Origin: Litchfieldia alkalitelluris
Lineage (GTDB): Bacteria > Bacillota > Bacilli > Bacillales > Salisediminibacteriaceae
Assembly: GCF_002153425.1 (NCBI RefSeq)
Contig: NZ_KZ119600.1
Location: 3,934,143-3,998,142 of the forward strand
DNA length: 64,000 nucleotides
Direction: 5' to 3'
Of the stretch, positions 1 through 64,000 are shown piece by piece. Below the pieces are notes generated by a model that searched no databases, was not told the DNA's origin, and saw only the letters and a list, made by a program, of their open reading frames with translations. How positions within the stretch are numbered: the stretch's first letter is position 1; every line of letters begins with the position of its first letter. Both the position numbers and the translations under genes were made by a program.

Positions 1-18
1 TTGCTGCTTAGTTCCCAT
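1..18 (-). CDS. Start of an unidentified gene downstream of metQ (partial)
   Basis: Only six codons lie in the window (M-G-T-K-Q-Q), read leftwards off the edge. The start is supported by a strong ribosome binding site, GAGGAGAGAAAG, directly upstream on the minus strand. It begins 36 bp after the metQ stop, so it is probably the next gene of the same operon. Nothing can be said about function. Confidence 0.6.
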
Positions 19-54
19 CTTTCTCTCCTCGCTTCTATCAAACTCGTATAGTGT

Positions 55-882
55 TTAGTTGTTCTCCCAAGCTTCTGGTAAAATAAATCCATCATATTTT
101 GACTGAGAAAGAATGTACTCTTCAAACTCACGGGATTCGTAAGCTGCCACTAAATCCTGTGCCCACTGCGTATCTTTATCTCCCTCATTTACAGATAGGA
201 TAATGCGGTGCTCCATTGGAGTATTCTCAATTTTTAAAGCCTCTGCAATTCTACGACCCGAGTTTGCAATGTAATTTCCATTAACAACACCAAAGTCAAC
301 GTCTTCTAATGAAACTAATATTTGTGCTGGGTCTAAAACTTGAAAGTCAATGTCGTATAAATCAGGCTCTACACTACTTAAATTAAAGTCAATTGTACCA
401 GCGTCTTCCTTTATTTTTACCCACCCAAGGTCTTCTAGAATTCTCACAGCACGCTCCTGATTAACTGGATCATTAGGCAACGCAACAGTCGTACCATCCT
501 GTACATCATCAAAAGAGTCGTGATTAACAGAGTAAAGTCCTTGTGGCGCCCCTGGCACGAAAGCAACCCCAGTCATATTCATGTTCTGATCCTCATTGAT
601 CCCTTCCATGTAAGCCGTGCTTTGGAACACACTTGCATCGATCGAACCCTCGTGCATCGCAGGATTCAACTGCATGTTCTGTGAAAAAGTACGTATTTCA
701 ACTTCATATCCCTTTTCTTCCATAATCGGTAGGATGGCTTCACGGAACTGCTCTTCATAAGTTCCTACCCCAAACCCAACAGTGATACTGTTTTTCTCTT
801 GGCCAGTTGTTGATTCCTCACCACATGCTGCAACTAGCCCTAACATTCCTATTGATAATATTGTAAATAATAACTTTTTCAT
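55..882 (-). CDS. metQ: MetQ/NlpA-type methionine-binding lipoprotein
   Basis: Substrate-binding lipoprotein of a MetNIQ-type ABC importer, 275 aa, anchored to the outer face of the membrane. It has a signal peptide with lipobox LVAAC (Cys20), followed by the NlpA-fold sequence ITVGFGVGTYEEQF. Motifs such as VALPNDPVNQERAVRILE and the conserved region around NGNYI match the MetQ family. The RBS AAGGGAGAGAAAAAT sets the start. It is read away from metNI (2.9-4.6 kb), with a uroporphyrinogen-decarboxylase-like gene in between, so the importer is split into two divergent units. No S-box (SAM) riboswitch was recognised upstream. The substrate could be methionine or a related sulfur compound; the family is certain, the substrate is inferred. 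Confidence 0.88.
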   Translation of the reverse strand: MKKLLFTILSIGMLGLVAACGEESTTGQEKNSITVGFGVGTYEEQFREAILPIMEEKGYEVEIRTFSQNMQLNPAMHEGSIDASVFQSTAYMEGINEDQNMNMTGVAFVPGAPQGLYSVNHDSFDDVQDGTTVALPNDPVNQERAVRILEDLGWVKIKEDAGTIDFNLSSVEPDLYDIDFQVLDPAQILVSLEDVDFGVVNGNYIANSGRRIAEALKIENTPMEHRIILSVNEGDKDTQWAQDLVAAYESREFEEYILSQSKYDGFILPEAWENN

Positions 883-994
883 ATTTTTCTCTCCCTTATA
901 TATATATGTTTGCTTTTGTTTTTTTTTTGTAAAAATTGTTTTTTATCTCTACTACTCCAGATTTTCTCGTTCCGTTAGTTCCTCCTAAAATCTA

Positions 995-2017
995 TTAACC
1001 TACCGAACGACGGAATTCCATCAATGCATCATCAGTTACATTCGGAGGAATCGCACAATTCGGAGCTAAAATGAACGGCTTACCTTCCATCTTTTTCAAC
1101 GCAGTAGCTGCTTCTTTACGAATCGCCGCTAGATCATTCTTAGCAAACAAGTGGTGATCAACTCCACCAACCTTCGTTTTTTCCAAGCATATATCTAAAC
1201 CGCAATTACCCCTTCCTTTTGTATCCCAACTGATTCCATGAACAGGATACTCATCAAAGCGCTTCGGCTGAGCGTAATCTCCGCACGTGTGAAGGATCGT
1301 CTTTCCGCCACTCTCCCTCGCCGCCTCTAATACGATTAAGTCGTATGGTCTGGAAAACTCATTGAAAGCTGCTTCATGAAATAAACTTGGATGGGGAGTC
1401 CCTGTCACGGCATAAAATAACCCATCAATTCCAGCTTCCTTCAACTCTTTTACATAATCCGCCAATGTCAAAGCAATGGCATGAAGGGCTTTGTGAACGC
1501 CAGTCCTCTCTTCTAAGAACAACTCCTCAAGCATCATGGGCTTATCACTTCCATACACCGTTTGATTCAAATATGGCATTCTACCAGCTAGAAACAATAG
1601 TATTGTTAATGGTGAAAAAATCGTTTGCGTTAATGGTGTATCTGGTAAGCCTCCTCTTATTTGTTTCACTGCCTGAATCTGCTCTAATAATGGGGCAGAT
1701 TTCGTCGCATCAACTGCTTGAATATTGAAAAGATCTTCTGGCCTTTCAATAGCTGCCTTCGTCTGTTTTGGAAAAACCCAGTTGTAATCTTCGAAGTCAT
1801 ACGTATTTCCCCACACTTCTGTGTAATACGTTGCCCTCGGATTAATTTTCACCCAATCCCAATCAAACTTCTTTGTAGAACGAACAGTGATCTTTGCAAG
1901 ATCCTCCCCTGTCTGCTCGTGATCTAAAAAATGCTTCCAACCACTGACAATAGGTCTGTCAGCTAGCTCCCCTGAAAGAATAGCGTCAAATCTTTCTTTC
2001 CTCGTCCACGTACTCAT
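995..2017 (-). CDS. Uroporphyrinogen decarboxylase (URO-D) family protein
   Basis: A TIM-barrel protein of the URO-D superfamily, 340 aa. This family holds HemE and also methylcobamide:thiol methyltransferases of the MtaA/CmuA type. Recognisable parts are the N-terminal TRKERFDAILSGELADRPIV and a C-terminal region with HTCGDYAQ and the GISWDTKGRGN strand. The start at 2017 is preferred over an in-frame ATG at 2053 because AAAGGGAG lies 7-8 bases before it. A real HemE would normally sit with hemH/hemY; here it lies 112 bp upstream of metQ on the same strand, which favours a role in methyl-group or methionine-related metabolism. That role is inference from context. Confidence 0.8.
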   Translation of the reverse strand: MSTWTRKERFDAILSGELADRPIVSGWKHFLDHEQTGEDLAKITVRSTKKFDWDWVKINPRATYYTEVWGNTYDFEDYNWVFPKQTKAAIERPEDLFNIQAVDATKSAPLLEQIQAVKQIRGGLPDTPLTQTIFSPLTILLFLAGRMPYLNQTVYGSDKPMMLEELFLEERTGVHKALHAIALTLADYVKELKEAGIDGLFYAVTGTPHPSLFHEAAFNEFSRPYDLIVLEAARESGGKTILHTCGDYAQPKRFDEYPVHGISWDTKGRGNCGLDICLEKTKVGGVDHHLFAKNDLAAIRKEAATALKKMEGKPFILAPNCAIPPNVTDDALMEFRRSVG

Positions 2018-2280
2018 ATGAAAACTCCCTTTCGAAAAGTGCGTATATGCCATTGCAACTTTATGAATGTATGAAAAATCAAATCCTCAACATTAGATGA
2101 TAAGTGGATATTTCTATCGCTCCGTTAAATCCGAGTTACTTTATATGATTAATCTGTTAAATGGATATTACCATAATGATTTATCCTTGCGCAAGAACTT
2201 TTTTCAACATCCGCAAACGCCCCATATCCCTTAACTACACTTATTAGATTTAAACTAATGCCCTAATTCAGAAAAATATA

Positions 2281-2309
2281 TTGACTGTTTCAATAATAAA
2301 ACGTAATAT
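2281..2309 (+). promoter_or_regulatory. Candidate sigma-A promoter
   Basis: TTGACT and TAATAT are separated by exactly 17 bp, facing right. The nearest rightward gene is metN, about 550 bp downstream beyond a dispersed repeat, so a long leader would result. A match by eye only. Confidence 0.35.
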
Positions 2310-2410
2310 ACCTATAAAACCTACCTGTTATGTCAGAATTGAAATACAGTAATTCTTTAAAAAAGCTCTGTTAAAGGGTAATGTTGGTATTTAACACTTT
2401 TGATTTTTTG

Positions 2411-2690
2411 TGGAAGGTATGCCTGTCTCTTCCTCTACAAGCAAATGCTCTGTAGTATATCCGTCGAGACAACTCGCAGCATACTCGTGATGTTTATGCT
2501 CGTTGCTCCTGCGATTACTCGTCGCACAAAACAATCCTGCGGGATTAAAGGCAGGGGTAAGAGCCCGCAGATGCAGGAGGCAGGACGCCGACATTACGCC
2601 GTTGCCCACAGGACGTGGGCAAGTTCTTAGGCGGAATTTGGAGGAGGCTTACCAGCCGCCCGCGGCAAAGAAGACACTGCGAAAGTTGAG
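2411..2690. repeat. Dispersed Bacillus-type intergenic repeat, long copy
   Basis: This stretch shares blocks with 60688-60869: TCTTCCTCTAC, ATATCCGTCGAG, CAACTCG, CCTGCGGGATTAAAGGCAGG, and ACCAGCCGCCCGCGG. The copy here is about 100 bp longer because of two extra segments, near 2505-2535 and 2585-2640. It fills the divergent gap between the URO-D gene and metN. Short open frames here are products of the repeat and do not look coding. Confidence 0.75.
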
Positions 2691-2858
2691 CAGATGTCGC
2701 ACTTGTGCCTGTGGTAAAAGCAAGTACCTGTAACAAAAAATCAACATCTAAGTTTAACAGAGCCTTAAAAAAAACATCAGTCCAAAACATTCAGAGGGAC
2801 AAGAAAGTAAGAAAGTACCCAAATAGATGGAATTAATGGAAATGGAGGAACATAGATC

Positions 2859-3914
2859 ATGATCCAAATGCAGGACGTATACAAAGTTTTTGAAAGAAAA
2901 GGCGTCACTAACGAAGCTCTCAAGAATATTAATCTAACAGTTAATAAAGGAGATATCTTCGGAGTAATCGGCTACAGTGGAGCAGGAAAAAGTACATTAA
3001 TTAGACTTGTAAACTATCTAGAAAGGCCTACAAAAGGAAGAGTATTAGTAGATGGAAAACCACTTGATCTGTTCGATACTAAACAATTAAGGGCTATGAA
3101 GAAAAACATCGGCATGATTTTTCAACATTTCAATCTATTAGAATCGAAAACTGTTTTTGATAATGTAGCAATCCCACTTGTACTTACTAAAACACCAAAA
3201 ACAGACATACAACAGCGAGTGACAGAGTTGTTGGAGTTTGTAGGATTAGGAGATAAAGCAAAAAGTTTTCCAAATGAATTGTCAGGGGGACAAAAGCAAC
3301 GAGTTGGTATAGCCAGGGCACTGGCCTCCAATCCATCAATCCTTCTCTGTGATGAAGCAACGTCAGCATTAGATCCACAAACGACACGCTCAATCCTTCA
3401 ACTACTGAAGAGAATAAATGAAGAGTACAACATTACAATTATGATCATTACCCATGAGATGAGCGTCATTCAAGAGATATGTAACCGAGTCGCCGTCATG
3501 GAAAAGGGAGAGATTATCGAACAAGGCACCGTATTAGAGGTGTTCGGAAAACCTAAGCACCCGACAACAAAGAACTTTGTGCGCACCGTCATTCAAGATA
3601 GCATGCAAAGTAACATGAAAGAACTGATTCAACGCCAAAGCGCTCAACAAAGGCACCAACTAGACGCTAATCAACAGATACAAATATATAAGTTAGAATT
3701 CGTGGGCGAACATGCATCAGAACCAATCATTCACACCCTTTATCGAAAATACGTCAACGTCCAACTCAACATCTTGTTTGCAAACATGACTGAAATTCAA
3801 TCAACAACATTAGGACATATGGTCATTCAACTGAAAGGAAATAATGAGGACATACAGGAAGCAGTAGCATTCCTAGAAGATAAAGGAGTAACCATTCGGG
3901 AGGTAAAAGAATAA
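2859..3914 (+). CDS. metN: Methionine-type ABC importer ATPase MetN
   Basis: ATP-binding subunit, 351 aa, powering the MetI permease on the cytoplasmic face. Walker A is GYSGAGKST (about residue 38), the signature is LSGGQKQR, Walker B is ILLCDEATSALD and the switch His lies in ITHEMS. Residues from about 265 to 350 form the C-terminal NIL/ACT-like domain that in characterised MetN proteins senses methionine and inhibits transport; its presence makes MetN more likely than a generic amino-acid ATPase. RBS TGGAGGAACATAGATC. The stop codon overlaps the metI start. Confidence 0.93.
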   Translation: MIQMQDVYKVFERKGVTNEALKNINLTVNKGDIFGVIGYSGAGKSTLIRLVNYLERPTKGRVLVDGKPLDLFDTKQLRAMKKNIGMIFQHFNLLESKTVFDNVAIPLVLTKTPKTDIQQRVTELLEFVGLGDKAKSFPNELSGGQKQRVGIARALASNPSILLCDEATSALDPQTTRSILQLLKRINEEYNITIMIITHEMSVIQEICNRVAVMEKGEIIEQGTVLEVFGKPKHPTTKNFVRTVIQDSMQSNMKELIQRQSAQQRHQLDANQQIQIYKLEFVGEHASEPIIHTLYRKYVNVQLNILFANMTEIQSTTLGHMVIQLKGNNEDIQEAVAFLEDKGVTIREVKE

Positions 3915-4573
3915 TGTTTTCCACAAGTATAACTTTAAATCAATTTATCGTTGCAATCCAAGAAACACTTGTCATGGTAGGCGTATCCCTACTTATTGGC
4001 TCACTAATCGGAATTCCATTAGGCATACTGCTTGTCGTTACGAGACCTGGCGGCGTGCTTGAAAGCAAACTTTTTTACAGCGTCCTAAATCCTATTATCA
4101 ACATCGTTCGGTCACTACCGTTCATTATTTTGCTAGTCGCAATTATTCCGTTCACCCGTATGCTTGTGAATACATCCATCGGGACGAGTGCAGCCATCGT
4201 ACCACTTACTATTTATATTGCACCCTATATTGGGAGATTAGTAGAAAACTCCTTGCTTGAAGTGAAAGAAGGGATATTAGAAGCAGCCGAATCCATGGGA
4301 GCAACCCCATTTCAAGTGATCCGCTACTTTCTATTACCAGAAGCATTAGGATCACTTATCCTTACCTTAACAACCGCAACCATTGGCCTGATTGGCGCAA
4401 CCGCTATGGCAGGCGTAGTTGGCGGAGGAGGAGTTGGGGACCTCGCCATATCCTTTGGGTACCAACGCTTTGATACATTTGTGATTGTAGTGACATGTAT
4501 TATACTCGTTATCATTGTCCAAGGAGTACAGTCATTAGGGAACTATTTAGCGAGAAAAGCCAGGAGGAATTAA
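3914..4573 (+). CDS. metI: Methionine-type ABC importer permease MetI
   Basis: Membrane permease, 219 aa, with about five transmembrane helices. The EAA-type loop that contacts the ATPase is visible as EAAESMGATPFQVIRYFLLPEALG. It overlaps metN by one base (ATG overlapping the TAA), so the two are translationally coupled. The partner lipoprotein MetQ is encoded at 55-882 on the other strand. Confidence 0.93.
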   Translation: MFSTSITLNQFIVAIQETLVMVGVSLLIGSLIGIPLGILLVVTRPGGVLESKLFYSVLNPIINIVRSLPFIILLVAIIPFTRMLVNTSIGTSAAIVPLTIYIAPYIGRLVENSLLEVKEGILEAAESMGATPFQVIRYFLLPEALGSLILTLTTATIGLIGATAMAGVVGGGGVGDLAISFGYQRFDTFVIVVTCIILVIIVQGVQSLGNYLARKARRN

Positions 4574-4704
4574 GATATTCTTTTGGGAAAAAATTAGTTG
4601 TAAGATACTTATTAAAGTTTAAAAGAGGCTCTATTGATGGATAATATTGACATTTATCACTGATAATTTTGTGAGGAAGGTATCGCTTTCCGCACTCCGT
4701 TCAA

Positions 4705-4868
4705 TCTTCATTCTGAAAAATGAAGACTCAAATTGCTTTATCTTCCCATTTCAGTCTTCATTCTGAGAAAATGAAGACTCAAATTGCTTCCCTTCCTCAT
4801 TTCAGTCTCCATTTTGAAAAAATGAAGACTCAAACCGCTTCGCTTCCTCATTTCAGTCTCCATTCTAA
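4705..4868. repeat. 51-bp tandem dyad array 1 (about 3.3 units)
   Basis: Each unit starts with a hairpin, CTTCATT-ctgagaa-AATGAAG (7-bp arms, 7-nt loop), followed by about 30 nt ending in CATTTCAGT. The period is 51 bp, so a spurious open frame runs through it. It lies between the convergent metI and NERD genes, and its unit is homologous to the large array at 34.7-39.0 kb. Confidence 0.85.
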
Positions 4869-4913
4869 GTTCGAAGCTATTTATAAACTCCAAAAAAACT
4901 ACGTATTATAAAA

Positions 4914-4984
4914 CTAAGAAATAGCCTTCCCACATTTCAAACAGGATGACAATTTTCAACCACTGGGGAAGGCACTTTTCTTTA
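4914..4984. terminator. Bidirectional terminator between metI and the NERD gene
   Basis: GCCTTCCC at about 4923 pairs with GGGGAAGGC at about 4965. It is flanked by AAGAAA on the left and TTTTCTTT on the right, so it could stop transcripts from both convergent genes. The loop is long (about 35 nt), which lowers certainty. Confidence 0.55.
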
Positions 4985-5033
4985 TTCAGATTTATATCGG
5001 ACTACTTTGGATCCTGGCTCCCATTCAAAAATC

Positions 5034-5750
5034 CTAGTTACTATTCAAAAGGGACCTTACTTCTTCCAACTGCGCTTCATCTAGCTCCTTCTTCGGCACA
5101 CGCTTCTCAATATGTTCAGTTAAGTCCTTCCCATCAGTGAAAATCGGCGTTTTCCCCGAGGATTTTACCTTGACGTCCACTCTTTTATTTGTGAACAAAA
5201 CAGAACCTTCCACCAACACGTCCAACTTATTTTTCTTAAATAAGTTAGATAGTAGATGAACCTGCTTCCTCACTTCCTTCATGGGATTCCTCAACTCTGT
5301 TGAATAATTCCCACCTTTGCGCCCATCTTTATGCTGTACCCAAGACGAAGAGGACTCATTTCCTTCAATCGTACCCATGACATTTTTCACATCAACAACA
5401 AACACACCATTTTTCCCAACAACTAAATGATTAATTTCTGTCCGTTCTTTTCCGTTTGGAGAGGTGAGTTCAACATTTTCAATCACGTCATACCCATCTG
5501 GAATACTATCCTTTAAATCTACAGTGCCACTTTCCATCAGCATGGATTTCTTTAGCTTAGACGCCGTCCGCCAGTAATACACGCCAATGATCCCTGGAAT
5601 GAAAGGGACGATATGCAAGATCCCATTAAAGCGAAAACCGTATAGAAAGGCCACAATATATGTGATAGTTGGCACCCACAGAAGTGCAGACACCATACGA
5701 TAATGATTTACTTTTGTTTCTATTTGAAAGTTTGATTGAACCTCTGCCAT
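5034..5750 (-). CDS. Membrane-anchored NERD-domain protein
   Basis: A 238-aa protein with two N-terminal membrane segments (about residues 20-58) followed by a NERD (nuclease-related) domain. The core is visible as EINHLVVGKNGVFVVDVKN, with the D-V-K arrangement resembling the PD-(D/E)XK nuclease fold, then the conserved NPMKEVRKQVHLLSNLF helix and VLFTNKRVDV strand. NERD proteins are poorly characterised and a DNA-processing role is only assumed. RBS GGAGATAGCAAT. A second, unrelated-looking NERD protein lies at 39.1-40.0 kb. Confidence 0.82.
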   Translation of the reverse strand: MAEVQSNFQIETKVNHYRMVSALLWVPTITYIVAFLYGFRFNGILHIVPFIPGIIGVYYWRTASKLKKSMLMESGTVDLKDSIPDGYDVIENVELTSPNGKERTEINHLVVGKNGVFVVDVKNVMGTIEGNESSSSWVQHKDGRKGGNYSTELRNPMKEVRKQVHLLSNLFKKNKLDVLVEGSVLFTNKRVDVKVKSSGKTPIFTDGKDLTEHIEKRVPKKELDEAQLEEVRSLLNSN

Positions 5751-5975
5751 ATTGCTATCTCCTTTATAAGTAACATTGTTGCCCTTTTTAATGATTCATT
5801 TTCTCATAATTAACAGTATACTACAAATTTTAGTATGATTTCCTTTACCATTTTCGTAGGTAATTCTTCTATATTATTTCTACACGACTATTAACCCCTT
5901 TAACAATGATTTATAATAAGAATAGGATTTTATACTACTTTTTAACTATACAACCAAGGGGAACGAGGTAGAGAA

Positions 5976-7469
5976 ATGTCGAATGCAGCAGTTGATAAAA
6001 AACCAGTTCGGAATTTTACTGTCAAAGAACAAGATTTGATTCGTCGTAATTTTATTGTCTTTATTGCCATATCTATCGTCACTGGATTTTCTGTTGGAGC
6101 AATGCTCACAATGGGGGCCCTAGGGACAAATGATCTTATCATGCTCGGTTTAATGGTGTTAGTTTGGGGATTAGTTACGTTATTCCACTTTAAGAAAATA
6201 CTAATTAAGTATATTGGCTACATCGCTGTTTTTGGGTCAGCTATTAGTACTTCACTCACGATTTTTACAATGCCTGGATTCAGTAACATTTTTTCTGTCT
6301 ATTATATTATCATTTTAGCTTTAATTTACATGAACCATAAAATATCTATCATTACACAGACATATGGATTCATCATCTTGCTTTACATCGTTTATGGCCA
6401 AAATGATATATTACAGCTCTCTCAGGATGATCAGATTACTGCTGTCATTCATTACCTCTTAGTTACGGTTCTCATTATATCTATGTTACAAGTGAATAAA
6501 TTTGTAAATAGACAAATGGATGAATCTAGAGCCGAAACGGAAAAACTACTAGCAGAGCAGCAGAAACAGCAACAGGCGATGGCAAAGCTGGTTGAAGACG
6601 TAACAAAAAGTATGTCAGTTATATCTAAAACAAGCGAAAACAATAACTTATCATTTAATGAAATGAATAGCTCCTTTAGTGAAATTACTTCTGGTGTGAA
6701 CTCACAGAACGAAGCGACTGTTGATATAAACGAATCTGTTACTTCCATCACGGAACTGATTAAAAAAATGCACGATTCGATGGCAGAACTAAAAGAGGAA
6801 ACAACGGAGACGAACCATTTATCCTCTGAAGGTGAAAAGCAAATTTCATTTTTAACCGAAACGGTAAACCAGTTTAAAACTGAAATTGACTCCATGTCCA
6901 AAGACTTTAGTATTTTAATAGATAAGTTAAATGAAACAAGCCAATTCAGTAACACTATCAAGGAAATTGCAGAACAGACTAACTTACTTTCCTTGAATGC
7001 AAGTATAGAGGCTGCTCGAGCAGGGGAACACGGGCGCGGATTCTCTGTTGTAGCTGATGAGATCCGTAAATTATCGGATATGACCTCCCACTCCGCTGAT
7101 CAGATCTCTAATCAAATCGATTCATTCAGACAGCAATCTGACCAAACACGAGGACTCATGATTAAAGTTGCAGAACGGATGGATAATAGCTTTGAAGTTA
7201 CAACAAAAACAAATGATTCCTTTAAGTTAATTAATACAGCTATCACAAAGCTATCGGAGCTTGCAGATAACGGAAGCAACCTCATTTCTGAAATTAATCA
7301 AACAGTGGAAACGATTAATGGTTCAACAGAAGATCTAGCCGCTGTTAGTGAGCAATCTAGTGCATCTCTACAAGAACTAATTGCTACATTAGAAAACATT
7401 TTAGCAAGCAATACAAGTAGTTTAAACAGCATAAAAGAAGTTGAAGAAACCTTAAAAAAGTCTTCTTGA
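5976..7469 (+). CDS. Methyl-accepting chemotaxis protein with a multi-TM N-terminus and no HAMP
   Basis: A chemoreceptor of 497 aa. Residues about 22-175 form six hydrophobic segments with hardly any extracytoplasmic loop, so it lacks the usual Cache or four-helix sensor. Then comes a long coiled-coil methylation region and the CheA/CheW-binding hairpin tip ([20 protein letters not shown] at about residues 332-351). No HAMP domain is recognisable between membrane and coil. Such receptors usually sense a membrane-linked signal such as energy state, but that is inference. RBS ACGAGGTAGAGAA. A terminator follows. Confidence 0.9.
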
Positions 7470-7511
7470 TGACTAATGGAAATGAGACCCGTGTCAATTT
7501 GAAATGAATTT

Positions 7512-7555
7512 AGGACTGCAATTGCATCGATGAATGCAATTACAGTCCTTTTTTT
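7512..7555 (+). terminator. Intrinsic terminator of the chemoreceptor gene
   Basis: AGGACTGCAATTGCAT pairs with ATGCAATTACAGTCC around a short loop, then seven T residues. The T tract is only on the right, so it serves the rightward gene. Confidence 0.9.
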
Positions 7556-7562
7556 ACAAGTC

Positions 7563-8816
7563 TCAACTCGTAATAATATTCACCATTTTTTCTAAGAACG
7601 CTTCTCCTGTCATCGTCTTACTTCCGCCACCTTGAATCTGTGATTCTCTTCCCCCACCTTTTCCATCAATAAGATTTAATATATCAGGAGACTTTTCCTT
7701 TAAATTAGGCTTTGAAACCTTATTCCCTCTAGCACAAACATATTGAAAGCCCTCTGTTGTTTCATTTAATAAAATAACAGCTGCACTCTCCCTTTTTTCA
7801 ATAAGCATACCTGCAAGCTTTTGCATTTCCTTAACGGAGCGATCTTGATATCGTTTTTTCACAAGGAATAATTCGTCCTCAAGTGACTCATCTGAGTTAC
7901 CTTGTCCTTCACTCCATTGGACGACCTCTCCACTATTGAGCAAGTCATTCACTTCATACTCCAGCAACAACTCCATTTTTTCATCAATTGCCGAAATTAA
8001 TTCCTTTTCTTTCAACAACAATCGCTCCACCGCTTCTACCAATCCCTCTTCTGGTGCATTTAAATGATCCGTTAACCGTTGAACTATTTCTTGTTTACCA
8101 TGAAGTTGTCGTAGGACCCGATTACCACAAACAAATTTAACACGCACTTTTCCCCTCATCCGTTCTGTACCCAAAATCTTTATGGCACTCACTTGCCCAG
8201 TCCCTAAAGGATGCGTACCACCACACCCGTTATAATCAAATTCGGGAATGATCACAAGACGAATAGCTTCTTTGACTTTCGGCTGCTTTCGTAACGGATA
8301 GTCAGCAAGCTCCTCCTGACTAACCCATTTCGTTTCGATTACACGATTTTCCAGGATTATCTGGTTTGATAAAAGTTCAGCTTTTTTCAAATTATCATCA
8401 GTTAGGGTTGCTGTATCTAAGTCGATTGTGCAGACCTCTTCACCAAGATGGAAGCCGACTGTATCAATGTCCATTGTGGATACAAAGGCTGCAGATAAGA
8501 TGTGTTGTCCTGTATGATGCTGCATATGGTCAAAACGACGTTCCCATTCAATGGTACAGTCTACCGTTACGGTTTCTCCTTCAATAGGACTCCCTACATA
8601 ATGACGAATTTCTCCGTCTATCTCTTCCACTTGTGTGACAGGCTTGCCTTGAATTAGTCCACGATCACAAGGTTGTCCACCACCTGTTGGATAAAAAGCC
8701 GTTTCCTGCAAAACAACGTACCAATTCCCTGTAGCCTCCTCTTGTTTTTGCTCCAAAACTCGTGTTGAAAATTTCTTTATGTATGGATCTTCGTAATATA
8801 ATTTTCTCGTTTCCAA
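7563..8816 (-). CDS. Alanyl-tRNA editing protein, long AlaX type with DHHA1 domain
   Basis: A free-standing editing protein (417 aa) expected to hydrolyse Ser- or Gly-tRNA(Ala). The N-terminal half resembles the AlaRS second additional domain: FYPTGGGQPCDRG, then the zinc motif HHTGQH (H101, H105), with the remaining ligands in CGGTH near residue 200. The C-terminus has the DHHA1-type glycine motif GKGGGRESQIQGGG. No aminoacylation domain is present. It begins with TTG at 8816 behind GGGGGTTAACGGA. It stands alone and convergent to the chemoreceptor gene. Confidence 0.9.
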   Translation of the reverse strand: METRKLYYEDPYIKKFSTRVLEQKQEEATGNWYVVLQETAFYPTGGGQPCDRGLIQGKPVTQVEEIDGEIRHYVGSPIEGETVTVDCTIEWERRFDHMQHHTGQHILSAAFVSTMDIDTVGFHLGEEVCTIDLDTATLTDDNLKKAELLSNQIILENRVIETKWVSQEELADYPLRKQPKVKEAIRLVIIPEFDYNGCGGTHPLGTGQVSAIKILGTERMRGKVRVKFVCGNRVLRQLHGKQEIVQRLTDHLNAPEEGLVEAVERLLLKEKELISAIDEKMELLLEYEVNDLLNSGEVVQWSEGQGNSDESLEDELFLVKKRYQDRSVKEMQKLAGMLIEKRESAAVILLNETTEGFQYVCARGNKVSKPNLKEKSPDILNLIDGKGGGRESQIQGGGSKTMTGEAFLEKMVNIITS

Positions 8817-8923
8817 TCCGTTAACCCCCAGTTATTCAATTTCTAATCCTAATTATACAGAAAAACGATAGCAATTATCGATATGATATTGTTATGTACA
8901 CGCTCATTGTTACCACTCTTCGC

Positions 8924-8957
8924 AAAAAAAGAACAACCTTAGATAAGGCTGCTCTTG
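8924..8957 (-). terminator. Intrinsic terminator of the LuxR-type gene
   Basis: On the minus strand AAGAGCAGCCTT and AAGGTTGTTCTT form a 12-bp stem with loop ATCT, followed by TTTTTTT. It lies 45 bp beyond the stop codon of the regulator. Confidence 0.9.
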
Positions 8958-9001
8958 TTTATATACCTAAATTTTAGTTATGATATTTTCGGCTATTTGT
9001 C

Positions 9002-9691
9002 TTAACGGGCAGTTAAAACCCAACCGTTACGGATAACCTTTACTACTGCCTGGGTTCTATCCTTAACGCCGACCTTTTTCAAAATGTCGCTAATATAGTT
9101 ATTCACTGTAGAATTAGCAAAGTATAACTGCTCAGCTATCTCCCTATTGTTGTTTCCATCTAGGAGTAACTGCAGAACTTTTTTCTCATTCCCAGTTAAA
9201 AGATGGTCTACTTTTCTATCATCAAGCTTTAGCTTTTCAATTTTTCTACTAGGCATTTTTAAACGCTCAATTCTCATGACAAGCTCTTTTTGAAAAGCTG
9301 GTTCAAAGTACATATTCATAGAAGATAAACATCGCATGACAGATGTAAAATTCTCCATAAAGTAATGCTCTGAAACTGCACCATTCAAAGGTAAAGACAA
9401 ATATGGAAGCAATTCATTTTGCAATTCGTTTTTATTTACTAAAATAATTGGAACCGCTTGCTCTGAATCTTTAACAGAATGACAAAGCTCTTCTAAAAGT
9501 TGAAAAGACGATTGTTCAAATCCATCAACTATGAAAAATAAGTAGTTATTATTCCTGTAGTTATATTCAAAATAGTCATTTGGCTTCGATGTGCAAATCT
9601 TCCCTTGAATATCTTCATTCTGATTTCCAGGTACTTTCACTAAAAAATCAAGATCCGTCATATTATTAATTTCCTGTAAGATAGATACCAT
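9002..9691 (-). CDS. LuxR/NarL-type transcription regulator with an atypical receiver-like N-terminus
   Basis: A 229-aa DNA-binding protein. Residues about 163-225 are a LuxR-type helix-turn-helix: LTGNEKKVLQLLLDGNNNRE, then the recognition helix around FANSTVNNYISDILKKVGV. The N-terminal 150 residues have alternating strands and helices like a response-regulator receiver (YLFFIVDGFE, VPIILVNKNE), but the acidic pocket and conserved Thr/Lys are not evident, so phosphorylation is doubtful. No kinase gene is adjacent. RBS GGGAGAGGGTAATT. A GEMM-I c-di-GMP riboswitch with a terminator lies in its leader, so its synthesis is probably set by c-di-GMP. Confidence 0.85.
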   Translation of the reverse strand: MVSILQEINNMTDLDFLVKVPGNQNEDIQGKICTSKPNDYFEYNYRNNNYLFFIVDGFEQSSFQLLEELCHSVKDSEQAVPIILVNKNELQNELLPYLSLPLNGAVSEHYFMENFTSVMRCLSSMNMYFEPAFQKELVMRIERLKMPSRKIEKLKLDDRKVDHLLTGNEKKVLQLLLDGNNNREIAEQLYFANSTVNNYISDILKKVGVKDRTQAVVKVIRNGWVLTAR

Positions 9692-9781
9692 AATTACCCT
9701 CTCCCTTATAACAATTCAAATTTTGTAAAGTAATTGTCTGCGTCCCCTACTACTGGTATTTGTTTGTTAAGGAAGTGCAAT

Positions 9782-9811
9782 AAAAAATGCATACCCAAAA
9801 CAGGTATACAT
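9782..9811 (-). terminator. Riboswitch-controlled terminator in the LuxR leader
   Basis: Minus strand ATGTATACC and GGGTATGCAT pair around TGTTTT and are followed by TTTTTT. It lies a few bases downstream of the GEMM-I aptamer and 90 bp before the coding start, so it is the likely expression platform. Confidence 0.8.
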
Positions 9812-9817
9812 TAATAA

Positions 9818-9907
9818 CCAGTTTTCGGTAACCCGACGACCGTAGCATTTGCCTTAGGCTCGTAGCTTTGCGTCCTTTCCTTTCAGAAAGTTTGCCTTTA
9901 TCGTTAT
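9818..9907 (-). promoter_or_regulatory. c-di-GMP-I (GEMM-I) riboswitch upstream of the LuxR-type gene
   Basis: The minus strand carries the GEMM-I core in order: AAAGGCAAAC, a short hairpin, GGACGCAAAGC, TACGAGCCTAAGGC, then GGTCGTCGGGTTACCGA. GACGCAAAGC, CCTAAGG and GGGTTACCGA are near-invariant in this class. The downstream terminator suggests transcriptional control. Whether ligand turns the gene on or off cannot be told by eye. Confidence 0.92.
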
Positions 9908-10137
9908 ATTCTTTTCGTCAAATCTATTCTAGTTAAAATGTTATAGCATAATGCGACAAAAGTCCACCTTTTTTCACAAAAATACATCTTTTCCCTATTA
10001 CTTTTATCTCTATTAACAATACAACGGACAAAAAAATTATCACTTTTCTTTAACCGCCATTCGTTTAGGATGCTGTATATGTTTGTTTAAGATATAGTAT
10101 AAATATCAGAAATTAGACTGAGGGAGGAAATAACACA

Positions 10138-11304
10138 GTGAAAATCACAGACTTACATACACCAGAAGAAAGACTACAGTTTTTACAAGAAAAAGTTGAA
10201 GTATTTAAAGAACGAGCAGATAAACATGATAAGGAAGGCTCCTTCCCTGTCGATAACATTAATGACTTGCGTAGTATCGGTTATCCCGCTTTAACGGTAC
10301 CTAAGAGACACGGCGGCATGGAGATCTCCTTGTTGGAAATGGTACAGCTCCAAGAGGTCATTGGGAAAGCTGATGGTTCAACTGCACTCTCCATTGGGTG
10401 GCACATGGGTATTGTCATGCATTTAGATGAGCAAAAAATCTGGAATGAGGACATCTATCAATTTTTTTGTGAAGAAGTGGTCAAAAAGGGATCGCTTCTT
10501 AATAATGCTGCCTCTGAGCCTGCTACAGGAAGTCCTACACGAGGTGGGAAGCCAGAAACAACTGCGAAGGAATCTGATGATGGGACAGCGTGGATCATTA
10601 CAGGCAGGAAGAATTTCACGACCATGTCTCCTGTGCTCGATTATTTCGTTGTGAGTGCGTCCATCGATGGAACGGATCAAGTTGGAAACTTCTTAATTCC
10701 CCGTGGTACGAAAGGAATGGAGATTGAGGAAACGTGGGATTCCATTGCCATGAGAGGTACCGGCAGCCACGACCTTGTTTTGACAGAAGTAATGGTTAAA
10801 AAAGAACATTTGGTGGAGAATGTCACTCCTGGGAACAAATCCGCACAAGGCTGGCTCCTCCATATTCCAGCATGTTATCTCGGCATTGCTGGTGCGGCTC
10901 AAAACTACGCGATTCAATTTGCGAAAAGCTACTCACCAAATAGTATCAGTGGGACGATTAGTGACTTACCTAACGTGCGTCAAAAAATCGGTGAAATGGA
11001 GCTTCGCCTCCAAGAAAGTAAGCATTTCCTTTACTCCACTGCCCGCGAATGGGACGAAGCAAGTGAGGAGAAACGCAGCGAAATGAAGCCAATCCTCAGT
11101 GCCGTGAAGCATTCCGTAGTGAACAACGCAATCGAGGTAGTGGATTTGGCAATGAGGGTAGTTGGGGCACGAAGTTTATCCGCAGGGAATCCGCTTCAGC
11201 GCTATTATCGCGACGTTCGCGCTGGTCTTCATAACCCTCCAATGGACGACATGACGATCATGCTATTGGCGGCAGATGCTATTGAGCGGGAGCGGGAAAA
11301 ATAG
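10138..11304 (+). CDS. Acyl-CoA dehydrogenase family flavoprotein
   Basis: A 388-aa FAD enzyme of the acyl-CoA dehydrogenase fold, resembling the Bacillus YdbM type. The N-terminal helical domain includes LRSIGYPALTVPKRHGGM; the middle beta domain has WIITGRKNFTTMSPVLDYFV and SIAMRGTGSHDLVL; the C-terminal domain has LAMRVVGARSLSAGNPLQRY and the RDVRAGLHNPPMDD segment. The usual catalytic Glu could not be placed, so a monooxygenase-like or desaturase-like role (DszC/SfnB relatives) is also possible. It starts with GTG behind GAGGGAGGAAATAACACA. It is monocistronic, between two c-di-GMP riboswitch units. Confidence 0.82.
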   Translation: MKITDLHTPEERLQFLQEKVEVFKERADKHDKEGSFPVDNINDLRSIGYPALTVPKRHGGMEISLLEMVQLQEVIGKADGSTALSIGWHMGIVMHLDEQKIWNEDIYQFFCEEVVKKGSLLNNAASEPATGSPTRGGKPETTAKESDDGTAWIITGRKNFTTMSPVLDYFVVSASIDGTDQVGNFLIPRGTKGMEIEETWDSIAMRGTGSHDLVLTEVMVKKEHLVENVTPGNKSAQGWLLHIPACYLGIAGAAQNYAIQFAKSYSPNSISGTISDLPNVRQKIGEMELRLQESKHFLYSTAREWDEASEEKRSEMKPILSAVKHSVVNNAIEVVDLAMRVVGARSLSAGNPLQRYYRDVRAGLHNPPMDDMTIMLLAADAIEREREK

Positions 11305-11405
11305 GGTGTTTTGAATATTTCTGGGAATGATTGCTAGTGGCGGCGTAGGGGATCGTGAATTGTACGAAGTGTTCGCTAGTGCGGCGTAAATAGCATGGTG
11401 GTTAG

Positions 11406-11446
11406 TATCCAACTTTTTCATTGCTCATTTGCGAAAAAGTTGGATA
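11406..11446 (+). terminator. Stem-loop after the acyl-CoA dehydrogenase gene
   Basis: TATCCAACTTTTTC and GAAAAAGTTGGATA form a perfect 14-bp stem with a 13-nt loop. The following tract is only weakly T-rich (ATTTATG), so termination efficiency is uncertain. Confidence 0.6.
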
Positions 11447-11548
11447 ATTTATGTAATATAGTGCATTTTACCCACTATTTCCATGGTAAAATACCCTGTA
11501 ATTATCTGAAAATTTGTTAGATAATATATTTAATAAATTACATATCGT

Positions 11549-11727
11549 ACTAAAGGGCAAAATCATTGAAAAATGATGACGCAAAGCTAGAGGGGCTAAA
11601 GTGGAAGAATTTCTAGATTGAAATGTGAGCCGTAGAAGGACAACATGGTTCGTCCTCCCTCCTTATTGACCTTCTCCACTATGCCAGCCAGCTACCGAAA
11701 GCGGACCTCCGTGCGATGAATAGGAGG
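11549..11727 (+). promoter_or_regulatory. c-di-GMP-I (GEMM-I) riboswitch with an expanded variable stem, leading a small gene
   Basis: Core elements in order: AAAGGGCAAA, hairpin TCATTGAAAAATGA with a GAAA tetraloop, GACGCAAAGCTAGAGGGGCT, then after about 80 nt ATGCCAGCCAGCTACCGAAA. The 80-nt insert lies where the class has its variable loop and forms its own stems (AGTGGAAG with CTTCTCCACT, AGGAC with GTCCT). Downstream, ACCTCC (11706-11711) can pair with the GGAGG of the ribosome binding site at 11722-11727, suggesting translational control of the 54-aa gene that follows. Confidence 0.82.
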
Positions 11728-11735
11728 AAAAGTCT

Positions 11736-11900
11736 ATGATTAAAGTGCTTTGGCATGAAATTCTCTTAGATTATTACCTATTTTTCTACAACCGTTGCAG
11801 CGAGGCTGAACCTAAAAAGCGGGGTGCAATTATCCGCAAAGCCTTCTACCATCAGGATAAAATTGCACATTTCAGAAATGCTGAAAACGCTCCCAACTAA
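11736..11900 (+). CDS. Small 54-aa protein under a c-di-GMP riboswitch
   Basis: An open frame of 54 codons that starts with ATG eight bases after a perfect AGGAGG and is followed 52 bp later by a strong terminator. The protein starts MIKVLWHEILLDYYLFFYN, has one Cys, a basic stretch (EPKKRGAIIRK) and a His-rich middle (FYHQDKIAHF). It has no signal peptide or clear membrane helix and is likely cytoplasmic. It lacks the SQELD-type motif of Spo0E-like phosphatases, and I do not recognise a family. The riboswitch, RBS and terminator together make it a real gene rather than chance. Confidence 0.8.
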   Translation: MIKVLWHEILLDYYLFFYNRCSEAEPKKRGAIIRKAFYHQDKIAHFRNAENAPN

Positions 11901-11952
11901 TTAGAACTATGACTTAGCCTTCTCATGTTTTAAATATAGTAATATTTTGGCT

Positions 11953-11988
11953 AGCACCCTGAATTATTTTTCAGTGGTGCTTTTTTTT
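11953..11988 (+). terminator. Terminator of the small riboswitch gene
   Basis: AGCACC and GGTGCT, with an inner CTGAA/TTCAG, form the stem; eight T residues follow. Confidence 0.9.
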
Positions 11989-12116
11989 ACATAAAACCCC
12001 AAAAAAATTATAAGAAAAACACATCTATTGAAATTCACCGAATATATCAATTAGGTGTACTGGCTCAATTTGAATTACGGACATATATTATAGAAGATCG
12101 TGATGGGGAAAAATAA

Positions 12117-12890
12117 GCGGATTGTCCTCAGCTTGTGGGGGTGCGGACAAATTCAGCGTGAATGACTAGCCTTTTGTCCGCTGATCCTGCTTCTGCGGAC
12201 AGTTACAGCTTGAATCTCAACCCTTTTGTCCCCTGCTCCTACTTCTGTGGACATTTCCAACTTGAATCTCTAGCTTTTTGTCCGCTGACCTTGCTTCTGC
12301 GGACATTTCCAACGTGAATCTCTAGCATTTTGTCCGCTGATCCTGCTTCTGCGGACAGTTCTAGCTTGATTCTCTAGCTTTTTGTCCGTTGCTTCTTCTT
12401 CTGCGGACATTTCTAGCTTGATTCTCTAGTGTTTTGTCCGCTGCTCCTGCTTCTGCGGACATTTCTAGCTTGATTCTCTAGCCTTTTGTCCGCTGATCCT
12501 GCTTCTGCGGACAGTTCTAGCTTGATTCTCTAGCCTTTTGTCCGCTGCTTCTGCTTCTGCGGACAGTTACAGCTTGAATCTCAACCCTTTTGTCCCCTGC
12601 TCCTACTTCTGTGGACATTTCCAACTTGAATCTCTATCGTTTTGTCCGCTGCTCTTGCTTCTGCGGACATTTCTAGCTTGATTCTCTAGCTTTTTGTCCG
12701 CTGATCCTGCTTATGCGGACAATTCCAGCGTGAATCTCTAACATTTTGTCCGTTGCTCCTGCTTCTGCGGACATTTACAACGTAAAGCTCTAGACTTTTG
12801 TCCCCTGCTCCTGCTTCTGCGGACATTTACAACGTAAAGCTCTAGACTTTTGTCCCCTGCTCCTGCTTCTGCGGACAATTCCAAGATGGA
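12117..12890. repeat. 52-bp tandem dyad array 2 (about 15 units)
   Basis: Units of 52 bp contain TTTTGTCCGC, a loop of 13 nt (tgatcctgcttct), then GCGGACA, and a spacer such as GTTCTAGCTTGATTCTCTAG. Units vary at single positions, including paired changes of hairpin arms (for example GTCCCC with GTGGAC is imperfect, GTCCGC with GCGGAC perfect). It fills the gap between the c-di-GMP small gene and the convergent lytic-transglycosylase-like gene. No coding potential. Confidence 0.9.
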
Positions 12891-13000
12891 TGCCAACATC
12901 GAGACTCAAATCGACTCCCCGTTCTGCTCATTCTCCCTCCTGAATGTAAGCAAATTATAAACTCCAAAAAAAACGAAAAATCACATAAATTCTAGTTACA

Positions 13001-13045
13001 AAAACCCCCTTTAGAAGAACAATCCATACGTCCTCCAAAGGGGGC
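13001..13045 (-). terminator. Terminator downstream of the lytic-transglycosylase-like gene
   Basis: On the minus strand CCCCCTTT pairs with AAAGGGGG, followed by TTTTTG. The loop is long (about 26 nt). A nearly G-free tract (13046-13212) separates it from the stop codon. Confidence 0.6.
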
Positions 13046-13212
13046 TCCACCCACAACTACAACAACAACTAATCCTACCAATCACTACTCCCATGCCTAA
13101 CCTACAACTACACTACACCAACACCTATGCCGCCATAGCACCTACACCCACCCAAACCAACACCAACACCCCAAAATCTCCCACACCAACTAACCTACCA
13201 CCACTTCTACTC
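13046..13212. other. G-poor, C/A-rich intergenic tract
   Basis: Over about 165 bases the plus strand is almost free of G, rich in ACC, CAC and CTA words. On the minus strand it is the 3' untranslated part of the transglycosylase mRNA and reads GT-rich. No gene or fold was recognised. Confidence 0.5.
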
Positions 13213-14085
13213 CTACTCCGACGCACTCATCAATGCCACTACCGCCGAATCATCTCGCTCCTTTGCTGCTTCCTGTATCTCCACTGCATACCAGCTCTTC
13301 GCATTTCCATTTGCACGAACATAATTTTTCATACCATAAATGCCTCTGTGATATGCCGTTAGGGCTTGATCCCAGTCACCATAGCGGTTATAAAGAAAAT
13401 CCAAATACGTAACAGCTAGCTGGATCGAATATAGAGGATCAAATAGCATGTCGTGATCGTATGGAAGGTCAGCCATTTCCGCTACCCACGGACCCGTGTT
13501 TTTCATGAATTGGGCCAAGCCATACGCACGTCCATAACGGGTTTGTGGCCCAACAACATCAGGACTGAACGTACCACCAGTTTCCACTCGCAATAATTCA
13601 TAAATTAGAAACGGGTCGATATCTTTGTCCAAAGCCTCCAACGTGAGGAACCTCCCCCACTCCTTCTCAAATTTCCCATCACTATCCTCGTACAAATAGT
13701 CAGCAACTTCATTTGCCGTTTCCCAAGCAAGGAATCCAGCGACCTCTTCAACGCGCCCTTCCGTAACGTCCTCATTCAACGTTTGTTTCATTTCAACAGT
13801 CGCCTTCAAGCCTTCTATCTCTAGTGCTTCGGCAAATTCCACCCGTTCCTGTTCCCTCTTATCAAGAACATTAGCCATTTGAAATTCCATAGATGAATTT
13901 ATTGTTTGAAATAAAGTTATTTCTGATTTTGCTAGATTAAAGTTGTTTTCCAAGTCTAGTAGTTCAACTTCTAGTGCAGCGAGTTCATTCTGTTTTTTTA
14001 AAGATTCATTGGCGAAAAATAGAGTCGTTGCCGTTGTCAGAAGCAATAACGCTGAAGTTATAACAACTAACCACTTTTTGTTCAT
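13213..14085 (-). CDS. Lytic-transglycosylase-like (SLT fold) protein with an N-terminal membrane anchor
   Basis: A 290-aa exported or membrane-anchored protein: one hydrophobic segment (about residues 5-25), a coiled coil (about 28-75), then a C-terminal SLT-type domain that cleaves peptidoglycan in relatives. The domain begins near IDPFLIYELLRVETGGTF, where the Glu of RVETGG would be the catalytic acid, and continues with YGLAQFMKNTGPWVAEMADL and AVTYLDFLYNRYGDWDQALT with AYHRG, a typical Goose-lysozyme/SLT ending. The start at 14085 is chosen because AAGGAGAGTAAGAAT precedes it; the open frame extends further upstream without an RBS. Confidence 0.85.
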   Translation of the reverse strand: MNKKWLVVITSALLLLTTATTLFFANESLKKQNELAALEVELLDLENNFNLAKSEITLFQTINSSMEFQMANVLDKREQERVEFAEALEIEGLKATVEMKQTLNEDVTEGRVEEVAGFLAWETANEVADYLYEDSDGKFEKEWGRFLTLEALDKDIDPFLIYELLRVETGGTFSPDVVGPQTRYGRAYGLAQFMKNTGPWVAEMADLPYDHDMLFDPLYSIQLAVTYLDFLYNRYGDWDQALTAYHRGIYGMKNYVRANGNAKSWYAVEIQEAAKERDDSAVVALMSASE

Positions 14086-14404
14086 ATTCTTACTCTCCTT
14101 TTTTAAAAGCCAGTCCCCGTAACCCATCAGAAGATGTAGTCCAGAGACTAGCATTTTTATTGGTATCGCCTTTTCTTCAGCAATTACCAGTTTCATAGTT
14201 TTTATACATGAAATGATAGATTTCTTATTAAAGACAGCAAAAAAGACTAAAACTAGTGAAATCATCAGACCCAACTTCCACACTTCATAGGCGGTTCCGG
14301 GCCAAACGCAGCCACCCTCACAATACAACGCACATGTGGTGGTGACAGCACCAGAATGGTATGATAGTGTTACGCTGTACCATTGAAAGGAATGTAAATG
14401 TTTT

Positions 14405-16636
14405 ATGAAAAAAAGTGTTGTTATTGCTGAAAAACCATCAGTTGCGCGGGATATTGCCCGTGTACTGAACTGTCATAAAAAAGGAAATGGATTCATCGAA
14501 GGACAGAAATACATCGTCACTTGGGCCTTGGGGCATTTAGTTACTCTCGCGGACCCTGAAGCGTATGACGATAAATATAAAGCGTGGAAGTTAGAAGATT
14601 TGCCGATGATGCCAAAGGATTTGAAGCTCACGGTTATTAAGAAAACGAGTAAACAGTTCCATGCTGTAAAAAGTCAATTGACCCGTTCCGATGCTGGAGA
14701 GATTATTATTGCAACGGATGCGGCTCGCGAAGGGGAACTTGTTGCTCGCTGGATCATTGAAAAAGCCAAGGTTAAAAAGCCTGTAAAACGACTTTGGATC
14801 AGTTCCGTTACGGACAAAGCAATCAAAGAAGGTTTTCAAAAACTCAAAGATGGTAGGGAGTACGAAAACCTATACCAATCAGCCGTGGCTCGCTCGGAAG
14901 CAGATTGGTATGTTGGCCTAAATGCAACGAGAGCACTAACTACTAAATTTAACGCTCAACTCTCTTGTGGACGGGTGCAGACCCCAACCGTTGCGATCAT
15001 CGCAAATCGTGAAAAGGAAATCCAAACATTTAAACCAAAGCCTTACTTTGGGGTAAAGGCAAAAACCGATCAGAACCTTTCCTTAACTTGGATTGACAAG
15101 AAAACGAACGATATGAGGACATTCTCTAAAGAGACAGGGGACAAGCTTTTATCCAAAACAAAGAATGAGAAACAGGCCACCATAGTTGACATTGACAAGA
15201 AACACAAAAAAGTTTTTTCCCCAGGACTATTTGATCTTACGGAACTACAGCGAGTGGCTAACAAGGCGTTCGGTTATTCTGCCAAGGAAACGCTAGGAAT
15301 TCTGCAGAAGCTATACGAGCAGCACAAGGTGTTGACTTACCCTCGGACGGATTCCCGTTTCTTATCAAGTGACATCGTGGACACGTTGAAGGATCGAATC
15401 AAGGCTTGTGGCAATGTGCGTGATTACACGAAGCTCGCCCACACTTTGCTTCAAAAGCCGATTAAGGGGAATAAATCATTCGTAGATGATAAGAAAGTAT
15501 CTGACCACCATGCGATTATACCAACAGAGGAAACGCCGATAGTAGCCAAGTTTTCAGATAAGGAAAGAAAGATTTATGATGTGGTTGTGAAGCGTTTCTT
15601 GGCTGTCATGTATCCTCCTTTCGAATTTGAGCAAACGACGATGAAGGCTGAGATTGCTGGGGAAAACTTTGTGGCTAAGGGGAAAACAGTGATCGCTCCG
15701 GGTTGGAAGGAAATCTATGACGACCGCTTTAGTGAAGAGGGAGACGAGGATCAAGCTGAGTTGCAGGAGCAATTGTTACCAAAACTCCATCAGGGAGATA
15801 AGCTTCAAATCACTTCAGTCAAACAAACAAATGGTGAAACGAAGCCGCCAGCTCGTTTTAATGAAGCGACATTATTATCAGCTATGGAAAACCCTGGTAA
15901 ATTCATCTCTGATATGGGGAATGAAACGAATAAGAAGGATTTGGCGAAAACGTTGGAGAAGACTGGCGGGCTTGGAACGGTTGCGACTCGCGCAGATATT
16001 ATTGACAAGCTTTTCAACAGCTTTTTGATCGAAAAAAAGGGGAAAGATATTCATATCACGTCAAAAGGAAAGCAGTTATTGGACCTTGTACCTGAAGATC
16101 TCAAGTCCCCCGCCTTAACGGCAGAATGGGAGCAAAAGCTTGAGGCCATTGCAAAAGGAAAGCTACCAAAAGCTACATTTATCAGCGACATGAAGGGCTA
16201 CGCAAAATCCGTAGTCTATGAAATAAAAAATAGCGAAAAAAAGTACAAACACACCAACATGACTGGGACGAAATGTCCTGATTGTGGTAAATTCATGCTT
16301 GAGGTGAATGGGAAAAAAGGTAAAATGCTTGTGTGTCAGGATCGTGATTGTGGACATAGGAAGAACATCTCCAAAGTCACGAATGCCAGATGTCCTAAGT
16401 GTAAAAAGAAGCTAGAGTTGCGTGGACAAGGCGAAGGTCAAGTGTTCGTCTGTAAATGTGGTCATAAGGAAAAGCTCTCCACGTTCAATGAACGAAAGGC
16501 GAAAGAAAAGAACACGAAATTGTCCAAGCGAGAAGTGAATCAATACATGAAGAAGCAAAATAAGCAGGAAAGTAATGATGAACCATTTAACCCTGCTCTG
16601 GCAGATGCCCTGGCAAAGCTAAAGTTGAAGGACTAA
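14405..16636 (+). CDS. topB: DNA topoisomerase III (type IA)
   Basis: A type IA topoisomerase of 743 aa that relaxes and decatenates DNA. The N-terminal Toprim begins VVIAEKPSVARDIARVL; the acidic motif appears in ATDAAREGELVARW; the active-site Tyr is Y312 in YPRTDSR. The C-terminus has two zinc-ribbon units (CPDCGKFMLEV with CQDRDCGH; CPKCKKKLEL with CKCGHKEK) and a lysine-rich tail. Length and layout match Bacillus TopB (about 730 aa). RBS AAAGGAATG. It is alone in its transcription unit and followed by a terminator. Confidence 0.95.
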   Translation: MKKSVVIAEKPSVARDIARVLNCHKKGNGFIEGQKYIVTWALGHLVTLADPEAYDDKYKAWKLEDLPMMPKDLKLTVIKKTSKQFHAVKSQLTRSDAGEIIIATDAAREGELVARWIIEKAKVKKPVKRLWISSVTDKAIKEGFQKLKDGREYENLYQSAVARSEADWYVGLNATRALTTKFNAQLSCGRVQTPTVAIIANREKEIQTFKPKPYFGVKAKTDQNLSLTWIDKKTNDMRTFSKETGDKLLSKTKNEKQATIVDIDKKHKKVFSPGLFDLTELQRVANKAFGYSAKETLGILQKLYEQHKVLTYPRTDSRFLSSDIVDTLKDRIKACGNVRDYTKLAHTLLQKPIKGNKSFVDDKKVSDHHAIIPTEETPIVAKFSDKERKIYDVVVKRFLAVMYPPFEFEQTTMKAEIAGENFVAKGKTVIAPGWKEIYDDRFSEEGDEDQAELQEQLLPKLHQGDKLQITSVKQTNGETKPPARFNEATLLSAMENPGKFISDMGNETNKKDLAKTLEKTGGLGTVATRADIIDKLFNSFLIEKKGKDIHITSKGKQLLDLVPEDLKSPALTAEWEQKLEAIAKGKLPKATFISDMKGYAKSVVYEIKNSEKKYKHTNMTGTKCPDCGKFMLEVNGKKGKMLVCQDRDCGHRKNISKVTNARCPKCKKKLELRGQGEGQVFVCKCGHKEKLSTFNERKAKEKNTKLSKREVNQYMKKQNKQESNDEPFNPALADALAKLKLKD

Positions 16637-16670
16637 TAATACGTTTGCCGTCGGCTGATTACGAATTTTT

Positions 16671-16717
16671 AAAAAGGAGACCCGTGCTTGTTACAAAAGC
16701 ATAGGAGCTCCTTTTTT
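16671..16717 (+). terminator. Terminator of topB
   Basis: AAAAAGGAG pairs with CTCCTTTTTT across a structured loop; a T tract completes it. Confidence 0.8.
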
Positions 16718-16773
16718 CATGATATAAATGATTATCCTTTTTCTCGGATATGGATTAATTCTATATAAATGTG

Positions 16774-16812
16774 TTGAGGAGTCGGAGCGAACGAGACTCC
16801 TGCGGGAACAGC
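16774..16812. repeat. Fragment of a Bacillus-type dispersed repeat
   Basis: GAGTCGGAGCGAACGAGACTC forms a hairpin and is followed by CTGCGGGAACAGC. It has the CCTGCGGGA word seen in the repeats at 2411-2690 and 60688-60869 but is too short for firm assignment. Confidence 0.45.
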
Positions 16813-16832
16813 AACATTCGTGCAAAACTTTT

Positions 16833-18092
16833 TTACTTCGTCCCCTTCAACCTTGCAATTCGTCTGTCTAGTGATGGATGGGTAGAAAAAACATCTAGCA
16901 TTTTTTCAGGCGTACTTATCATAAATGCTGCATAAGGTTTCTGTTCCTTGCTTATTCTCGGATTTCCACCCTTCAAGCTTTCAAGAGCATGGATCATAGA
17001 ATTACTGTCTATTAACTCCGATGCTAACTTATCTGCCGCAAACTCCCGCCTTCTTGAAAACGCCTTGACGACAAGACTACCTAAAAATACAAGTACTGCA
17101 GAAACGAGCATTTTTACAATTGCAATAATAATAAACATAAGTGCACTTACTTGCTCGGAAAAAAAGGATAGCCACTTGATTATCGACAGTGGAAGTGTAA
17201 TTAACAGTACAATTGTATTGACAACACTCTGTACTAAGCTCAATGTAACCATGTCCCCATTAGAAATATGCGCCACTTCATGTGCTGCAACGGCAGCAAT
17301 GGCTTGTTCGTCCATTTGATCTAGCAGTGCCGTACTGAAAGCGACAAGGGAATTGCTTTTGCTTGCGCCAGTAGCAAAAGCATTAACATCGCCACTAGCA
17401 TAAATCCCCACCTCTGGCATCTTCGTCATACCTGCTTTTTCACAAAGGGAAGCTACAAGTTCATACAAGCTACGTTCCTCTTCATTTTGGTAGTTATTAG
17501 GATCAATAATATACATATTATGCACTTTTTTTGCACGGGCCTTCGAAAACAGAAGTCCTATAAATGGAAAAGTGAATCCCAGCAGTAATATGAACGGTGC
17601 CACTGCAACTAATGCGCCGGCTGATATAATAGAAAGGGAGAGCACAATAGCAACATTTGCAACTAGAAACCATGTCCACCGTTTCAAACTGCCACCTCCA
17701 ATGTGAATAGGGTTCGATCCCTTCACAAAATTAGTAATGCCAGTAAAATCTCTCATGAGTCCTCCCTGTTGGTGCTGGTCGTGCTGATGCACATGCTGGT
17801 GGTACTGCTCGTGTTGCGCATTATGTACGTTTTGTGCATGTTGTTGTGCAAGTGGTACATGCTGTTCGTGTTGTCGTGTATTTTGTGCATTTTCTACATG
17901 TTGTTGTGCATGTGGTACATGTTGTTCATGTTGTGCTCCGGCATTCGAATCAAATTGGTAAGGCTGTCCATTGTGCAATTCTTGATGTAGTGGCACAATG
18001 TTGTTTTCTCTGATAGGAATTCCACAATTTGGGCAAAACTTGGCACTGTCAGAAACTTCATTGCCACATTCAAAACAAGTTTTTAAAGCCAT
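16833..18092 (-). CDS. M48 (HtpX-type) membrane metalloprotease with zinc ribbon and His/Gln-rich linker
   Basis: A 419-aa protease expected to degrade damaged membrane proteins. It starts with a zinc ribbon (CFECGNEVS, CPNCGIPI; residues 5-25), then about 75 residues of His/Gln-rich low complexity with internal repeats of HEQHVP-AQQH, then two membrane helices, the catalytic HEVAH (about residue 270), further membrane helices and the third zinc ligand region REFAADKLAS. Canonical HtpX is about 290 aa and lacks the N-terminal extension. The His-rich linker could bind metal, but that is inference. The gene is monocistronic. Confidence 0.9.
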   Translation of the reverse strand: MALKTCFECGNEVSDSAKFCPNCGIPIRENNIVPLHQELHNGQPYQFDSNAGAQHEQHVPHAQQHVENAQNTRQHEQHVPLAQQHAQNVHNAQHEQYHQHVHQHDQHQQGGLMRDFTGITNFVKGSNPIHIGGGSLKRWTWFLVANVAIVLSLSIISAGALVAVAPFILLLGFTFPFIGLLFSKARAKKVHNMYIIDPNNYQNEEERSLYELVASLCEKAGMTKMPEVGIYASGDVNAFATGASKSNSLVAFSTALLDQMDEQAIAAVAAHEVAHISNGDMVTLSLVQSVVNTIVLLITLPLSIIKWLSFFSEQVSALMFIIIAIVKMLVSAVLVFLGSLVVKAFSRRREFAADKLASELIDSNSMIHALESLKGGNPRISKEQKPYAAFMISTPEKMLDVFSTHPSLDRRIARLKGTK

Positions 18093-18227
18093 GAATTTCT
18101 CCTCCTGTTAGTAGTTTGGATTGAAAGCAAGTCTGCTAGATTCAACAATCCTCGACAATGCATTCTCCCTACTATTTCGATACCCAAAACTTTTATCCTG
18201 CTACTTTTGGCATAGTTTTCCCCACAA

Positions 18228-18265
18228 AAAGAGATGGAAGATTCCAATGAACCTTCCACCTCTTT
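18228..18265 (-). terminator. Terminator after the 29-codon gene
   Basis: AAAGAGGTGGAAG and CTTCCATCTCTTT on the minus strand pair with one mismatch, followed by TTTTTG. It lies 38 bp after the stop of the small open frame at 18303-18392. Confidence 0.7.
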
Positions 18266-18302
18266 ATTTAACGCATAAGTATTGGCTTTCATGTAATCTG
18301 TC

Positions 18303-18392
18303 CTATTTAATCACGTACTTATATAGCATCTCTAAAAAATCATTCACATTTTCCGGAAGTTCCTCTGGAAGTACAGCCTTTTTCTTGATCAT
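18303..18392 (-). CDS. Putative 29-aa peptide
   Basis: Minus-strand frame of 29 codons, starting MIKKKAVLPEELPENV and ending LYKYVIK. CAGGAG lies 10 bases before the ATG and a terminator follows the stop, so it looks like a complete small transcription unit. It is amphipathic (acidic middle, basic ends) with no signal sequence or Cys. Not recognised. A regulatory peptide or a chance frame are both possible. Confidence 0.5.
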   Translation of the reverse strand: MIKKKAVLPEELPENVNDFLEMLYKYVIK

Positions 18393-18533
18393 ATTAACCA
18401 CGCTCCTGTTTGTTGTTATTGTTATAATCTAGTATTCTCAAGAAGTTAATAGATTATACAAATCTATTAAAAAAATTTTAAAAGATTTGTATGATCGGCT
18501 TGTACAATTGTCATTCCCCCCATCCTCCAGTTT

Positions 18534-18562
18534 GTAAACATGGGGACGGTTCTTCCGTTTAC
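18534..18562 (-). repeat. REP-like 29-bp palindrome, single copy
   Basis: Ends GTAAACA and CCGTTTAC with the core GGGACGGTTCT (minus orientation, taking GAACCGTCCC as plus). It lies in the gap between the 29-aa frame and the following hypothetical gene. Confidence 0.9.
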
Positions 18563-18613
18563 AAGTTTCCATTACCATACTGAAAGTGTGTAAATTAGTA
18601 ACTAATAGCTCAC

Positions 18614-18934
18614 CTAATGATACTTTTTTCGCAGTAATCTATTAACTCTCTTAACATATTCACTTTTATGTCGACCAAGTACATGTGACGCACGAAGCAG
18701 GATTTTGGAAGACGATGCAGTTCTTAAGAATGACACATCTTTCAGCTCAGAATCTATTAAAATTCGCCTTTCTAGCACAAAATGGGCATCACTTGTTTTA
18801 TATAGATTTAAGATAATTGTTTCCTTTGCCTTTGGCTCATTTGTCCCCATATCAAATGTGCTTGAATCTAAGAGCACACCTTCAAACATGAATTTTCCGC
18901 ATTCATAATTAAGAAGCTTATATTCTTTTTGCAT
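18614..18934 (-). CDS. Hypothetical protein, 106 aa
   Basis: A soluble, basic protein with no recognised family. It begins MQKEYKLLNYECGKFMFEGV and ends with a basic helix (RVNRLLRKKYH). The pattern of alternating strands in the first two thirds (FMFEGVLLDS, TIILNLYKTS, HFVLERRILIDS) suggests a small beta domain. AAAGGGG lies 10 bases before the chosen start; an ATG 18 bp further upstream is also in frame. It is flanked by REP elements on both sides. Confidence 0.7.
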   Translation of the reverse strand: MQKEYKLLNYECGKFMFEGVLLDSSTFDMGTNEPKAKETIILNLYKTSDAHFVLERRILIDSELKDVSFLRTASSSKILLRASHVLGRHKSEYVKRVNRLLRKKYH

Positions 18935-18963
18935 AAATGTAACCCCTTTCATATGAGCATGTT

Positions 18964-19027
18964 GTAAACGCGGGGACGGTTCTGGTGTTTACAAACGGAA
19001 TGAAACACCAGAAGTCTTCCCCGCGTT
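18964..19027. repeat. REP-like inverted pair (one intact, one degenerate)
   Basis: 18964-18992 is a full minus-orientation copy (GTAAACG, GGGACGGTTCT, GTGTTTAC). It is followed by a degenerate plus copy, AAACACCAGAAG...CCCCGCGTTC, so the two could fold into one long hairpin. Confidence 0.8.
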
Positions 19028-19115
19028 CTTGGCTGCAATTCAAACTCATCTCACAGCTTTATAGCTTTCCTATCTTAATCATATAGAACATTTCCAATCA
19101 AATAGAGGACAAATT

Positions 19116-19379
19116 ATGACTATTTGTCAAACGTTCCTACAAACCTTCTTACATACTAAACTAGTCTCGGAAGAAGCAATCGAATGGAAAATGGTAAGCT
19201 ATCAGTATGCCATTAATCACCTGAAACAAACTCTTTTTGATCATCTGGCGAAAGACCGTACTAACTCTCAAAAAGCAGCTCTTCCTCCTGTCTCACACCA
19301 TTCACAACCCTTGTTGTTTCTGGTCGTAAACGGGAGAACCGTCCCTGCGTTCACTCCCACGTTTATGATTCACATATGA
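19116..19379 (+). CDS. Possible 87-aa protein, C-terminus read through a REP
   Basis: A frame with AGAGGAC eight bases before its ATG. The first 65 residues look protein-like (MTICQTFLQTFLHTKLVSEE), but the tail NGRTVPAFTP is translated REP sequence and the frame runs convergent into the 3' end of the nhaC remnant. It may be a gene fragment extended by REP insertion or a chance frame. Confidence 0.3.
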   Translation: MTICQTFLQTFLHTKLVSEEAIEWKMVSYQYAINHLKQTLFDHLAKDRTNSQKAALPPVSHHSQPLLFLVVNGRTVPAFTPTFMIHI

Positions 19380-20354
19380 GTACGTCCATGTAATCAGTGG
19401 CATCACCAATAAGAATATTGCAAATGGCGCATACGTTAACACTGGTACTCCAACAATCGTACTGCATAGAATCGCCAAAAGGCTCCACGGCACAAGCCCT
19501 GCAAATACAACGGTGGAGTCTGCTATAATTCTAGCTAAATGCACGCTATTAAAATATGAATTCCAGTGTGGAAACAAAGTGCGAGCCGTAAGAATGATAG
19601 GAAACGACTGGTTTGGTGAAATTAGGGAAACACCTGCTGCGACACCAATAGATTGTGCTGTGTTTTTCGAAAGGGATGATTTATTGGAAAAAATTCTTTC
19701 GATGTATGGCTGAACCATTTGAGTGTCCTCCATGACCTGACAGTACGCCCCCACAATTAATATAAATATAATAAATGGTAGCATATCTAATAACCCATTT
19801 AATGAGTTTATTCCGAATGCGAGCCCTTCTAACCAAACACCAATTTCCACCCCGCGTCCAAGTAATATAACCACGGCAGTTACAATTCCTAATGTAAAAC
19901 ATCGTTTCATTTCCTGGCCTAACAGGATCATTATTAATAAAACCACTGGTGGAAGCAAGGAAACGGTTATCCCAATCCAATCTAATTGAGACACTGTCAA
20001 GAGTGCAGACGTCACCACCGTTTTTTTCACAAAAAAGTCTAGCAAAAGAAAAATGGATATTGTGAATGCAAAGCCCCACTTTAATGTTGGCATTATCGCC
20101 CTCAAATGTGCCCGAGAGTCTATTTCAACTGAGGCGCGAAGCAGCTGAAAAGAGCTAGAGATTGGCGATGTGCGGTCCCCAACAAAGCCACCGGAAATAA
20201 GTGCTCCTGCAACAACTGCACCAGGAAGCCCCAACTGCTCCCCTGCCACCATCATCGGCACCCCTACGATACTCAGGCTGGCGATGGCGGAACCAACAAC
20301 CATGGACATCATGGCAGTGACAAGAAACGCGATGGTAAAAAAACATACTAACAT
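19302..20354 (-). pseudogene. nhaC: nhaC-type Na+/H+ antiporter, 3' part (interrupted by IS110 element)
   Basis: The C-terminal 350 residues of an NhaC-family antiporter: about eight membrane helices and the family motif GALISGGFVGDRTSPISSSF (the D-x-x-S/T-P-x-S/D region). The N-terminal 110 residues lie at 21963-22292, beyond an IS110-family element; the two parts sum to about 460 aa, the normal NhaC length. The open frame of this part begins at an internal Met with no RBS. Its tail, RRDGSPVYDQ, is encoded by a REP copy (19326-19354) and is not part of the family. The antiporter is presumably inactive unless the element excises precisely. Confidence 0.88.
19326..19354 (+). repeat. REP-like palindrome inside the nhaC 3' end
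   Basis: A full plus-orientation copy (GTAAACG, GAGAACCGTCCC, CGTTCAC). It is read through in frame by the nhaC remnant, producing the C-terminal word RRDGSPVYD. Confidence 0.92.
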
Positions 20355-20356
20355 TA

Positions 20357-20580
20357 GTAGTACAGACCCCGGCCAGGGTTTGTGCTACTATTTTTTTATA
20401 GTAGAAGTGAAGTGAGGCCGACCAGCCTCTGGGACCATTATGGAGTCCGTATAAAAAACCGGCCGACTTCACACCCTTATTTGAATCAGTTTAGTATGTT
20501 GGGTCCGTAGAGATCGAGTAAAAGAAAGTGGAATCGATAAGGCAATGTGAAGGCTTCTATGATTGGCAAGAGAAGGAGAA
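20357..20580 (+). ncRNA. Putative bridge-RNA-like leader of the IS110 element
   Basis: The non-coding left end can fold strongly: TAGTAG...CTACTA enclosing ACCC/GGGT (20357-20395), then GTGAAGT...ACTTCAC (20407-20472) closing GGCC/GGCC and internal loops. In IS110-group elements this position encodes the bridge (seek) RNA that pairs with target and donor DNA. Assignment is by position and fold potential; the guide loops were not resolved. Confidence 0.5.
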
Positions 20581-21807
20581 ATGAACATGAAACATGTACT
20601 GGCGTTCGATGTTAGTATGGGGAAAAGTACAATGGTTATCTATAACCGTTATAAGAAATGTGAATTTGAAGGCGAAATCAATCATAATAAAACGTCTTTT
20701 AAAGCATTAAATGATAAGATTTGTGAAATTACTACACTAGATGGTCAAGCACCTGACATTGTATTTGAAGCATCAGGAGTTTACTCAAGAGCTTTAGAAT
20801 ACTTCTGTCAAACAGAAGGGCACACCTATCATAGAGTTAGCCCATTAGAAGCAAATCTACAAACGGCTTCCATGCGCCGGCATAAGACGGATAAGAGTGA
20901 TGCTCACGAGCTCGCTAAATCCCATTTTCGAACAGAACGTTCAACGACGTACCAGGAAGAAAGCTATTATAAACAAATGCGTGCACTAACACGTTATTAT
21001 GATGAATTAGACAGTGAAGTCATTGATCTTTTCAGCCGAATGCACGCTATTTTACAACAAAGTTTCCCTGAATTAGAGCGTATGTTTTCCAAACGCTCTG
21101 CACTCTTTTTAAATATCGTTCAACTTTATCCCCACCCCGATGAAGTATTGGGATGTTCCAAAACCGTTATACGAAATAGAATAAAAGCGAATACAAAAAA
21201 GAATTTATCCCTTGCCCGTGCCGAAGCAAAGGCTATAGAGCTACTTAATGCAGCGAAAGATTCTTATCCAGCAATTTCACAAGATGATGTACGCTGTGAT
21301 CAAGTACGAGATTACGCTAAACGTATCACAGAACTAAAAGAGAAAAAAGAACAGCTAGTAAAACAAATGGTTGAACTTTCAAGAGAACGTAACGAATATC
21401 AAGTGTTACTTTCCTTCCCGGGGATTGGTGAAGTAACAGCCGTAAGACTTATTGGAGAATTAGGGGATCTACGCCGTTTCCAAAGCCACAAACAATTAAA
21501 TGCTTATGTCGGGATCGACATCATGCGGTATCAATCTGGAAATACATTTTACAAAGATAAAATTAACAAACGGGGAAATAACAAGCTACGAAAAATCTTA
21601 TACTTTATGATTCAGACGATGATTAAATTACGTAAAAGAATCAAGAATCATATTGTAGAGTACTATGATAAATTAAAAACGCAACCTCAAGGGAAACCCC
21701 ATAAAGTTGCGTCGATTGCGTGTGTGAACAAGTTTTTGAAAGTGGCATTCCATCTACTCACACACAACATCACCTATGATTACGAAGAAGCATCAGCCAC
21801 TTCGTAA
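20581..21807 (+). CDS. IS110-family DEDD transposase
   Basis: A recombinase of 408 aa with the N-terminal RuvC-like DEDD domain (LAFDVSMGKST; VFEASGVYS; TDKSDAHELA) and the C-terminal Tnp20 domain with its helix-hairpin-helix (LLSFPGIGEVTAVRLIGELG) and the serine region YQSGNTFYKDKINKRGN. AGAAGGAG precedes the ATG at 20581; an upstream TTG at 20563 is also in frame but lacks an RBS. The gene looks intact, so the element may still be active. Confidence 0.95.
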   Translation: MNMKHVLAFDVSMGKSTMVIYNRYKKCEFEGEINHNKTSFKALNDKICEITTLDGQAPDIVFEASGVYSRALEYFCQTEGHTYHRVSPLEANLQTASMRRHKTDKSDAHELAKSHFRTERSTTYQEESYYKQMRALTRYYDELDSEVIDLFSRMHAILQQSFPELERMFSKRSALFLNIVQLYPHPDEVLGCSKTVIRNRIKANTKKNLSLARAEAKAIELLNAAKDSYPAISQDDVRCDQVRDYAKRITELKEKKEQLVKQMVELSRERNEYQVLLSFPGIGEVTAVRLIGELGDLRRFQSHKQLNAYVGIDIMRYQSGNTFYKDKINKRGNNKLRKILYFMIQTMIKLRKRIKNHIVEYYDKLKTQPQGKPHKVASIACVNKFLKVAFHLLTHNITYDYEEASATS

Positions 21808-21879
21808 ATAGTTATCTATACTATACCATACTTGACCTTTCGAAAAAACTTATCTCGTCAGGTCTATTTGGCATGTGCA

Positions 21880-21925
21880 AATTAATTTTGAGTTGGAGGG
21901 GTACCCCTCCAACTCAAAATTAATT
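21880..21925. repeat. Perfect 46-bp palindrome at the right end of the IS110 element
   Basis: Each arm is 23 bp, centred on GGGGTACCCC between 21902 and 21903, with AATTAATTTTGAGTTGG on the left arm and its exact complement on the right. It lies between the transposase stop and the resumed nhaC sequence. Confidence 0.9.
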
Positions 21926-21962
21926 CATCCAACATAAATAAAAAAAGATGAAAACACTTGAC

Positions 21963-22292
21963 TGTAGGTAAGAAATAGGTTGGGGAAATTAACGACAGAA
22001 ATAATTCATTCAGGTGGTTGATCGTGCCTGAATAATACCACGTCGGCAAAAGGAGCCCGATGAAAAAAAGCAGCCAGGCCACATTCACATTGCGTTTTAT
22101 CCCCTTCTTTGAAGATTTAAGTACGTCTCTCAATTGAAAACCATTACGCCTTCCGAAAAACGAGATTAATAGAAAGCCCGGAATAATCGCCAAATAAAGT
22201 GGAAAATCCAAGCTAATTGCCACCATCAACATGGTGACCGTAACAAAAAATATCAATAGCACTTCGTATAAAGCAAATTGTCTCTGCATCAT
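21963..22292 (-). pseudogene. nhaC: nhaC-type antiporter, 5' part
   Basis: The first 110 codons of NhaC: hydrophobic start (ALYEVLLIFFVTVTMLMVAI), then LFFIGLLLPTWYYSGTINHL and SLISPTYFLPT, after which similarity ends and IS-derived codons follow to a stop at 21882. A REP pair abuts the start codon (22288-22316) and no Shine-Dalgarno sequence is visible, so expression may have been lost even before the IS insertion. Confidence 0.85.
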
Positions 22293-22360
22293 CGGAGGGA
22301 CGGTTCTTGCGTTTACAATTGTCAGACAATTGTAAACGCAAGAACCGCCCCCATGTTCAC
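22288..22360. repeat. REP-like inverted pair with AATTGTC spacer
   Basis: A minus copy (22288-22316, left end degenerate) and a plus copy (22332-22360) separated by AATTGTCAGACAATT, giving one long hairpin. The same spacer is found in the pair at 44597-44669, so these two pairs are copies of one compound unit. Confidence 0.92.
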
Positions 22361-22367
22361 CCCCATG

Positions 22368-23066
22368 TTAAGTTTTCATTTTATCATCTTTGCTGTCAAT
22401 ATAAAGGGAGCCGTCCTGTTGAACTTCCGCATAGAAAACTTGTGATATATCCTTTATTCCAGCTTGGATCAACCGGTTTTTTAACCAATTCTCACTTAAA
22501 TCTAATCTCGAAAGGTTATTAGTAATTACCCTTCCATCCGAAATGACTTCCGTAGAAGCAGGGTAAATAGTCATATTTTGTGGAACATTTATATCTCCCT
22601 TTGTCGCTGGAAGTTTGTTTTGTTTTAATTTTACAGATAGATACCCGCTCGTTTCAAAATAGGCGCTATCCACATCATTCAAGGAAAACACACCTTGTTG
22701 CCTTAAGAGTGTCTTTAAACTATCCATATCTAGGCGTGTCGTTCGCAGGGAATTCTCCATGATTTTCCCTTCCTTAATCACAATAATCGGTTCCCCCGTC
22801 GTAACTTTTCGAGCCTTTTTAAACTTTATATCAATAACTTCCATTATTAATGTGAATATTGTCCAACCCACCAGAGCCATAACGCCGTTACGAATACTTA
22901 AGTTGGGGTTTGTCGCGAGATTCGCAGTAATTGATCCAATAGCAATTGCCGAAACAAAATTGAAAAAAGTCATCTGTGCTATCTCTTTCCTACCCATTAT
23001 TCTAGCTAGGACAAATAGCACTAGATAGGCCGTAATCAAACGAAGCAATAGATTTGTCAGTTCCAT
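22368..23066 (-). CDS. YetF-type (DUF421) membrane protein
   Basis: A 232-aa protein of the YetF/YrbG/YkjA family. Two to three N-terminal membrane helices (LLLRLITAYLVLFVLARIMG) are followed by the conserved GRKEIAQMTFFNFVSAIAIG and a soluble DUF421 domain (EPIIVIKEGKIMENSLRTTR, LKTLLRQQGVFSLNDVDSAY). In B. subtilis such proteins are spore-membrane or envelope proteins; function is not established. The start at 23066 follows TTGGAGGAATTACTAT; the frame is open for 33 more codons without an RBS. Confidence 0.9.
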   Translation of the reverse strand: MELTNLLLRLITAYLVLFVLARIMGRKEIAQMTFFNFVSAIAIGSITANLATNPNLSIRNGVMALVGWTIFTLIMEVIDIKFKKARKVTTGEPIIVIKEGKIMENSLRTTRLDMDSLKTLLRQQGVFSLNDVDSAYFETSGYLSVKLKQNKLPATKGDINVPQNMTIYPASTEVISDGRVITNNLSRLDLSENWLKNRLIQAGIKDISQVFYAEVQQDGSLYIDSKDDKMKT

Positions 23067-23235
23067 ATAGTAATTCCTCCAAGTTCTTGATAATCCTAAC
23101 ATGGATATTGTTTCCTTAAATGTTAAGAAATATTCGAATGGAGGCGTCAGACGTTGACTAATCATTATTTGCTCGCTTTATATGTAGTAACTAATTTTTA
23201 TTAGGTTTTTTGTTAAAAAGATCACCTGTTTAAGA

Positions 23236-23272
23236 CAAAAAGACCTAATCCAAATATAGATCAGGCCTTTTC
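23236..23272 (-). terminator. Terminator of the aldolase gene
   Basis: Minus strand AAAAGGCCTGATC pairs with GATTAGGTCTTTTT (one mismatch), ending in a T run. A REP copy adjoins it directly. Confidence 0.75.
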
Positions 23273-23301
23273 GTGAACGCAAGAACCGTCCCTTCGTTTA
23301 C
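23273..23301 (+). repeat. REP-like palindrome, single copy
   Basis: Full plus copy (GTGAACG, AAGAACCGTCCC, CGTTTAC), between the terminator and the stop codon of the aldolase gene. Confidence 0.92.
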
Positions 23302-23316
23302 CAGCCACCACACGTT

Positions 23317-24228
23317 TTACAGGGCTAATTTGGTCATGATTTCTTTTAGCTTTTCTACTCTTTCTGGTTCTAGTTTTTTGACCGGTGGTAAAACTTCTGT
23401 TGAAACTTCTACACCGCTCAACACGATTGCTTCCTTGATAACGTTCACGAATGGTGTTGCCAACGTGTACATGCTAGGAATTGCGGCAAGTTTTTCATTC
23501 AGTTCTAGCACTCTCACAAAATTTTTCCCAACAAATGCTTGGCAAGCTTCAATAGAAATTTCCGGCGCAAAGTTCCCACTTGCCGAAATAATCCCATCGC
23601 CTCCAAGGCTCAGCGTATTAATGAGAAGATCCTCAAATCCACAGAGGACGCTGAAATCTGACTTGTAACCTTTAACTTGATGAATCATCTCCCGTACATG
23701 CCCAATGTCATTGACCGTTTCTTTAATCCCAACGATATTATCATGAGCTTGAACTAGCTTGAGGACAAACTCCGCCGAGAGGTCCTGACCTGTGAGGGCT
23801 GGGAAATTATATAAGAGCACTGGCAGGTCTGTCGCAGCTGCGATCGTGCTGAAGTGGTGAAAAAGATAGTCAGCCTCTAGCTTCGCATAGTAAGGATTGA
23901 TCACAACAACACCATCTGCCCCAATCATTGCAGCATGCTCATTCAGTTCCATCACTTCACGCGTGCTAGTTGCTCCCGTCCCTATCAGCACGGGCACCCG
24001 ACCATTGACATAAGTCACTGCAAATTCAGCCACTTCCTTCCGCTCACCTTGGCTCATTTGACTGAATTCTCCCCCAGTCCCAAGGAAAAAGAGTCCATTG
24101 ACACCTTTGCCTATTAAATGATCAATCAAACGGCCCATGCCTTCCTTGTCCAGAGCCCCTTCTGTTGTTACGATCGTTGACACTGGCGGAATGACCCCAG
24201 TGAAAGGATTGTTATTTTTATTGATCAT
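23317..24228 (-). CDS. DapA-family aldolase, probably 2-keto-3-deoxy-pentonate aldolase
   Basis: A 303-aa class I aldolase of the DHDPS/NAL superfamily. It has GLFFLGTGGEFSQMS (equivalent of the GTTGE loop), the catalytic Tyr in PVLLYNFP and the Schiff-base Lys in NIVGIKETVND. It is followed in the same orientation upstream by a YjhG/YagF-type dehydratase. In E. coli the pairs YjhG-YjhH and YagF-YagE convert D-xylonate to pyruvate and glycolaldehyde, so this is probably the YagE/YjhH equivalent rather than a lysine gene. RBS AGAGGAGGACGAGATC. Confidence 0.82.
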   Translation of the reverse strand: MINKNNNPFTGVIPPVSTIVTTEGALDKEGMGRLIDHLIGKGVNGLFFLGTGGEFSQMSQGERKEVAEFAVTYVNGRVPVLIGTGATSTREVMELNEHAAMIGADGVVVINPYYAKLEADYLFHHFSTIAAATDLPVLLYNFPALTGQDLSAEFVLKLVQAHDNIVGIKETVNDIGHVREMIHQVKGYKSDFSVLCGFEDLLINTLSLGGDGIISASGNFAPEISIEACQAFVGKNFVRVLELNEKLAAIPSMYTLATPFVNVIKEAIVLSGVEVSTEVLPPVKKLEPERVEKLKEIMTKLAL

Positions 24229-24288
24229 GATCTCGTCCTCCTCTACAATTTTTTCGTTCGTTTTTTTGTATAAAAAGGTAAAGTATCT

Positions 24289-24757
24289 CTATCTCACGCG
24301 AAGTTGCGTAGATTTCCCTTTTTCGCGTGCGATTAGCTGTCTATAGAACGCGAACTCACGCGGATTCCTCTTTTTCGCGTACGATTAACTGTCTATCGAA
24401 CGCGAATTCACGCGGATTCCTCTTTTTCGCGTGCGATTAACTGTCTATCGAACGCGAACTTACGCGACTTTCCCTTTTTCGCGTGCGATTACACCTCTAT
24501 CTCACGCGAACTTACGCGACTTTCCCTTTTTCGCGTGCGATTAGCTGTCTATCTCACGCGAATTTGCGTAGATTCCTCTTTTTCGCGTGCGATTAGCTGT
24601 CTATCGAACGCGAACTCACGCGGATTCCTCTTCTTCACGTGAGATTAACGCTCTATCGAACGCGAACTCACGCAGATTCCTCTTTTTCGCGTGAGATTAA
24701 CGCTCTATCGAACGCGAACTTACGCGACTTTCCCTTTTTCGCGTGAGATTACCCGCC
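24289..24757. repeat. 52-bp tandem dyad array 3 (about 9 units)
   Basis: Units of 52 bp contain TTTTTCGCGTGCGATTA, a CTGTCTATC segment and CGAACGCGAACTCACGCGGA. TTCGCG and CGCGAA form the dyad; ACGCG is repeated within the unit. The array separates the dehydratase gene from the aldolase gene although both point left. Confidence 0.9.
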
Positions 24758-24822
24758 CAATTCAATAATTAGTTACCTGAATCAGGAGTCAGCCCCACCG
24801 TCAGGACGGATCTACCCCAAGC

Positions 24823-26937
24823 TTAGTCCCCAGCTTCCATTCCCTTTCGAAGTACCTCGATGATTTTGTCCACATCATAGACACTTCCTTTCCAGGTGCC
24901 GCCGCTTGCAGCCTGCAGTGCGGCCCATAACCTCGTGTCATCAGGAAGGTCTGCGTTAGCAGCCAAATCTGGGTGAGATTCCCTCGAAGCGAGGACAGCC
25001 GCACCCTCTTTTTCCCCAAGCTCGTAAGAATTCGCCCCAGATCCAGAACTACGCCCAGACCCAGCTCCAACTTCAGACTCAGTTCCTGCCCCAATTCCAG
25101 CCCCCTCCCCGGCCTCGCCAACAAAATTAATTGAAGCTTCGAGCTCGCGGCAGTCGATCCGCACTTCTACCACATCTCCGTCACGCAGCTTGCCTAACGG
25201 ACCTCCAGCCAGAGCTTCTGGACCGACGTGGCCGATGCAGGCCCCAGTGGACACGCCAGAGAATCGTGCATCCGTGATGAGAGTGACGTGCTTCCCGAAC
25301 GGCAGGTGCTTCATCGCTGATGTAACCTGGTAGGTCTCTTCCATTCCCGTTCCAGACGGCCCGCATCCCATCAAGATGATGATGTCCTTCGCCTTGATGT
25401 CGCCAGATTTAATTGCCTTGATAACCGCCTTTTCAGATTGGAAAACTTTGACCGCACCCTTATGATAATAGACGCCATTTTCATCTAAGGTAGAAGGATC
25501 GATCGATGTGGATTTCACAACGGACCCCTCCGGCGCAATATTTCCAGTTGGAAAAGTGATCGTTGATGTCATGCCAATTTCCTTCGCTCTCTCGGGACTC
25601 ATGATCACATCGTCCGGGTCAATTCCGTCTTGTTGCAATCGCGCCCTCACAAGCTTGCGACGCTCCGAGTGCTCCCACCAATCGAGAACATCTCCGAGTC
25701 GTTCTCCAGTGATCGTCTTGACGTTGAGATCCAGCAACTCTAGTTTTCGCAGATGCAACATTACTTCAGGCACACCCCCTGCTAGGAAAACACGGACGGT
25801 TGGATGATCCATTGGGCCATTCGGCAAAGCACTCACGAGGCGCGGAACTTGTTTGTTGATTGACTTCCAGTCTTCAATGTCCGCGACTCGGCGACCTGCC
25901 GCATGGGCAATCGCCGGTATGTGCAATAATAGATTGGTAGAACCACCAAAAGCGGCATGCACCACCATAGCGTTTCTGATCGCTGCATCAGTGATAATAT
26001 CCTTCGTAGTAAGATTCTGTGAAATGGCATTCGTTACAGCCCTCACTGATTGGCGAGCCATTTCCTTCCAAATCTTCTCACCAGATGGTGCCAATGCGCC
26101 ATGTGGAACGGTGAGTCCAAGGGCTTCCGCTACCACCTGGGCACTTGCTGCTGTTCCAAGGAATTGACAGCCCCCACCAGGTGTCGCACAAGCTCGACAA
26201 CCTAATTCAGCTGCTTCCTTTAATGTGATTTCCTCTTTTGCATATCTTGCTCCAATGGTCTGAATTTTCCCTGCATCTTCTCCTGATGTTGGTGGTAGCG
26301 TGACTCCACCTGGGACAATCACTGTCGGAAGATCATGCATCGCTGCAAGCCCCATAATCATGGCAGGCAGACCCTTATCACAAGTTGCAACTCCCATCAC
26401 AGCCTTCCTTCGTGGCAAGGATCTGATTAGTCGACGCATGACGAGCGATGCGTCATTTCTATATGGAAGCGAATCAAACATTCCTGTTGTTCCTTGTGTT
26501 CGTCCATCACATGGATCACTTACAAACCCTGCAAAAGGAATATTACCTTGTTTTTTCAGCTCACGGGCAGCTTCCTTCATCAGCACGTCCACTTCCCAAT
26601 GCCCAGTATGATAACCAAGGGCTAATGGGGAGCCATCTTCTTCCTTTATTCCACCTTGTGTACCAAGGATCAAAACTTCCTGTCCTGTTAGTTGGTTCGG
26701 CTTCCATCCCATTCCTACGTTTTGGGAAAGGCCAAATAAATCACCACTACTCCAGTTAAGGAGCATCTCATGGGTCAAGGGTAATTCTCCTTCAGGTCCT
26801 GCATTGTGAGTTCTCATTGCAGTGATCATTTCGTTTAAACTCTCGTTTGTATCCAAGTCTGAACTTGAATCTGATTGCGCGCTCGAGTCGTTTGAATGCG
26901 TTTCCATTATTTCTTTTAATCTATCAATATGAGACAA
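24823..26937 (-). CDS. yjhG: IlvD/Edd-family dehydratase, YjhG/YagF (D-xylonate dehydratase) type
   Basis: An Fe-S dehydratase of 704 aa. It has [20 protein letters not shown], the cluster Cys regions [12 protein letters not shown] and [15 protein letters not shown], and [18 protein letters not shown] near the C-terminus, which fit the YjhG/YagF subgroup more than IlvD. E. coli YjhG has 655 aa; the excess is a Gly/Ser/Glu-rich insert at about residues 605-650 that breaks the C-terminal domain. It starts with TTG behind GGGGGAGAGGTTTC. Together with the aldolase downstream it suggests oxidative pentose breakdown. Confidence 0.88.
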
Positions 26938-26987
26938 GAAACCTCTCCCCCTTCTCTATCTATATCAAGTATCATAACATAAAGATT

Positions 26988-27016
26988 GTGAACGTAGGGA
27001 CGGTTCTTGCGTTCAC
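26988..27016 (-). repeat. REP-like palindrome upstream of the dehydratase gene
   Basis: Full minus copy (GTGAACG, GGGACGGTTCT, GCGTTCAC), 50 bp before the dehydratase start. Confidence 0.92.
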
Positions 27017-27084
27017 AAAGATAGGATAAATCCGACTTGTTATGCATGCAACAACAATTGATTCGTCCATGCAATAAACAATGC

Positions 27085-27113
27085 ATAAACGCAAGAACCG
27101 TCCCCCTGATTAC
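27085..27113 (+). repeat. REP-like palindrome, slightly degenerate
   Basis: Plus copy (ATAAACG, AAGAACCGTCCCC, GATTAC). With the copy at 26988 it forms an inverted pair spaced by about 70 bp. Confidence 0.8.
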
Positions 27114-27155
27114 ACCAGGAGGACGGTCCAAAAAGCTTTCATTACTAATCACATC

Positions 27156-28037
27156 TTATTTATTTAATTCAGTCAATGTTTTTTCTAAATACGCTCGAAC
27201 GTCGTCTTTCAGGTCATCTCGTTGTAATGCGAAATCGACAGTTGCTTGTACAAAACCAAGCTTATCACCTACATCGTAACGGTTCCCTGTGAATTCATAA
27301 GCTAAAACGATTTGTTCTTCATTTAGTTTCTTGATCGCATCTGTTAGCTGGATTTCGTTTCCTGCTCCTGGTGGAAGCTCTTCAAGAATGCGGAAGATTT
27401 CTGGACGAAGAACGTATCGACCCATAATAGCATAATTAGAAGGTGCTTCTTCCACTTTAGGTTTTTCCACAAGATCATCCACATGAATGACACCTGGCTC
27501 AATTTCTGTTGATTTTGGAGCAACGATTCCATATTTTGAAACATCCTGGTCCGCAACTGGTTGCACCCCTACTACCGATGAATTGTAGCGTTCGAACGTA
27601 TCAATGAGCTGCTTCAAGCAAGGTGTATCTGACTGAACAATGTCATCACCAAGTAGGACAGCAAATGGCTCATTGCCAATGAAGTGGCTTGCACATGAAA
27701 TCGCATGACCTAACCCCAACGCTTCTTTTTGGCGAATATAGTGAATGTTTGCCATATTAGAGATAGCCTGCACTTCTTCAAGCATAGCCATCTTCTGTTT
27801 TTTCAACAATGTTTCTTCTAGTTCGTATGATTTATCAAAGTGGTCTTCAATGGCACGCTTACCTCGACCACTGATGATGATAATATCTTCAATCCCTGAT
27901 TCAATCGCTTCTTCCACAATATATTGAATCGTTGGTTTATCTACGATTGGCAGCATTTCCTTCGGTTGTGCTTTTGTTGCTGGTAAAAATCGAGTCCCTA
28001 ATCCTGCAGCAGGTATAATGGCTTTTCTTACCTTCAT
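27156..28037 (-). CDS. galU: UTP-glucose-1-phosphate uridylyltransferase
   Basis: Makes UDP-glucose from UTP and glucose-1-phosphate for cell-wall, teichoic-acid glucosylation and exopolysaccharide synthesis; called GtaB in Bacillus. 293 aa from the chosen start. The nucleotide-binding loop is [20 protein letters not shown], with further family motifs [29 protein letters not shown] and [22 protein letters not shown] lies 11 bases before the ATG at 28037; a GTG four codons upstream is too close to it. REP copies flank both sides. Confidence 0.95.
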
Positions 28038-28116
28038 GATTTCTTTCACTCCTCGAACTATAAATAAGTTAAACTACCTCCCCCTATCATATCATTAATT
28101 TGCAAAGTAAACGAGG

Positions 28117-28178
28117 GTGAACACAGGGACGGTTCTTCCGTTTACTGGCGTAAACGAGAGAACCGTCCCTGCGTTCAG
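28117..28178. repeat. REP-like inverted pair
   Basis: Minus copy 28117-28145 and plus copy 28150-28178, only 4 bp apart, giving a nearly perfect long hairpin between galU and namA, which are divergent. Confidence 0.93.
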
Positions 28179-28288
28179 CATTTTGTTTGACTCTTCACAT
28201 AATAAGGTGTAAAACGATAGTAAGCCCTTACATGATTCATAACAAAACTACACACAATTTACTCGAATAAAGAAAGGATGATACTTTT

Positions 28289-29311
28289 ATGCCTACACTA
28301 CTAGACTCATTTCAACTCAAAGGGTTACAACTAAAGAATCGAATCGTGATGCCACCAATGTGCCAATATTCCGTAACAGCAAAGGACGGGATACCGAACG
28401 ACTGGCATTTCACTCACTACACTAGCCGTGCCGTTGGAGGAACAGGTCTCATCATCATGGAGATGACAGATGTAGAACCAGACGGGAGAATATCTGACTA
28501 TGACCTCGGATTGTGGTCAGACGAGCAGATTCCAGCATTCAAACGAATTATTGAAAGCTGTCAATCATATGGAACAAAAGTTGGCATTCAAATTGCCCAT
28601 GCTGGAAGGAAAGCTGAAGACGCACCTCAACCAGTATCCTCTACTTCAGAAGCCTTTTCTGACCAATATAAAGCACCGAGGGAATTAACGACTGAAGAAG
28701 TGCAGGACATGGTGAAAAAATTCGAAGCTTCTTTCGAACGTGCAGTAAAAGCCGGTGCCGATACGATAGAAATCCACGGCGCCCACGGATACCTTATTCA
28801 TCAGTTCCACTCCCCTCTTACAAACAAAAGGGATGACATATACGGAAAAGATAAAGCCCGTTTCGGCGTGGAAATCATTGAAGCTGCTCGCAGGGTAATA
28901 CCAGAAGATATGCCACTACTCATGCGAATTTCCGCTGTGGAATATGCTGAAGGAGGTTATGATCTAGACTATTCACTCGAACTTGCAAAAAAATATAAAG
29001 AAGCTGGTGTAGATATGTTCCATATTTCTTCCGGTGGTGATAGTAATTCTGGACCTGCCAGTTCAGGGCCTGGCTATCAGTTAGACCTAGCCAAATCCAT
29101 GAAGGAATCCCTTCAAGTTCCGATCATTGCGGTTGGAAGATTGGAAGATCCAAAACTGAGTGACGAATCCGTTCGCGAAGGAACTGCAGATTTGATTGCT
29201 GTGGGGCGCGGCATGCTAAGAAATCCATACTGGGCCAACGATGCATCCATTACCCTTGGAGGAGACCCGCTGACACCAACCCCATTAGGCGCAGCCTATA
29301 GTATCAAATAA
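28289..29311 (+). CDS. namA: NADPH dehydrogenase NamA (YqjM-type old yellow enzyme)
   Basis: An FMN enzyme of 340 aa that reduces activated C=C bonds of electrophiles and protects against them. It has the YqjM-type N-terminus RIVMPPMCQYSV with the redox-tuning Cys, HAGRKAE, the substrate-binding pair in IEIHGAHGYLIHQF and the C-terminal phosphate-binding DLIAVGRGMLRNPYWA. RBS AGAAAGGATGATACTTTT. It is followed at 54 bp by an aldo-keto reductase in the same direction; both could act on reactive aldehydes and enones. Confidence 0.93.
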   Translation: MPTLLDSFQLKGLQLKNRIVMPPMCQYSVTAKDGIPNDWHFTHYTSRAVGGTGLIIMEMTDVEPDGRISDYDLGLWSDEQIPAFKRIIESCQSYGTKVGIQIAHAGRKAEDAPQPVSSTSEAFSDQYKAPRELTTEEVQDMVKKFEASFERAVKAGADTIEIHGAHGYLIHQFHSPLTNKRDDIYGKDKARFGVEIIEAARRVIPEDMPLLMRISAVEYAEGGYDLDYSLELAKKYKEAGVDMFHISSGGDSNSGPASSGPGYQLDLAKSMKESLQVPIIAVGRLEDPKLSDESVREGTADLIAVGRGMLRNPYWANDASITLGGDPLTPTPLGAAYSIK

Positions 29312-29365
29312 TTTTTTCCAGTTCTATAAAGGGTTTAATAATTAGTTATAAAGGAGGAAATAAAA

Positions 29366-30211
29366 ATGACAAAGAGTTTGCAGGATACAACAACTTTGCA
29401 CAACGGCGTGAAAATGCCTTGGTTTGGTTTAGGTGTATTCAAAGTTCAAGATGGTGCTGAAGCCGTGGAATCCGTTAAAGCCGCCATTAAACATGGATAT
29501 CGAAGCATCGATACAGCAGCCATTTATCAGAATGAGGAAGGCGTCGGACAAGGAATTAAAGCGAGTGGCGTCCCTCGCGAGGAGCTTTTCATCACGTCCA
29601 AGCTTTGGAATGCAGATCAAGGATACGACTCCGCCCTTGAGGCGTTCGAAACGAGCTTAAAGAAGTTAGACCTCGATTATCTAGACCTTTATTTAATTCA
29701 CTGGCCTGGCCCGGATAAAAATAAGTTTATCGAGTCTTGGAAGGCATTGGAAAAACTCTACAAGGACGGGAAGGTCCGTGCCATTGGGGTTAGTAATTTC
29801 AAGATTCATCATTTAGAAGCATTGATGAGTCAAACAGAAATCAAGCCAATGGTGAATCAGGTGGAATATCATCCACATCTTGGTCAATTAGAGCTTCTTG
29901 ATTTTTGCCGAAAACAGGAGATTCAACTAGAAGCTTGGTCGCCGTTAAAACAAGGTCAACTCTTAGATGAACCGACCCTAACAGCAATTGGCGAAAAATA
30001 CGGTAAATCTGCGGCACAAGTAATCTTGCGCTGGGACCTGCAAACAGGTGTCGTTACCATTCCGAAATCAGTGAAGGAGCACCGCATTGTTCAGAATTCT
30101 GACATCTTTGATTTTGAGCTATCTGCTGAGGACATGGCGGAAATTGCCGCCCTCAACAAAGAGGAGCGCGTCGGTGCAGACCCAGACGAGTTTACATATG
30201 GGTTTGAATAA
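29366..30211 (+). CDS. Aldo/keto reductase, YvgN (glyoxal/methylglyoxal reductase) type
   Basis: An NADPH-dependent reductase of 281 aa. The catalytic tetrad is visible: D in [13 protein letters not shown] in the same segment, K in FITSKLW and H in [12 protein letters not shown]. The cofactor site is [10 protein letters not shown]. It resembles YvgN/YtbE. RBS AAAGGAGGAAATAAAA. Co-oriented with namA, with a terminator after it, so the two probably form one detoxification operon. Confidence 0.92.
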
Positions 30212-30240
30212 CTAAGAAATTCAAAGAGTTTGAGCATGTT

Positions 30241-30289
30241 AAAAACAGTTCTTTAGCAAAAACTAAAGAACTGTTTTTATAGTTTTTTT
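30241..30289 (+). terminator. Terminator of the namA-AKR unit
   Basis: AAAAACAGTTCTTTAG and CTAAAGAACTGTTTTT form a 16-bp stem with a CAAAAA-type loop, followed by TTTTTTT. Confidence 0.92.
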
Positions 30290-30407
30290 ATCGACTGTTT
30301 TCTTCGCCTAAAATGCTACACAGCCGTTATCAACTCACTTTAACGACTGTTTTCTTATCAAAAACTAAAAAATGTCTTTATAGCTTAAGAACTCAGTAAT
30401 TCATGCG

Positions 30408-30842
30408 TCATTTCGCCTCAGGTAAGTTTGAAGTCACATATGTTTTAGCTAACAAATCGTGAATCGATCGTTTGTCCTCGCGTTTTGAAACAAATAATGC
30501 ACTAACAACACCAACTATCCCGAAGGTAGCACTATAAATGGTGTGAATGAGCAATTCACGAATCAGCATCGTCAAAAGAGTTAACCTTTGACCTGCAACA
30601 TGTTCAATTCTAATTCCTATGATGCGCTTCCCAAGCGTGTAACCATTCCAAAGTAACGGAAGAAAAATAGTGTTCAAGTATGATAAAATCACGGCCGACA
30701 CAAATAGAAAGCTTATAAATGATTCCCCATTGTATACCGTAATACTTAGAAAAAACGCAATAGCGAAGACAATGATAAGGTCTAGTGCCATTGCAACGAA
30801 CCGCTCAACAATACCAACTGGACTGTCCGTAACTACGTTCAT
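30408..30842 (-). CDS. RDD-family membrane protein
   Basis: A 144-aa protein of the RDD family with three to four membrane helices. The family Arg lies in GIVERFVAMALDLIIVF with the Asp nearby, and the C-terminal Asp in SIHDLLAKTYV. GGGTLGKRIIGIRIE-like segment GYTLGKRIIGIRIE is also typical. Function unknown; some relatives have been linked to ion transport. The ATG at 30842 follows GTGGGGAGCACTTTT. Confidence 0.85.
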   Translation of the reverse strand: MNVVTDSPVGIVERFVAMALDLIIVFAIAFFLSITVYNGESFISFLFVSAVILSYLNTIFLPLLWNGYTLGKRIIGIRIEHVAGQRLTLLTMLIRELLIHTIYSATFGIVGVVSALFVSKREDKRSIHDLLAKTYVTSNLPEAK

Positions 30843-31010
30843 AAAAGTGCTCCCCACCCTTTCCGTAACTGCTTACTTTAAGTGTATCACACTCTCCTAC
30901 AATTGGTATTGAAATCCCAATTTCACTTCGATAAATATCCAAAGACTATCAACTATATGCCTTTTTCCAAGCAGACAGTTCTCATTACCTTCTATATAGA
31001 AATATCTTCT

Positions 31011-31469
31011 TTATGTACTTTTTTCATCAACATATCCACTTTTATATTTAAAAACAATGACACCGCCAATGATGATAATTATTCCTACAAGTTTATTAAA
31101 ACTAAATGGAATTTTTTCAAGACCAAGCAAGCCTAGAGAATCCCAAATTAGGGCTGTCCCAAGCTGTGCCGTTAAAACAATGGCGATGGAATAGGTCGGG
31201 CCAAGCCGCCTGATCGCTTGCACTAGACAAAAAACAACCCCAACACCAGTAACTCCCCCAAGCCAGTACCACGATTCCATTTGAAGAAGTTGGGATGCGT
31301 TAAACTCCCCCATCAAGATGCTTGCGACCAATGCAAAGATAAATCCCATGCTGAGAACTAGGGAAGTTGTCAGCCATGAGCCAGTTTTTTCATTCACTTT
31401 ATTATTGAAAACAGTCTGAATGCTGACGAAAGCACCAGCGACTGCCGCTAATATTATTCCCAATACCAT
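31011..31469 (-). CDS. DMT-family (DUF606/YdcZ) small membrane transporter subunit
   Basis: A 152-aa protein of five membrane helices, half the size of EamA transporters. It begins VLGIILAAVAGAFVSIQTVF, with N-x-K-V-N-E following, as in the YdcZ family. A paralogue of similar length lies 88 bp upstream on the same strand, so the two may form a heterodimer. Substrate unknown. Confidence 0.85.
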   Translation of the reverse strand: MVLGIILAAVAGAFVSIQTVFNNKVNEKTGSWLTTSLVLSMGFIFALVASILMGEFNASQLLQMESWYWLGGVTGVGVVFCLVQAIRRLGPTYSIAIVLTAQLGTALIWDSLGLLGLEKIPFSFNKLVGIIIIIGGVIVFKYKSGYVDEKST

Positions 31470-31556
31470 AATTCATTCACTTCTTTCTTCTTTCTTTCGA
31501 GCCTCTTCTATAAAAAATCGACTCCTGTCTCAGCAAGCCATTATACTGCTTCATTA

Positions 31557-31982
31557 TTAAAGCTGAATGATGATAACACCAAGGATCATCATTCCGATAC
31601 CAACAAATTGCCAGCCATGAAGCTTTAGTTTTCGCAACCCAAAAAGACCTGTTGCATCCACAATAAACGCCATCACGATTTGCGCAATTAAGAGAACGGA
31701 AATCGTAAGGGTTACCCCAATCGTTTGGATTGCCGTCACTTCATTAAAGATGATGAGAAGCCCAAAGGCACCACCAAATAAGTAAGGCCACTTCACTTTT
31801 TGCAGATCACTGTAATGGCCGTCCCTCACAACGGCAAATATAGAAAAAGCAAGTATGAATCCAGTCAGTTGCGTTATAGTTATCGCTTGAAAAACTCCAA
31901 TATCCTGACTAATCCTAGCGTTCACTACTCCTTGGAGAGTGATAAAACTTCCGCCGAGCAGGGCAAAAATAATACCTTTCAT
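31557..31982 (-). CDS. DMT-family (DUF606/YdcZ) small membrane transporter subunit, partner
   Basis: A 141-aa paralogue of the next gene, starting GIIFALLGGSFITLQGVVNA and containing GGAFGLLIIFNEV. Five membrane helices. RBS AAGGAAAGGAACTAGAA. Paired DUF606 genes are common in Firmicutes, in line with a two-subunit transporter. Confidence 0.85.
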   Translation of the reverse strand: MKGIIFALLGGSFITLQGVVNARISQDIGVFQAITITQLTGFILAFSIFAVVRDGHYSDLQKVKWPYLFGGAFGLLIIFNEVTAIQTIGVTLTISVLLIAQIVMAFIVDATGLFGLRKLKLHGWQFVGIGMMILGVIIIQL

Positions 31983-32197
31983 TTTCTAGTTCCTTTCCTT
32001 TATATAATTACAAAATGTTTACTGCAGGTTGACTTCATTTTAATTAGCTTTTAAATTTCCAAAATCCTCTTCAGTTTATTTAGTGTTTACCATTTATCTA
32101 TGAACAATCTAATTTTTCACAAAGATTTGAGCCATCAATTATGTTTCCACAACTAAAAGGCATGGACCACTCACACGCAGCACCCACACCCCTTTAT

Positions 32198-32935
32198 TTA
32201 ACCAAAAATGATCAAGTTAGCAGCCGCGACAGCCACCACGATCGCCGCGATCTTCTTTATTTTTGCCTGGGATAGCTTCGCAAACAATAAGACCCCAACC
32301 CGCGAACCCACCAGGACACTTACAAGTCCGACTAAAAAGTACCCAAGGAAATCCACAGTGAAGTCACCACTCACACCGTGGAGCGCCACTGTCATCACTG
32401 CCGTCAGCAAAAATGTAATTTGAAGGTTCGCACTGTAAGCATATTTATCATTCGGAAAAAGCAGCATGAAATAGAATACAAAGAATGGCCCTCCCACTGC
32501 GAAAATGCCGCCAATTAAGCCCCCGCCTAAACCAAGAGCAATAGGCAACCACGTTCCATTCACCTTCTTGTCGGGATTAGGCGGCTTGCTCCGGAACAAA
32601 TAAACGACGACACCAATTAGGAAAATACCGAGGATAACTTTTAAGATGTCATGTTCTCCATAGTTATGTAGAATGAAGAACCCCCCAAGCCGCCCTACAA
32701 GCGCAGCAGTCAAAATCACAATCAACGACTTCCATTGAATGTGTTTAAACATTTGTAGGGCAATGCTTGCCGAGAGGACTAGGGCTAGGGAAACGACGAG
32801 GAGCGTGCTTTCTTTTACGGTAAAAAAGAAAGGTAGAAAGCTCATCGCAACGAGTCCAAACCCAAACCCACTGACCCCTTGAACAAAACTCCCAAACAAT
32901 AATATAAGAAAAATAATGAGCAATTCAATAACCAT
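32198..32935 (-). CDS. TauE/SafE-family membrane protein (sulfite/organosulfonate exporter type)
   Basis: A 245-aa protein with about eight membrane helices. The duplicated family motif is visible: FVQGVSGFGFGLVAMSFLPF in the first half and GLGGGLIGGIFAVGGPFFV in the second. The family exports sulfite, sulfoacetate or similar anions; the substrate here is unknown. It is alone in its unit. Confidence 0.88.
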   Translation of the reverse strand: MVIELLIIFLILLFGSFVQGVSGFGFGLVAMSFLPFFFTVKESTLLVVSLALVLSASIALQMFKHIQWKSLIVILTAALVGRLGGFFILHNYGEHDILKVILGIFLIGVVVYLFRSKPPNPDKKVNGTWLPIALGLGGGLIGGIFAVGGPFFVFYFMLLFPNDKYAYSANLQITFLLTAVMTVALHGVSGDFTVDFLGYFLVGLVSVLVGSRVGVLLFAKLSQAKIKKIAAIVVAVAAANLIIFG

Positions 32936-33041
32936 AGTGTTGTACAGACCTTTCTATATATAAGTGGATGGGCAAATGCGTTTGAACCAAATCCCATTAA
33001 TCATCAATGAACAGTCGCTGAAGCTTCGGATTTTTTCACAC

Positions 33042-33084
33042 AAAAAGAAATGACCTCACCCAATCAGCAAAAAGGCCATTTCTC
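33042..33084 (-). terminator. Terminator of the SDR gene
   Basis: Minus strand GAGAAATGGCC pairs with GGTCATTTCTTTTT, ending in T residues, about 80 bp after the stop codon. Confidence 0.75.
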
Positions 33085-33165
33085 TCATTATAACTTATTC
33101 CACTCGAAATTTAGTAAGATTCGTCTTAAAATGTAATGTCTTGTCCAAGTCCGAAATAGAATCCT

Positions 33166-33915
33166 CTAGTTGACCAATCTGCCGCCGTCAATGACATAAT
33201 TTGATCCCGTAATCCACCTTGCTTTTTCAGATACTAAAAACATAACGAGATTTGAAACATCTTCAACCCTACCAACACCTAAAGGATAAGGCTTTGCCGC
33301 CTGCTCCAAAAACTGTCCATATTCTTTTTCCGAAACCACATCATTCGTCACTTGGAAGCCTGTATCAACTAGTCCTGGGTTCACGGAATTCACTCTAATC
33401 CCATACTGCGCTAGCTCCTTGGCCAATGACCGCGTCATCATGTCGATGCCCGCCTTGCACGTAGAGTAACCGATGGAGCTACCGCTAATTTTAGAAGAAA
33501 TGGACGATATGTTTAAAATGGAACGGTTTACTCCCTCCCCCGCTTTCAGAAGTGGCAGCATTTTTTTCGTCAGTTTGTACGGCGCGTTTAAATTCACATC
33601 GATCATTTTTTCCCAATCATCGGTTGCTAGTTCCTCAATGCCGCCCGCAGTAATAATCCCCGCATTATTGATGAGCACATGAAGCTGGCCAAATTGGGAT
33701 TTGATTTGCTCATACGCCTTATTGATGTCCCCTTGGCCAGTTACATCTCCGGGGATAAATTTGTAATTGCGGCCGAGCTCCTTGGCAACACTCTCCCCAC
33801 GCCCTTTGTTTCTAGACATGGATACAACGACGTACCCTTCTTGGATCAGATCCTTGGATATTTGGAGTCCCATTCCATGCGAACCTCCAGTGATCAATGC
33901 CACCTTTTGAGTCAT
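33166..33915 (-). CDS. Short-chain dehydrogenase/reductase
   Basis: An NAD(P)-dependent oxidoreductase of 249 aa, classical SDR. The cofactor motif is TGGSHGMG (residues 9-16), NNAGI follows near residue 87, the catalytic Ser is in ILNISSISS, and YSTCK is the Tyr-Lys pair. The C-terminal NYVIDGG is typical of FabG-like members. RBS GGGGG at 10 bases. The substrate cannot be inferred; it is not next to fatty-acid genes. Confidence 0.92.
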   Translation of the reverse strand: MTQKVALITGGSHGMGLQISKDLIQEGYVVVSMSRNKGRGESVAKELGRNYKFIPGDVTGQGDINKAYEQIKSQFGQLHVLINNAGIITAGGIEELATDDWEKMIDVNLNAPYKLTKKMLPLLKAGEGVNRSILNISSISSKISGSSIGYSTCKAGIDMMTRSLAKELAQYGIRVNSVNPGLVDTGFQVTNDVVSEKEYGQFLEQAAKPYPLGVGRVEDVSNLVMFLVSEKARWITGSNYVIDGGRLVN

Positions 33916-34062
33916 TTTTTTATTACCCCCTTTTTTGTTTTGTTTGGGAAAAATTAAATTGGTGGAATTCTAATTGGGCTGCCCCAGAATAAGATTGCTT
34001 TTATATATATGCTAAAGCGTTCACCAAAAAATAGCTATCATTTCATTCCATGGTCATAAGTT

Positions 34063-34140
34063 TCACCCTGATTTAGTTTGCTATTTTATTTATGCTATAT
34101 CTCACCCTGATTTAGTTTGCTATTTTATTCACGCAAAAAC
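34063..34140. repeat. 39-bp direct repeat, two copies
   Basis: TCACCCTGATTTAGTTTGCT followed by ATTTTATT occurs at 34063 and 34102, in the 290-bp gap between the DGC and SDR genes. The remaining gap is AT-rich and shows nothing else. Confidence 0.7.
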
Positions 34141-34205
34141 TAAATTAGCTTGCTCTTCACGCTCAATTACAGTTTTATTAACTCAAACATATCTCTAATA
34201 GAGCA

Positions 34206-34580
34206 TTATTGTGTTGCACATAGTTCTAATACAGTGTTGTACACATTATCAACGTTTTCTGGATCAGGGTCTTTCCCCTTTAACTTTGGAACATCATAAT
34301 CAGACAGGTCTATGTGGTACGTCGGTGTAACATCATGCCGAGCAAGACAGCTCTTAGTGCATGCCAATGGACAGCCATCAATCGCAATAATATCCCTGCC
34401 CGACTTTGCCGTTTTCACTAGCGGTTTTACATCTCCACCCACTCCAGCAATACACGACATTTCAGCTATTTTTTCCCGATCCATCTTTATTGCAACCATG
34501 TTTGCTGTCTGCGCAGCCGATGAACACCCTGAGCAAGAATAAACGAGAGGCAGATTAGCTTTTTTTAATTTCACTTCCAT
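34206..34580 (-). CDS. DGC-domain putative zinc-binding protein
   Basis: A 124-aa Cys-rich protein of the DGC family. Conserved parts: VYSCSGCSSAAQTANMVA, MSCIAGVGGD and the name motif IDGCPLACTKSCLA. The six Cys in three clusters suggest metal or Fe-S binding. No enzyme function is established. RBS AAGGAGGATTCAACTT. Confidence 0.88.
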   Translation of the reverse strand: MEVKLKKANLPLVYSCSGCSSAAQTANMVAIKMDREKIAEMSCIAGVGGDVKPLVKTAKSGRDIIAIDGCPLACTKSCLARHDVTPTYHIDLSDYDVPKLKGKDPDPENVDNVYNTVLELCATQ

Positions 34581-34727
34581 AAGTTGAATCCTCCTTAATT
34601 TAGTTTGATTATTCCATTAATTCTAGGAGGTTTCTCAGGATTTTGAAATGATATTCGTCACAATGAGTGGTTGGACTGGGGTCTATACATGGTGTGGATT
34701 AATAGCTTTATCACAAGGAGGATTTCT

Positions 34728-34848
34728 GACTGCATTTTTTCAAAATGCGGACTAAATTCCTTCTCTCATGCAATTCTTGGCCGCATTCTCTTAAAATGCG
34801 GACTAGATTCTACCTCTATCCCATTTCTTGGCCGCATTCTCTTAAAAT
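34728..34848. repeat. 51-bp tandem dyad array 4, left block (about 2.3 units)
   Basis: Units contain CCGCATT-ctctcaa-AATGCGG (hairpin) and a spacer GACTAGATTCTACCTCTATC then CCATTTCTTGG. The block ends at an IS3-family element at 34849 and resumes at 36373. Confidence 0.9.
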
Positions 34849-35050
34849 CGGGCCAACCCCCTAAGTTTGGACACATACTCTAAATATCTTACTTATTCGT
34901 TGATTCTTATTTTTCTTCTTTTGTCCTTATTCAGTGTAGCCACCTCTTTCATTCCATCAAGGGTAAAGGCTACGCCCTCGCTACGCTCACCCTTGATTCC
35001 ATTCCAGAATTGGCTGATTTATTTTTGGGACAAAAGAAGGCAAAATAATA

Positions 35051-36010
35051 CTACATAGCTAGCTCCATAGATTGAACTAATCCTGCTTGCCATCTCTTCA
35101 AAAACTCTCTAGGTGGCCAATCATTAAGGCTGCCATGATATCTTCTTTCATTGTAAAAACGTATATAATTATCCACTTCTCTATAGGCTTGCTCAAAAGT
35201 AATAAATTCAAATATTTGATAACATTCTCTTTCTAATAAACTATGAAATGACTCTATATAAGCATTTAGGTTAGGAGATCTTGGTGGGATTCTCTCATGC
35301 TCAACCGTCGGTTGACTACTACAGAATTCATTGAATTTATGGCTACAGAATTGTGGTCCATTATCTGTTCTAATGATTAACTGTTGGTCACTATCGGCGT
35401 GTATTCCCCTAACTAACATGGCCTTCTGAAGCATTCTAACCACATCTGTAGCTTCACAAGATTTGCCCCTATAATGACCTACAATCGTTCTGTCGAATAC
35501 ATCAATTGCGCTCGCCAAGAAAAAGAATCGGCGAGATGAAGTGACATAACCATATTTTATATCTACTTGCCAAAGTTGGTTAGGTCCAGTTACAATGCGG
35601 TTTTTAGCTAGTCTACGAGGGTATTTCACCTTTTTCTCTCGTTGTGGTAATAATATATCTAACTCTCTACACAACCGGTAAACCTTCTTTTTATTTATAA
35701 TTAGCTTATATTTTCTTTGTAAGCAACGAGTCAGTCTACGATAACCATAAACAGACTCCTCGCCTTCAATTAATTTCATGAGGTAATTTTTAATGGTTTT
35801 ATCTAAGATTTTGTTCCCTCTTCGGGTTCTTGAATAGCCTGGAATAGGACGCCCGCCAGTCCTTTCCTTAGGAGTTGAACTATGAGAAATCCGATAATAA
35901 TAGGTAGAACGGTTGATTCCTAGTACTCTTAAAACTCGTTTGGCTGGAAAACCCTCTTCTATCCACTCTTTAGCAAGTTCAATTTGCTGATCTAGCCCTT
36001 CAAGTTTTTT
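35051..36010 (-). CDS. IS3-family transposase OrfB, element A
   Basis: The catalytic part with the rve integrase domain: first Asp in LWQVDIKYG, second in RTDNGPQF, Glu in NAYIESFHSLLERE. It is in the -1 frame relative to OrfA. The open frame continues upstream of the Met at 35779 without a stop to the A9 run at 36005-36013, through LAKEWIEEGFPAKRVLRVLG and a HTH_21-like SVYGYRRL segment. It is therefore made as an OrfAB fusion by programmed -1 frameshifting, as is known for IS3 elements. Confidence 0.92.
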   Translation of the reverse strand, partial: KKLEGLDQQIELAKEWIEEGFPAKRVLRVLGINRSTYYYRISHSSTPKERTGGRPIPGYSRTRRGNKILDKTIKNYLMKLIEGEESVYGYRRLTRCLQRKYKLIINKKKVYRLCRELDILLPQREKKVKYPRRLAKNRIVTGPNQLWQVDIKYGYVTSSRRFFFLASAIDVFDRTIVGHYRGKSCEATDVVRMLQKAMLVRGIHADSDQQLIIRTDNGPQFCSHKFNEFCSSQPTVEHERIPPRSPNLNAYIESFHSLLERECYQIFEFITFEQAYREVDNYIRFYNERRYHGSLNDWPPREFLKRWQAGLVQSMELAM

Positions 36011-36294
36011 TTTACCTGTTCTCGAAGTAAGGCAACTTCTAACTCTTTTTCCCCTAAAAGCTTCATTGCATGGTCATATTTAGCTTGTAAATCTGATTGA
36101 GTGGAATTCTCCGAAAGAGGTAGAACTCCTTCTTCTTCCATATCTGATTCTATCTCATCTCTGTATAGCTTGACCCATGTTTGTAAAGTCTTAGGAGCTA
36201 CACCTACCTTTCGTGCAATAAATGAAGTATTACCTGATTCTAGTGCCATACGAACATATTTCTTCTTCACTTCTTCGAATGGTCCCTTACTCAT
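35992..36294 (-). CDS. IS3-family OrfA (HTH protein), element A
   Basis: A 100-aa helix-turn-helix protein (FIARKVGVAPKTLQTWVKLY) with a C-terminal coiled coil (LLGEKELEVALLREQVKK). The run AAAAAAAAA near its 3' end is the probable slippery site leading into OrfB. Confidence 0.92.
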   Translation of the reverse strand: MSKGPFEEVKKKYVRMALESGNTSFIARKVGVAPKTLQTWVKLYRDEIESDMEEEGVLPLSENSTQSDLQAKYDHAMKLLGEKELEVALLREQVKKNLKG

Positions 36295-36372
36295 TTCCGA
36301 CTCCTCCTCCTTATATAATTTATTTTATAATTTTATGTTTGAGGTGTCCAAATGAGTTAGGGGGCTAAATAG

Positions 36373-37080
36373 AAATGCGGACTAGATTCCTCCTCTCACG
36401 CATTTTTTGGCCGCATTCTCTCAAAATGCGGACTAGATTCTACCTCTATCCCATTTCTTGGCCGCATTCTCTTAAAATGCGGACTAGATTCTTCCTCTCA
36501 TGCATTTCTTGGCCGCATTCTCTCAAAATGCGGACTAGATTCTACCTCTATCCCATTTCTTGGCCGCATTCTCTCAAAATGCGGACTAGATTCTACCTCT
36601 ATCCCATTTCTTGGCCGCATTCTCTCAAAATGCGGACTAGATTCTACCTCTATCCCATTTCTTGGCCGCATTCTCTCAAAATGCGGACTAGATTCTACCT
36701 CTATCCCATTTCTTGGCCGCATTCTCTCAAAATGCGGACTAGATTCTACCTCTATCCCATTTCTTGGCCGCATTCTCTCAAAATGCGGACTAGATTCTAC
36801 CTCTATCCCATTTCTTGGCCGCATTATTCCAAAATGCGGACTAGATTCTACATCTACACCATTTCTTGGCCGCATTCTATTAAAATACGGACTAGATTCT
36901 ACCTCTATCCCATTTCTTGGCCGCATTCTCTCAAAATGCGGACTAGATTCTACCTCTATCCCATTTCTTGGCCGCATTATTCCAAAATGCGGACTAGATT
37001 CTACATCTACACCATTTCTTGGCCGCATTCTCTCAAAATGCGGACTAGATTCTACCTCTATCCCATTTCTTGGCCGCATT
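36373..37080. repeat. 51-bp tandem dyad array 4, middle block (about 14 units)
   Basis: The same units as the left block, many identical. Because 51 is divisible by three, long repetitive open frames exist on both strands (17-residue repeats such as MRTRFYLYPISWPHSLK), but they have no RBS and are not considered genes. Confidence 0.93.
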
Positions 37081-37226
37081 TGGTCCTCTGTCAAGAAAGT
37101 AGACAAAAATTAGAGAGAAATATCGGTTATATGAGTTGATTTTACAAACTTCCGTTAAAGAATTCTGATACTTAATATTCTTATAACTTGGTTAGATGTC
37201 CATCAGCTGGGTTCTCTCGTTTCTTC

Positions 37227-37341
37227 GCAACTTGACACGGAGCCTCTGCGGGCATGTGTTCCTAGCCACGAAGCCACATAGGTTACAGAACCTGTGGCTC
37301 GCCAAGGAGGCTAACATACCCGCCACTCCGTGTAAAGTTGC
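37227..37341. other. Long nested hairpin inside the non-coding part of IS3 element B
   Basis: GCAACTTGACACGGAG (37227-37242) pairs with CTCCGTGTAAAGTTGC (37326-37341). Inside, GCGGGCATGT (37248-37257) pairs with ACATACCCGC, and AGCCACATAGG pairs with CCTGTGGCT at the apex. It lies downstream of OrfB, between its stop codon and the element end, where IS3 elements normally have little sequence. Confidence 0.75.
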
Positions 37342-37361
37342 TTTGTGTCTGCCACTTGAGA

Positions 37362-38249
37362 TTATGCGGCACTTTCTCCTTTGTCTGCTTTTTGCTTATT
37401 GCCATGGAGTTTTTCGTACTCATTTGGCGATACATAGCCTAATGTCGAATGGCTCCTTCTTGCGTTATAAAAGCTCATGATGTACTTCCATATTTCCTTA
37501 GCTGCTACTTCACGGTTCTCAAACTTCTGTCTGTACACTAGCTCTTTTTTAAGTGAGGAAAAAAATGACTCCATGCACGCATTGTCATAACAGTTTCCTT
37601 TACGACTCATACTTATTTGCATGTTACATTCCTTAAGCCGATCAATGTAATCCTGAGAGGTATACTGACTTCCTCGGTCAGAGTGGTGGATTAACCCTTC
37701 CCCTGGTTTTCTTGAACTAATAGCTCGTTCCAAAGCTCTTAATGGCAATTCTTTTGTCATCGTTTTATCTGTAGCCCACCCTATGATTTTTCGGGAGAAC
37801 AAATCCATCACTGTCGCTAAGTACAACCAACCCTGCATTGTCCAAATATACGTAATATCCGTTACCCAAACACTATTTGGTTTGTCTACTTCAAACTGTC
37901 TATTTAATAGATTAGGGTAAATTGGATTTTGATGCTTAGAATCCGTTGTTACCACAAACTTTTTCTTCGGTGTTGCTCGTAACCCCATTTCCCGCATATA
38001 TTTACCAACAGTTCTTTCAGCTATTTTAATCCCAAGTTTCCATAATTCCCTGGTAATCCTAGGGCTACCATAAACAGACCTATATTCAAAGAATAGCCTA
38101 CGGATCTTTGCCATTAACCTCTTTTTTCTTTGCTTACAAGGCAAGTTGTTTTCTTTGCTGGTTTTTATCCATTTATAATATCCACTCTTTGAAACCTTTA
38201 GGACTTCGCACATCTTCACAACTCGAAATTCCTTTCGGTGCTCATACAT
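37362..38249 (-). CDS. IS3-family transposase OrfB, element B
   Basis: DDE transposase of 295 aa from its first Met. HTH_21 region SVYGSPRITREL; Asp in VWVTDITYIWT, Asp in HHSDRGSQYTS, Glu in NACMESFFSSLKKE. The frame extends upstream through KKGGAHLHERPIVKFNF to AAAAAAG at 38294-38300, where -1 slippage from OrfA would give the fusion. Confidence 0.95.
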   Translation of the reverse strand: MYEHRKEFRVVKMCEVLKVSKSGYYKWIKTSKENNLPCKQRKKRLMAKIRRLFFEYRSVYGSPRITRELWKLGIKIAERTVGKYMREMGLRATPKKKFVVTTDSKHQNPIYPNLLNRQFEVDKPNSVWVTDITYIWTMQGWLYLATVMDLFSRKIIGWATDKTMTKELPLRALERAISSRKPGEGLIHHSDRGSQYTSQDYIDRLKECNMQISMSRKGNCYDNACMESFFSSLKKELVYRQKFENREVAAKEIWKYIMSFYNARRSHSTLGYVSPNEYEKLHGNKQKADKGESAA

Positions 38250-38263
38250 AAAGTTAAACTTAA

Positions 38264-38569
38264 CTATCGGCCTTTCATGAAGATGTGCGCCGCCTTTTTT
38301 ATAATCTCATTCTCCTCCTTTAATTCATTAATTTGATCTAGCAGTTCTTTCTCACGTTTCTTGTACTCTCCAGGTGTAATATATTCTGTTCCTTCTTTAC
38401 TTTGCTTTAACTTTTCCCGATACTTTTTTACCCAGCGATATATGTTTTTGCTTGAGATATCCATTTCACTACTAACCTCTGTAGCTTTCTTTCCTTCTTC
38501 TACTACTAACTTAGCGATATACTCTTTAAACTCCTCATCATAGGTTTTAATCATTTTGACACGCTCCAT
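38264..38569 (-). CDS. IS3-family OrfA (HTH protein), element B
   Basis: A 101-aa protein with a homeodomain-like HTH (ATEVSSEMDISSKNIYRWVK) and a C-terminal leucine-rich coil (LLDQINELKEENEIIKKAAH). ATAAAAAAGG near its end is the predicted frameshift site. Confidence 0.93.
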   Translation of the reverse strand: MERVKMIKTYDEEFKEYIAKLVVEEGKKATEVSSEMDISSKNIYRWVKKYREKLKQSKEGTEYITPGEYKKREKELLDQINELKEENEIIKKAAHIFMKGR

Positions 38570-38625
38570 TTCTAGATTATGGTTTTATTCTCTCCATAAC
38601 GTGTCCACTTTATAGTCTAGACCCA

Positions 38626-39040
38626 CATTCTCTTAAAATGCGGACTAGATTCCTCCTCTCACGCATTTCTTGGCCGCATTCTCTTAAAATGCGGACTAGA
38701 TTCCTCCTCTCACGCATTTCTTGGCCGCATTCTCTCAAAATGCGGACTAGATTCTACCTCTATCCCATTTCTTGGCCGCATTCTCTTAAAATGCGGACTA
38801 GATTCTACCTCTACACCATTTCTTGGCCGCATTATTCCAAAATGCGGACTAGATTCTACCTCTATCCCATTTCTTGGCCGCATTCTCTTAAAATGCGGAC
38901 TAGATTCCTCCTCTCACGCATTTCTTGGCCGCATTCTCTCAAAATGCGGACTAGATTCCTCCTCTCACGCATTTCTTGGCCGCATTCTCTTAAAATGCGG
39001 ACTAGATTCTACCTCTATCCCATTTCTTGGCCGCATTTCA
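38626..39040. repeat. 51-bp tandem dyad array 4, right block (about 8 units)
   Basis: Continues the array after IS3 element B, up to the stop codon of the NERD/zinc gene at 39079. Two spacer variants alternate (TTCTACCTCTATCCCATTTC and TTCCTCCTCTCACGCATTTC). Confidence 0.93.
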
Positions 39041-39078
39041 CTGCGTCCTATAACACCCTACCTGTTCTCCCCCACATC

Positions 39079-40035
39079 TTAATATAAATCCTCGTTTGAA
39101 TCACGATCCCTTTTCTCAACATAGTATGAGTTTTTCCCATACCCCATTCTAGAAAAATTTTTTACTAGAACCCTTCTAATTGATCGGACTGACACAGCAC
39201 CACCACACCAGTTATAAATTAATTCAGTAGTTATTTTCATATCAGGAAAAAGCCATATTAGCTCTTTAATAGTGCGAAGAATTGCTTCATCCATTTTCTC
39301 GGAGCACAAACAGTTAGGACACTTTATAATCATTTTATTAGATATATGAATATAAGAAGTACCACAGTTTTCACAAAACACCCCCGAATCCAGTTCCTCC
39401 AATGCATACTTAGGAAGATTACGATACTGATCCTCCTCTTTCCGCTGGGACAAAATGGCCTCCGCATATTTCATGTGGCGCTGATTAAGTTTTACAGACA
39501 ACTGGCCTTGCAAATGGTTGATGAAGTTGTGAAGTTGAGTTGGATAAATGATTGGGAGGTCTTTGGGAGCTTGTTTCAAGGTGAATTTCTGATTTACAAA
39601 AACAAGGAAGGGCTTAATAGTTAGGTGAATGCCGAGACTATGAAGTAGTTGACGAAGCGAGGCTTCCGTACGTTCAAGTTGAATCATAAAATTTTTTGCT
39701 TCTTTATTCGAATTACAGAAATACCACTTCCTATCTTGAATGTAATAGTCCCCTTCAGAGGTTTTAATTTCAAAGATGTAAATGGACGAGTGGCTAATGA
39801 TGGCTGAATCGATTTGAAACTCTGAATTATTTAGCTCAAACAATAGATCATTTAGAACGAGACCATGACCATTAAGACCTTTGAGGAGCTCATCAAACTG
39901 CTCCTCTCCTTGAAAACCTTTGACTTGATTGGAAAAATAAAGTTGGATATCCTCTGGAAGTTTGGATCGGCATTGGAGGATTTTCTGAAGCTTAAGTTTT
40001 AGTGGAAACTCACGGGGTTTTAATAGAGTGACCAT
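39079..40035 (-). CDS. NERD-domain protein with C-terminal zinc ribbon
   Basis: A 318-aa soluble protein. The NERD domain covers about residues 45-165: GFQGEEQFDELLKGL, DSAIISHSSIYIFEIKT (the D-x(n)-E-x-K nuclease-like core) and PFLVFVNQKFTL. A zinc ribbon follows (CENCGTSYIHI, KCPNCLC) and a C-terminal helical part (IRRVLVKNFSRMGYGKN). Unlike the NERD protein at 5.0-5.7 kb it has no membrane segments. The ATG at 40035 is preferred over the GTG at 40047. Function unknown; a nucleic-acid role is assumed for the family. Confidence 0.85.
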   Translation of the reverse strand: MVTLLKPREFPLKLKLQKILQCRSKLPEDIQLYFSNQVKGFQGEEQFDELLKGLNGHGLVLNDLLFELNNSEFQIDSAIISHSSIYIFEIKTSEGDYYIQDRKWYFCNSNKEAKNFMIQLERTEASLRQLLHSLGIHLTIKPFLVFVNQKFTLKQAPKDLPIIYPTQLHNFINHLQGQLSVKLNQRHMKYAEAILSQRKEEDQYRNLPKYALEELDSGVFCENCGTSYIHISNKMIIKCPNCLCSEKMDEAILRTIKELIWLFPDMKITTELIYNWCGGAVSVRSIRRVLVKNFSRMGYGKNSYYVEKRDRDSNEDLY

Positions 40036-40117
40036 CTGAAAAACCACTTCCCTTCTTCTCTATTTAATTGTGAAACATTTCACTTTCATTTTAACCCTAC
40101 CCATAGAATTTTTCAAC

Positions 40118-40161
40118 AAAAAAAGAACAATCGTTCCCTAAAAAAGGAGGTCCGATTGTTC
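40118..40161 (-). terminator. Terminator of the CAP lipoprotein gene
   Basis: Minus strand GAACAATCG pairs with CGATTGTTC followed by TTTTTTTG; loop about 24 nt. Confidence 0.8.
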
Positions 40162-40253
40162 AAAATTGATTAAAGTCTATTTTAGTTTTCGATTTCAGTG
40201 AAAAAACAGTTCACATGTGCCCAACACAAATACCTACACCCTCAAGTCACCAC

Positions 40254-41285
40254 TCATCTCGTCATAAACAACTGCGTCCAATAGTGCCTATAGTCACCAC
40301 CGCTCGCGTACCCAACACCCATGTGGGTAAAGTCCCCGTTGAGAATATTGGCACGGTGGCCGTCGCTGTTCATCCAGCTATCAACTACTGCCGCTGCAGA
40401 AGCTTGTCCACCTGCAATATTCTCCCCAGCCCTACTGTAGGACAGGCCGTAATGAGCCATCATGTCGAAGGGGCTGCCGTAAGTTGGTGATGTATGTGAA
40501 AAATACTTGTTGTCCCTCATATCCTCGGACTTTGTTCTAGCCACAGCGCTCAATGTACCGTCTGTTTTGAAAGCTGCTAGGCCATCTGCTTTTCGAATAT
40601 CATTCACTAAAGACAGAACCTCTTGCTCAAATTGACTAGCATTTGGTGAAGTTCCACTCGATTTCGGCTTCGTTTCTTCTTTCGGTTTGGCTTCTTCCTT
40701 TGATTCCGAGTTTGAATCGGATTTGCTAGCATCTTTATTTCCTTTATCCCCGCCGGATTTAGAGCCATCATTTGAGCCTGAACCAGAATCTGAACCAGAT
40801 CCAGATCCAGAACCGGAATTACCATCAGAACCACCTGACCCTGAACCAGACCCGGACTTTGCTCCAGAATCAGAATCCTTATCAGATTTAGATCCGTCGC
40901 CTCCAGAACCAGATTTACCCTCTTCTTTCTTGGTTGATTCATCGTTTTTGCCAGCACCAGAGTTATCTCCGTTTCCAGCATTCCCAGCGTTTCCACCATC
41001 ACCCTCGCCGTCTCCATCTCCATCATCTGAGCCCGTGCCTTGACCTGCATCGTCCTCTTCTTCTACATTTTCAACCTCATCTTCTTTAGCTTCCCTCTCC
41101 ATTTTTGCAAAAAGAAAGTCACCTAACTCTACATCTATTTTTAGATTCACATTATGATCAAGACGCTGCCCGTGGTCTGATGCTAGCTTCATGTCCTCTG
41201 CAGTAGCAATTCCCTCACTACCACAAGCGGCTTGGAAAACTAGTATAATTAATGCTACGAATGCTAAAATATAATTCTTATTCAT
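40254..41285 (-). CDS. CAP/SCP-domain lipoprotein with long acidic Gly/Ser linker
   Basis: A 343-aa surface lipoprotein. The signal ends in the lipobox FQAAC (Cys21). After about 60 residues comes a linker of roughly 130 residues made of G, S, D, N, E and K, then the CAP domain of the YkwD type (about residues 220-343): LVNDIRKADGLAAFKTDGTL, YFSHTSPTYGSPFDMM, AGENIAGG and HRANILNGDFTHMGVGY. GGAGGTAAGCAAACG precedes the ATG at 41285; the frame is open 12 codons further up. CAP proteins of Bacillus are of unclear function, partly linked to spores and cell wall. Confidence 0.9.
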   Translation of the reverse strand: MNKNYILAFVALIILVFQAACGSEGIATAEDMKLASDHGQRLDHNVNLKIDVELGDFLFAKMEREAKEDEVENVEEEDDAGQGTGSDDGDGDGEGDGGNAGNAGNGDNSGAGKNDESTKKEEGKSGSGGDGSKSDKDSDSGAKSGSGSGSGGSDGNSGSGSGSGSDSGSGSNDGSKSGGDKGNKDASKSDSNSESKEEAKPKEETKPKSSGTSPNASQFEQEVLSLVNDIRKADGLAAFKTDGTLSAVARTKSEDMRDNKYFSHTSPTYGSPFDMMAHYGLSYSRAGENIAGGQASAAAVVDSWMNSDGHRANILNGDFTHMGVGYASGGDYRHYWTQLFMTR

Positions 41286-41562
41286 CGTTTGCTTACCTCC
41301 ATTTTTAGGGGAAATTCCCAATCTCCCACTATGGTTGTCCGCAAACTATTCTATCATTTCTTTCTACTAATTTTTATCGAATCTATTAAATATTTACAAA
41401 TTAACACAAAATGAGCCTTCCTTCCTACAAAATTCTCCAGGCACACATAGACTGCTCCACTGCACCTCCCAATACCAGAAGAAGAAATATGAGAAATTCC
41501 GACAGCCCAGAAAACCTACCCCTAGGCCACTGTAACTCAGCAAAGATCATCTCTCCACACAC
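41286..41562. other. Intergenic region, no gene seen
   Basis: AT-rich promoter-side DNA of the CAP gene (41330-41410), then a C/A-rich, G-poor tract towards the stop of the beta-mannosidase gene. No terminator or small gene recognised. Confidence 0.4.
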
Positions 41563-44508
41563 CTAACCACGCAAATTAATAATCTTCTCCCCGTTTACAT
41601 AAATTTTCAGTTGCTCCCTAAGTTGCTCCTTGCTTAAGCTTAGCCTACCGCTACCAGCACTGCCCATAATTGCACCCTTTTGAATTCCCACCCTTCGTGG
41701 CACACCAGGTAGCAAATCAAAATAGTTATTATCAAATTTACAATCATAATCACTTAGGTCAAGCATGACAAACTTAGCTAGAGTCGAACTAACCAAACTC
41801 ACAACGAAACCCTCTTCCGTCTCTTCTAATCTAGTCTTAATGGAAGGTCCCACCCATTCAAAGTGCTTCGGTGGAACAAATAATGTCGTCCCTTCACTGA
41901 TGACATTGCCTCCAAATTGCGCAACTCGCCGCGCCTCCTGTTGAAATTGCGCAACTCGCCGCGCCTCCTGTTGTTGAAATACCTGTTGGCGTTTCCCTAG
42001 TCGCTCCTCATGTTGTCCTTGTTGTTGCCTCCCATCTTGCCGCCCCCTAAAATTACGCTTCCCTACATCTTTCTCACCTTCACTCACGAGACAATATTGA
42101 AAATAAGTTTTCCTCACCTGCTTCATGTCCGTCAATTCCCTAGAGAAATCCAACTCCACTATTTTTTTCGCCTGTAAAGCAGGAACTTCCGCAACCACTT
42201 CCCCGGACGCCAACAATTTCCCATCACTCTCGCAAAGCTTCCACAGGACCTTTCCTGTCACAACCTCTCTCGTATCATTCGTCACAGTCAAACTCATTTC
42301 ACGTGCAACGACATCTTCCTCACATGACAGAAGAATAGGGGAATAAAATTTCTTAGCCGCATGATGCAATGCCTTCCAGCGCCCATAATAGTCAATGCTA
42401 GACCACGAGGCAACAGGCCAACAGTCGTTCAACTGCCAATAAATAGATCCCATGCAGCGACCACGTTGTCGACGCCAATGCTCCACACCGTACTTGATGG
42501 CTTCAGCCTGCAGGACCTGCGATGCATACAATAACTCCTCAAACCCATGGGGATACTTTAAATACTGACTTAAATAGTGCAAGATTAAGCCATTCCCAGC
42601 ATCATTTTTCTGATGACTTTCCATGACGTGGGAAAAAATATTGTGGTCCTCCGGTTCAGCGAACTCCTGAATTGTTTTCAAAGCTGGAAACGATTGAAAT
42701 CCAAACTCCGAGCAAAAACGAAAGTAAAATTTTCGATAATCAGTAAAAGGCTTTTTCCCATGCCAGACGTCCCAATAATGGACATTTCCGCTGTTGGAAT
42801 CATTCGGGTTGTTAAAACTGCCGCCAGAAGATGGTGAAGCAGGCCAATAAAAGGTATCTGGATCATGTTCGTCCAATACACTTGGGAGCAGCTCTTGAAA
42901 CAGCTTCAAATAATCCCGCCTCAAGTGGTCAGGCTTCGGGAAATCCCAGTCCTCCCACGCCAACTCCATCTCATTGTTTCCACACCATAACCCTAACGAG
43001 GCGTGATGCCGCAACCTTTTCACATTATCAATTGCTTCTTGTTTTACAGAGGAAGCAAAATCCTCGGTGAGCTGATACGTGGCACATGCGAACATAAAAT
43101 CCTGCCAGACAATGAGCCCGTACCGATCACATAGGTCATAAAAATGATCCCTTGGATACACACCACCGCCCCAAACACGAAAACAATTGAAATTAGCCTC
43201 AACACAATCTTGAATGAGCCGCTCTGTTTTTTCCTCGTCCACTCGAGTCAACAAACTATCCTCAGGGATATAATTGGCACCCTTCGCAAACAAATCCACC
43301 CCATTTACAACAAAAGCGAAGGACTCCCCCCACTTATCCTTTTCCCGTTTCACCTCAATCGTGCGAAGCCCAATTTGGAACCTTTTCTCGTCCACCGACT
43401 CAACGCCATTCCCACGCTTCCTCTTCAACACCACCCGAACTTGATAAAGGGGCTGCTTACCATATCCATTCGGCCACCAGAGCTGAGGATTTTTTATGAA
43501 AAACGTAGTCTCGTATTCTGACTCAGTCTGTGTTATCTCTATTTCCTTATTGAGCACAGTTTTTATCCCCAGGTCACTCATGGTTGTGTTTATTGGACCC
43601 TCAATAATTACCTCCGCAAAAAGAGTGTCGTGATATGACACAGAATTAATGGTGTTTTCTCCGCTCCGCACTTCTGGAGTTTCTCTAGCTGTCTCTCCCC
43701 TTTCCTCCCCTCCTATAACTCCGTTGACTCCCCCACTCCCCGCTCTACTGTCATCTCCGTCTGTTTCTCCCCTGAATTCTCCGCTCTCAACTCTACTGTT
43801 TTCACCTTTATATTCTCCAACGCCCCCAGATGTTTTAGGGAAACTAGCAATCTCTGATTTAACAGATAGATTAACCCCTCTATCTGTGTGTTCCTGTGAA
43901 AACTTCACATCTTGAACTCGCCCACACTCGTAGCCAACGATGGATATATCACGCCATACTCCCATATCTGGCAACTGTGGACCCCAATCCCATCCAAACA
44001 TAAAGTGAGCTTTTCGAATTTGAGAGATTCCGGGCATGACACCATTGGTTGTATTCCAAACATCAGGGAACTTTCTTTCTAGCTTTTTTACATGCTCCGT
44101 TGGGGAAAAAAATGTGATCGTTATTTTATTCCGTCCCTCACGCAAGTCGCTGCAATCTAATTCATAGCTCCTATGCATATTGTCCGTCAATGTCATGAGG
44201 ACATCATTCAGGCGAATTTCCGCCAATGTATCTAGACCTTTAGCTGATAAAAAAATGCGTTCGCAGGCAAATAAGTTTTGTGACACATGAAATTCCCTTT
44301 CAAATTGATAATCGTACTCCGTCCATTTTTTTACTTCTATTTCCTCGTCTCTGTAAAATGGATCTTCTATTTCCTCCTCCTGCAGAAGGTTAGAGAGGAC
44401 CGTGCCTGGAACTGTAGCCCCTAACCACTCCCCATTTCCCTCCAGGGGACTCCCCATTTTTCCTAATCGGCGCATTCTCCACTTCCCGTTCAAATCCAAT
44501 ACAACCAT
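41563..44508 (-). CDS. Beta-mannosidase, glycoside hydrolase family 2
   Basis: A cytoplasmic exo-glycosidase of 981 aa that releases mannose from manno-oligosaccharides. The N-terminal jelly roll has WRMRRLGKMGSP and VPGTVLSNLL; HFMFGWDWGPQLPDMGVWRD is typical of mannosidases. The TIM barrel contains FNCFRVWGGGVYPRDHFYDL and the acid/base Glu in LWCGNNEMELAWEDW; the nucleophile region is around FRFCSEFGFQSFP. Family members have about 820-860 aa; the excess is two low-complexity inserts, at about residues 222-285 (Gly/Glu/Ser rich) and 820-865 (Gln/Arg rich, with a 30-bp tandem duplication at 41914-41973). RBS GAAGGGGCAATGAGAGC. Confidence 0.92.
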   Translation of the reverse strand: MVVLDLNGKWRMRRLGKMGSPLEGNGEWLGATVPGTVLSNLLQEEEIEDPFYRDEEIEVKKWTEYDYQFEREFHVSQNLFACERIFLSAKGLDTLAEIRLNDVLMTLTDNMHRSYELDCSDLREGRNKITITFFSPTEHVKKLERKFPDVWNTTNGVMPGISQIRKAHFMFGWDWGPQLPDMGVWRDISIVGYECGRVQDVKFSQEHTDRGVNLSVKSEIASFPKTSGGVGEYKGENSRVESGEFRGETDGDDSRAGSGGVNGVIGGEERGETARETPEVRSGENTINSVSYHDTLFAEVIIEGPINTTMSDLGIKTVLNKEIEITQTESEYETTFFIKNPQLWWPNGYGKQPLYQVRVVLKRKRGNGVESVDEKRFQIGLRTIEVKREKDKWGESFAFVVNGVDLFAKGANYIPEDSLLTRVDEEKTERLIQDCVEANFNCFRVWGGGVYPRDHFYDLCDRYGLIVWQDFMFACATYQLTEDFASSVKQEAIDNVKRLRHHASLGLWCGNNEMELAWEDWDFPKPDHLRRDYLKLFQELLPSVLDEHDPDTFYWPASPSSGGSFNNPNDSNSGNVHYWDVWHGKKPFTDYRKFYFRFCSEFGFQSFPALKTIQEFAEPEDHNIFSHVMESHQKNDAGNGLILHYLSQYLKYPHGFEELLYASQVLQAEAIKYGVEHWRRQRGRCMGSIYWQLNDCWPVASWSSIDYYGRWKALHHAAKKFYSPILLSCEEDVVAREMSLTVTNDTREVVTGKVLWKLCESDGKLLASGEVVAEVPALQAKKIVELDFSRELTDMKQVRKTYFQYCLVSEGEKDVGKRNFRGRQDGRQQQGQHEERLGKRQQVFQQQEARRVAQFQQEARRVAQFGGNVISEGTTLFVPPKHFEWVGPSIKTRLEETEEGFVVSLVSSTLAKFVMLDLSDYDCKFDNNYFDLLPGVPRRVGIQKGAIMGSAGSGRLSLSKEQLREQLKIYVNGEKIINLRG

Positions 44509-44596
44509 GCTCTCATTGCCCCTTCCATTTGGATGGCGTTAGCTCCTGTTGAAAATCTTTATAACGAACTTCGATATGCAAACGGGTAATTCCTTC

Positions 44597-44669
44597 AAAA
44601 ACAAAGGGACGGTTCTTGCGTTTACAATTGTCAGTCAATTGTAAACGCAAGAACCGTCCCCATGTTCAA
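44597..44669. repeat. REP-like inverted pair with AATTGTC spacer
   Basis: Minus copy 44597-44625 and plus copy 44641-44669 around AATTGTCAGTCAATT. The spacer matches that of 22288-22360. The right end (CATGTTCAA) overlaps the TGA stop of the following vanZ-like gene. Confidence 0.93.
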
Positions 44670-45151
44670 GCAACTAAGCTTTTTGATTTTTCCCGTTTCC
44701 TTTTTTTCCAACGGTGCCTAGCACTACTCCCTATCACATACAAGCATATCCCCACTCCAGCACCTGCACTATCAATGAGCACGTCAGTTACCTCGCCACT
44801 CCGCCCCGGAATAAACAACTGATGAACTTCATCTGTTATTGCGTAAATGACACAGATCCCAAGGGAGAACAATACGCTCCGTAATCCAGAAAAACCACTT
44901 CTTCGTAACGCATGTAACACTAAAATTCCTAAAACGAAATAAACGGAGAAATGGGCTCCTTTTCTAATAACATAATGAACGCTATCGCGGTCAAATTCTA
45001 TTGGTAAAATCGATTCAACTGTACTTAAAACCAATTCCGTTACACCAGAGCTAAGTTCCGCAGATTGTCCACCTGGTTGATGCGAAAATGCAAAAATGAG
45101 TCCCATCCAAATAACAACTGCACCCCATGCTATATATTTATTTATCCTCAA
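44666..45151 (-). CDS. VanZ-family membrane protein
   Basis: A protein of about 161 aa with four to five membrane helices. VanZ features: WMGLIFAFSHQPGGQSAELS at the start, IRKGAHFSVYFVLGIL, and YAITDEVHQLFIPGRSGEVTDVLID in the last third. VanZ proteins confer low-level teicoplanin resistance in vanA operons; most chromosomal ones have unknown function. The TTG at 45151 has GTGGGGG upstream, the ATG at 45184 has none. Its stop codon lies in a REP end. Confidence 0.85.
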   Translation of the reverse strand: MRINKYIAWGAVVIWMGLIFAFSHQPGGQSAELSSGVTELVLSTVESILPIEFDRDSVHYVIRKGAHFSVYFVLGILVLHALRRSGFSGLRSVLFSLGICVIYAITDEVHQLFIPGRSGEVTDVLIDSAGAGVGICLYVIGSSARHRWKKRKREKSKSLVA

Positions 45152-45191
45152 GTTAATACCCCCACAACAATTCCTACGCAACATTATAACA

Positions 45192-45220
45192 CTAAACGCA
45201 GGGACGGTTCTCCCGTTTAC
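45192..45220 (-). repeat. REP-like palindrome upstream of vanZ
   Basis: Minus copy (CTAAACG, GGGACGGTTCT, CCGTTTAC), between divergent vanZ and truA. Confidence 0.9.
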
Positions 45221-45377
45221 AACTATAAACCCTCTATCCTAGGGTCCAATTATAACTAATACCATTAATGCATTTTAATCAGTTTGTTGGCCACCTTTAC
45301 TTTTCCCCCATCTAATGCATACAATAATAGTACAAAACTTGAAAAAACAGACACCCGTCTTAAGGAGCATCGCAACA

Positions 45378-46115
45378 ATGACAAATTATAAAATGACTAT
45401 TCAGTATGATGGTACACGCTATAAAGGTTGGCAGCGACTAGGTAATGATGAAAACACGATTCAAGGAAAAATAGAAAAAGTTTTAACAGAAATGGTTGGA
45501 GAAAAGGTTGAGATCATCGGTAGCAGTAGAACCGACGCTGGTGTACATGCCCTGGAGCAAGTTGCCAATGTGAAGCTAAAAGGTAACTATTCTGAGGAAC
45601 AAGTGAAGAAATACCTCAATAAATATTTACCACAGGATATTAGCATCACCTCTGTCTCCATTGCCGCTGAACGATTCCATGCCAGGTATAATACGAAGGA
45701 TAAAACCTACTTGTACAAGATTTGGAACAGGGACTACAACAATCCATTCATGCGAAAATATAGCATGCAGGTGGAAAAAAAACTAGATGTGACACAAATG
45801 AAAAAGGCATGTCAGCACTTTCTTGGGGAGCATGATTTCACAGCTTTCTCGAACGCTAAGTCAAAGAAAAAAACAATGGTGCGGACTATATATGCAATCG
45901 AGTTGGTAGAAAGTGATGGGTTTATTGAGATCAGAATACGTGGCAATGGCTTTCTATATAATATGGTCAGGAAAATGGTAGGAACTTTGATTGAAGTGGG
46001 ACTAGGGCATATTGAAGCTGACAGTATTCCTGGTATTTTAGCTTCAAAGGAAAGAAATCAGACTAACCTTCTTGCCGCTCCTTCTGGCTTATATTTAGAA
46101 AAAATCTCGTTCTAG
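45378..46115 (+). CDS. truA: tRNA pseudouridine synthase A
   Basis: Converts U38-40 of the tRNA anticodon arm to pseudouridine. 245 aa from the ATG at 45378, which follows AAGGAG at 11 bases and begins with the conserved MTNYKMTIQYDGTRYKGWQ. The catalytic Asp is in SSRTDAGVHA; further motifs are FHARYNTKDKTYLYKIWN and RGNGFLYNMVRKMVGTLI. In most Bacilli the main truA lies in the ribosomal-protein region; this isolated copy may be a second paralogue. Confidence 0.93.
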   Translation: MTNYKMTIQYDGTRYKGWQRLGNDENTIQGKIEKVLTEMVGEKVEIIGSSRTDAGVHALEQVANVKLKGNYSEEQVKKYLNKYLPQDISITSVSIAAERFHARYNTKDKTYLYKIWNRDYNNPFMRKYSMQVEKKLDVTQMKKACQHFLGEHDFTAFSNAKSKKKTMVRTIYAIELVESDGFIEIRIRGNGFLYNMVRKMVGTLIEVGLGHIEADSIPGILASKERNQTNLLAAPSGLYLEKISF

Positions 46116-46117
46116 GT

Positions 46118-46146
46118 CTAAACGGAGGGACGGTTCTCCCGTTTAC
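46118..46146 (-). repeat. REP-like palindrome after truA
   Basis: Minus copy (CTAAACG, GGGACGGTTCT, CCGTTTAC), two bases after the truA stop. Confidence 0.9.
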
Positions 46147-46224
46147 AAACACTGAAATGGACGGTCAGGTTTATGTAGTGTTCAGCGTTGGTTGATTGAA
46201 CATGTTCATTGATCATCACACGGT

Positions 46225-46263
46225 GTAAACGGGAGAACCGTCCCCATGTTCACGCATGTTCAC
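46225..46263 (+). repeat. REP-like palindrome flanking the RAYT gene, 3' side
   Basis: Full plus copy 46225-46253 (GTAAACG, GAGAACCGTCCCC, GTTCAC), followed by a second terminal piece GCATGTTCACG that contains the stop codon of the transposase gene. Confidence 0.93.
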
Positions 46264-47042
46264 GCTTTGTTAATTAGTGCTGCAGATACGCCAAAGATTC
46301 TTGCAGCTTGTCGCTGTGATACACCTTCGATTCCCTTTACTTTTCTAAAGACTTCATTCCGTTCTTGTTGTGTTAAGGTTTTTACTTTTGTGATGTCGAT
46401 GCCGTATACAATTAACATTTCACTTATTTGTATACGGGCTTCATCGTCCAGTAACCTTCTCTTATATGTGAAGTCCTCTAGGCACTCATCTTCGTTGTTT
46501 CTTTCATTAAATTCCTTAAACCTATTTTTTGCCACAAAAGGGTCGTCTGAAAATTGCCCTAAAACGTACTGACTATCTAGGAGGGTCCCTGGATAAACGA
46601 GTTCACCGTAGTACCCCCTCGCGCTACTCCATTTCCAGTCATCTATGTTTACTACCATTCCCGCTTTAACTGGATTCTGATGTATATACCGAACGACAGT
46701 TAAAAGATATCTACCACTTTCCACACACTCACTCTTAAAGCGATCTTGAAACAAGTGTCCAGTTGTGGCATATTTCCAGTTATAGTACCAGACAAAACTC
46801 ACGCCAATTCTCCTCAACGTCATCGAAATATCCTCCTCCCCCTCTTTTAAAAGAAGATGGACGTGGTTGTTCATCAAACACCAACCATAAACTGGCATAC
46901 GGTACTTCTCTTTATATTTCATTAATGTGTTGAGAAACTGTAAAAAGTCAGTATTCTCATGAAAAATTTCCTGACGGTTCGCTCCCCTCATAATAATATG
47001 ATAAATTCCACTTTTACTTTTCTTACGTGCTTGACGCGGCAT
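46260..47042 (-). CDS. REP-associated tyrosine transposase (RAYT, Y1/IS200-like HUH)
   Basis: A 260-aa single-strand DNA transposase of the Y1 superfamily. It has GIYHIIMRGANRQEIF at the start, the HUH motif NNHVHLLLK, and the candidate catalytic Tyr in VVRYIHQNPVKAGMV, followed by WSSARGYYG. The C-terminus carries a helix-turn-helix (VSQRQAARIFGVSAALINK). It lies between two inverted REP copies, the arrangement expected of a RAYT with its own REPs. The ATG at 47042 is chosen because the 18 codons upstream are translated REP. The stop TGA lies in REP-derived sequence. It appears intact. Confidence 0.93.
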   Translation of the reverse strand: MPRQARKKSKSGIYHIIMRGANRQEIFHENTDFLQFLNTLMKYKEKYRMPVYGWCLMNNHVHLLLKEGEEDISMTLRRIGVSFVWYYNWKYATTGHLFQDRFKSECVESGRYLLTVVRYIHQNPVKAGMVVNIDDWKWSSARGYYGELVYPGTLLDSQYVLGQFSDDPFVAKNRFKEFNERNNEDECLEDFTYKRRLLDDEARIQISEMLIVYGIDITKVKTLTQQERNEVFRKVKGIEGVSQRQAARIFGVSAALINKA

Positions 47043-47067
47043 ATTATCACCAACCTTCATTTTTTTT

Positions 47068-47096
47068 GTAAACGTAGGGACGGTTCTGCTGTTCAC
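47068..47096 (-). repeat. REP-like palindrome flanking the RAYT gene, 5' side
   Basis: Full minus copy (GTAAACG, GGGACGGTTCT, TGTTCAC), 25 bp before the transposase start and inverted relative to the copy at 46225. Confidence 0.93.
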
Positions 47097-47970
47097 GAAT
47101 GAAAATTACCAACAATTTGTAGTGGATTGCAGCTCATTAGCGGCTCAAAGCCAAACAAAACAAAATAAAATAAATGAATTATCAAATAACTGGTATGTGG
47201 AGCATATGTGTGGAGCGCCTGATTGAGTTTGGTTCAACTAACGTTGAATCCTTTTTTCTAGAAGTAAAGTAAGGGAAAAGTAAGCTGGTAGGCAGATATG
47301 AGATGAATGATACGCATTTTAGTTGCCAAAATCTGCTGAAATGAGGTGGCCGCTAGAACGACCATACAGCTATTCGGCAAGGTAAGATCGGGAGGGAATC
47401 CGATGATTAAAAATAGAAATAACAAATTGAATTGAGCCACGAAAGTTTTTGGGAAACCCTGAAGTAATATGTAGAAAAATAAGTTGTTAAAAAGAAGATA
47501 TTACATTTAAAGTAAGGAAATGAATATATAAGTATGCTTGAAGTAGAAAGCTATGAAGTATGTTGAGGTCATAAAGGGGTATCAATACCAATAGTAATTT
47601 ATTAAATCTATTTTATACTATCCTTTTAAATAAAGCACTAAAAAACACTTAAACTAGCAAACTTTTTTGTAGAGTTTTGGTGGCGGAGGCGTTCGTTATT
47701 GCTAACACACCTTGTCCTACCAAAGCATGCTGTGTGTCCCCTAACTAATACGAACAATTAATAGATTGAGATTGCATAAGAAAAAAGTAAAGCGCATGTC
47801 TTACTAAAACACACACTTCACCTTCATATAGCCTATTTGTTTCTTCCTGCTCCATTTTGCAAGTTTTAAGGGGTTGAGCCCTATGTTGCCTATCATTTTC
47901 AACTAAGGTGACTCTTTTCTTAGCTTTAGCACATAGTTTGAACGGAAGGAACGGCCCCCACGTTTTTACC
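47097..47970. other. Gene-free region
   Basis: About 870 bp with no convincing coding frame. A 60-codon minus frame at 47258-47440 has no RBS and no family resemblance. The DNA may contain the remains of a lost gene; a degenerate REP lies at about 47940-47968. Confidence 0.5.
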
Positions 47971-47975
47971 GCTTT

Positions 47976-48004
47976 GTAAACGCAAGAACCGTCCCTGCGT
48001 TCAC
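47976..48004 (+). repeat. REP-like palindrome
   Basis: Full plus copy (GTAAACG, AAGAACCGTCCC, GCGTTCAC) with a degenerate neighbour on the left. Confidence 0.92.
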
Positions 48005-48132
48005 GTTAGGTGATTTTTTTCCTAGTTTAGACATACTGTGAACACGAGGATCGGCTACCACTTATAAAACCGTGCTCTCATTCCGATTTTGTGAAAGGTA
48101 GAACCGCCACGCGCAACGCTTACAGTCGCTTT

Positions 48133-48189
48133 GTAAACGCAAGAATCGTCCCTCCGTTCACCCCCTGCGTTCACACCTGCGTTCACACC
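48133..48189 (+). repeat. REP-like palindrome with tandemly repeated tail
   Basis: A plus copy with one core change (GAATCGTCCC), 48133-48161, followed by two further copies of the terminal piece (CCTGCGTTCAC). A degenerate relative starts at 48038. Confidence 0.85.
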
Positions 48190-48204
48190 CAACCACCCCA
48201 CTGC

Positions 48205-49020
48205 TCACCCTGTCTGCACTTTATTATCTAAGAGCCACGATAGGACTAGAAATATTCCAACTAGTAATCCTACACCAACTACGATATTCCCTAAGTAGAG
48301 AGGATATTGGAATACTTCCCCTACATGTATACCTTGTTCCGGACCAACTGCAAACATGACCTGTTCCGGCACCTCTAATTTTCGAATTAGCCCCCATTCC
48401 GTGAATACCCCGAAAAACTCAGTATCTATTATTTTTAGTCGAACATAATAAAACACTGCTACGATCCCAATTCCAATGAGCCAGCCCAGGCGTCGCACCG
48501 ATTTAGACATGAAAAAGATAAACGCTACACCGAATGCCAAAAGTAGAGCAACATATGGAATTGCTATAAAAAACATGGCGGAATGTTCCGCAAAAGTATC
48601 CGTCAACAGATCCATAGCCTGAACTTGCTGAAGTCCCCCAGCACCGCTTTGCTCGAAAAGTGCTCTCCCTCGATGAATTAAAATGTAAAAACCGATCAAA
48701 GCCGTGGAAAGATGGATTATAAATTGGACAAATGACACGATTAGTTTTGACAACAGTAGCTTCCACCCTGGGATCGGCAGGTTCAACCAAGTATATACTG
48801 TATTTTCCCGCCATTCTTTATGGAGCGTTGAAAACCAGTCTAAGGCAAGTGACAAGAGAAGCGCCAAAATAACTAGGAATGCTAGTGAGAATAGGAATGG
48901 TGTATACCTACCCATTAAATAGTAAAGTATCACGTAAAAAACTATCATACACACAAAACTAATGGAAAATGTGACAGAACTAGAATTCCACTCTTTCATT
49001 AATAGTGCACGCCAACTCAT
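48205..49020 (-). CDS. ABC transporter permease
   Basis: A 271-aa integral membrane protein with six helices, the third gene of a GntR-ATPase-permease operon of the Ytr type. No close family name can be given. Its start overlaps the ATPase gene by four bases (ATGA). RBS GGAGGTGCTCGT. Such operons are usually induced by cell-wall-active compounds; this is known for B. subtilis ytrABCDEF, and inferred here. Confidence 0.85.
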   Translation of the reverse strand: MSWRALLMKEWNSSSVTFSISFVCMIVFYVILYYLMGRYTPFLFSLAFLVILALLLSLALDWFSTLHKEWRENTVYTWLNLPIPGWKLLLSKLIVSFVQFIIHLSTALIGFYILIHRGRALFEQSGAGGLQQVQAMDLLTDTFAEHSAMFFIAIPYVALLLAFGVAFIFFMSKSVRRLGWLIGIGIVAVFYYVRLKIIDTEFFGVFTEWGLIRKLEVPEQVMFAVGPEQGIHVGEVFQYPLYLGNIVVGVGLLVGIFLVLSWLLDNKVQTG

Positions 49021-49718
49021 ACGAGCACCTCCTTCATCGTTTCTACAAGACTCTTCCCATTTTTCTCCCGCAGCGAATCCGTGCCTTCCTCTAATACAAT
49101 CTCGCCGTCCTTGAGGAAAATCACATAGTCCAAGAATGGCTCCACCTCAGACACCTCATGGGTGGAGAGGATGACCATCTGCTTTTCCACGTCCACATAG
49201 GACACGATCATTCTCAGTATATCCTGTCGCACCAACGGATCCAATCCCGACAACGGTTCATCCATCAGCAGTATCGGAACCTCTCGTGACAAGGTAAGCA
49301 ACAGTTTTACCCGTGCCCGATTTCCCTTTGATAAATGCTTAATCTTTTTTTGCAGGTCAACCCCTAGGGCCGAAGCCATTTCAAGTGCTTTTTCTTCGGA
49401 AAAATCAGGTGTTGTCTCTTTCCAAAACCGAATTGCTTCTCCTACTGTTTGAAATCCATATAAGGAATCAATTTCTGCTAAAAATGCAATGTGACTTGCC
49501 GACCTCCTAGACACTTTTTTTCCAGAAAGTAAGATCTCTCCTGAAGATGGCTGCAATAATCCCGCAATTAACTTTAAAAAGGTAGATTTCCCACTTCCAT
49601 TTGGACCAATTAAACCAACGATCCCTTTTCGTTCCAGAGTTAAATCAATATTTGTCAGCGCCTGCTGGGTACTATACTTTTTCCTAATTCCTCGGAGTGT
49701 TATCCTCACTTCAGTCAT
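49017..49718 (-). CDS. ABC transporter ATPase
   Basis: A 233-aa ATPase. Walker A GPNGSGKST (about residue 37), signature region HLSKGNRARVKLLLTLS (the LSKG variant common in Ytr/Gld-type exporters), Walker B ILLMDEPLSGLDP and the switch His in LSTHEVSEVE. Overlaps both neighbours, indicating translational coupling. Confidence 0.93.
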   Translation of the reverse strand: MTEVRITLRGIRKKYSTQQALTNIDLTLERKGIVGLIGPNGSGKSTFLKLIAGLLQPSSGEILLSGKKVSRRSASHIAFLAEIDSLYGFQTVGEAIRFWKETTPDFSEEKALEMASALGVDLQKKIKHLSKGNRARVKLLLTLSREVPILLMDEPLSGLDPLVRQDILRMIVSYVDVEKQMVILSTHEVSEVEPFLDYVIFLKDGEIVLEEGTDSLREKNGKSLVETMKEVLV

Positions 49719-50097
49719 CTTGATTCCTCCCTTTTATGTTAGGCATTCGTTTTTGAATGATTGAAATAATGTCTTCCTCTGTAAAACCTATCTGCACCAT
49801 ACCCACCAAAAATGCATCCACTTGATTTTCAGCTATCTTTTCCCTGAGGTCCTTAATTACTTCATTGTCCTCTGTCACAAACGTACCTTGCCCCCGTTTC
49901 GTAACGACAACCTTTTCCCTCTCCATTTCCATATACGCGCGAGAAACGGTATTAGGATTTACCTCTACCTGTATGGCAGTTTCGCGAACAGAAGGAAGCT
50001 TCTCCCCCACTTTTAGTTCAGACCGACATATCTTCCTGTAGAAAAACTCCATGAGCTGTATATAAATTGGACGATTCTGATCAAATTGAATTGCCAT
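49711..50097 (-). CDS. GntR-family repressor, YtrA subgroup
   Basis: A 128-aa regulator: winged helix (KLPSVRETAIQVEVNPNTVS, KRGQGTFVTE) with only a short helical C-terminus, characteristic of YtrA. It is the first gene of the operon and probably represses it by binding the dyad at 50256-50275. RBS AAGGGGGTATTAACTTAG. Confidence 0.92.
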   Translation of the reverse strand: MAIQFDQNRPIYIQLMEFFYRKICRSELKVGEKLPSVRETAIQVEVNPNTVSRAYMEMEREKVVVTKRGQGTFVTEDNEVIKDLREKIAENQVDAFLVGMVQIGFTEEDIISIIQKRMPNIKGRNQDD

Positions 50098-50255
50098 CTA
50101 AGTTAATACCCCCTTCCGTAGTAGCCTGCATTTACTGAAGTATCTGTAGTATCTGTAGTTTCTGTGGTGTCTGTGGTCAGTTTCTAAGTTTCATATCACT
50201 CTCTTCCATCATGATGTATCCGTTATTCACGATGAAGATTAGCCCTTTGTATTAT

Positions 50256-50296
50256 TGTACTAACTAAATAGTACACTACGACATTAACACTGTCAA
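50256..50296 (-). promoter_or_regulatory. Promoter and operator of the GntR-ABC operon
   Basis: Minus strand TTGACA (50291-50296) and TACTAT (50268-50273) are 17 bp apart. The -10 overlaps the dyad TGTACTA-n6-TAGTACA (50256-50275), an arrangement suited to repression by the YtrA-type protein. Confidence 0.75.
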
Positions 50297-50456
50297 CAGT
50301 AAACATGGGGACAAATCCCGACCTTTATTTGTGAATTTGTGAAACAGGAGAAAAAGTTTGTGAACGATATAAAAACGGGAGGAAACTATACAAAAAGTTT
50401 GTGAAACGATACAAAAAAAGCGTAATAAAATAGAATTCGACAAAATGCAGCACATC

Positions 50457-50485
50457 GTGAACGGGAGAACCGTCCCTCCGTTTAC
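50457..50485 (+). repeat. REP-like palindrome
   Basis: Full plus copy (GTGAACG, GAGAACCGTCCC, CCGTTTAC) between the GntR operon and the divergent SPFH gene. A degenerate half copy starts at 50299. Confidence 0.92.
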
Positions 50486-50563
50486 AAAAATTATATACAA
50501 TTTTATCCAAAAGTAATATCATATTGATATAAAATTAATATCCAACATTGGAGGGTTGATCTT

Positions 50564-51406
50564 ATGAAAGAAACAAAGGTTTTTCAAATCAACGGTTTTA
50601 TTGGAATATTGATTATTGTCGGTTTTGCTGCTTTAGGGGTATGGATGTTGGTGGACCACAATCTACTCATTGCAGTACCACTTCTTGCAGTAGCGATTGT
50701 TTTGGCAAGTGGAATCACCATTGTTCAGCCAAACCAAGCGATAGTCGTAACTTTCTTTGGGAAGTATTTAGGCTCGATACGTGACAGCGGTTTATTTTTA
50801 ACCGTCCCCCTCACGTACCGTAATAGTGTATCTTTAAGGGTACGTAACTTTAACAGTAAACGATTGAAGGTTAATGATGTGAGCGGTAATCCAATTGAAA
50901 TTGCAGCAGTGATCGTTTTCAAAGTAGTGGATTCTGCCAAAGCAGTGTTTGATGTTGACCATTACGAAACATTTGTAGAAATTCAAAGTGAGACGGCCAT
51001 CCGTCATGTTGCAACGAAATATCCTTATGACACGTTCGAAAATGTGGAATTGACGTTGAGAGGTAATGCTGAAGAGGTTTCTAGTGAATTAGCAACTGAA
51101 CTGCAGGACCGACTAAGTGTAGCTGGTGTGAAGGTCATCGAAGCAAGACTCACTCACCTGGCCTATTCTACTGAAATCGCCCAAGCAATGCTCCAACGCC
51201 AACAAGCTTCTGCAATCATCTCTGCCCGACAAAAAATCGTGGAAGGTGCTGTTGGCATGGCCCAAATGGCAATTCAGCAATTAGAAGAGGATAAAACTAT
51301 CGATTTAGATGAAGAACGCAAAGTTCAGATGGTCAACAATCTCCTCGTTGCCATTGTTTCCGAGAAAGCAACCCAGCCTGTGATCAACGCTGGAACATTA
51401 TATTAG
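50564..51406 (+). CDS. SPFH/Band-7 (stomatin-like) membrane protein
   Basis: A 280-aa protein with two adjacent N-terminal membrane segments ([35 protein letters not shown]) and an SPFH domain: [40 protein letters not shown] and [24 protein letters not shown] proteins scaffold membrane microdomains. RBS TTGGAGGGTTGATCTT. A small RHH-type gene follows after 10 bp. Confidence 0.9.
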
Positions 51407-51416
51407 TGTGATCTTA

Positions 51417-51575
51417 ATGGCAAAGAAAAAGAGTTTTCCGTTACGCATAGACCCAGACTTATATGAAGTATTGCAAAAATGGGCAGCAGATGACTTCAGA
51501 AGTGTAAACAGCCACATCGAATATCTACTACGAGATGCAGCCAAAAAAGCTGGAAGACTACCAAAAAAGAAGTAA
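51417..51575 (+). CDS. Small Arc/MetJ-like ribbon-helix-helix protein, 52 aa
   Basis: Missed by a 60-codon cutoff. The protein starts MAKKKSFPLRIDPDLYEVLQ and continues with WAADDFRSVNSHIEYLLRDA, the ribbon-helix-helix pattern (a basic strand, then two helices), ending in a basic tail. It lies 10 bp after the SPFH gene in the same direction, so they are very likely cotranscribed. Its Shine-Dalgarno sequence is weak, suggesting coupling. The TAA stop is formed by the first bases of a REP element (GTAAACG at 51572). Confidence 0.85.
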   Translation: MAKKKSFPLRIDPDLYEVLQKWAADDFRSVNSHIEYLLRDAAKKAGRLPKKK

Positions 51576-51629
51576 ACGTAGGGACGGTTCTCCCGTTTAT
51601 GTGAACAGGAGAACCCCCCTACGTTCAAT
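51572..51629. repeat. REP-like inverted pair
   Basis: Minus copy 51572-51600 directly followed by a plus copy from 51601 whose core has lost bases (GAGAACCCCCCTACG). Overlaps the RHH gene stop. Confidence 0.9.
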
Positions 51630-51640
51630 ACTTTGTGCGC

Positions 51641-52300
51641 TCACATTGATTTTCTCATAAAATGTCCTGCTAGAAAAAGTATGATCCCTATACCAAATAC
51701 AACGAAAATATGAATATCCATAAATGGTCCAACATCAGGAAGGAGTAAAAAGATTACAACAAATATTCCCACTGACAATGTGCCCCATAACCATAAAATA
51801 AAAAACTCTTTAATTTTGTTGATGTTTTTAAAGCAAGCCCAACGTAAATACTGAAGACTAACGTAGACAATCAACAATGCAACTGGAATAGAAACAAGCG
51901 TACGAATGGCTTCTGAGCCGATGTAATACCCCTTAACTAAACTGCCACTCATAAAAATTTCTATTATCCCTGAAAATATTGTTGATACTGCGAAGAAATA
52001 AAAAATTGCCATGAAAAACATTTTTAGGCGTTCCTTCGTTACCATATTCGGAAGTTCCCCAATAATGTCATCGGCATACTGCTTCGGGTTATTTCCGAAA
52101 ACGTCTTCCGCTGTTTTCCCCTCTTGTTGCGCTTCAAGAAGATGATCAATAAGCTCCGACAAGATCTCTTCCGTCTCTAGATAAGCTTTACTATAAGTTA
52201 ACCTAATGTAAACAAGCATCTCTTCGTAATATTTCCGGTTCTCTTTTGTCAATTGTTCCCGCTTTTTATTATTTAACTGGACTAGTTCTTTCTCATTCAT
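51641..52300 (-). CDS. HAAS-domain (DUF1129-like) membrane protein
   Basis: A 219-aa protein: an N-terminal helical segment of the HAAS/DUF1129 kind (about residues 1-88, with YLETEEILSELIDHLLEAQQ and YADDIIGELP), then four to five membrane helices. It overlaps the PadR regulator gene by eight bases. PadR-HAAS pairs are a common two-gene signalling module in Firmicutes; the signal is unknown. Confidence 0.82.
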   Translation of the reverse strand: MNEKELVQLNNKKREQLTKENRKYYEEMLVYIRLTYSKAYLETEEILSELIDHLLEAQQEGKTAEDVFGNNPKQYADDIIGELPNMVTKERLKMFFMAIFYFFAVSTIFSGIIEIFMSGSLVKGYYIGSEAIRTLVSIPVALLIVYVSLQYLRWACFKNINKIKEFFILWLWGTLSVGIFVVIFLLLPDVGPFMDIHIFVVFGIGIILFLAGHFMRKSM

Positions 52301-52634
52301 TCTCCACCCCTCCTAACAATATCAAATCCACAGGGACCTTTAACTCTTCCCAATGTCGTTGGAAATCTCTCAGTGCAACTGTGCCTTCTTCCGATAAGTA
52401 ATAATACTTTCGATTTGGTCCATTTGGAGACTTTTCCATCTTCCCATTAATTAATTTCTCTTTTTGCAGTCTTAATAAAATGGGATAAATAGAGCCTTCG
52501 CTCACCTCTAACCCATAGCTCTGTAGCTTCATGGATAACTCATAGCCATAAACGGGTTGCCGTTCAATCACTGCCAGAATGCACCCCTCAAGTATTCCTT
52601 TTAATAACTGACTTCGAATCGTCAATACCTCCAC
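52293..52634 (-). CDS. PadR-family transcription regulator
   Basis: A 113-aa winged-helix regulator: SQLLKGILEGCILAVIERQP, YGYELSMKLQSYGL, EGSIYPILLRLQKEKLI, then KYYYLSEEGT. It probably autoregulates its operon. The first in-frame start is GTG at 52634; a TTG three codons later fits family N-termini. GCAAGGTA occurs twice, 17 bp apart, just upstream of the start and could be an operator. Confidence 0.92.
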   Translation of the reverse strand: MEVLTIRSQLLKGILEGCILAVIERQPVYGYELSMKLQSYGLEVSEGSIYPILLRLQKEKLINGKMEKSPNGPNRKYYYLSEEGTVALRDFQRHWEELKVPVDLILLGGVENE

Positions 52635-52792
52635 CTACCTTGCATTACAATATACCTTGCTAAAAAAAATGGTCTTCTGTCTGAACAACCTCATCAACAA
52701 CCTCACTCCTATGCTATCATGTTATACCATGTAGTGTAAATTTAGCTTACCAAAAAGGTAACTAACTTGCAATACCAAATAGTAAAAAAACT

Positions 52793-52821
52793 TTGAACGT
52801 AGGGACGGTTCTCCCGTTCAC
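52793..52821 (-). repeat. REP-like palindrome
   Basis: Minus copy (TTGAACG, GGGACGGTTCT, CCGTTCAC), first half of a spaced pair with 52885-52913. Confidence 0.9.
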
Positions 52822-52884
52822 GCCCCTAACATAGAAGACCTAACTAGCATACTAAACCACTACCAATGGAGTCTCTCTAATTCT

Positions 52885-52913
52885 GTAAACAGGAGAACAG
52901 TCCCTGCGTTTAC
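52885..52913 (+). repeat. REP-like palindrome
   Basis: Plus copy with one core change (GAGAACAGTCCC). The preceding TCTCTCTAATTCTG is identical to the sequence before the copy at 53636. Confidence 0.88.
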
Positions 52914-52962
52914 CTGCGTTTATGATAAAATATAAACAAATTCTATTTTACTTGGAGGAGCC

Positions 52963-53580
52963 ATGAGAAAAACCATCTTAGTATGTCTACTCATCTCACA
53001 ACCTATCTTTTTCCTACTATTTCCAGTCTGGCTTCAGTTAGCCAATTATCTGCACTCCCTTGTTATTGCAGTAGTTTGGATTTGTATTAGTTTCGCTTCC
53101 TTTGTTCTATCAGCCTTATTTTTTCAAACTAAGATCACAGTACCTATTAAACTGCTTCATATATTTATGGCTTTTTACACTCTTGCTCTACTCATTCTTC
53201 TCTTCTTCCGACCTGGAGGACAAAGCTATGGTGATGTTAGTCTCATACCATTTGAGACAATCGCTTATTATCTAAAGGGCAACACTGCTTTCCTCATTGC
53301 CTTTTATAATTTGAGCGCCAATATCGGCCTGTTCATTCCATTTGGTATTTATTATTGCTATGTTGCAACTAAGCCGCGCCTAAAGAAACTTGCACTAATT
53401 GCCATTGGGTCGGTCTGCGTAATTGAAATAACTCAATTTTTAACAAAGAGAGGAAGCCTTGATATAGATGATCTCATTCTTAATGTGCTCGGTGTGTGTT
53501 TAGGCTATTCCATCTATCCTTTGATGAAAAAAGTTTTTGAAATGAAACGCAGGGACGGTTCTTCCGTTCACGAACAATAG
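52963..53580 (+). CDS. VanZ-family membrane protein with REP-encoded tail
   Basis: A 205-aa protein with five to six membrane helices. VanZ features: FFRPGGQSYGDVSLIPFETI, NIGLFIPFGIYYCYV and IEITQFLTKRGSLDIDDLIL. The final residues MKRRDGSSVHEQ are translated from a REP copy (53543-53571) and are not part of the family. RBS TTGGAGGAGCC. Second VanZ-like gene in the window. Confidence 0.9.
   Translation: MRKTILVCLLISQPIFFLLFPVWLQLANYLHSLVIAVVWICISFASFVLSALFFQTKITVPIKLLHIFMAFYTLALLILLFFRPGGQSYGDVSLIPFETIAYYLKGNTAFLIAFYNLSANIGLFIPFGIYYCYVATKPRLKKLALIAIGSVCVIEITQFLTKRGSLDIDDLILNVLGVCLGYSIYPLMKKVFEMKRRDGSSVHEQ
53543..53571 (-). repeat. REP-like palindrome inside the vanZ 3' end
   Basis: Minus copy (TGAAACG, GGGACGGTTCT, CCGTTCAC) read in frame by the VanZ gene. 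Confidence 0.92.
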
Positions 53581-53635
53581 CAAAAAGGACCCAACTGGCA
53601 AAGAAAATAATTGCCTGTTAGGTCTCTCTAATTCT

Positions 53636-53709
53636 GTGAACGGGAGAATGTTGTGATCCCTTAAAGCTCTACCTTTTGGGTTGCACTACAAAACCGTCCC
53701 CTAGTTCAC
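53636..53709 (+). repeat. REP-like palindrome split by a 43-bp insertion
   Basis: GTGAACGGGAGA (53636-53647) and AAACCGTCCCCTAGTTCAC (53691-53709) are the two halves of a plus copy; the 43 bp between them (starting ATGTTGTGATCCC) are foreign to the family. The right end contains the TGA stop of the Usp gene. Confidence 0.85.
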
Positions 53710-54383
53710 AGTTGCTCTTCTTTAATATCTATAAATGAATGGACGATACCGTCTACTACTTTGGCTTCCATTGGTCTTTTGTCTTCCGCTAGAAAGGTGA
53801 TTTTACCATTTTCACATTCTGTGTACAGACTTTTCAAGAAAATTCCTTCGTACTTACAATTACAGTCTGGACTTTTACCATAGTACATGTGATACATGCC
53901 ATCGTCCTTATCTTCCACGATGTGCGCCCTGTACCCAAGGTCATACACCCACTCTTCTTTGGCGGAAGACCGTTGACTTGGTATCACCTGCAGATCTGCA
54001 GTTGGAACTTCTTTCAGTAATACATCAACCATGGAATGCCCGAAAACAGTTGTCCAAATACTTTCAGCCATTTGTCCAATTACAATAAGTGATACATTTT
54101 CCGACTTTGCCGTTTTTACTATTTCTTTCGTAATATCTTTTGCTTTTGTCCACTTAATAATAACCCGCGCTTGATAAACCTTTGCCAGTTCTTTAAACGC
54201 GGCTATATCCGCTTCTTTATGATAAGCATATTCTTCATTTGGTAGCGTATCGAAAATCAGGATAATTAACTCTGCTCCTAATTTTTTCGAAAGCTCACCT
54301 GCTCTCCGAATAAGCCTTCTGCCCGTTTGACCGTAGTTCACACACACCAACACACTATCTTTACAATGCTGATCTGTTTCCAT
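53706..54383 (-). CDS. Universal-stress-protein-domain protein
   Basis: A 225-aa protein. Residues about 8-135 form a Usp domain as in KdpD (VLVCVNYGQTGRRLIRRAGE, LGAELIILIFDT, NVSLIVIGQMAESIWTTVFG with the G-x(n)-G/S nucleotide motif weakly kept). Residues 145-225 are an extra domain of unknown kind, with two Cys (PDCNCKYE). RBS GGGAGAGGGGAAA. Stress role inferred from the domain. Confidence 0.75.
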   Translation of the reverse strand: METDQHCKDSVLVCVNYGQTGRRLIRRAGELSKKLGAELIILIFDTLPNEEYAYHKEADIAAFKELAKVYQARVIIKWTKAKDITKEIVKTAKSENVSLIVIGQMAESIWTTVFGHSMVDVLLKEVPTADLQVIPSQRSSAKEEWVYDLGYRAHIVEDKDDGMYHMYYGKSPDCNCKYEGIFLKSLYTECENGKITFLAEDKRPMEAKVVDGIVHSFIDIKEEQL

Positions 54384-54812
54384 TTTCCCCTCTCCCTATC
54401 TTACCCAATTGGTGCTAAACACCACTATTTTTAAAATGATTAGTAAAGATATAAAGACAGCTATTATGGCTACAAAGCTATATAATGATTCTATTGCTCA
54501 CCTCATCACAAAGTGAATTAAAATTTTTTCCATCACAGCAGAATATGAAAATAGAATTAGCTACTATTTAAATATGAGGAATGATAGCTTTGGCGCTCCA
54601 AGAAAAACACCTCCCTTAACCTTAACCATCGATCATGAAGAGATAAGAGTTTAGGCTGCAACGTGTGCTGAAGGTAAAGTAAATATACTTTAAGTAACTT
54701 AATGTATGGAAATATATGTCTATCTTACCCATCACCATAATACCATATTACTTCAATTACGTACATCCAAATACGTGGCAAAACAACGGCAAAATCGCAT
54801 GGAAATACTTAG
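54384..54812. other. Gene-free region upstream of the Usp gene
   Basis: AT-rich, with a 26-codon frame at about 54573 that has no convincing RBS. It is probably promoter DNA for the leftward Usp gene. Nothing else seen. Confidence 0.4.
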
Positions 54813-54870
54813 TCAAACTGGGGGCTGTTCTCCCGTTTACGTGAACGGGAGAACCGTCCCTGCGTTTACA
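54813..54870. repeat. REP-like inverted pair, abutting
   Basis: A degenerate minus copy 54813-54841 (core GGGGCTGTTCT) directly joined to an intact plus copy 54842-54870. Confidence 0.9.
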
Positions 54871-54976
54871 TCCTCCGACAGGAAAATAATGGTCATATAG
54901 ACAAACTGCTATTGGATATATATAGAAAGTATGTTTCATTAAAATTTGTCGAACCCAATTGAAGGAGGGGGCTTTG

Positions 54977-55471
54977 TTGAAGAGAAACTTCATTATTACG
55001 CTAGGAACTGTACTTGCTTTGTTTTTGTTGGCTGGCTGTTTTTCCGACCCTGTGCAAGATGATTTGGAGGACTACGTAAACAATCAAATTATGCCACTGG
55101 CTGAGGAAGAAGAAGAAATTGTCGCTCTATACGAAAGTGTAACAGGGGTAAACTATACAGACGACTTTATTTTGTACGATACCATAGAGCTAGATATTAT
55201 CCCTAAATACCAAACATTCATCAATGATCTTGAGGCTATTCGACCTGCTACATCAGAAGTTCGCGAAGTACATGAAACTTATATTCAAGCTTCCAATGTG
55301 CAATATAACGCCATGGTCATGATCCTTGAGGCAATAGAGTTTCAAGATCAAGGAATGATTATTGATGCAAATGAAAAACTAGATGAAGCAAGGACTTTAT
55401 TTAGACAATTCCAATACGATTTAGAAGATTTACTAGACGAGCATAATCTAGAATTGGAGGAAGACGAATAA
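54977..55471 (+). CDS. Putative lipoprotein, about 164 aa
   Basis: A signal peptide with lipobox LLAGC is followed by an acidic, helical protein (LEDYVNNQIMPLAEEEEEIV; LEAIEFQDQGMIIDANEKLD), probably a helical bundle on the cell surface. No named family recognised. TTG at 54977 is chosen because GGAGGGGG lies about seven bases before; upstream TTG codons overlap the Shine-Dalgarno sequence. Confidence 0.8.
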   Translation: MKRNFIITLGTVLALFLLAGCFSDPVQDDLEDYVNNQIMPLAEEEEEIVALYESVTGVNYTDDFILYDTIELDIIPKYQTFINDLEAIRPATSEVREVHETYIQASNVQYNAMVMILEAIEFQDQGMIIDANEKLDEARTLFRQFQYDLEDLLDEHNLELEEDE

Positions 55472-55502
55472 GAAAAGCGAAAGCGCCTTGGTCATCGGTA
55501 CT

Positions 55503-55560
55503 AAAAACACCGGGACGGTTCTTCCGTTCACGTGAACGGAAGAACCGTCCCCATGTTCAC
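55503..55560. repeat. REP-like inverted pair, abutting and nearly perfect
   Basis: Minus copy 55503-55531 and plus copy 55532-55560 joined at TTCAC|GTGAA, giving a 58-bp near-perfect hairpin between the lipoprotein and the GGDEF-EAL gene. Confidence 0.95.
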
Positions 55561-55657
55561 AAAAATAACACACAAATATATTGCATACAGACAAGTTATA
55601 CTATCTCATGATACACTAGTACTACTTTCATTTAACAAACTAAGCAGGAGATTAACC

Positions 55658-57775
55658 ATGAAACATATCTACTTTAACAATTCCCAACTGGATCCTAACA
55701 CATATCCATATAAAGAGTTACTCGAAAATTTTACCGAAGCCATCTATGTTATTAATCTGGAAGGCCTTTTTATAGATTGTAATAATGGTTTTTCCTCACT
55801 CGTCGGTCCTCGTGAGAAGTACTTAAATACTGACTTTTTAAACATCGTTCATCCTGAAGACTTGGACATTGCAAAGCGCGGGTTTCTCGAGACCTTGGAA
55901 GGAAAAATATTAAATGAAGAGCATTTACGGATTTTTTCCCATGACGGCAAAGTGAAATCCATCATTACTAGTAAAGTCCCTCTCCACAACAAATCCGGGG
56001 AACTCATTGGTGTTCTTGGCATTGCCAAGGATCTTACTAAAGAGATTGACCTATATAATGAAATCCAGCAGCAATACTCCCGCTACAAGAAGCTTTTGAA
56101 AAACTCCAGTAGTGTGAGCTGTATAGTTTCTGAAACGGGCGAAGTGCTATACAGAAGTCCGTCTATAAAAATGGTGCTAGGTTACCAACCTGAGCAAATT
56201 CCTAGCCCTTTCTTTGAGCTAGTCCATCCAGATGAAATCGACTTTATCAAAAATCATTTTAACCATTTATTAGCAAACCCGAATGATCGGGTAGAACTTG
56301 ACGTTAGACTTCTACACAAAAACGGTAGTTGGCGAACTGTCCACGCAACTTGCAATAACTTGCTCGATGACCCTGATATTCAAGGGATAACCATTAATTA
56401 CCATGATGTCACCGAGATGAGACAAGCACAGCAAAAAATTCACCACATGGCGTATCACGATCATTTAACTGGCTTACCAAACCGCCGCTTTTTTGAAGAA
56501 AAATTGGAAAAGGTTTTAATAGAAGCAAAAGCTAGAAAAGATGGTAAAACGAAAGTTGAAGACAAAGTTCAAACGGACGTCCCACTGAACCATCATTTTG
56601 GAATCCTGTTTATTGATATTGATCGTTTTCAATTTATTAACGAAACCCTTGGTTATGTTGTTGGGGATAAAATCTTAGTAGAACTAGCACAAATCATAGC
56701 TAGTATCGTAACGAAGGATGAATTCGTCGCGAGAATGGGCAGCGATGAATTTATGATCTTGACCACCAACCGAGAATCGAGAACCCATGCGAAAAGACTT
56801 GCAACAAATATTCTACAAAGATTGGAATCACCGATCATTGTGGACCATTATGAGCTCTATGTTACTGGTAGCATTGGCATTACAACTTATCCTGGATCGG
56901 GAGAAGATCATACAGTTCTGTTGAAAAACTCTGACCTTGCAATGACTACGGCGAAACAGAAGAAGGAAAACAGCTACAAATTTTTTAACCCAGCAATGGA
57001 AAAAACATCAACAGACTTTTTCGCATTACAAAATGACTTGAGAAAAGCCATTCAAAACGACGAATTCGAACTATACTATCAGCCTAAAGTTTCTCCACAA
57101 TCAGGGGAAGTGATTGGAGCTGAAGCATTGATCCGCTGGAATCATCCCACTCGGGGCATCGTACCTCCTGGGGAGTTCATTCCACTTGCAGAAGATGTTG
57201 GCTTAATTGTGCCTATCGGGAAGTGGGTTTTCCAAACCGTTTGTAAACAAATTAAGGCTTGGGAAAACAAAGGTTTTACTCCTTTTATCGTTTCACTTAA
57301 TTTCTCGGCGTTACAAATGCTGCAGAAAGGGTTAGTGAGTACTATTTCACGTATCCTGAAAGAAAATCAAGTAGAAGGAAAATGGATCGAAATTGAAATT
57401 ACTGAAAGTCTTATTCTCGACCATGACAGTGATGTGATTAAAAAGTTGGATAGGTTAAGTTCTTTAGGCTTACAAATTGCTATTGATGATTTCGGTACTG
57501 GTTACTCTTCTTTAAGCTATCTTAGGAAATTTAAATTTAACACAATTAAACTGGACAAGTCGTTTATCAACGATATCCATATCTCACCAGAGAACCAGGC
57601 CATTATTGAATTTATTATCCAGATGTCCAATCAGTTGAATATGAAAGTAGTGGCTGAAGGAGTCGAAGTCGAAGAACAACATGAAATACTTAAAACTCTT
57701 AACTGCGATGCACTACAAGGTTACCTATTCAGTAAGCCAAAACCAGTTCACGAATTTGAAAAACTTTTAAAGTAA
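55658..57775 (+). CDS. PAS-PAS-GGDEF-EAL c-di-GMP signalling protein
   Basis: A cytoplasmic protein of 705 aa: PAS at about 20-125, PAS at 140-255, GGDEF at 265-440, EAL at 450-705. The GGDEF signature reads GSDEF (about residue 360), so cyclase activity may be altered. The EAL domain keeps its catalytic set: EALIRW, SLNFSALQ, EIEITES, IDDFGTGYSS, KLDKSFI and VVAEGVE, so phosphodiesterase activity is likely. The ATG at 55658 follows GCAGGAGATTAACC; codons upstream are REP sequence. It could set the ligand level for the two c-di-GMP riboswitches at 9.8 and 11.6 kb. Confidence 0.95.
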   Translation: MKHIYFNNSQLDPNTYPYKELLENFTEAIYVINLEGLFIDCNNGFSSLVGPREKYLNTDFLNIVHPEDLDIAKRGFLETLEGKILNEEHLRIFSHDGKVKSIITSKVPLHNKSGELIGVLGIAKDLTKEIDLYNEIQQQYSRYKKLLKNSSSVSCIVSETGEVLYRSPSIKMVLGYQPEQIPSPFFELVHPDEIDFIKNHFNHLLANPNDRVELDVRLLHKNGSWRTVHATCNNLLDDPDIQGITINYHDVTEMRQAQQKIHHMAYHDHLTGLPNRRFFEEKLEKVLIEAKARKDGKTKVEDKVQTDVPLNHHFGILFIDIDRFQFINETLGYVVGDKILVELAQIIASIVTKDEFVARMGSDEFMILTTNRESRTHAKRLATNILQRLESPIIVDHYELYVTGSIGITTYPGSGEDHTVLLKNSDLAMTTAKQKKENSYKFFNPAMEKTSTDFFALQNDLRKAIQNDEFELYYQPKVSPQSGEVIGAEALIRWNHPTRGIVPPGEFIPLAEDVGLIVPIGKWVFQTVCKQIKAWENKGFTPFIVSLNFSALQMLQKGLVSTISRILKENQVEGKWIEIEITESLILDHDSDVIKKLDRLSSLGLQIAIDDFGTGYSSLSYLRKFKFNTIKLDKSFINDIHISPENQAIIEFIIQMSNQLNMKVVAEGVEVEEQHEILKTLNCDALQGYLFSKPKPVHEFEKLLK

Positions 57776-57787
57776 AAGCGAGCAGCG

Positions 57788-57855
57788 TTCAACGAAAGGG
57801 CGGTTCTGGTGTTTACGGCACTAGCCGTAAACATCGGAACCGCCCCTCTCTTTAT
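57788..57855. repeat. REP-like inverted pair
   Basis: Minus copy 57788-57816 and plus copy 57827-57855 with GGCACTAGCC between. Both have matching core changes (GGGCGGTTCT and GAACCGCCCC), so the hairpin is kept. Confidence 0.92.
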
Positions 57856-57885
57856 GCCTCTGTTATGTCATTCAGCCCAAACTTT

Positions 57886-57914
57886 GTGAACGGGAGAACC
57901 GTCCCTTTGTTCAC
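57886..57914 (+). repeat. REP-like palindrome
   Basis: Full plus copy (GTGAACG, GAGAACCGTCCC, TGTTCAC). Short REP-like ends (GCGTTCACC, CTGTTTACAA) follow up to the xylH stop. Confidence 0.92.
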
Positions 57915-57949
57915 CCAACAGCACCTACGCGTTCACCAGCCCCCTCTGT

Positions 57950-59089
57950 TTACAACGCGTTCTTTTTCTTCGACGAAATATCTAGCCATACAGCAAGAAT
58001 TAGAATTAAACCTTTTACTATATATTGCCAGAATGGCGCCACGTTCATCATACTCATTCCATTATCGATACTCGCCATAATAAGAGCACCTAAAATGGAA
58101 CCAACGATGGTACCAACACCACCCATTAAACTTGTTCCACCGATAACTACTGCTGCAATTGCATCAAGCTCATACATTTGCCCCGCACCAACAGTACCTG
58201 CATTCAATCTACTAGTTAAAACAATACCAGCAATTGCTGACAAAGCACCCATGATAACAAAGACGGACAAAACATTGCGCTTTATGTTAATCCCAGATAG
58301 CTTCGCAGCTTCCTGATTTCCACCAATCGCATAAATATGGCGACCGAACGTTGTATTTTTAGATATGAATACAAAGATCCCGGCAATTACTAATAAAATA
58401 AGTAGTGGTACTGGAATTCCTTGATAACGATTTAACATGTATACAAACAATGTAATGAGTACAGCAACGACCACCATCGTTCCATAATCAAGGGACGCAG
58501 GCTTCAGCGCTAAATCTAGTTTTTGACGTCGCTTTCTTTTTCGCCCAACCATCAAAAAGGCAAATACAATAAAGACGGCTGTCAAAATGTAACCAATAAG
58601 ATATGGAATATATGATTGTCCAATTACTCGGAAGCTTTCACTCATGGGAGCAACGGTTTGACCTCCACTGATCCCCAAGAGTATCCCCCTGAAGATCATC
58701 ATTCCTCCCAATGTGACAATGAAAGCAGGAACACCTTTGTAGGCGACCCACCACCCTTGCCATAATCCTAATACAACCCCCGCTAGGACTGTGACGATAA
58801 TAACAGGCAAAGTAGACCAACCATACCAGACTTGCAAGATCGCTGCGATACCACCAGTCAAGCCGAGTAATGATCCGACCGATAAGTCTATATGCCCTGC
58901 AACGATGATTAAGGTCATCCCCACTGCAAGAATCCCGATTACAGTCATCTGTCTCGATAAGTTCGCAATGTTACGAGAGGAAATAAAATCTCCATTCGTT
59001 AAAATTGTGAATACGACGAAAATCAGAAGTAATGCAATGATGAGTGTATATGCTCGAACGTCCATTTTAAAACTAATGCGGTTTTTCAT
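57950..59089 (-). CDS. xylH: D-xylose-type ABC transporter permease
   Basis: A 379-aa membrane permease of the carbohydrate CUT2 family with about ten helices (VIGILAVGMTLIIVAGHIDL; SVGSLLGLTGGIAAILQVWY; GVPAFIVTLGGMMIFRGILL; IGGNQEAAKLSGIN; VVIGGTSLMGGVGTIVG). The length and the extra central helices fit XylH. It overlaps xylG by 17 bp. The stop codon TAA lies in a REP-like GTAAACAG. Confidence 0.92.
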   Translation of the reverse strand: MKNRISFKMDVRAYTLIIALLLIFVVFTILTNGDFISSRNIANLSRQMTVIGILAVGMTLIIVAGHIDLSVGSLLGLTGGIAAILQVWYGWSTLPVIIVTVLAGVVLGLWQGWWVAYKGVPAFIVTLGGMMIFRGILLGISGGQTVAPMSESFRVIGQSYIPYLIGYILTAVFIVFAFLMVGRKRKRRQKLDLALKPASLDYGTMVVVAVLITLFVYMLNRYQGIPVPLLILLVIAGIFVFISKNTTFGRHIYAIGGNQEAAKLSGINIKRNVLSVFVIMGALSAIAGIVLTSRLNAGTVGAGQMYELDAIAAVVIGGTSLMGGVGTIVGSILGALIMASIDNGMSMMNVAPFWQYIVKGLILILAVWLDISSKKKNAL

Positions 59090-60596
59090 GTTCTTCCCCT
59101 CCTGTTGCCAGCTTCAAGATTGCCTCTTGATTTGCTTCCTCCTTCGATAACTCTCCCATTACTTTTTTGTCAGCCATGACTAATACTCGGTCAGACATAC
59201 CTAACAATTCTGGAAGTTCAGAGGAAATCATGATGATTCCTACACCTTGCTCCGTTAACTCATTGATTAACTTATATATTTCCTGTTTTGCACCAACATC
59301 GATTCCACGTGTCGGTTCATCTAAAATCAATATTTTAGGTCCTGACATGAGCCATTTACTAAGGACAACCTTTTGCTGGTTCCCCCCACTAAGGGTCATG
59401 ACCTTCGTTTCAATTGACGGTGTTTTCACTCGCATTTTTGCGTTGAACTTTTCCGTCTCGACTGTTTCTTGCTCCTGATTAATGAACGATAAGCTTGAAA
59501 TTTTCCCCAAAGAAGCTAAAGTAGTATTCTGGGCGACGTCCATTCCAAGAACGAGACCATAACGCTTTCGGTCCTCAGAAACGTAAGCAAGTCCACGATC
59601 AATCGCTTCCTTTGGCCCCTTCACTTCGTATGATTTTCCATCTATGAGTACGGAACCATCTCCCTTTCCTTCATAACCACCGAACAAACTCGTTGCGAGC
59701 TCTGTTCGTCCTGCCCCCATCAAACCACCAATACCTAACACTTCCCCTTTATGTAGCTTGAGCGAGATATTTTTAGTGATAGGGATTCTCTTTTGTTTAA
59801 AAAAAGAGTAGTTTCTCAATTCCAAGATGACATCGTTTGTTCGATTGTCTTGATAAGGGAATAAGTCCTTCAATTCTCGACCAACCATCATGGAGATGAT
59901 GCCATTTTCATCAGTTTCCTTAGTCTGCCGCGTCCCAATCGTTTGGCCATCTCGTAACACAGTCACTTGATCTGATATTTTCATAACTTCCTTTAACTTG
60001 TGTGAAATGTAAATAACGGTGATACCCTCTCTGCGAAGTTGATTTAAAATACCCATCAATATATCAACTTCCCCTTCAGCCAATGCTGCTGTCGGCTCAT
60101 CCATGATTATAATGTCGCACTTTTTAGAGAGTGCTTTTGCGATTTCAATAAGCTGCTGTTGACCGATACCTAGATTCGATACTTTCTCACTGGAATCAAT
60201 AGAAAGACCAACTTTTTTCAACCAAACATTGGCTTCTTTAAACATCGTGTCCCAGTCTAATAATCCCTTTGATTTCGGCTCATTACCTAAAAATATATTT
60301 TCAGCAATCGTCATATCTTTTACGAGCGCTAATTCTTGATAAATAATCGTCACACCAGCATTCTCTGAATCTCTGATTGTTTGGAAGCTTTGTTCTTTCC
60401 CATTAATAAGTATCTTCCCGTCATAAGTGCCATGGGGGTACACACCACTTAAAACTTTCATTAATGTAGATTTCCCAGCTCCATTTTCACCGCAGAGGGC
60501 ATGGATTTCTCCTTTACTCACTTTGAAGTTAACATTATCTAATGCCTTCACACCTGGAAACTCCTTGGTGATTCCTCGCATTTCTAAGATCGACAT
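59073..60596 (-). CDS. xylG: D-xylose-type ABC transporter ATPase (double ABC domain)
   Basis: A 507-aa protein with two ABC domains, as in CUT2 systems. First: GENGAGKSTL, LGIGQQQLIEIA, IIIMDEPTAAL. Second: a degenerate Walker A GGLMGAGRTEL, LSGGNQQKVVLSKWL, ILILDEPTRGID. It begins after GTGAGGAT. A dispersed repeat lies between it and xylF. Confidence 0.95.
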   Translation of the reverse strand: MSILEMRGITKEFPGVKALDNVNFKVSKGEIHALCGENGAGKSTLMKVLSGVYPHGTYDGKILINGKEQSFQTIRDSENAGVTIIYQELALVKDMTIAENIFLGNEPKSKGLLDWDTMFKEANVWLKKVGLSIDSSEKVSNLGIGQQQLIEIAKALSKKCDIIIMDEPTAALAEGEVDILMGILNQLRREGITVIYISHKLKEVMKISDQVTVLRDGQTIGTRQTKETDENGIISMMVGRELKDLFPYQDNRTNDVILELRNYSFFKQKRIPITKNISLKLHKGEVLGIGGLMGAGRTELATSLFGGYEGKGDGSVLIDGKSYEVKGPKEAIDRGLAYVSEDRKRYGLVLGMDVAQNTTLASLGKISSLSFINQEQETVETEKFNAKMRVKTPSIETKVMTLSGGNQQKVVLSKWLMSGPKILILDEPTRGIDVGAKQEIYKLINELTEQGVGIIMISSELPELLGMSDRVLVMADKKVMGELSKEEANQEAILKLATGGEEHEKPH

Positions 60597-60687
60597 ATCC
60601 TCACCACCTATGGACTTTACTAGAAAGAGGTTGGGACATATCTAGAGTGTTTAACTTGAAATATGAACATTTCCAAAATATAGCGCA

Positions 60688-60869
60688 GGAAATATACGAA
60701 GTGCCTCTTCCTCTACGAGCATATGCTACGAAGCATATCCGTCGAGGCAACTCGAGGCATATTCGTGATGCAACGCTCGTTCCTGCGGGATTAAAGGCAG
60801 GGGTGAGACCCCACAGTGCGTAGCACGAGGAGGCTCACCAGCCGCCCGCGGAAAGCGTAGTATATTTCC
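60688..60869. repeat. Dispersed Bacillus-type repeat with 10-bp terminal inverted repeats
   Basis: 182 bp ending in GGAAATATAC (60688-60697) and its exact inverse GTATATTTCC (60860-60869). It shares long blocks with 2411-2690. It lies inside the xylF-xylG gap of an operon; its GC-rich folds may attenuate transcription of xylGH relative to xylF. Confidence 0.85.
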
Positions 60870-60928
60870 GAAGCGATATGTTCGAGTTTCTCATAAGTTA
60901 GAACACTTTTGTCCCAGCCTCTTACAGT

Positions 60929-61990
60929 TTACTCTCCGTCGTACTCTGGACGGTCACTTTCTGGTACGTTTCTATATACATCTTCAAAACTATGGAATCC
61001 ATCTTCAATCACAGTTTCAATAACGTTATCAGCGTTCACTGAGATTGGTGCTAGTAGAATCGAAGGTACATCAATTGTTCCATTATTAATGCTATCGTCG
61101 AAGTCTACATCTTCACCATTTGCAATTTTCACTGCAAGTTCAGCAGCTTGAGAGGCAATAAGGTGAATTTGCTTGTAAACCGTCATGGACTGCGTACCTT
61201 CCACAATACGTTGTACCGCAGCTAAGTCAGCATCTTGACCAGAAATTTGAACTTCTCCAGCAAGACCTTGTGCATTTAAAGCTTCAATTGCTCCACCAGC
61301 AGTACTATCATTGGAAGCTACAACTGCATCAATTTCGTTGTTGTTTGCAGTCAAAGCGTTTTCCATAATTTCAAGTGCTGCATCTGCAGACCAACCATCT
61401 GCCCACTGGTCACCAACAATTTCAATGTCACCACTATCTACTAGTGGTTGAATGATATTCATTTGACCTTCTCGGAACATGTGCGCGTTATTATCTGTTG
61501 GAGCACCACCCATTAGGAAGTACTTACCTGTAGGAACTTGTTCTGTGATATATTCCGCTTGCATTTCCCCAACTCGTACATTGTCAAAAGAAATATATGC
61601 TTCAATTTCAGCGTTATTAATCATTCTGTCATAAGCAATAACTGGAACACCTTCAGCTTGTGCTTGTGCCGCAGCTGCACCAATACTATCAGAGTTATGT
61701 GCAATAATTACTAGTACATCCACACCTTGTGTCAATAAGTTCTCCACTTGGTTTGTTTGCACTGCCTCATCTCCATCAGCAGATTGTACAACGACTTCTG
61801 CACCCAATGACTCAGCTGTTTCTATGAAAATATCTCTATCATGCTGCCAACGCTCCAATGTTAAGTCTGCAACTGACAAACCGATTTTTATAGATGCTTC
61901 CCCATCTCCGCCACTACCTGTGTCTGCGTCCTGTCCACACGCCGCAAGTACTAACATACCGATTAACAGTAGACTAATTACCTTTTTCAT
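60929..61990 (-). CDS. xylF: D-xylose-binding lipoprotein
   Basis: Periplasmic-binding-protein-1-type sugar receptor, 353 aa, lipid-anchored (lipobox LAAC, Cys18). Family features of XylF: IGLSVADLTLERWQHDRDIF, VQSADGDEAVQTNQVENLL, VIAYDRMINNAEIEAYISFD, ADGWSADAALEIMENAL and ISGQDADLAAVQRIVEGTQS. RBS AAGGGGGATGTTCA. First gene of xylFGH. A cre site lies about 65 bp upstream. Confidence 0.94.
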   Translation of the reverse strand: MKKVISLLLIGMLVLAACGQDADTGSGGDGEASIKIGLSVADLTLERWQHDRDIFIETAESLGAEVVVQSADGDEAVQTNQVENLLTQGVDVLVIIAHNSDSIGAAAAQAQAEGVPVIAYDRMINNAEIEAYISFDNVRVGEMQAEYITEQVPTGKYFLMGGAPTDNNAHMFREGQMNIIQPLVDSGDIEIVGDQWADGWSADAALEIMENALTANNNEIDAVVASNDSTAGGAIEALNAQGLAGEVQISGQDADLAAVQRIVEGTQSMTVYKQIHLIASQAAELAVKIANGEDVDFDDSINNGTIDVPSILLAPISVNADNVIETVIEDGFHSFEDVYRNVPESDRPEYDGE

Positions 61991-62055
61991 TGAACATCCC
62001 CCTTGTACCTATTAGTGTTTTTTACATTCTAAATTTATCACGATGTCCGTCTAAA

Positions 62056-62069
62056 TGTGAGCGCTTTCA
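62056..62069. promoter_or_regulatory. Catabolite-responsive element (cre) upstream of xylF
   Basis: TGTGAGCGCTTTCA fits the CcpA site consensus TGWNANCGNTNWCA. Its place 65 bp before the xylF start suggests glucose repression of xylFGH. Confidence 0.75.
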
Positions 62070-62104
62070 TCTTCACTTTTTTGCAAACATCTAGATTATT
62101 TTGT

Positions 62105-62225
62105 GCTTGGAAAACTCGAGTCGGGTGATTAGAAAACGCGTGTCGGGAGATTAGAAAACTCGAGTGTTATGGTTGGAAAACTCGCGTGTGATTAGGAAAC
62201 ACGAGTGTGATAGCTGGAAAACTAA
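62105..62225. repeat. Degenerate short-period repeat (about 25 bp)
   Basis: GGAAAACTCGAGT, AGAAAACGCGTGT, GAAAACTCGCGTGT and AGGAAACACGAGTGT recur every 20-27 bp, each holding a small dyad (CTCGAG, ACGCGT). It adjoins the larger array to the right. Confidence 0.65.
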
Positions 62226-62274
62226 AATAGTGTCCTTTGCAAACTTGAGTGGAGTGAATTCAGACTTTTGATTC

Positions 62275-63003
62275 CGGTACTTTATTGGCTCCGTTTTTTG
62301 CCGAAGCCACTGATCCAATCTTATAAAGGTAAATTAAATTGGCTTTATTTGACCGAAACCATTGAGCGAACTATGTAAAAGGAAATTAAATCGAGTTTAA
62401 TTACTCAAAACCAATGCTCCAGCCTGCTAAAGGGAAATTAAATCAACTTTAATTACCCGAAACCAATGAGCGAATCCCGTAAAGGGAAATTAAATCAAGT
62501 TTATTTACCCGAACGCAACGAGCACACCTGGTAAAGGGAATTTAAATTGAGTTTAATTCCCCGAAGCCAATGAGCACACATACTAAAGGGAAATTAAATC
62601 GAGTTTAATTACTCGAAACCAATGAGCGCACCTGGTAAAGGGAAATTAAATCAGCTTTATTTACCCGAAACCAACAAGCGCACCTACTAAAGGGAAATTA
62701 AATCAACTTTATTTACCCGAAACCAATGAGCGAACCCCGTAAAGGGAAATTAAATCAAGTTTATTTACCCGAAACCAATGAGCGAACCCCGTAAAGGGAA
62801 ATTAAATCAGCTTTAATTACCCGAAACCAATGAGCGAACCTGATAAAGGGAAATTAAATCAAGTTTATTTACCCGAAACCAATGAGCGAACCCCGTAAAG
62901 GGAAATTAAATCAGCTTTAATTACCCGAAACCAATGAGCGAACCTGATAAAGGGAAATTAAATCAAGTTTAATTACTCGAAACCAATGAGCACACCCGGC
63001 CCC
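62275..63003. repeat. 52-bp tandem dyad array 6 (about 14 units)
   Basis: Units of 52 bp: TAAAGGGAAATTAAATCAAG, TTTATTTACCC, GAAACCAATGAGCGAACCCC. GGGAAATTAAA and TTTATTTACCC form an imperfect hairpin. The leftmost units are the most diverged. It lies between the regulator gene and xylF, both leftward, so the xylF promoter must be to its left or transcription must cross it. Confidence 0.92.
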
Positions 63004-63068
63004 GGGAAAATAAACCAAGAGTAATAGCCAGCACCTCACCTCCCCCACCAAAAAAAACACCCCCTATC

Positions 63069-64000
63069 TTAAGATAAGGAATGCTTTTCACGGTATTCAC
63101 TTGGGTTCAACCCCGTTTCCTTTTTAAACACGCGACTGAAATAGTTAGGATCTTTGTAGCCAATGTTGATGGCTATTTCCTTTAAAGGCTTTTTAGGATC
63201 GAGGAGAAATCCCTTAGCCTTATTGATTCTAACCTCTGTCAAATAATCAATAAAAGTTTTCCCATAACGGTCCTTAAACAGCTTGCTCAAATAATAAGAG
63301 CTGAGCCCCACCTCTTCCGCAACCATCTCGAGGGAAATAGACTTAAGGTGGAAATGGTTGTTGATATAGTCCTTTGCACGGGCAAGCTGCCCCTTCATAT
63401 CATCCTTACGCCAAGTTGCGATGGAATGAATAATATTCGTAAGTTCAACCTTCGCCGCCTCTTTTACTTGACCAGGCGTCGTTAGTAGTTGAAACTGTTC
63501 CTCATGTTCAATAGTTACACCTAATTCCTTCATTTCCCTAATTAGTACATTAAAAAAAATATCTGTACTCTTCATAATTTTTTCCAACTGATGGTTTGCC
63601 TCTTCACTCATTAATTGAAAATAAGTTTCAAAGGCTTGTAGCCCCTTTTGCAAGTCACCACTTTTCACGACTTTAAATAACTCCCGTTCATAATCATATA
63701 GTCCTTTTTCTTTCCAAGCCCGTTTCAGTTTAGGCTCAAAGGACTTAAAGTTGGAACCAGGTTTTGCATAAACATCATCAAGTGCATAAACTGCTTCTGC
63801 ATAAGAAACAGAGAATTGACTAAAGTCTGAAATAACGTTACCCATGCCAGCAATGAGCTTGCAGCCCTTTTCTCGGCCCTGAAAACACTGGATTGTTTCT
63901 TTAATAATATGCTCTTTATGTTTAGCCGGCCGCAACCCATCACTTTTCAATGTAATAAATGCTGGCACTTGAAATCCGATTAATGGACCTACGATACAAG
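63069..64000 (-). CDS. AraC-type regulator, YesN-like (5' end outside the window)
   Basis: The C-terminal 310 residues of a regulator; the frame is open through the right edge (I-V-G-P-L-I-G-F-Q-V before the first start codon), so the true start lies beyond 64000. A CdaR/GGDEF-like middle part (LIAGMGNVISDFSQFSVSYA) and helical linker are followed by an AraC HTH pair: SLEMVAEEVGLSSYYLSKLF and the second helix pair IAINIGYKDPNYFSRVFKKE. Full-length YesN proteins are response regulators of about 400-530 aa. Its position ahead of xylFGH suggests pentose control. Confidence 0.88.
   Translation of the reverse strand, partial: CIVGPLIGFQVPAFITLKSDGLRPAKHKEHIIKETIQCFQGREKGCKLIAGMGNVISDFSQFSVSYAEAVYALDDVYAKPGSNFKSFEPKLKRAWKEKGLYDYERELFKVVKSGDLQKGLQAFETYFQLMSEEANHQLEKIMKSTDIFFNVLIREMKELGVTIEHEEQFQLLTTPGQVKEAAKVELTNIIHSIATWRKDDMKGQLARAKDYINNHFHLKSISLEMVAEEVGLSSYYLSKLFKDRYGKTFIDYLTEVRINKAKGFLLDPKKPLKEIAINIGYKDPNYFSRVFKKETGLNPSEYREKHSLS

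Follow-up and report, generated by a model that had tools for sequence, protein, structure and literature searches.

Intergenic 51–52-bp repeat arrays of Litchfieldia alkalitelluris: conserved inverted arms at exact spacings in units that otherwise drift

We analysed a window of 64,000 nt of Litchfieldia alkalitelluris (NZ_KZ119600.1, positions 3,934,143–3,998,142, forward strand), in which TRF recovered seven intergenic arrays, all composed of units of 51 or 52 bp with inverted arms. This confirms the arrays with 51/52-bp units that a sequence-only reading of the window had placed at 4.7, 12.1–12.9, 24.3–24.8, 34.7–39.0 and 62.3–63.0 kb, together with its observation of one dyad per unit, since a dyad is present in every window unit consensus. 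The arrays and the elements associated with them are as follows (arrays from TRF).

4700–4866, + strand: array of family C with 3.3 units of 51 bp and the arms TTCAGTCTTCATT / AATGAAGACTCAA
12142–12883, + strand: array of family B with 14.3 units of 52 bp and the arms TGCGGACA / TTGTCCGC
24288–24751, + strand: array of family D with 8.9 units of 52 bp and the arms ACGCGAA / TTCGCGT
34742–34848, + strand: array of family A with 2.1 units of 51 bp, fragment 1 of an apparently IS3-split array
34849–36372, − strand: IS3-family element between family A fragments, transposase ORF 35051–35779, ends inferred from array edges
36373–37080, + strand: array of family A with 13.9 units of 51 bp and the arms AATGCGG / CCGCATT
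37081–38625, − strand: second IS3-family element between family A fragments, transposase ORF 37362–38249, ends inferred from array edges
38626–39037, + strand: array of family A with 8.1 units of 51 bp, fragment 3
62103–62223, + strand: irregular 22-bp array (about two turns), adjoining the family E array
62324–62999, + strand: array of family E with 13 units of 52 bp and the arms GGGAAATTAAA / TTTAATTACCC

In the family D array the arms are separated by 26 bp in both directions. The three arrays at 34.7–39.0 kb have one unit in common and are probably a single array split by the two IS3 elements. All four IS3 copies examined in the genome sample described below (seven IS3 matches genome-wide) lie within arrays, and one IS3, present as two copies with identical transposase, is located in array stretches of different families. 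The period of the irregular 22-bp array is near that of a second published class of repeats (20–21 nt).

The fixed period proves to be real; it extends across the genome and is common to relatives. Among the 97 non-coding arrays in a sample of 1.264 Mb (26% of the genome), 15 have a period of 51, 32 of 52 and 1 of 53, which places 48 of the 97 (hand sum) at 51–53 nt; the runner-up is period 21 (n = 7), and any other period is represented by at most four arrays. Non-coding totals leave out arrays in long ORFs (three at 51/52 in this genome), and scaling from the sample gives ~180 arrays genome-wide. The over-representation for which the sequence-only reading had proposed a test is thus borne out, 51/52 bp being by far the commonest period in the sample. 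In 1.96 Mb of other Bacillales we found 4 non-coding arrays at 51, 27 at 52, 1 at 53, 17 at 21 and 4 at 20, that is, the same 51/52 period with other sequences, eight genomes from four families of the order having been picked for matches in a search that showed pieces like CCGAAGC. Loci from other bacteria (265 kb) contained no 51/52 arrays, compared with ~4 expected at the Bacillales rate. The phylum control is based on a single motif. The class also resists changes in length: the mismatch:indel ratio is 17.4 in 51/52 arrays (n = 68) and 3.9 in the other non-coding arrays of the same genomes (n = 46, more diverged than the 51/52 class), which makes indels ~4.5 times rarer relative to mismatches.

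The typing of 55 arrays, with short period-53 rows entered as 52 and period multiples entered as their unit, gave eight families with at least two arrays and three singletons. Each family is exclusively 51 or exclusively 52, and the period is a property of the family. The earlier impression that most arrays share no obvious sequence holds between families, but not for the three family A arrays of the window, nor across the genome, where families recur. The 36.4 kb array has 32 dispersed matches in its own genome and none among eight same-genus genomes (one family tested). Between arrays of one family the arms are 86–96% identical and the loops and spacers 46–78% (seven families, better of two strands), the arm figure being raised because arrays were chosen by arm likeness; family E was excluded from these counts, its seed being too weak (29 arrays caught). 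Orientation agrees with the replichore in families A (5/5), F (10/11) and H (6/7), but not in E (4/8), D (4/7), G or C (4/6 each). Towards the terminus blocks are scarcer, with 4 of the 45 falling in 17 of the 60 loci (p = 0.001, with a cut-off set after seeing the data).

The best-dyad score of the units averages 8.8, against 5.0 for shuffled units, in 50 arrays of this genome, and 7.5 against 4.7 in 31 arrays of other Bacillales. Where the period is a different one (at least 30), non-coding arrays are about level with their shuffles, a few being somewhat above (21 of 27 scored, those with a consensus above 130 nt being skipped). It is the arms that are conserved: departures from consensus affect 3.4% of arm cells and 13.2% of loop and spacer cells in 45 of the 81 arrays at 51/52, a set with at least five usable units and a dyad score of at least 6.5, and so partly dyad-selected. 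Against a rotated-arm control, the true arms lie below the rotated mean variability in 43 of the 45 arrays, with a median rank of 2%. The geometry is exact as well, with opposite-arm intervals at their modal value in 523 of 536 cases (distances up to 130 bp, seven families, hand sum) and six of the 13 exceptions equal to the mode plus one period. Left out of this sum are the variant row F2, modal in 33 of 37 intervals, and the same-type arm intervals, a few of which have off-lengths (44 and 50, for example). Loops and spacers are strongly diverged between arrays, whereas their lengths are nearly unchanged.

Eight of ten arm-pair patterns have no copy outside arrays in the 1.264 Mb, and a reading of the arrays as decoy operators was rejected for this reason. 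Family A has one palindromic site outside arrays, while family F has 14 apparent outside matches, of which all six listed fall in arrays missed by the filter. The proposal that a length of about five turns puts every dyad on the same helical face may hold as far as the period is concerned, 52/5 = 10.4 and 21/2 = 10.5 bp per turn being consistent with it. Inside the unit, however, the arm-to-arm spacing varies between families, which therefore have no phase in common. A two- and three-turn arm spacing in every family is not supported.

Gene contexts are approximate, since genes were called as long ORFs, and terminators were located with a home-made finder. Of the arrays flanked by two called genes, fewer than expected lie in divergent gaps (7/68 versus 270/1115, p = 0.007) and more than expected in convergent ones (21/68 versus 166/1115, p = 0.002); the divergent-gap depletion does not reach significance in the own genome by itself (p = 0.14). 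At 47 of the 69 array-facing gene ends, about two thirds, a terminator comes before the array, comprising 38 of 46 ends at 100 bp or more from the array and 9 of 23 at less than 100 bp. As the latter figure is low, some arrays may be transcribed. Background gene ends have a terminator at a similar frequency (96 of 150 sampled), and a rule by which the arrays themselves serve as terminators was rejected on these two counts.

Repeats of 51–53 nt with constant size and variable sequence have been described in Bacillus, including B. cellulosilyticus, by authors who call the 52-nt class enigmatic (Subirana and Messeguer, PMC8161180) and who cite a J. Bacteriol. paper of their own from 2020 (e00229-20). 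The array class is therefore already known, having been published in 2020–21, and the sequence-only reading was wrong in that it knew of no named element family; what we add is the arm and spacing anatomy. As far as the available part of that paper goes, the two sets agree in the 51–53 period, the non-coding location, the companion class of 20–21 nt, the several different-sequence families per genome, which are species-specific (here for the one family tested), and the conserved short signals that every unit carries, in many cases together with their reverse (PMC8161180). By eye, arrays of the same-genus genome G002 (L056, 3159–3711; L049, 12809–13281) match the B. cellulosilyticus families 61_52_6 and 37_52_10 (PMC8161180). 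That same part of the paper carries no report of arm versus loop conservation, exact arm geometry, missing compensatory change, terminator-relative position, insertion-sequence targeting or empty sites, and in its main text "terminator", "insertion sequence" and "palindrom" have no occurrences.

The closest analogues are the BIME/REP sequences of enterobacteria and pseudomonads, which also are abundant, intergenic and built of alternating inverted palindrome halves. BIMEs are not known to have a fixed whole-turn period. They are bound by IHF, gyrase and Pol I (PMC2817692), and REPs are targets of insertion sequences (PMC1525189), a trait that recurs here in the four of four sampled IS3 copies (of seven genome-wide). 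The arrays are nevertheless not RAYT-linked REPs. The GTAG/CGTC tag of REPs is not seen on the arms of the seven window consensus units, among which only the 36.4 kb unit holds a tag word, one CTAC in the loop. The tyrosine transposase gene of the window (46260–47096), which matches NCBIfam REP_Tyr_transpos just below its cut-off, is flanked by a different REP, the palindrome GGGACGGTTCT, which is distinct from the array arms, and no array arms flank the Y1_Tnp genes of 218–281 aa at the four of five inspected by eye; a RAYT/REP origin was rejected for the RAYT genes examined. The plasmid centromere sopC is a tandem array whose units span about four turns and contain one short protein-bound inverted repeat apiece, but it is a single plasmid site with a known partner protein, whereas here there are ~180 chromosomal arrays (scaled from the sample) and the reader protein is putative. 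CRISPR arrays also combine conserved and variable parts at constant length, a comparison made in PMC8161180 too. In contrast to CRISPR, the variable parts are here alike within an array, given the 13.2% departure of loop and spacer cells from the array consensus, and different between arrays.

The constant length could be plain inertia, if all arrays came from a common 52-bp ancestor that drifted in sequence and simply retained its length, and pieces such as CCGAAGC at 52-bp spacing are indeed common to several genera. However, strong divergence of loops and spacers at nearly unchanged length, with indels ~4.5-fold rarer relative to mismatches than in other arrays, is poorly compatible with this explanation, which we consider highly improbable; sequence drift without length drift requires selection or a length-setting mechanism. 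A role as RNA, with the arrays transcribed into hairpin chains or cut to small RNAs with Hfq, proteins or mRNAs as binding partners, also seems improbable, if less extremely so. Every unit is able to fold, 14 of the 23 gene ends less than 100 bp from an array have no intervening terminator, and 52-nt repeats occur in RNA-seq reads of B. coagulans under three tabled conditions (PMC8625621, in the part available). Yet hairpins need no length fixed to 1 bp, and no Rfam match was obtained for one array at E up to 1 or for any window array at gathering scores. The stable RNA hairpin chains suggested from the window are disfavoured because compensatory changes are not in excess (3 seen versus 4.4 expected by shuffling), G.T and A.C pairs are equally frequent at 75 each, without wobble bias (both in 45 arrays), and 47 of 69 facing ends have the terminator first.

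A possible explanation, less favoured than protein-read arms, is that the arrays are selfish or neutral satellites with no host function, the arms being recognition sites of a copying or moving enzyme (transposase, recombinase or replication factor) that sets the 51/52-bp length. Arrays are gained or lost between species: that of family E is absent between the same two genes in the same-genus genomes G004 and G008, where the gap is 105 and 78 bp, compared with 982 bp here. At this place G004 and G008 have terminator-like hairpins (by eye) in lieu of the array, which had prompted the terminator rule rejected above. It also fits that the one family tested is species-specific (0/8 same-genus genomes) yet dispersed within its genome, that most arrays occupy gaps where they do no harm, with fewer of them close to the terminus, and that IS3 copies sit inside them, as reported for REPs. 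On the other hand, a separate enzyme per family would need to yield an identical length, the window tyrosine transposase is flanked by another palindrome than the arms, and no gene family except IS3 clearly recurs beside arrays (91 neighbours, with five other pairs at 24–41% identity). A phage source was rejected: two arm patterns gave no stretches in viral_contigs, array 36373–37080 had no match in plasmids and array L033 none in phages. A single copying mechanism for the arrays, as had been suggested, is possible.

The best explanation, to which we assign a probability of roughly 45%, is that the arrays are phased double-stranded sites for a putative sequence-specific protein, either a host scaffold or an amplification enzyme. 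Each array would be a row of inverted half-sites (arms of ~7–15 bp) at exact spacings on double-stranded DNA. The arms would be recognised by their sequence, either by one DNA-binding protein or, family by family, by a member of a small protein set. The five-turn period (52, or 51 in some families) would put the sites on about the same helical face, so that bound protein could align or polymerise along an array and might also connect one array with another. What the sequence itself shows is the conservation of the arms, their exact geometry, the drift of loops and spacers, the resistance to changes in length, the scarcity of arrays in divergent gaps and the terminator found ahead of the array at about two thirds of the facing gene ends; that most arm-pair patterns have no copy outside arrays also counts in favour of this reading. 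Among the possibilities named by the sequence-only reading, the protein-binding scaffold appears to fit best, judging from arms kept as sequence and spacing held while the remaining unit drifts. Against the protein reading, the genome has at least eight arm families, which no single sequence-specific protein can read unless it reads a feature that they share; in many units one or two fixed positions distinguish the two arms, which is odd for a strict dimer site; there is no common arm-to-arm phase across families; and transcription has been reported for the B. coagulans repeats (PMC8625621), which suits an RNA role.

A more elaborate version of protein-read arms, which we offer as an unlikely conjecture, is a bacterial satellite chromatin, in which fast-evolving proteins, each with one arm word, would polymerise on five-turn arrays and gather ~180 quiet intergenic sites into nucleoid bodies. 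IS3 would then home to the protein–DNA complex and not to a sequence; one IS3 sits in stretches of different families.

The division of the unit into fixed arms, fixed gaps and drifting filler provides a testable rule for "constant size, variable sequence". Under this rule the arm words and their geometry would be the functional part, and the arms could thus serve as bait for the reader protein. The sequence evidence speaks against the published small-RNA suggestion. If the protein is found, the recurrence of one unit length with unrelated sequences across a bacterial order would be explained.

The non-coding arrays of our own-genome sample, which consists of 60 stretches of 20 kb across the chromosome together with the window (1.264 Mb, 26% of 4.88 Mb), are dominated by a single length class. 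Of 97 arrays, 47 have a period of 51 or 52 bp (15 and 32, respectively) and one of 53 bp, the next period being 21 bp with seven arrays and any other having at most four, which bears out the over-representation of 51-52 bp considered in the sequence-only reading. Counting multiples, the class occupies 30,853 bp in 52 blocks (2.44% of the sample), and the 1.2 Mb sampled beyond the window, with 45 blocks, would correspond to about 180 blocks in the whole genome. All seven arrays named in that reading are also recovered by TRF with periods of 51 or 52 bp, and the remaining TRF rows of the window are short or low-scoring. When arrays are grouped into families by arm sequence (the arms being the two inverted words of each unit), the period is constant within each family, 51 bp in A, C and H and 52 bp in B, D, E, F and G, with no exception among 55 clustered arrays.

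The same preference is observed in other Bacillales (1.96 Mb), with 27 non-coding arrays of period 52, four of 51, one of 53, 17 of 21 and four of 20, and loci of other bacteria, mainly Clostridia, yielded no 51/52-bp array in 265 kb. Eight genomes representing four other families of the order, a non-random set picked for matches to the motif CCGAAGC, all have arrays of 51 or 52 bp. At free spacing this motif has matches in 48 of the 397 genomes searched within the order, our own included, and among the matches listed 17 of 28 genomes have arrays of non-coding appearance with a span of 109-113 nt (a period of about 52), as counted by hand and by eye. Across the phylum, 15 of 199 genomes matched, our own and 14 others, whose matches, among those listed, resemble coding repeats or single genes. 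In the search of the order, two genomes carry CCGAAGC repeats at 21 or 63 bp, not 52, which are near whole helical turns (G379 C1 1766952-1767333 and G244 C1 324636-325395). Period 21, the second published length class, accounts for 10 of 16 arrays from stretches of three genomes (G004, G006 and G008), and irregular 20-22-bp arrays are seen at window 62103-62223 and at 2786-5141 of the G008 locus L230. An explanation of 52 and 21 bp as five and two helical turns is attractive, but unproved. The genome resembles those of Bacillaceae, and one window protein has its closest named relative in Evansella halocellulosilytica (80% identity).

In the window, the arrays at 34742-34848, 36373-37080 and 38626-39037 have one common unit, and two IS3-family elements lie between them, which most simply reads as a single array, probably broken twice. 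The four IS3-family transposase genes of the own-genome sample all sit between array pieces, though arrays make up 2.4% of the DNA:

window 34849-36372, IS3-family element
window 37081-38625, IS3-family element
sampled locus L012, about 11154-12554, IS3-family element
sampled locus L180, about 15124-16523, IS3-family element

Two of the transposases are identical, one being located in a family F array and the other within or next to a family E stretch. The whole genome has seven IS3 matches; three outside the sample encode the same protein as the second element of the window, and one of these is separated from a family A match by about 420 bp. Some IS elements are reported to insert into REPs (PMC1525189). 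The window also contains a REP-associated tyrosine transposase gene at 46260-47096 (-), with an NCBIfam score of 79.5 against a cut-off of 80, whose flanks (about 46127-46256, 47073-47098 and 47940-48190) hold several imperfect palindromes with GGGACGGTTCT / AGAACCGTCCC; gene and palindromes form a separate REP system.

Between two called genes, arrays lie in convergent gaps in 21/68 cases vs 166/1115 in the background, and in divergent gaps in 7/68 vs 270/1115. An intrinsic terminator precedes the array at 47 of the 69 gene ends that face one within 400 bp (38/46 at distances of at least 100 bp, 9/23 nearer), a rate similar to that of gene ends lacking arrays (96/150 sampled). Around the GC-skew switch at the terminus (own genome about 1.75-3.15 Mb), arrays are less frequent than elsewhere, with 4/45 blocks in 17/60 loci, for a cut-off chosen afterwards. 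Two c-di-GMP-I riboswitches lie less than 2 kb apart, at window 9824-9906 (-) and 11546-11603 (+), the second about 0.5 kb ahead of the family B array. Array-adjoining genes at window 5034-5750 (-), window 39079-40047 (-) and 19291-19947 of the sampled locus L031 are weakly or partially like the defence-system kinases MAD6/PglW, and the proteins of the last two are 41% identical to each other.

The 62.3 kb array is flanked by an AraC-type gene and a xylF-type gene, a pair that two same-genus genomes, G008 and G004, have without the array, with 78 and 105 bp, respectively, between the aligned parts vs 982 bp in the window. For the arrays at 12.1 and 24.3 kb, no 51/52-bp counterpart was found beside the homologous gene in G008, where the far neighbours differ or fall outside the comparison. 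G006 and G008 bear 52-bp arrays of their own, with different sequences.

To compare arms with the loops and spacers between them, we used the 45 of 81 arrays that combine five or more usable units with a clear dyad. Departures from the consensus affect 3.4% of arm cells and 13.2% of all other positions, and when complementary arm positions are rotated round the unit the mean rises to 8.7%, vs 3.3% for the true arms, which are less variable than the rotated mean in 43/45 arrays. Opposite-arm intervals have the modal length in 523 of 536 cases over seven families (hand sum), and six of the 13 off-mode intervals equal the mode plus one period, so that one arm is merely mutated there; the variant row F2 of family F, counted apart, has 33/37 modal intervals. 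In family F, 82/83 loops are of 11 nt and 83/85 spacers of 23 nt, and each set divides into nine classes with under 60% similarity to one another. When different arrays of the same family are compared, identity is 86-96% in arms, 46-78% in loops and 52-69% in spacers, taking the better of two strands for arrays chosen by arm likeness, some "spacers" containing outer arm letters. The mismatch:indel ratio is 17.4 in the 51/52 class (68 arrays) vs 3.9 in 46 other, more diverged non-coding arrays from the same genomes. Together with the fixed intervals and drifting filler, this indicates much stronger protection of length than of the filler's sequence. In the own-genome sample, eight of the ten arm-pair patterns are confined to arrays; family A has one copy elsewhere, and family F has 14 outside matches, of which the six listed fall in arrays missed by the filter.

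If a hairpin were the functional unit, matched changes would be expected in both arms. Over the 45 arrays there is no excess of these, with three matched double changes vs 4.4 from shuffling, which argues that the arms are kept as words. G.T and A.C mismatches are equally frequent (75 each), so neither RNA strand is favoured. Between families the words change and the mirror symmetry stays, which fits both protein sites and hairpins.

The phenomenon itself is already known, since Subirana and Messeguer (2021) found 4029 repeats in 176 Bacillus genomes, 1886 of them 51-53 nt long and 781 of them 20-21 nt long. These are constant in size, variable and species-specific in sequence, and carry short signals with their reverse, for which a polymerising nucleoid protein or a small RNA was proposed (PMC8161180). 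Two arrays of the same-genus genome G002 carry units given in that paper for B. cellulosilyticus, matched by eye, and a follow-up by the same authors describes the B. coagulans repeats as transcribed (PMC8625621). Our limited literature search turned up no description of how the arms are arranged, of the missing compensation, of the relation to terminators or of IS targeting, and an earlier one may exist. On sequence grounds the putative reader may be either a host scaffold protein or an array-spreading enzyme; the data support the view that the arrays would be double-stranded DNA sites read by sequence, with their geometry under constraint.
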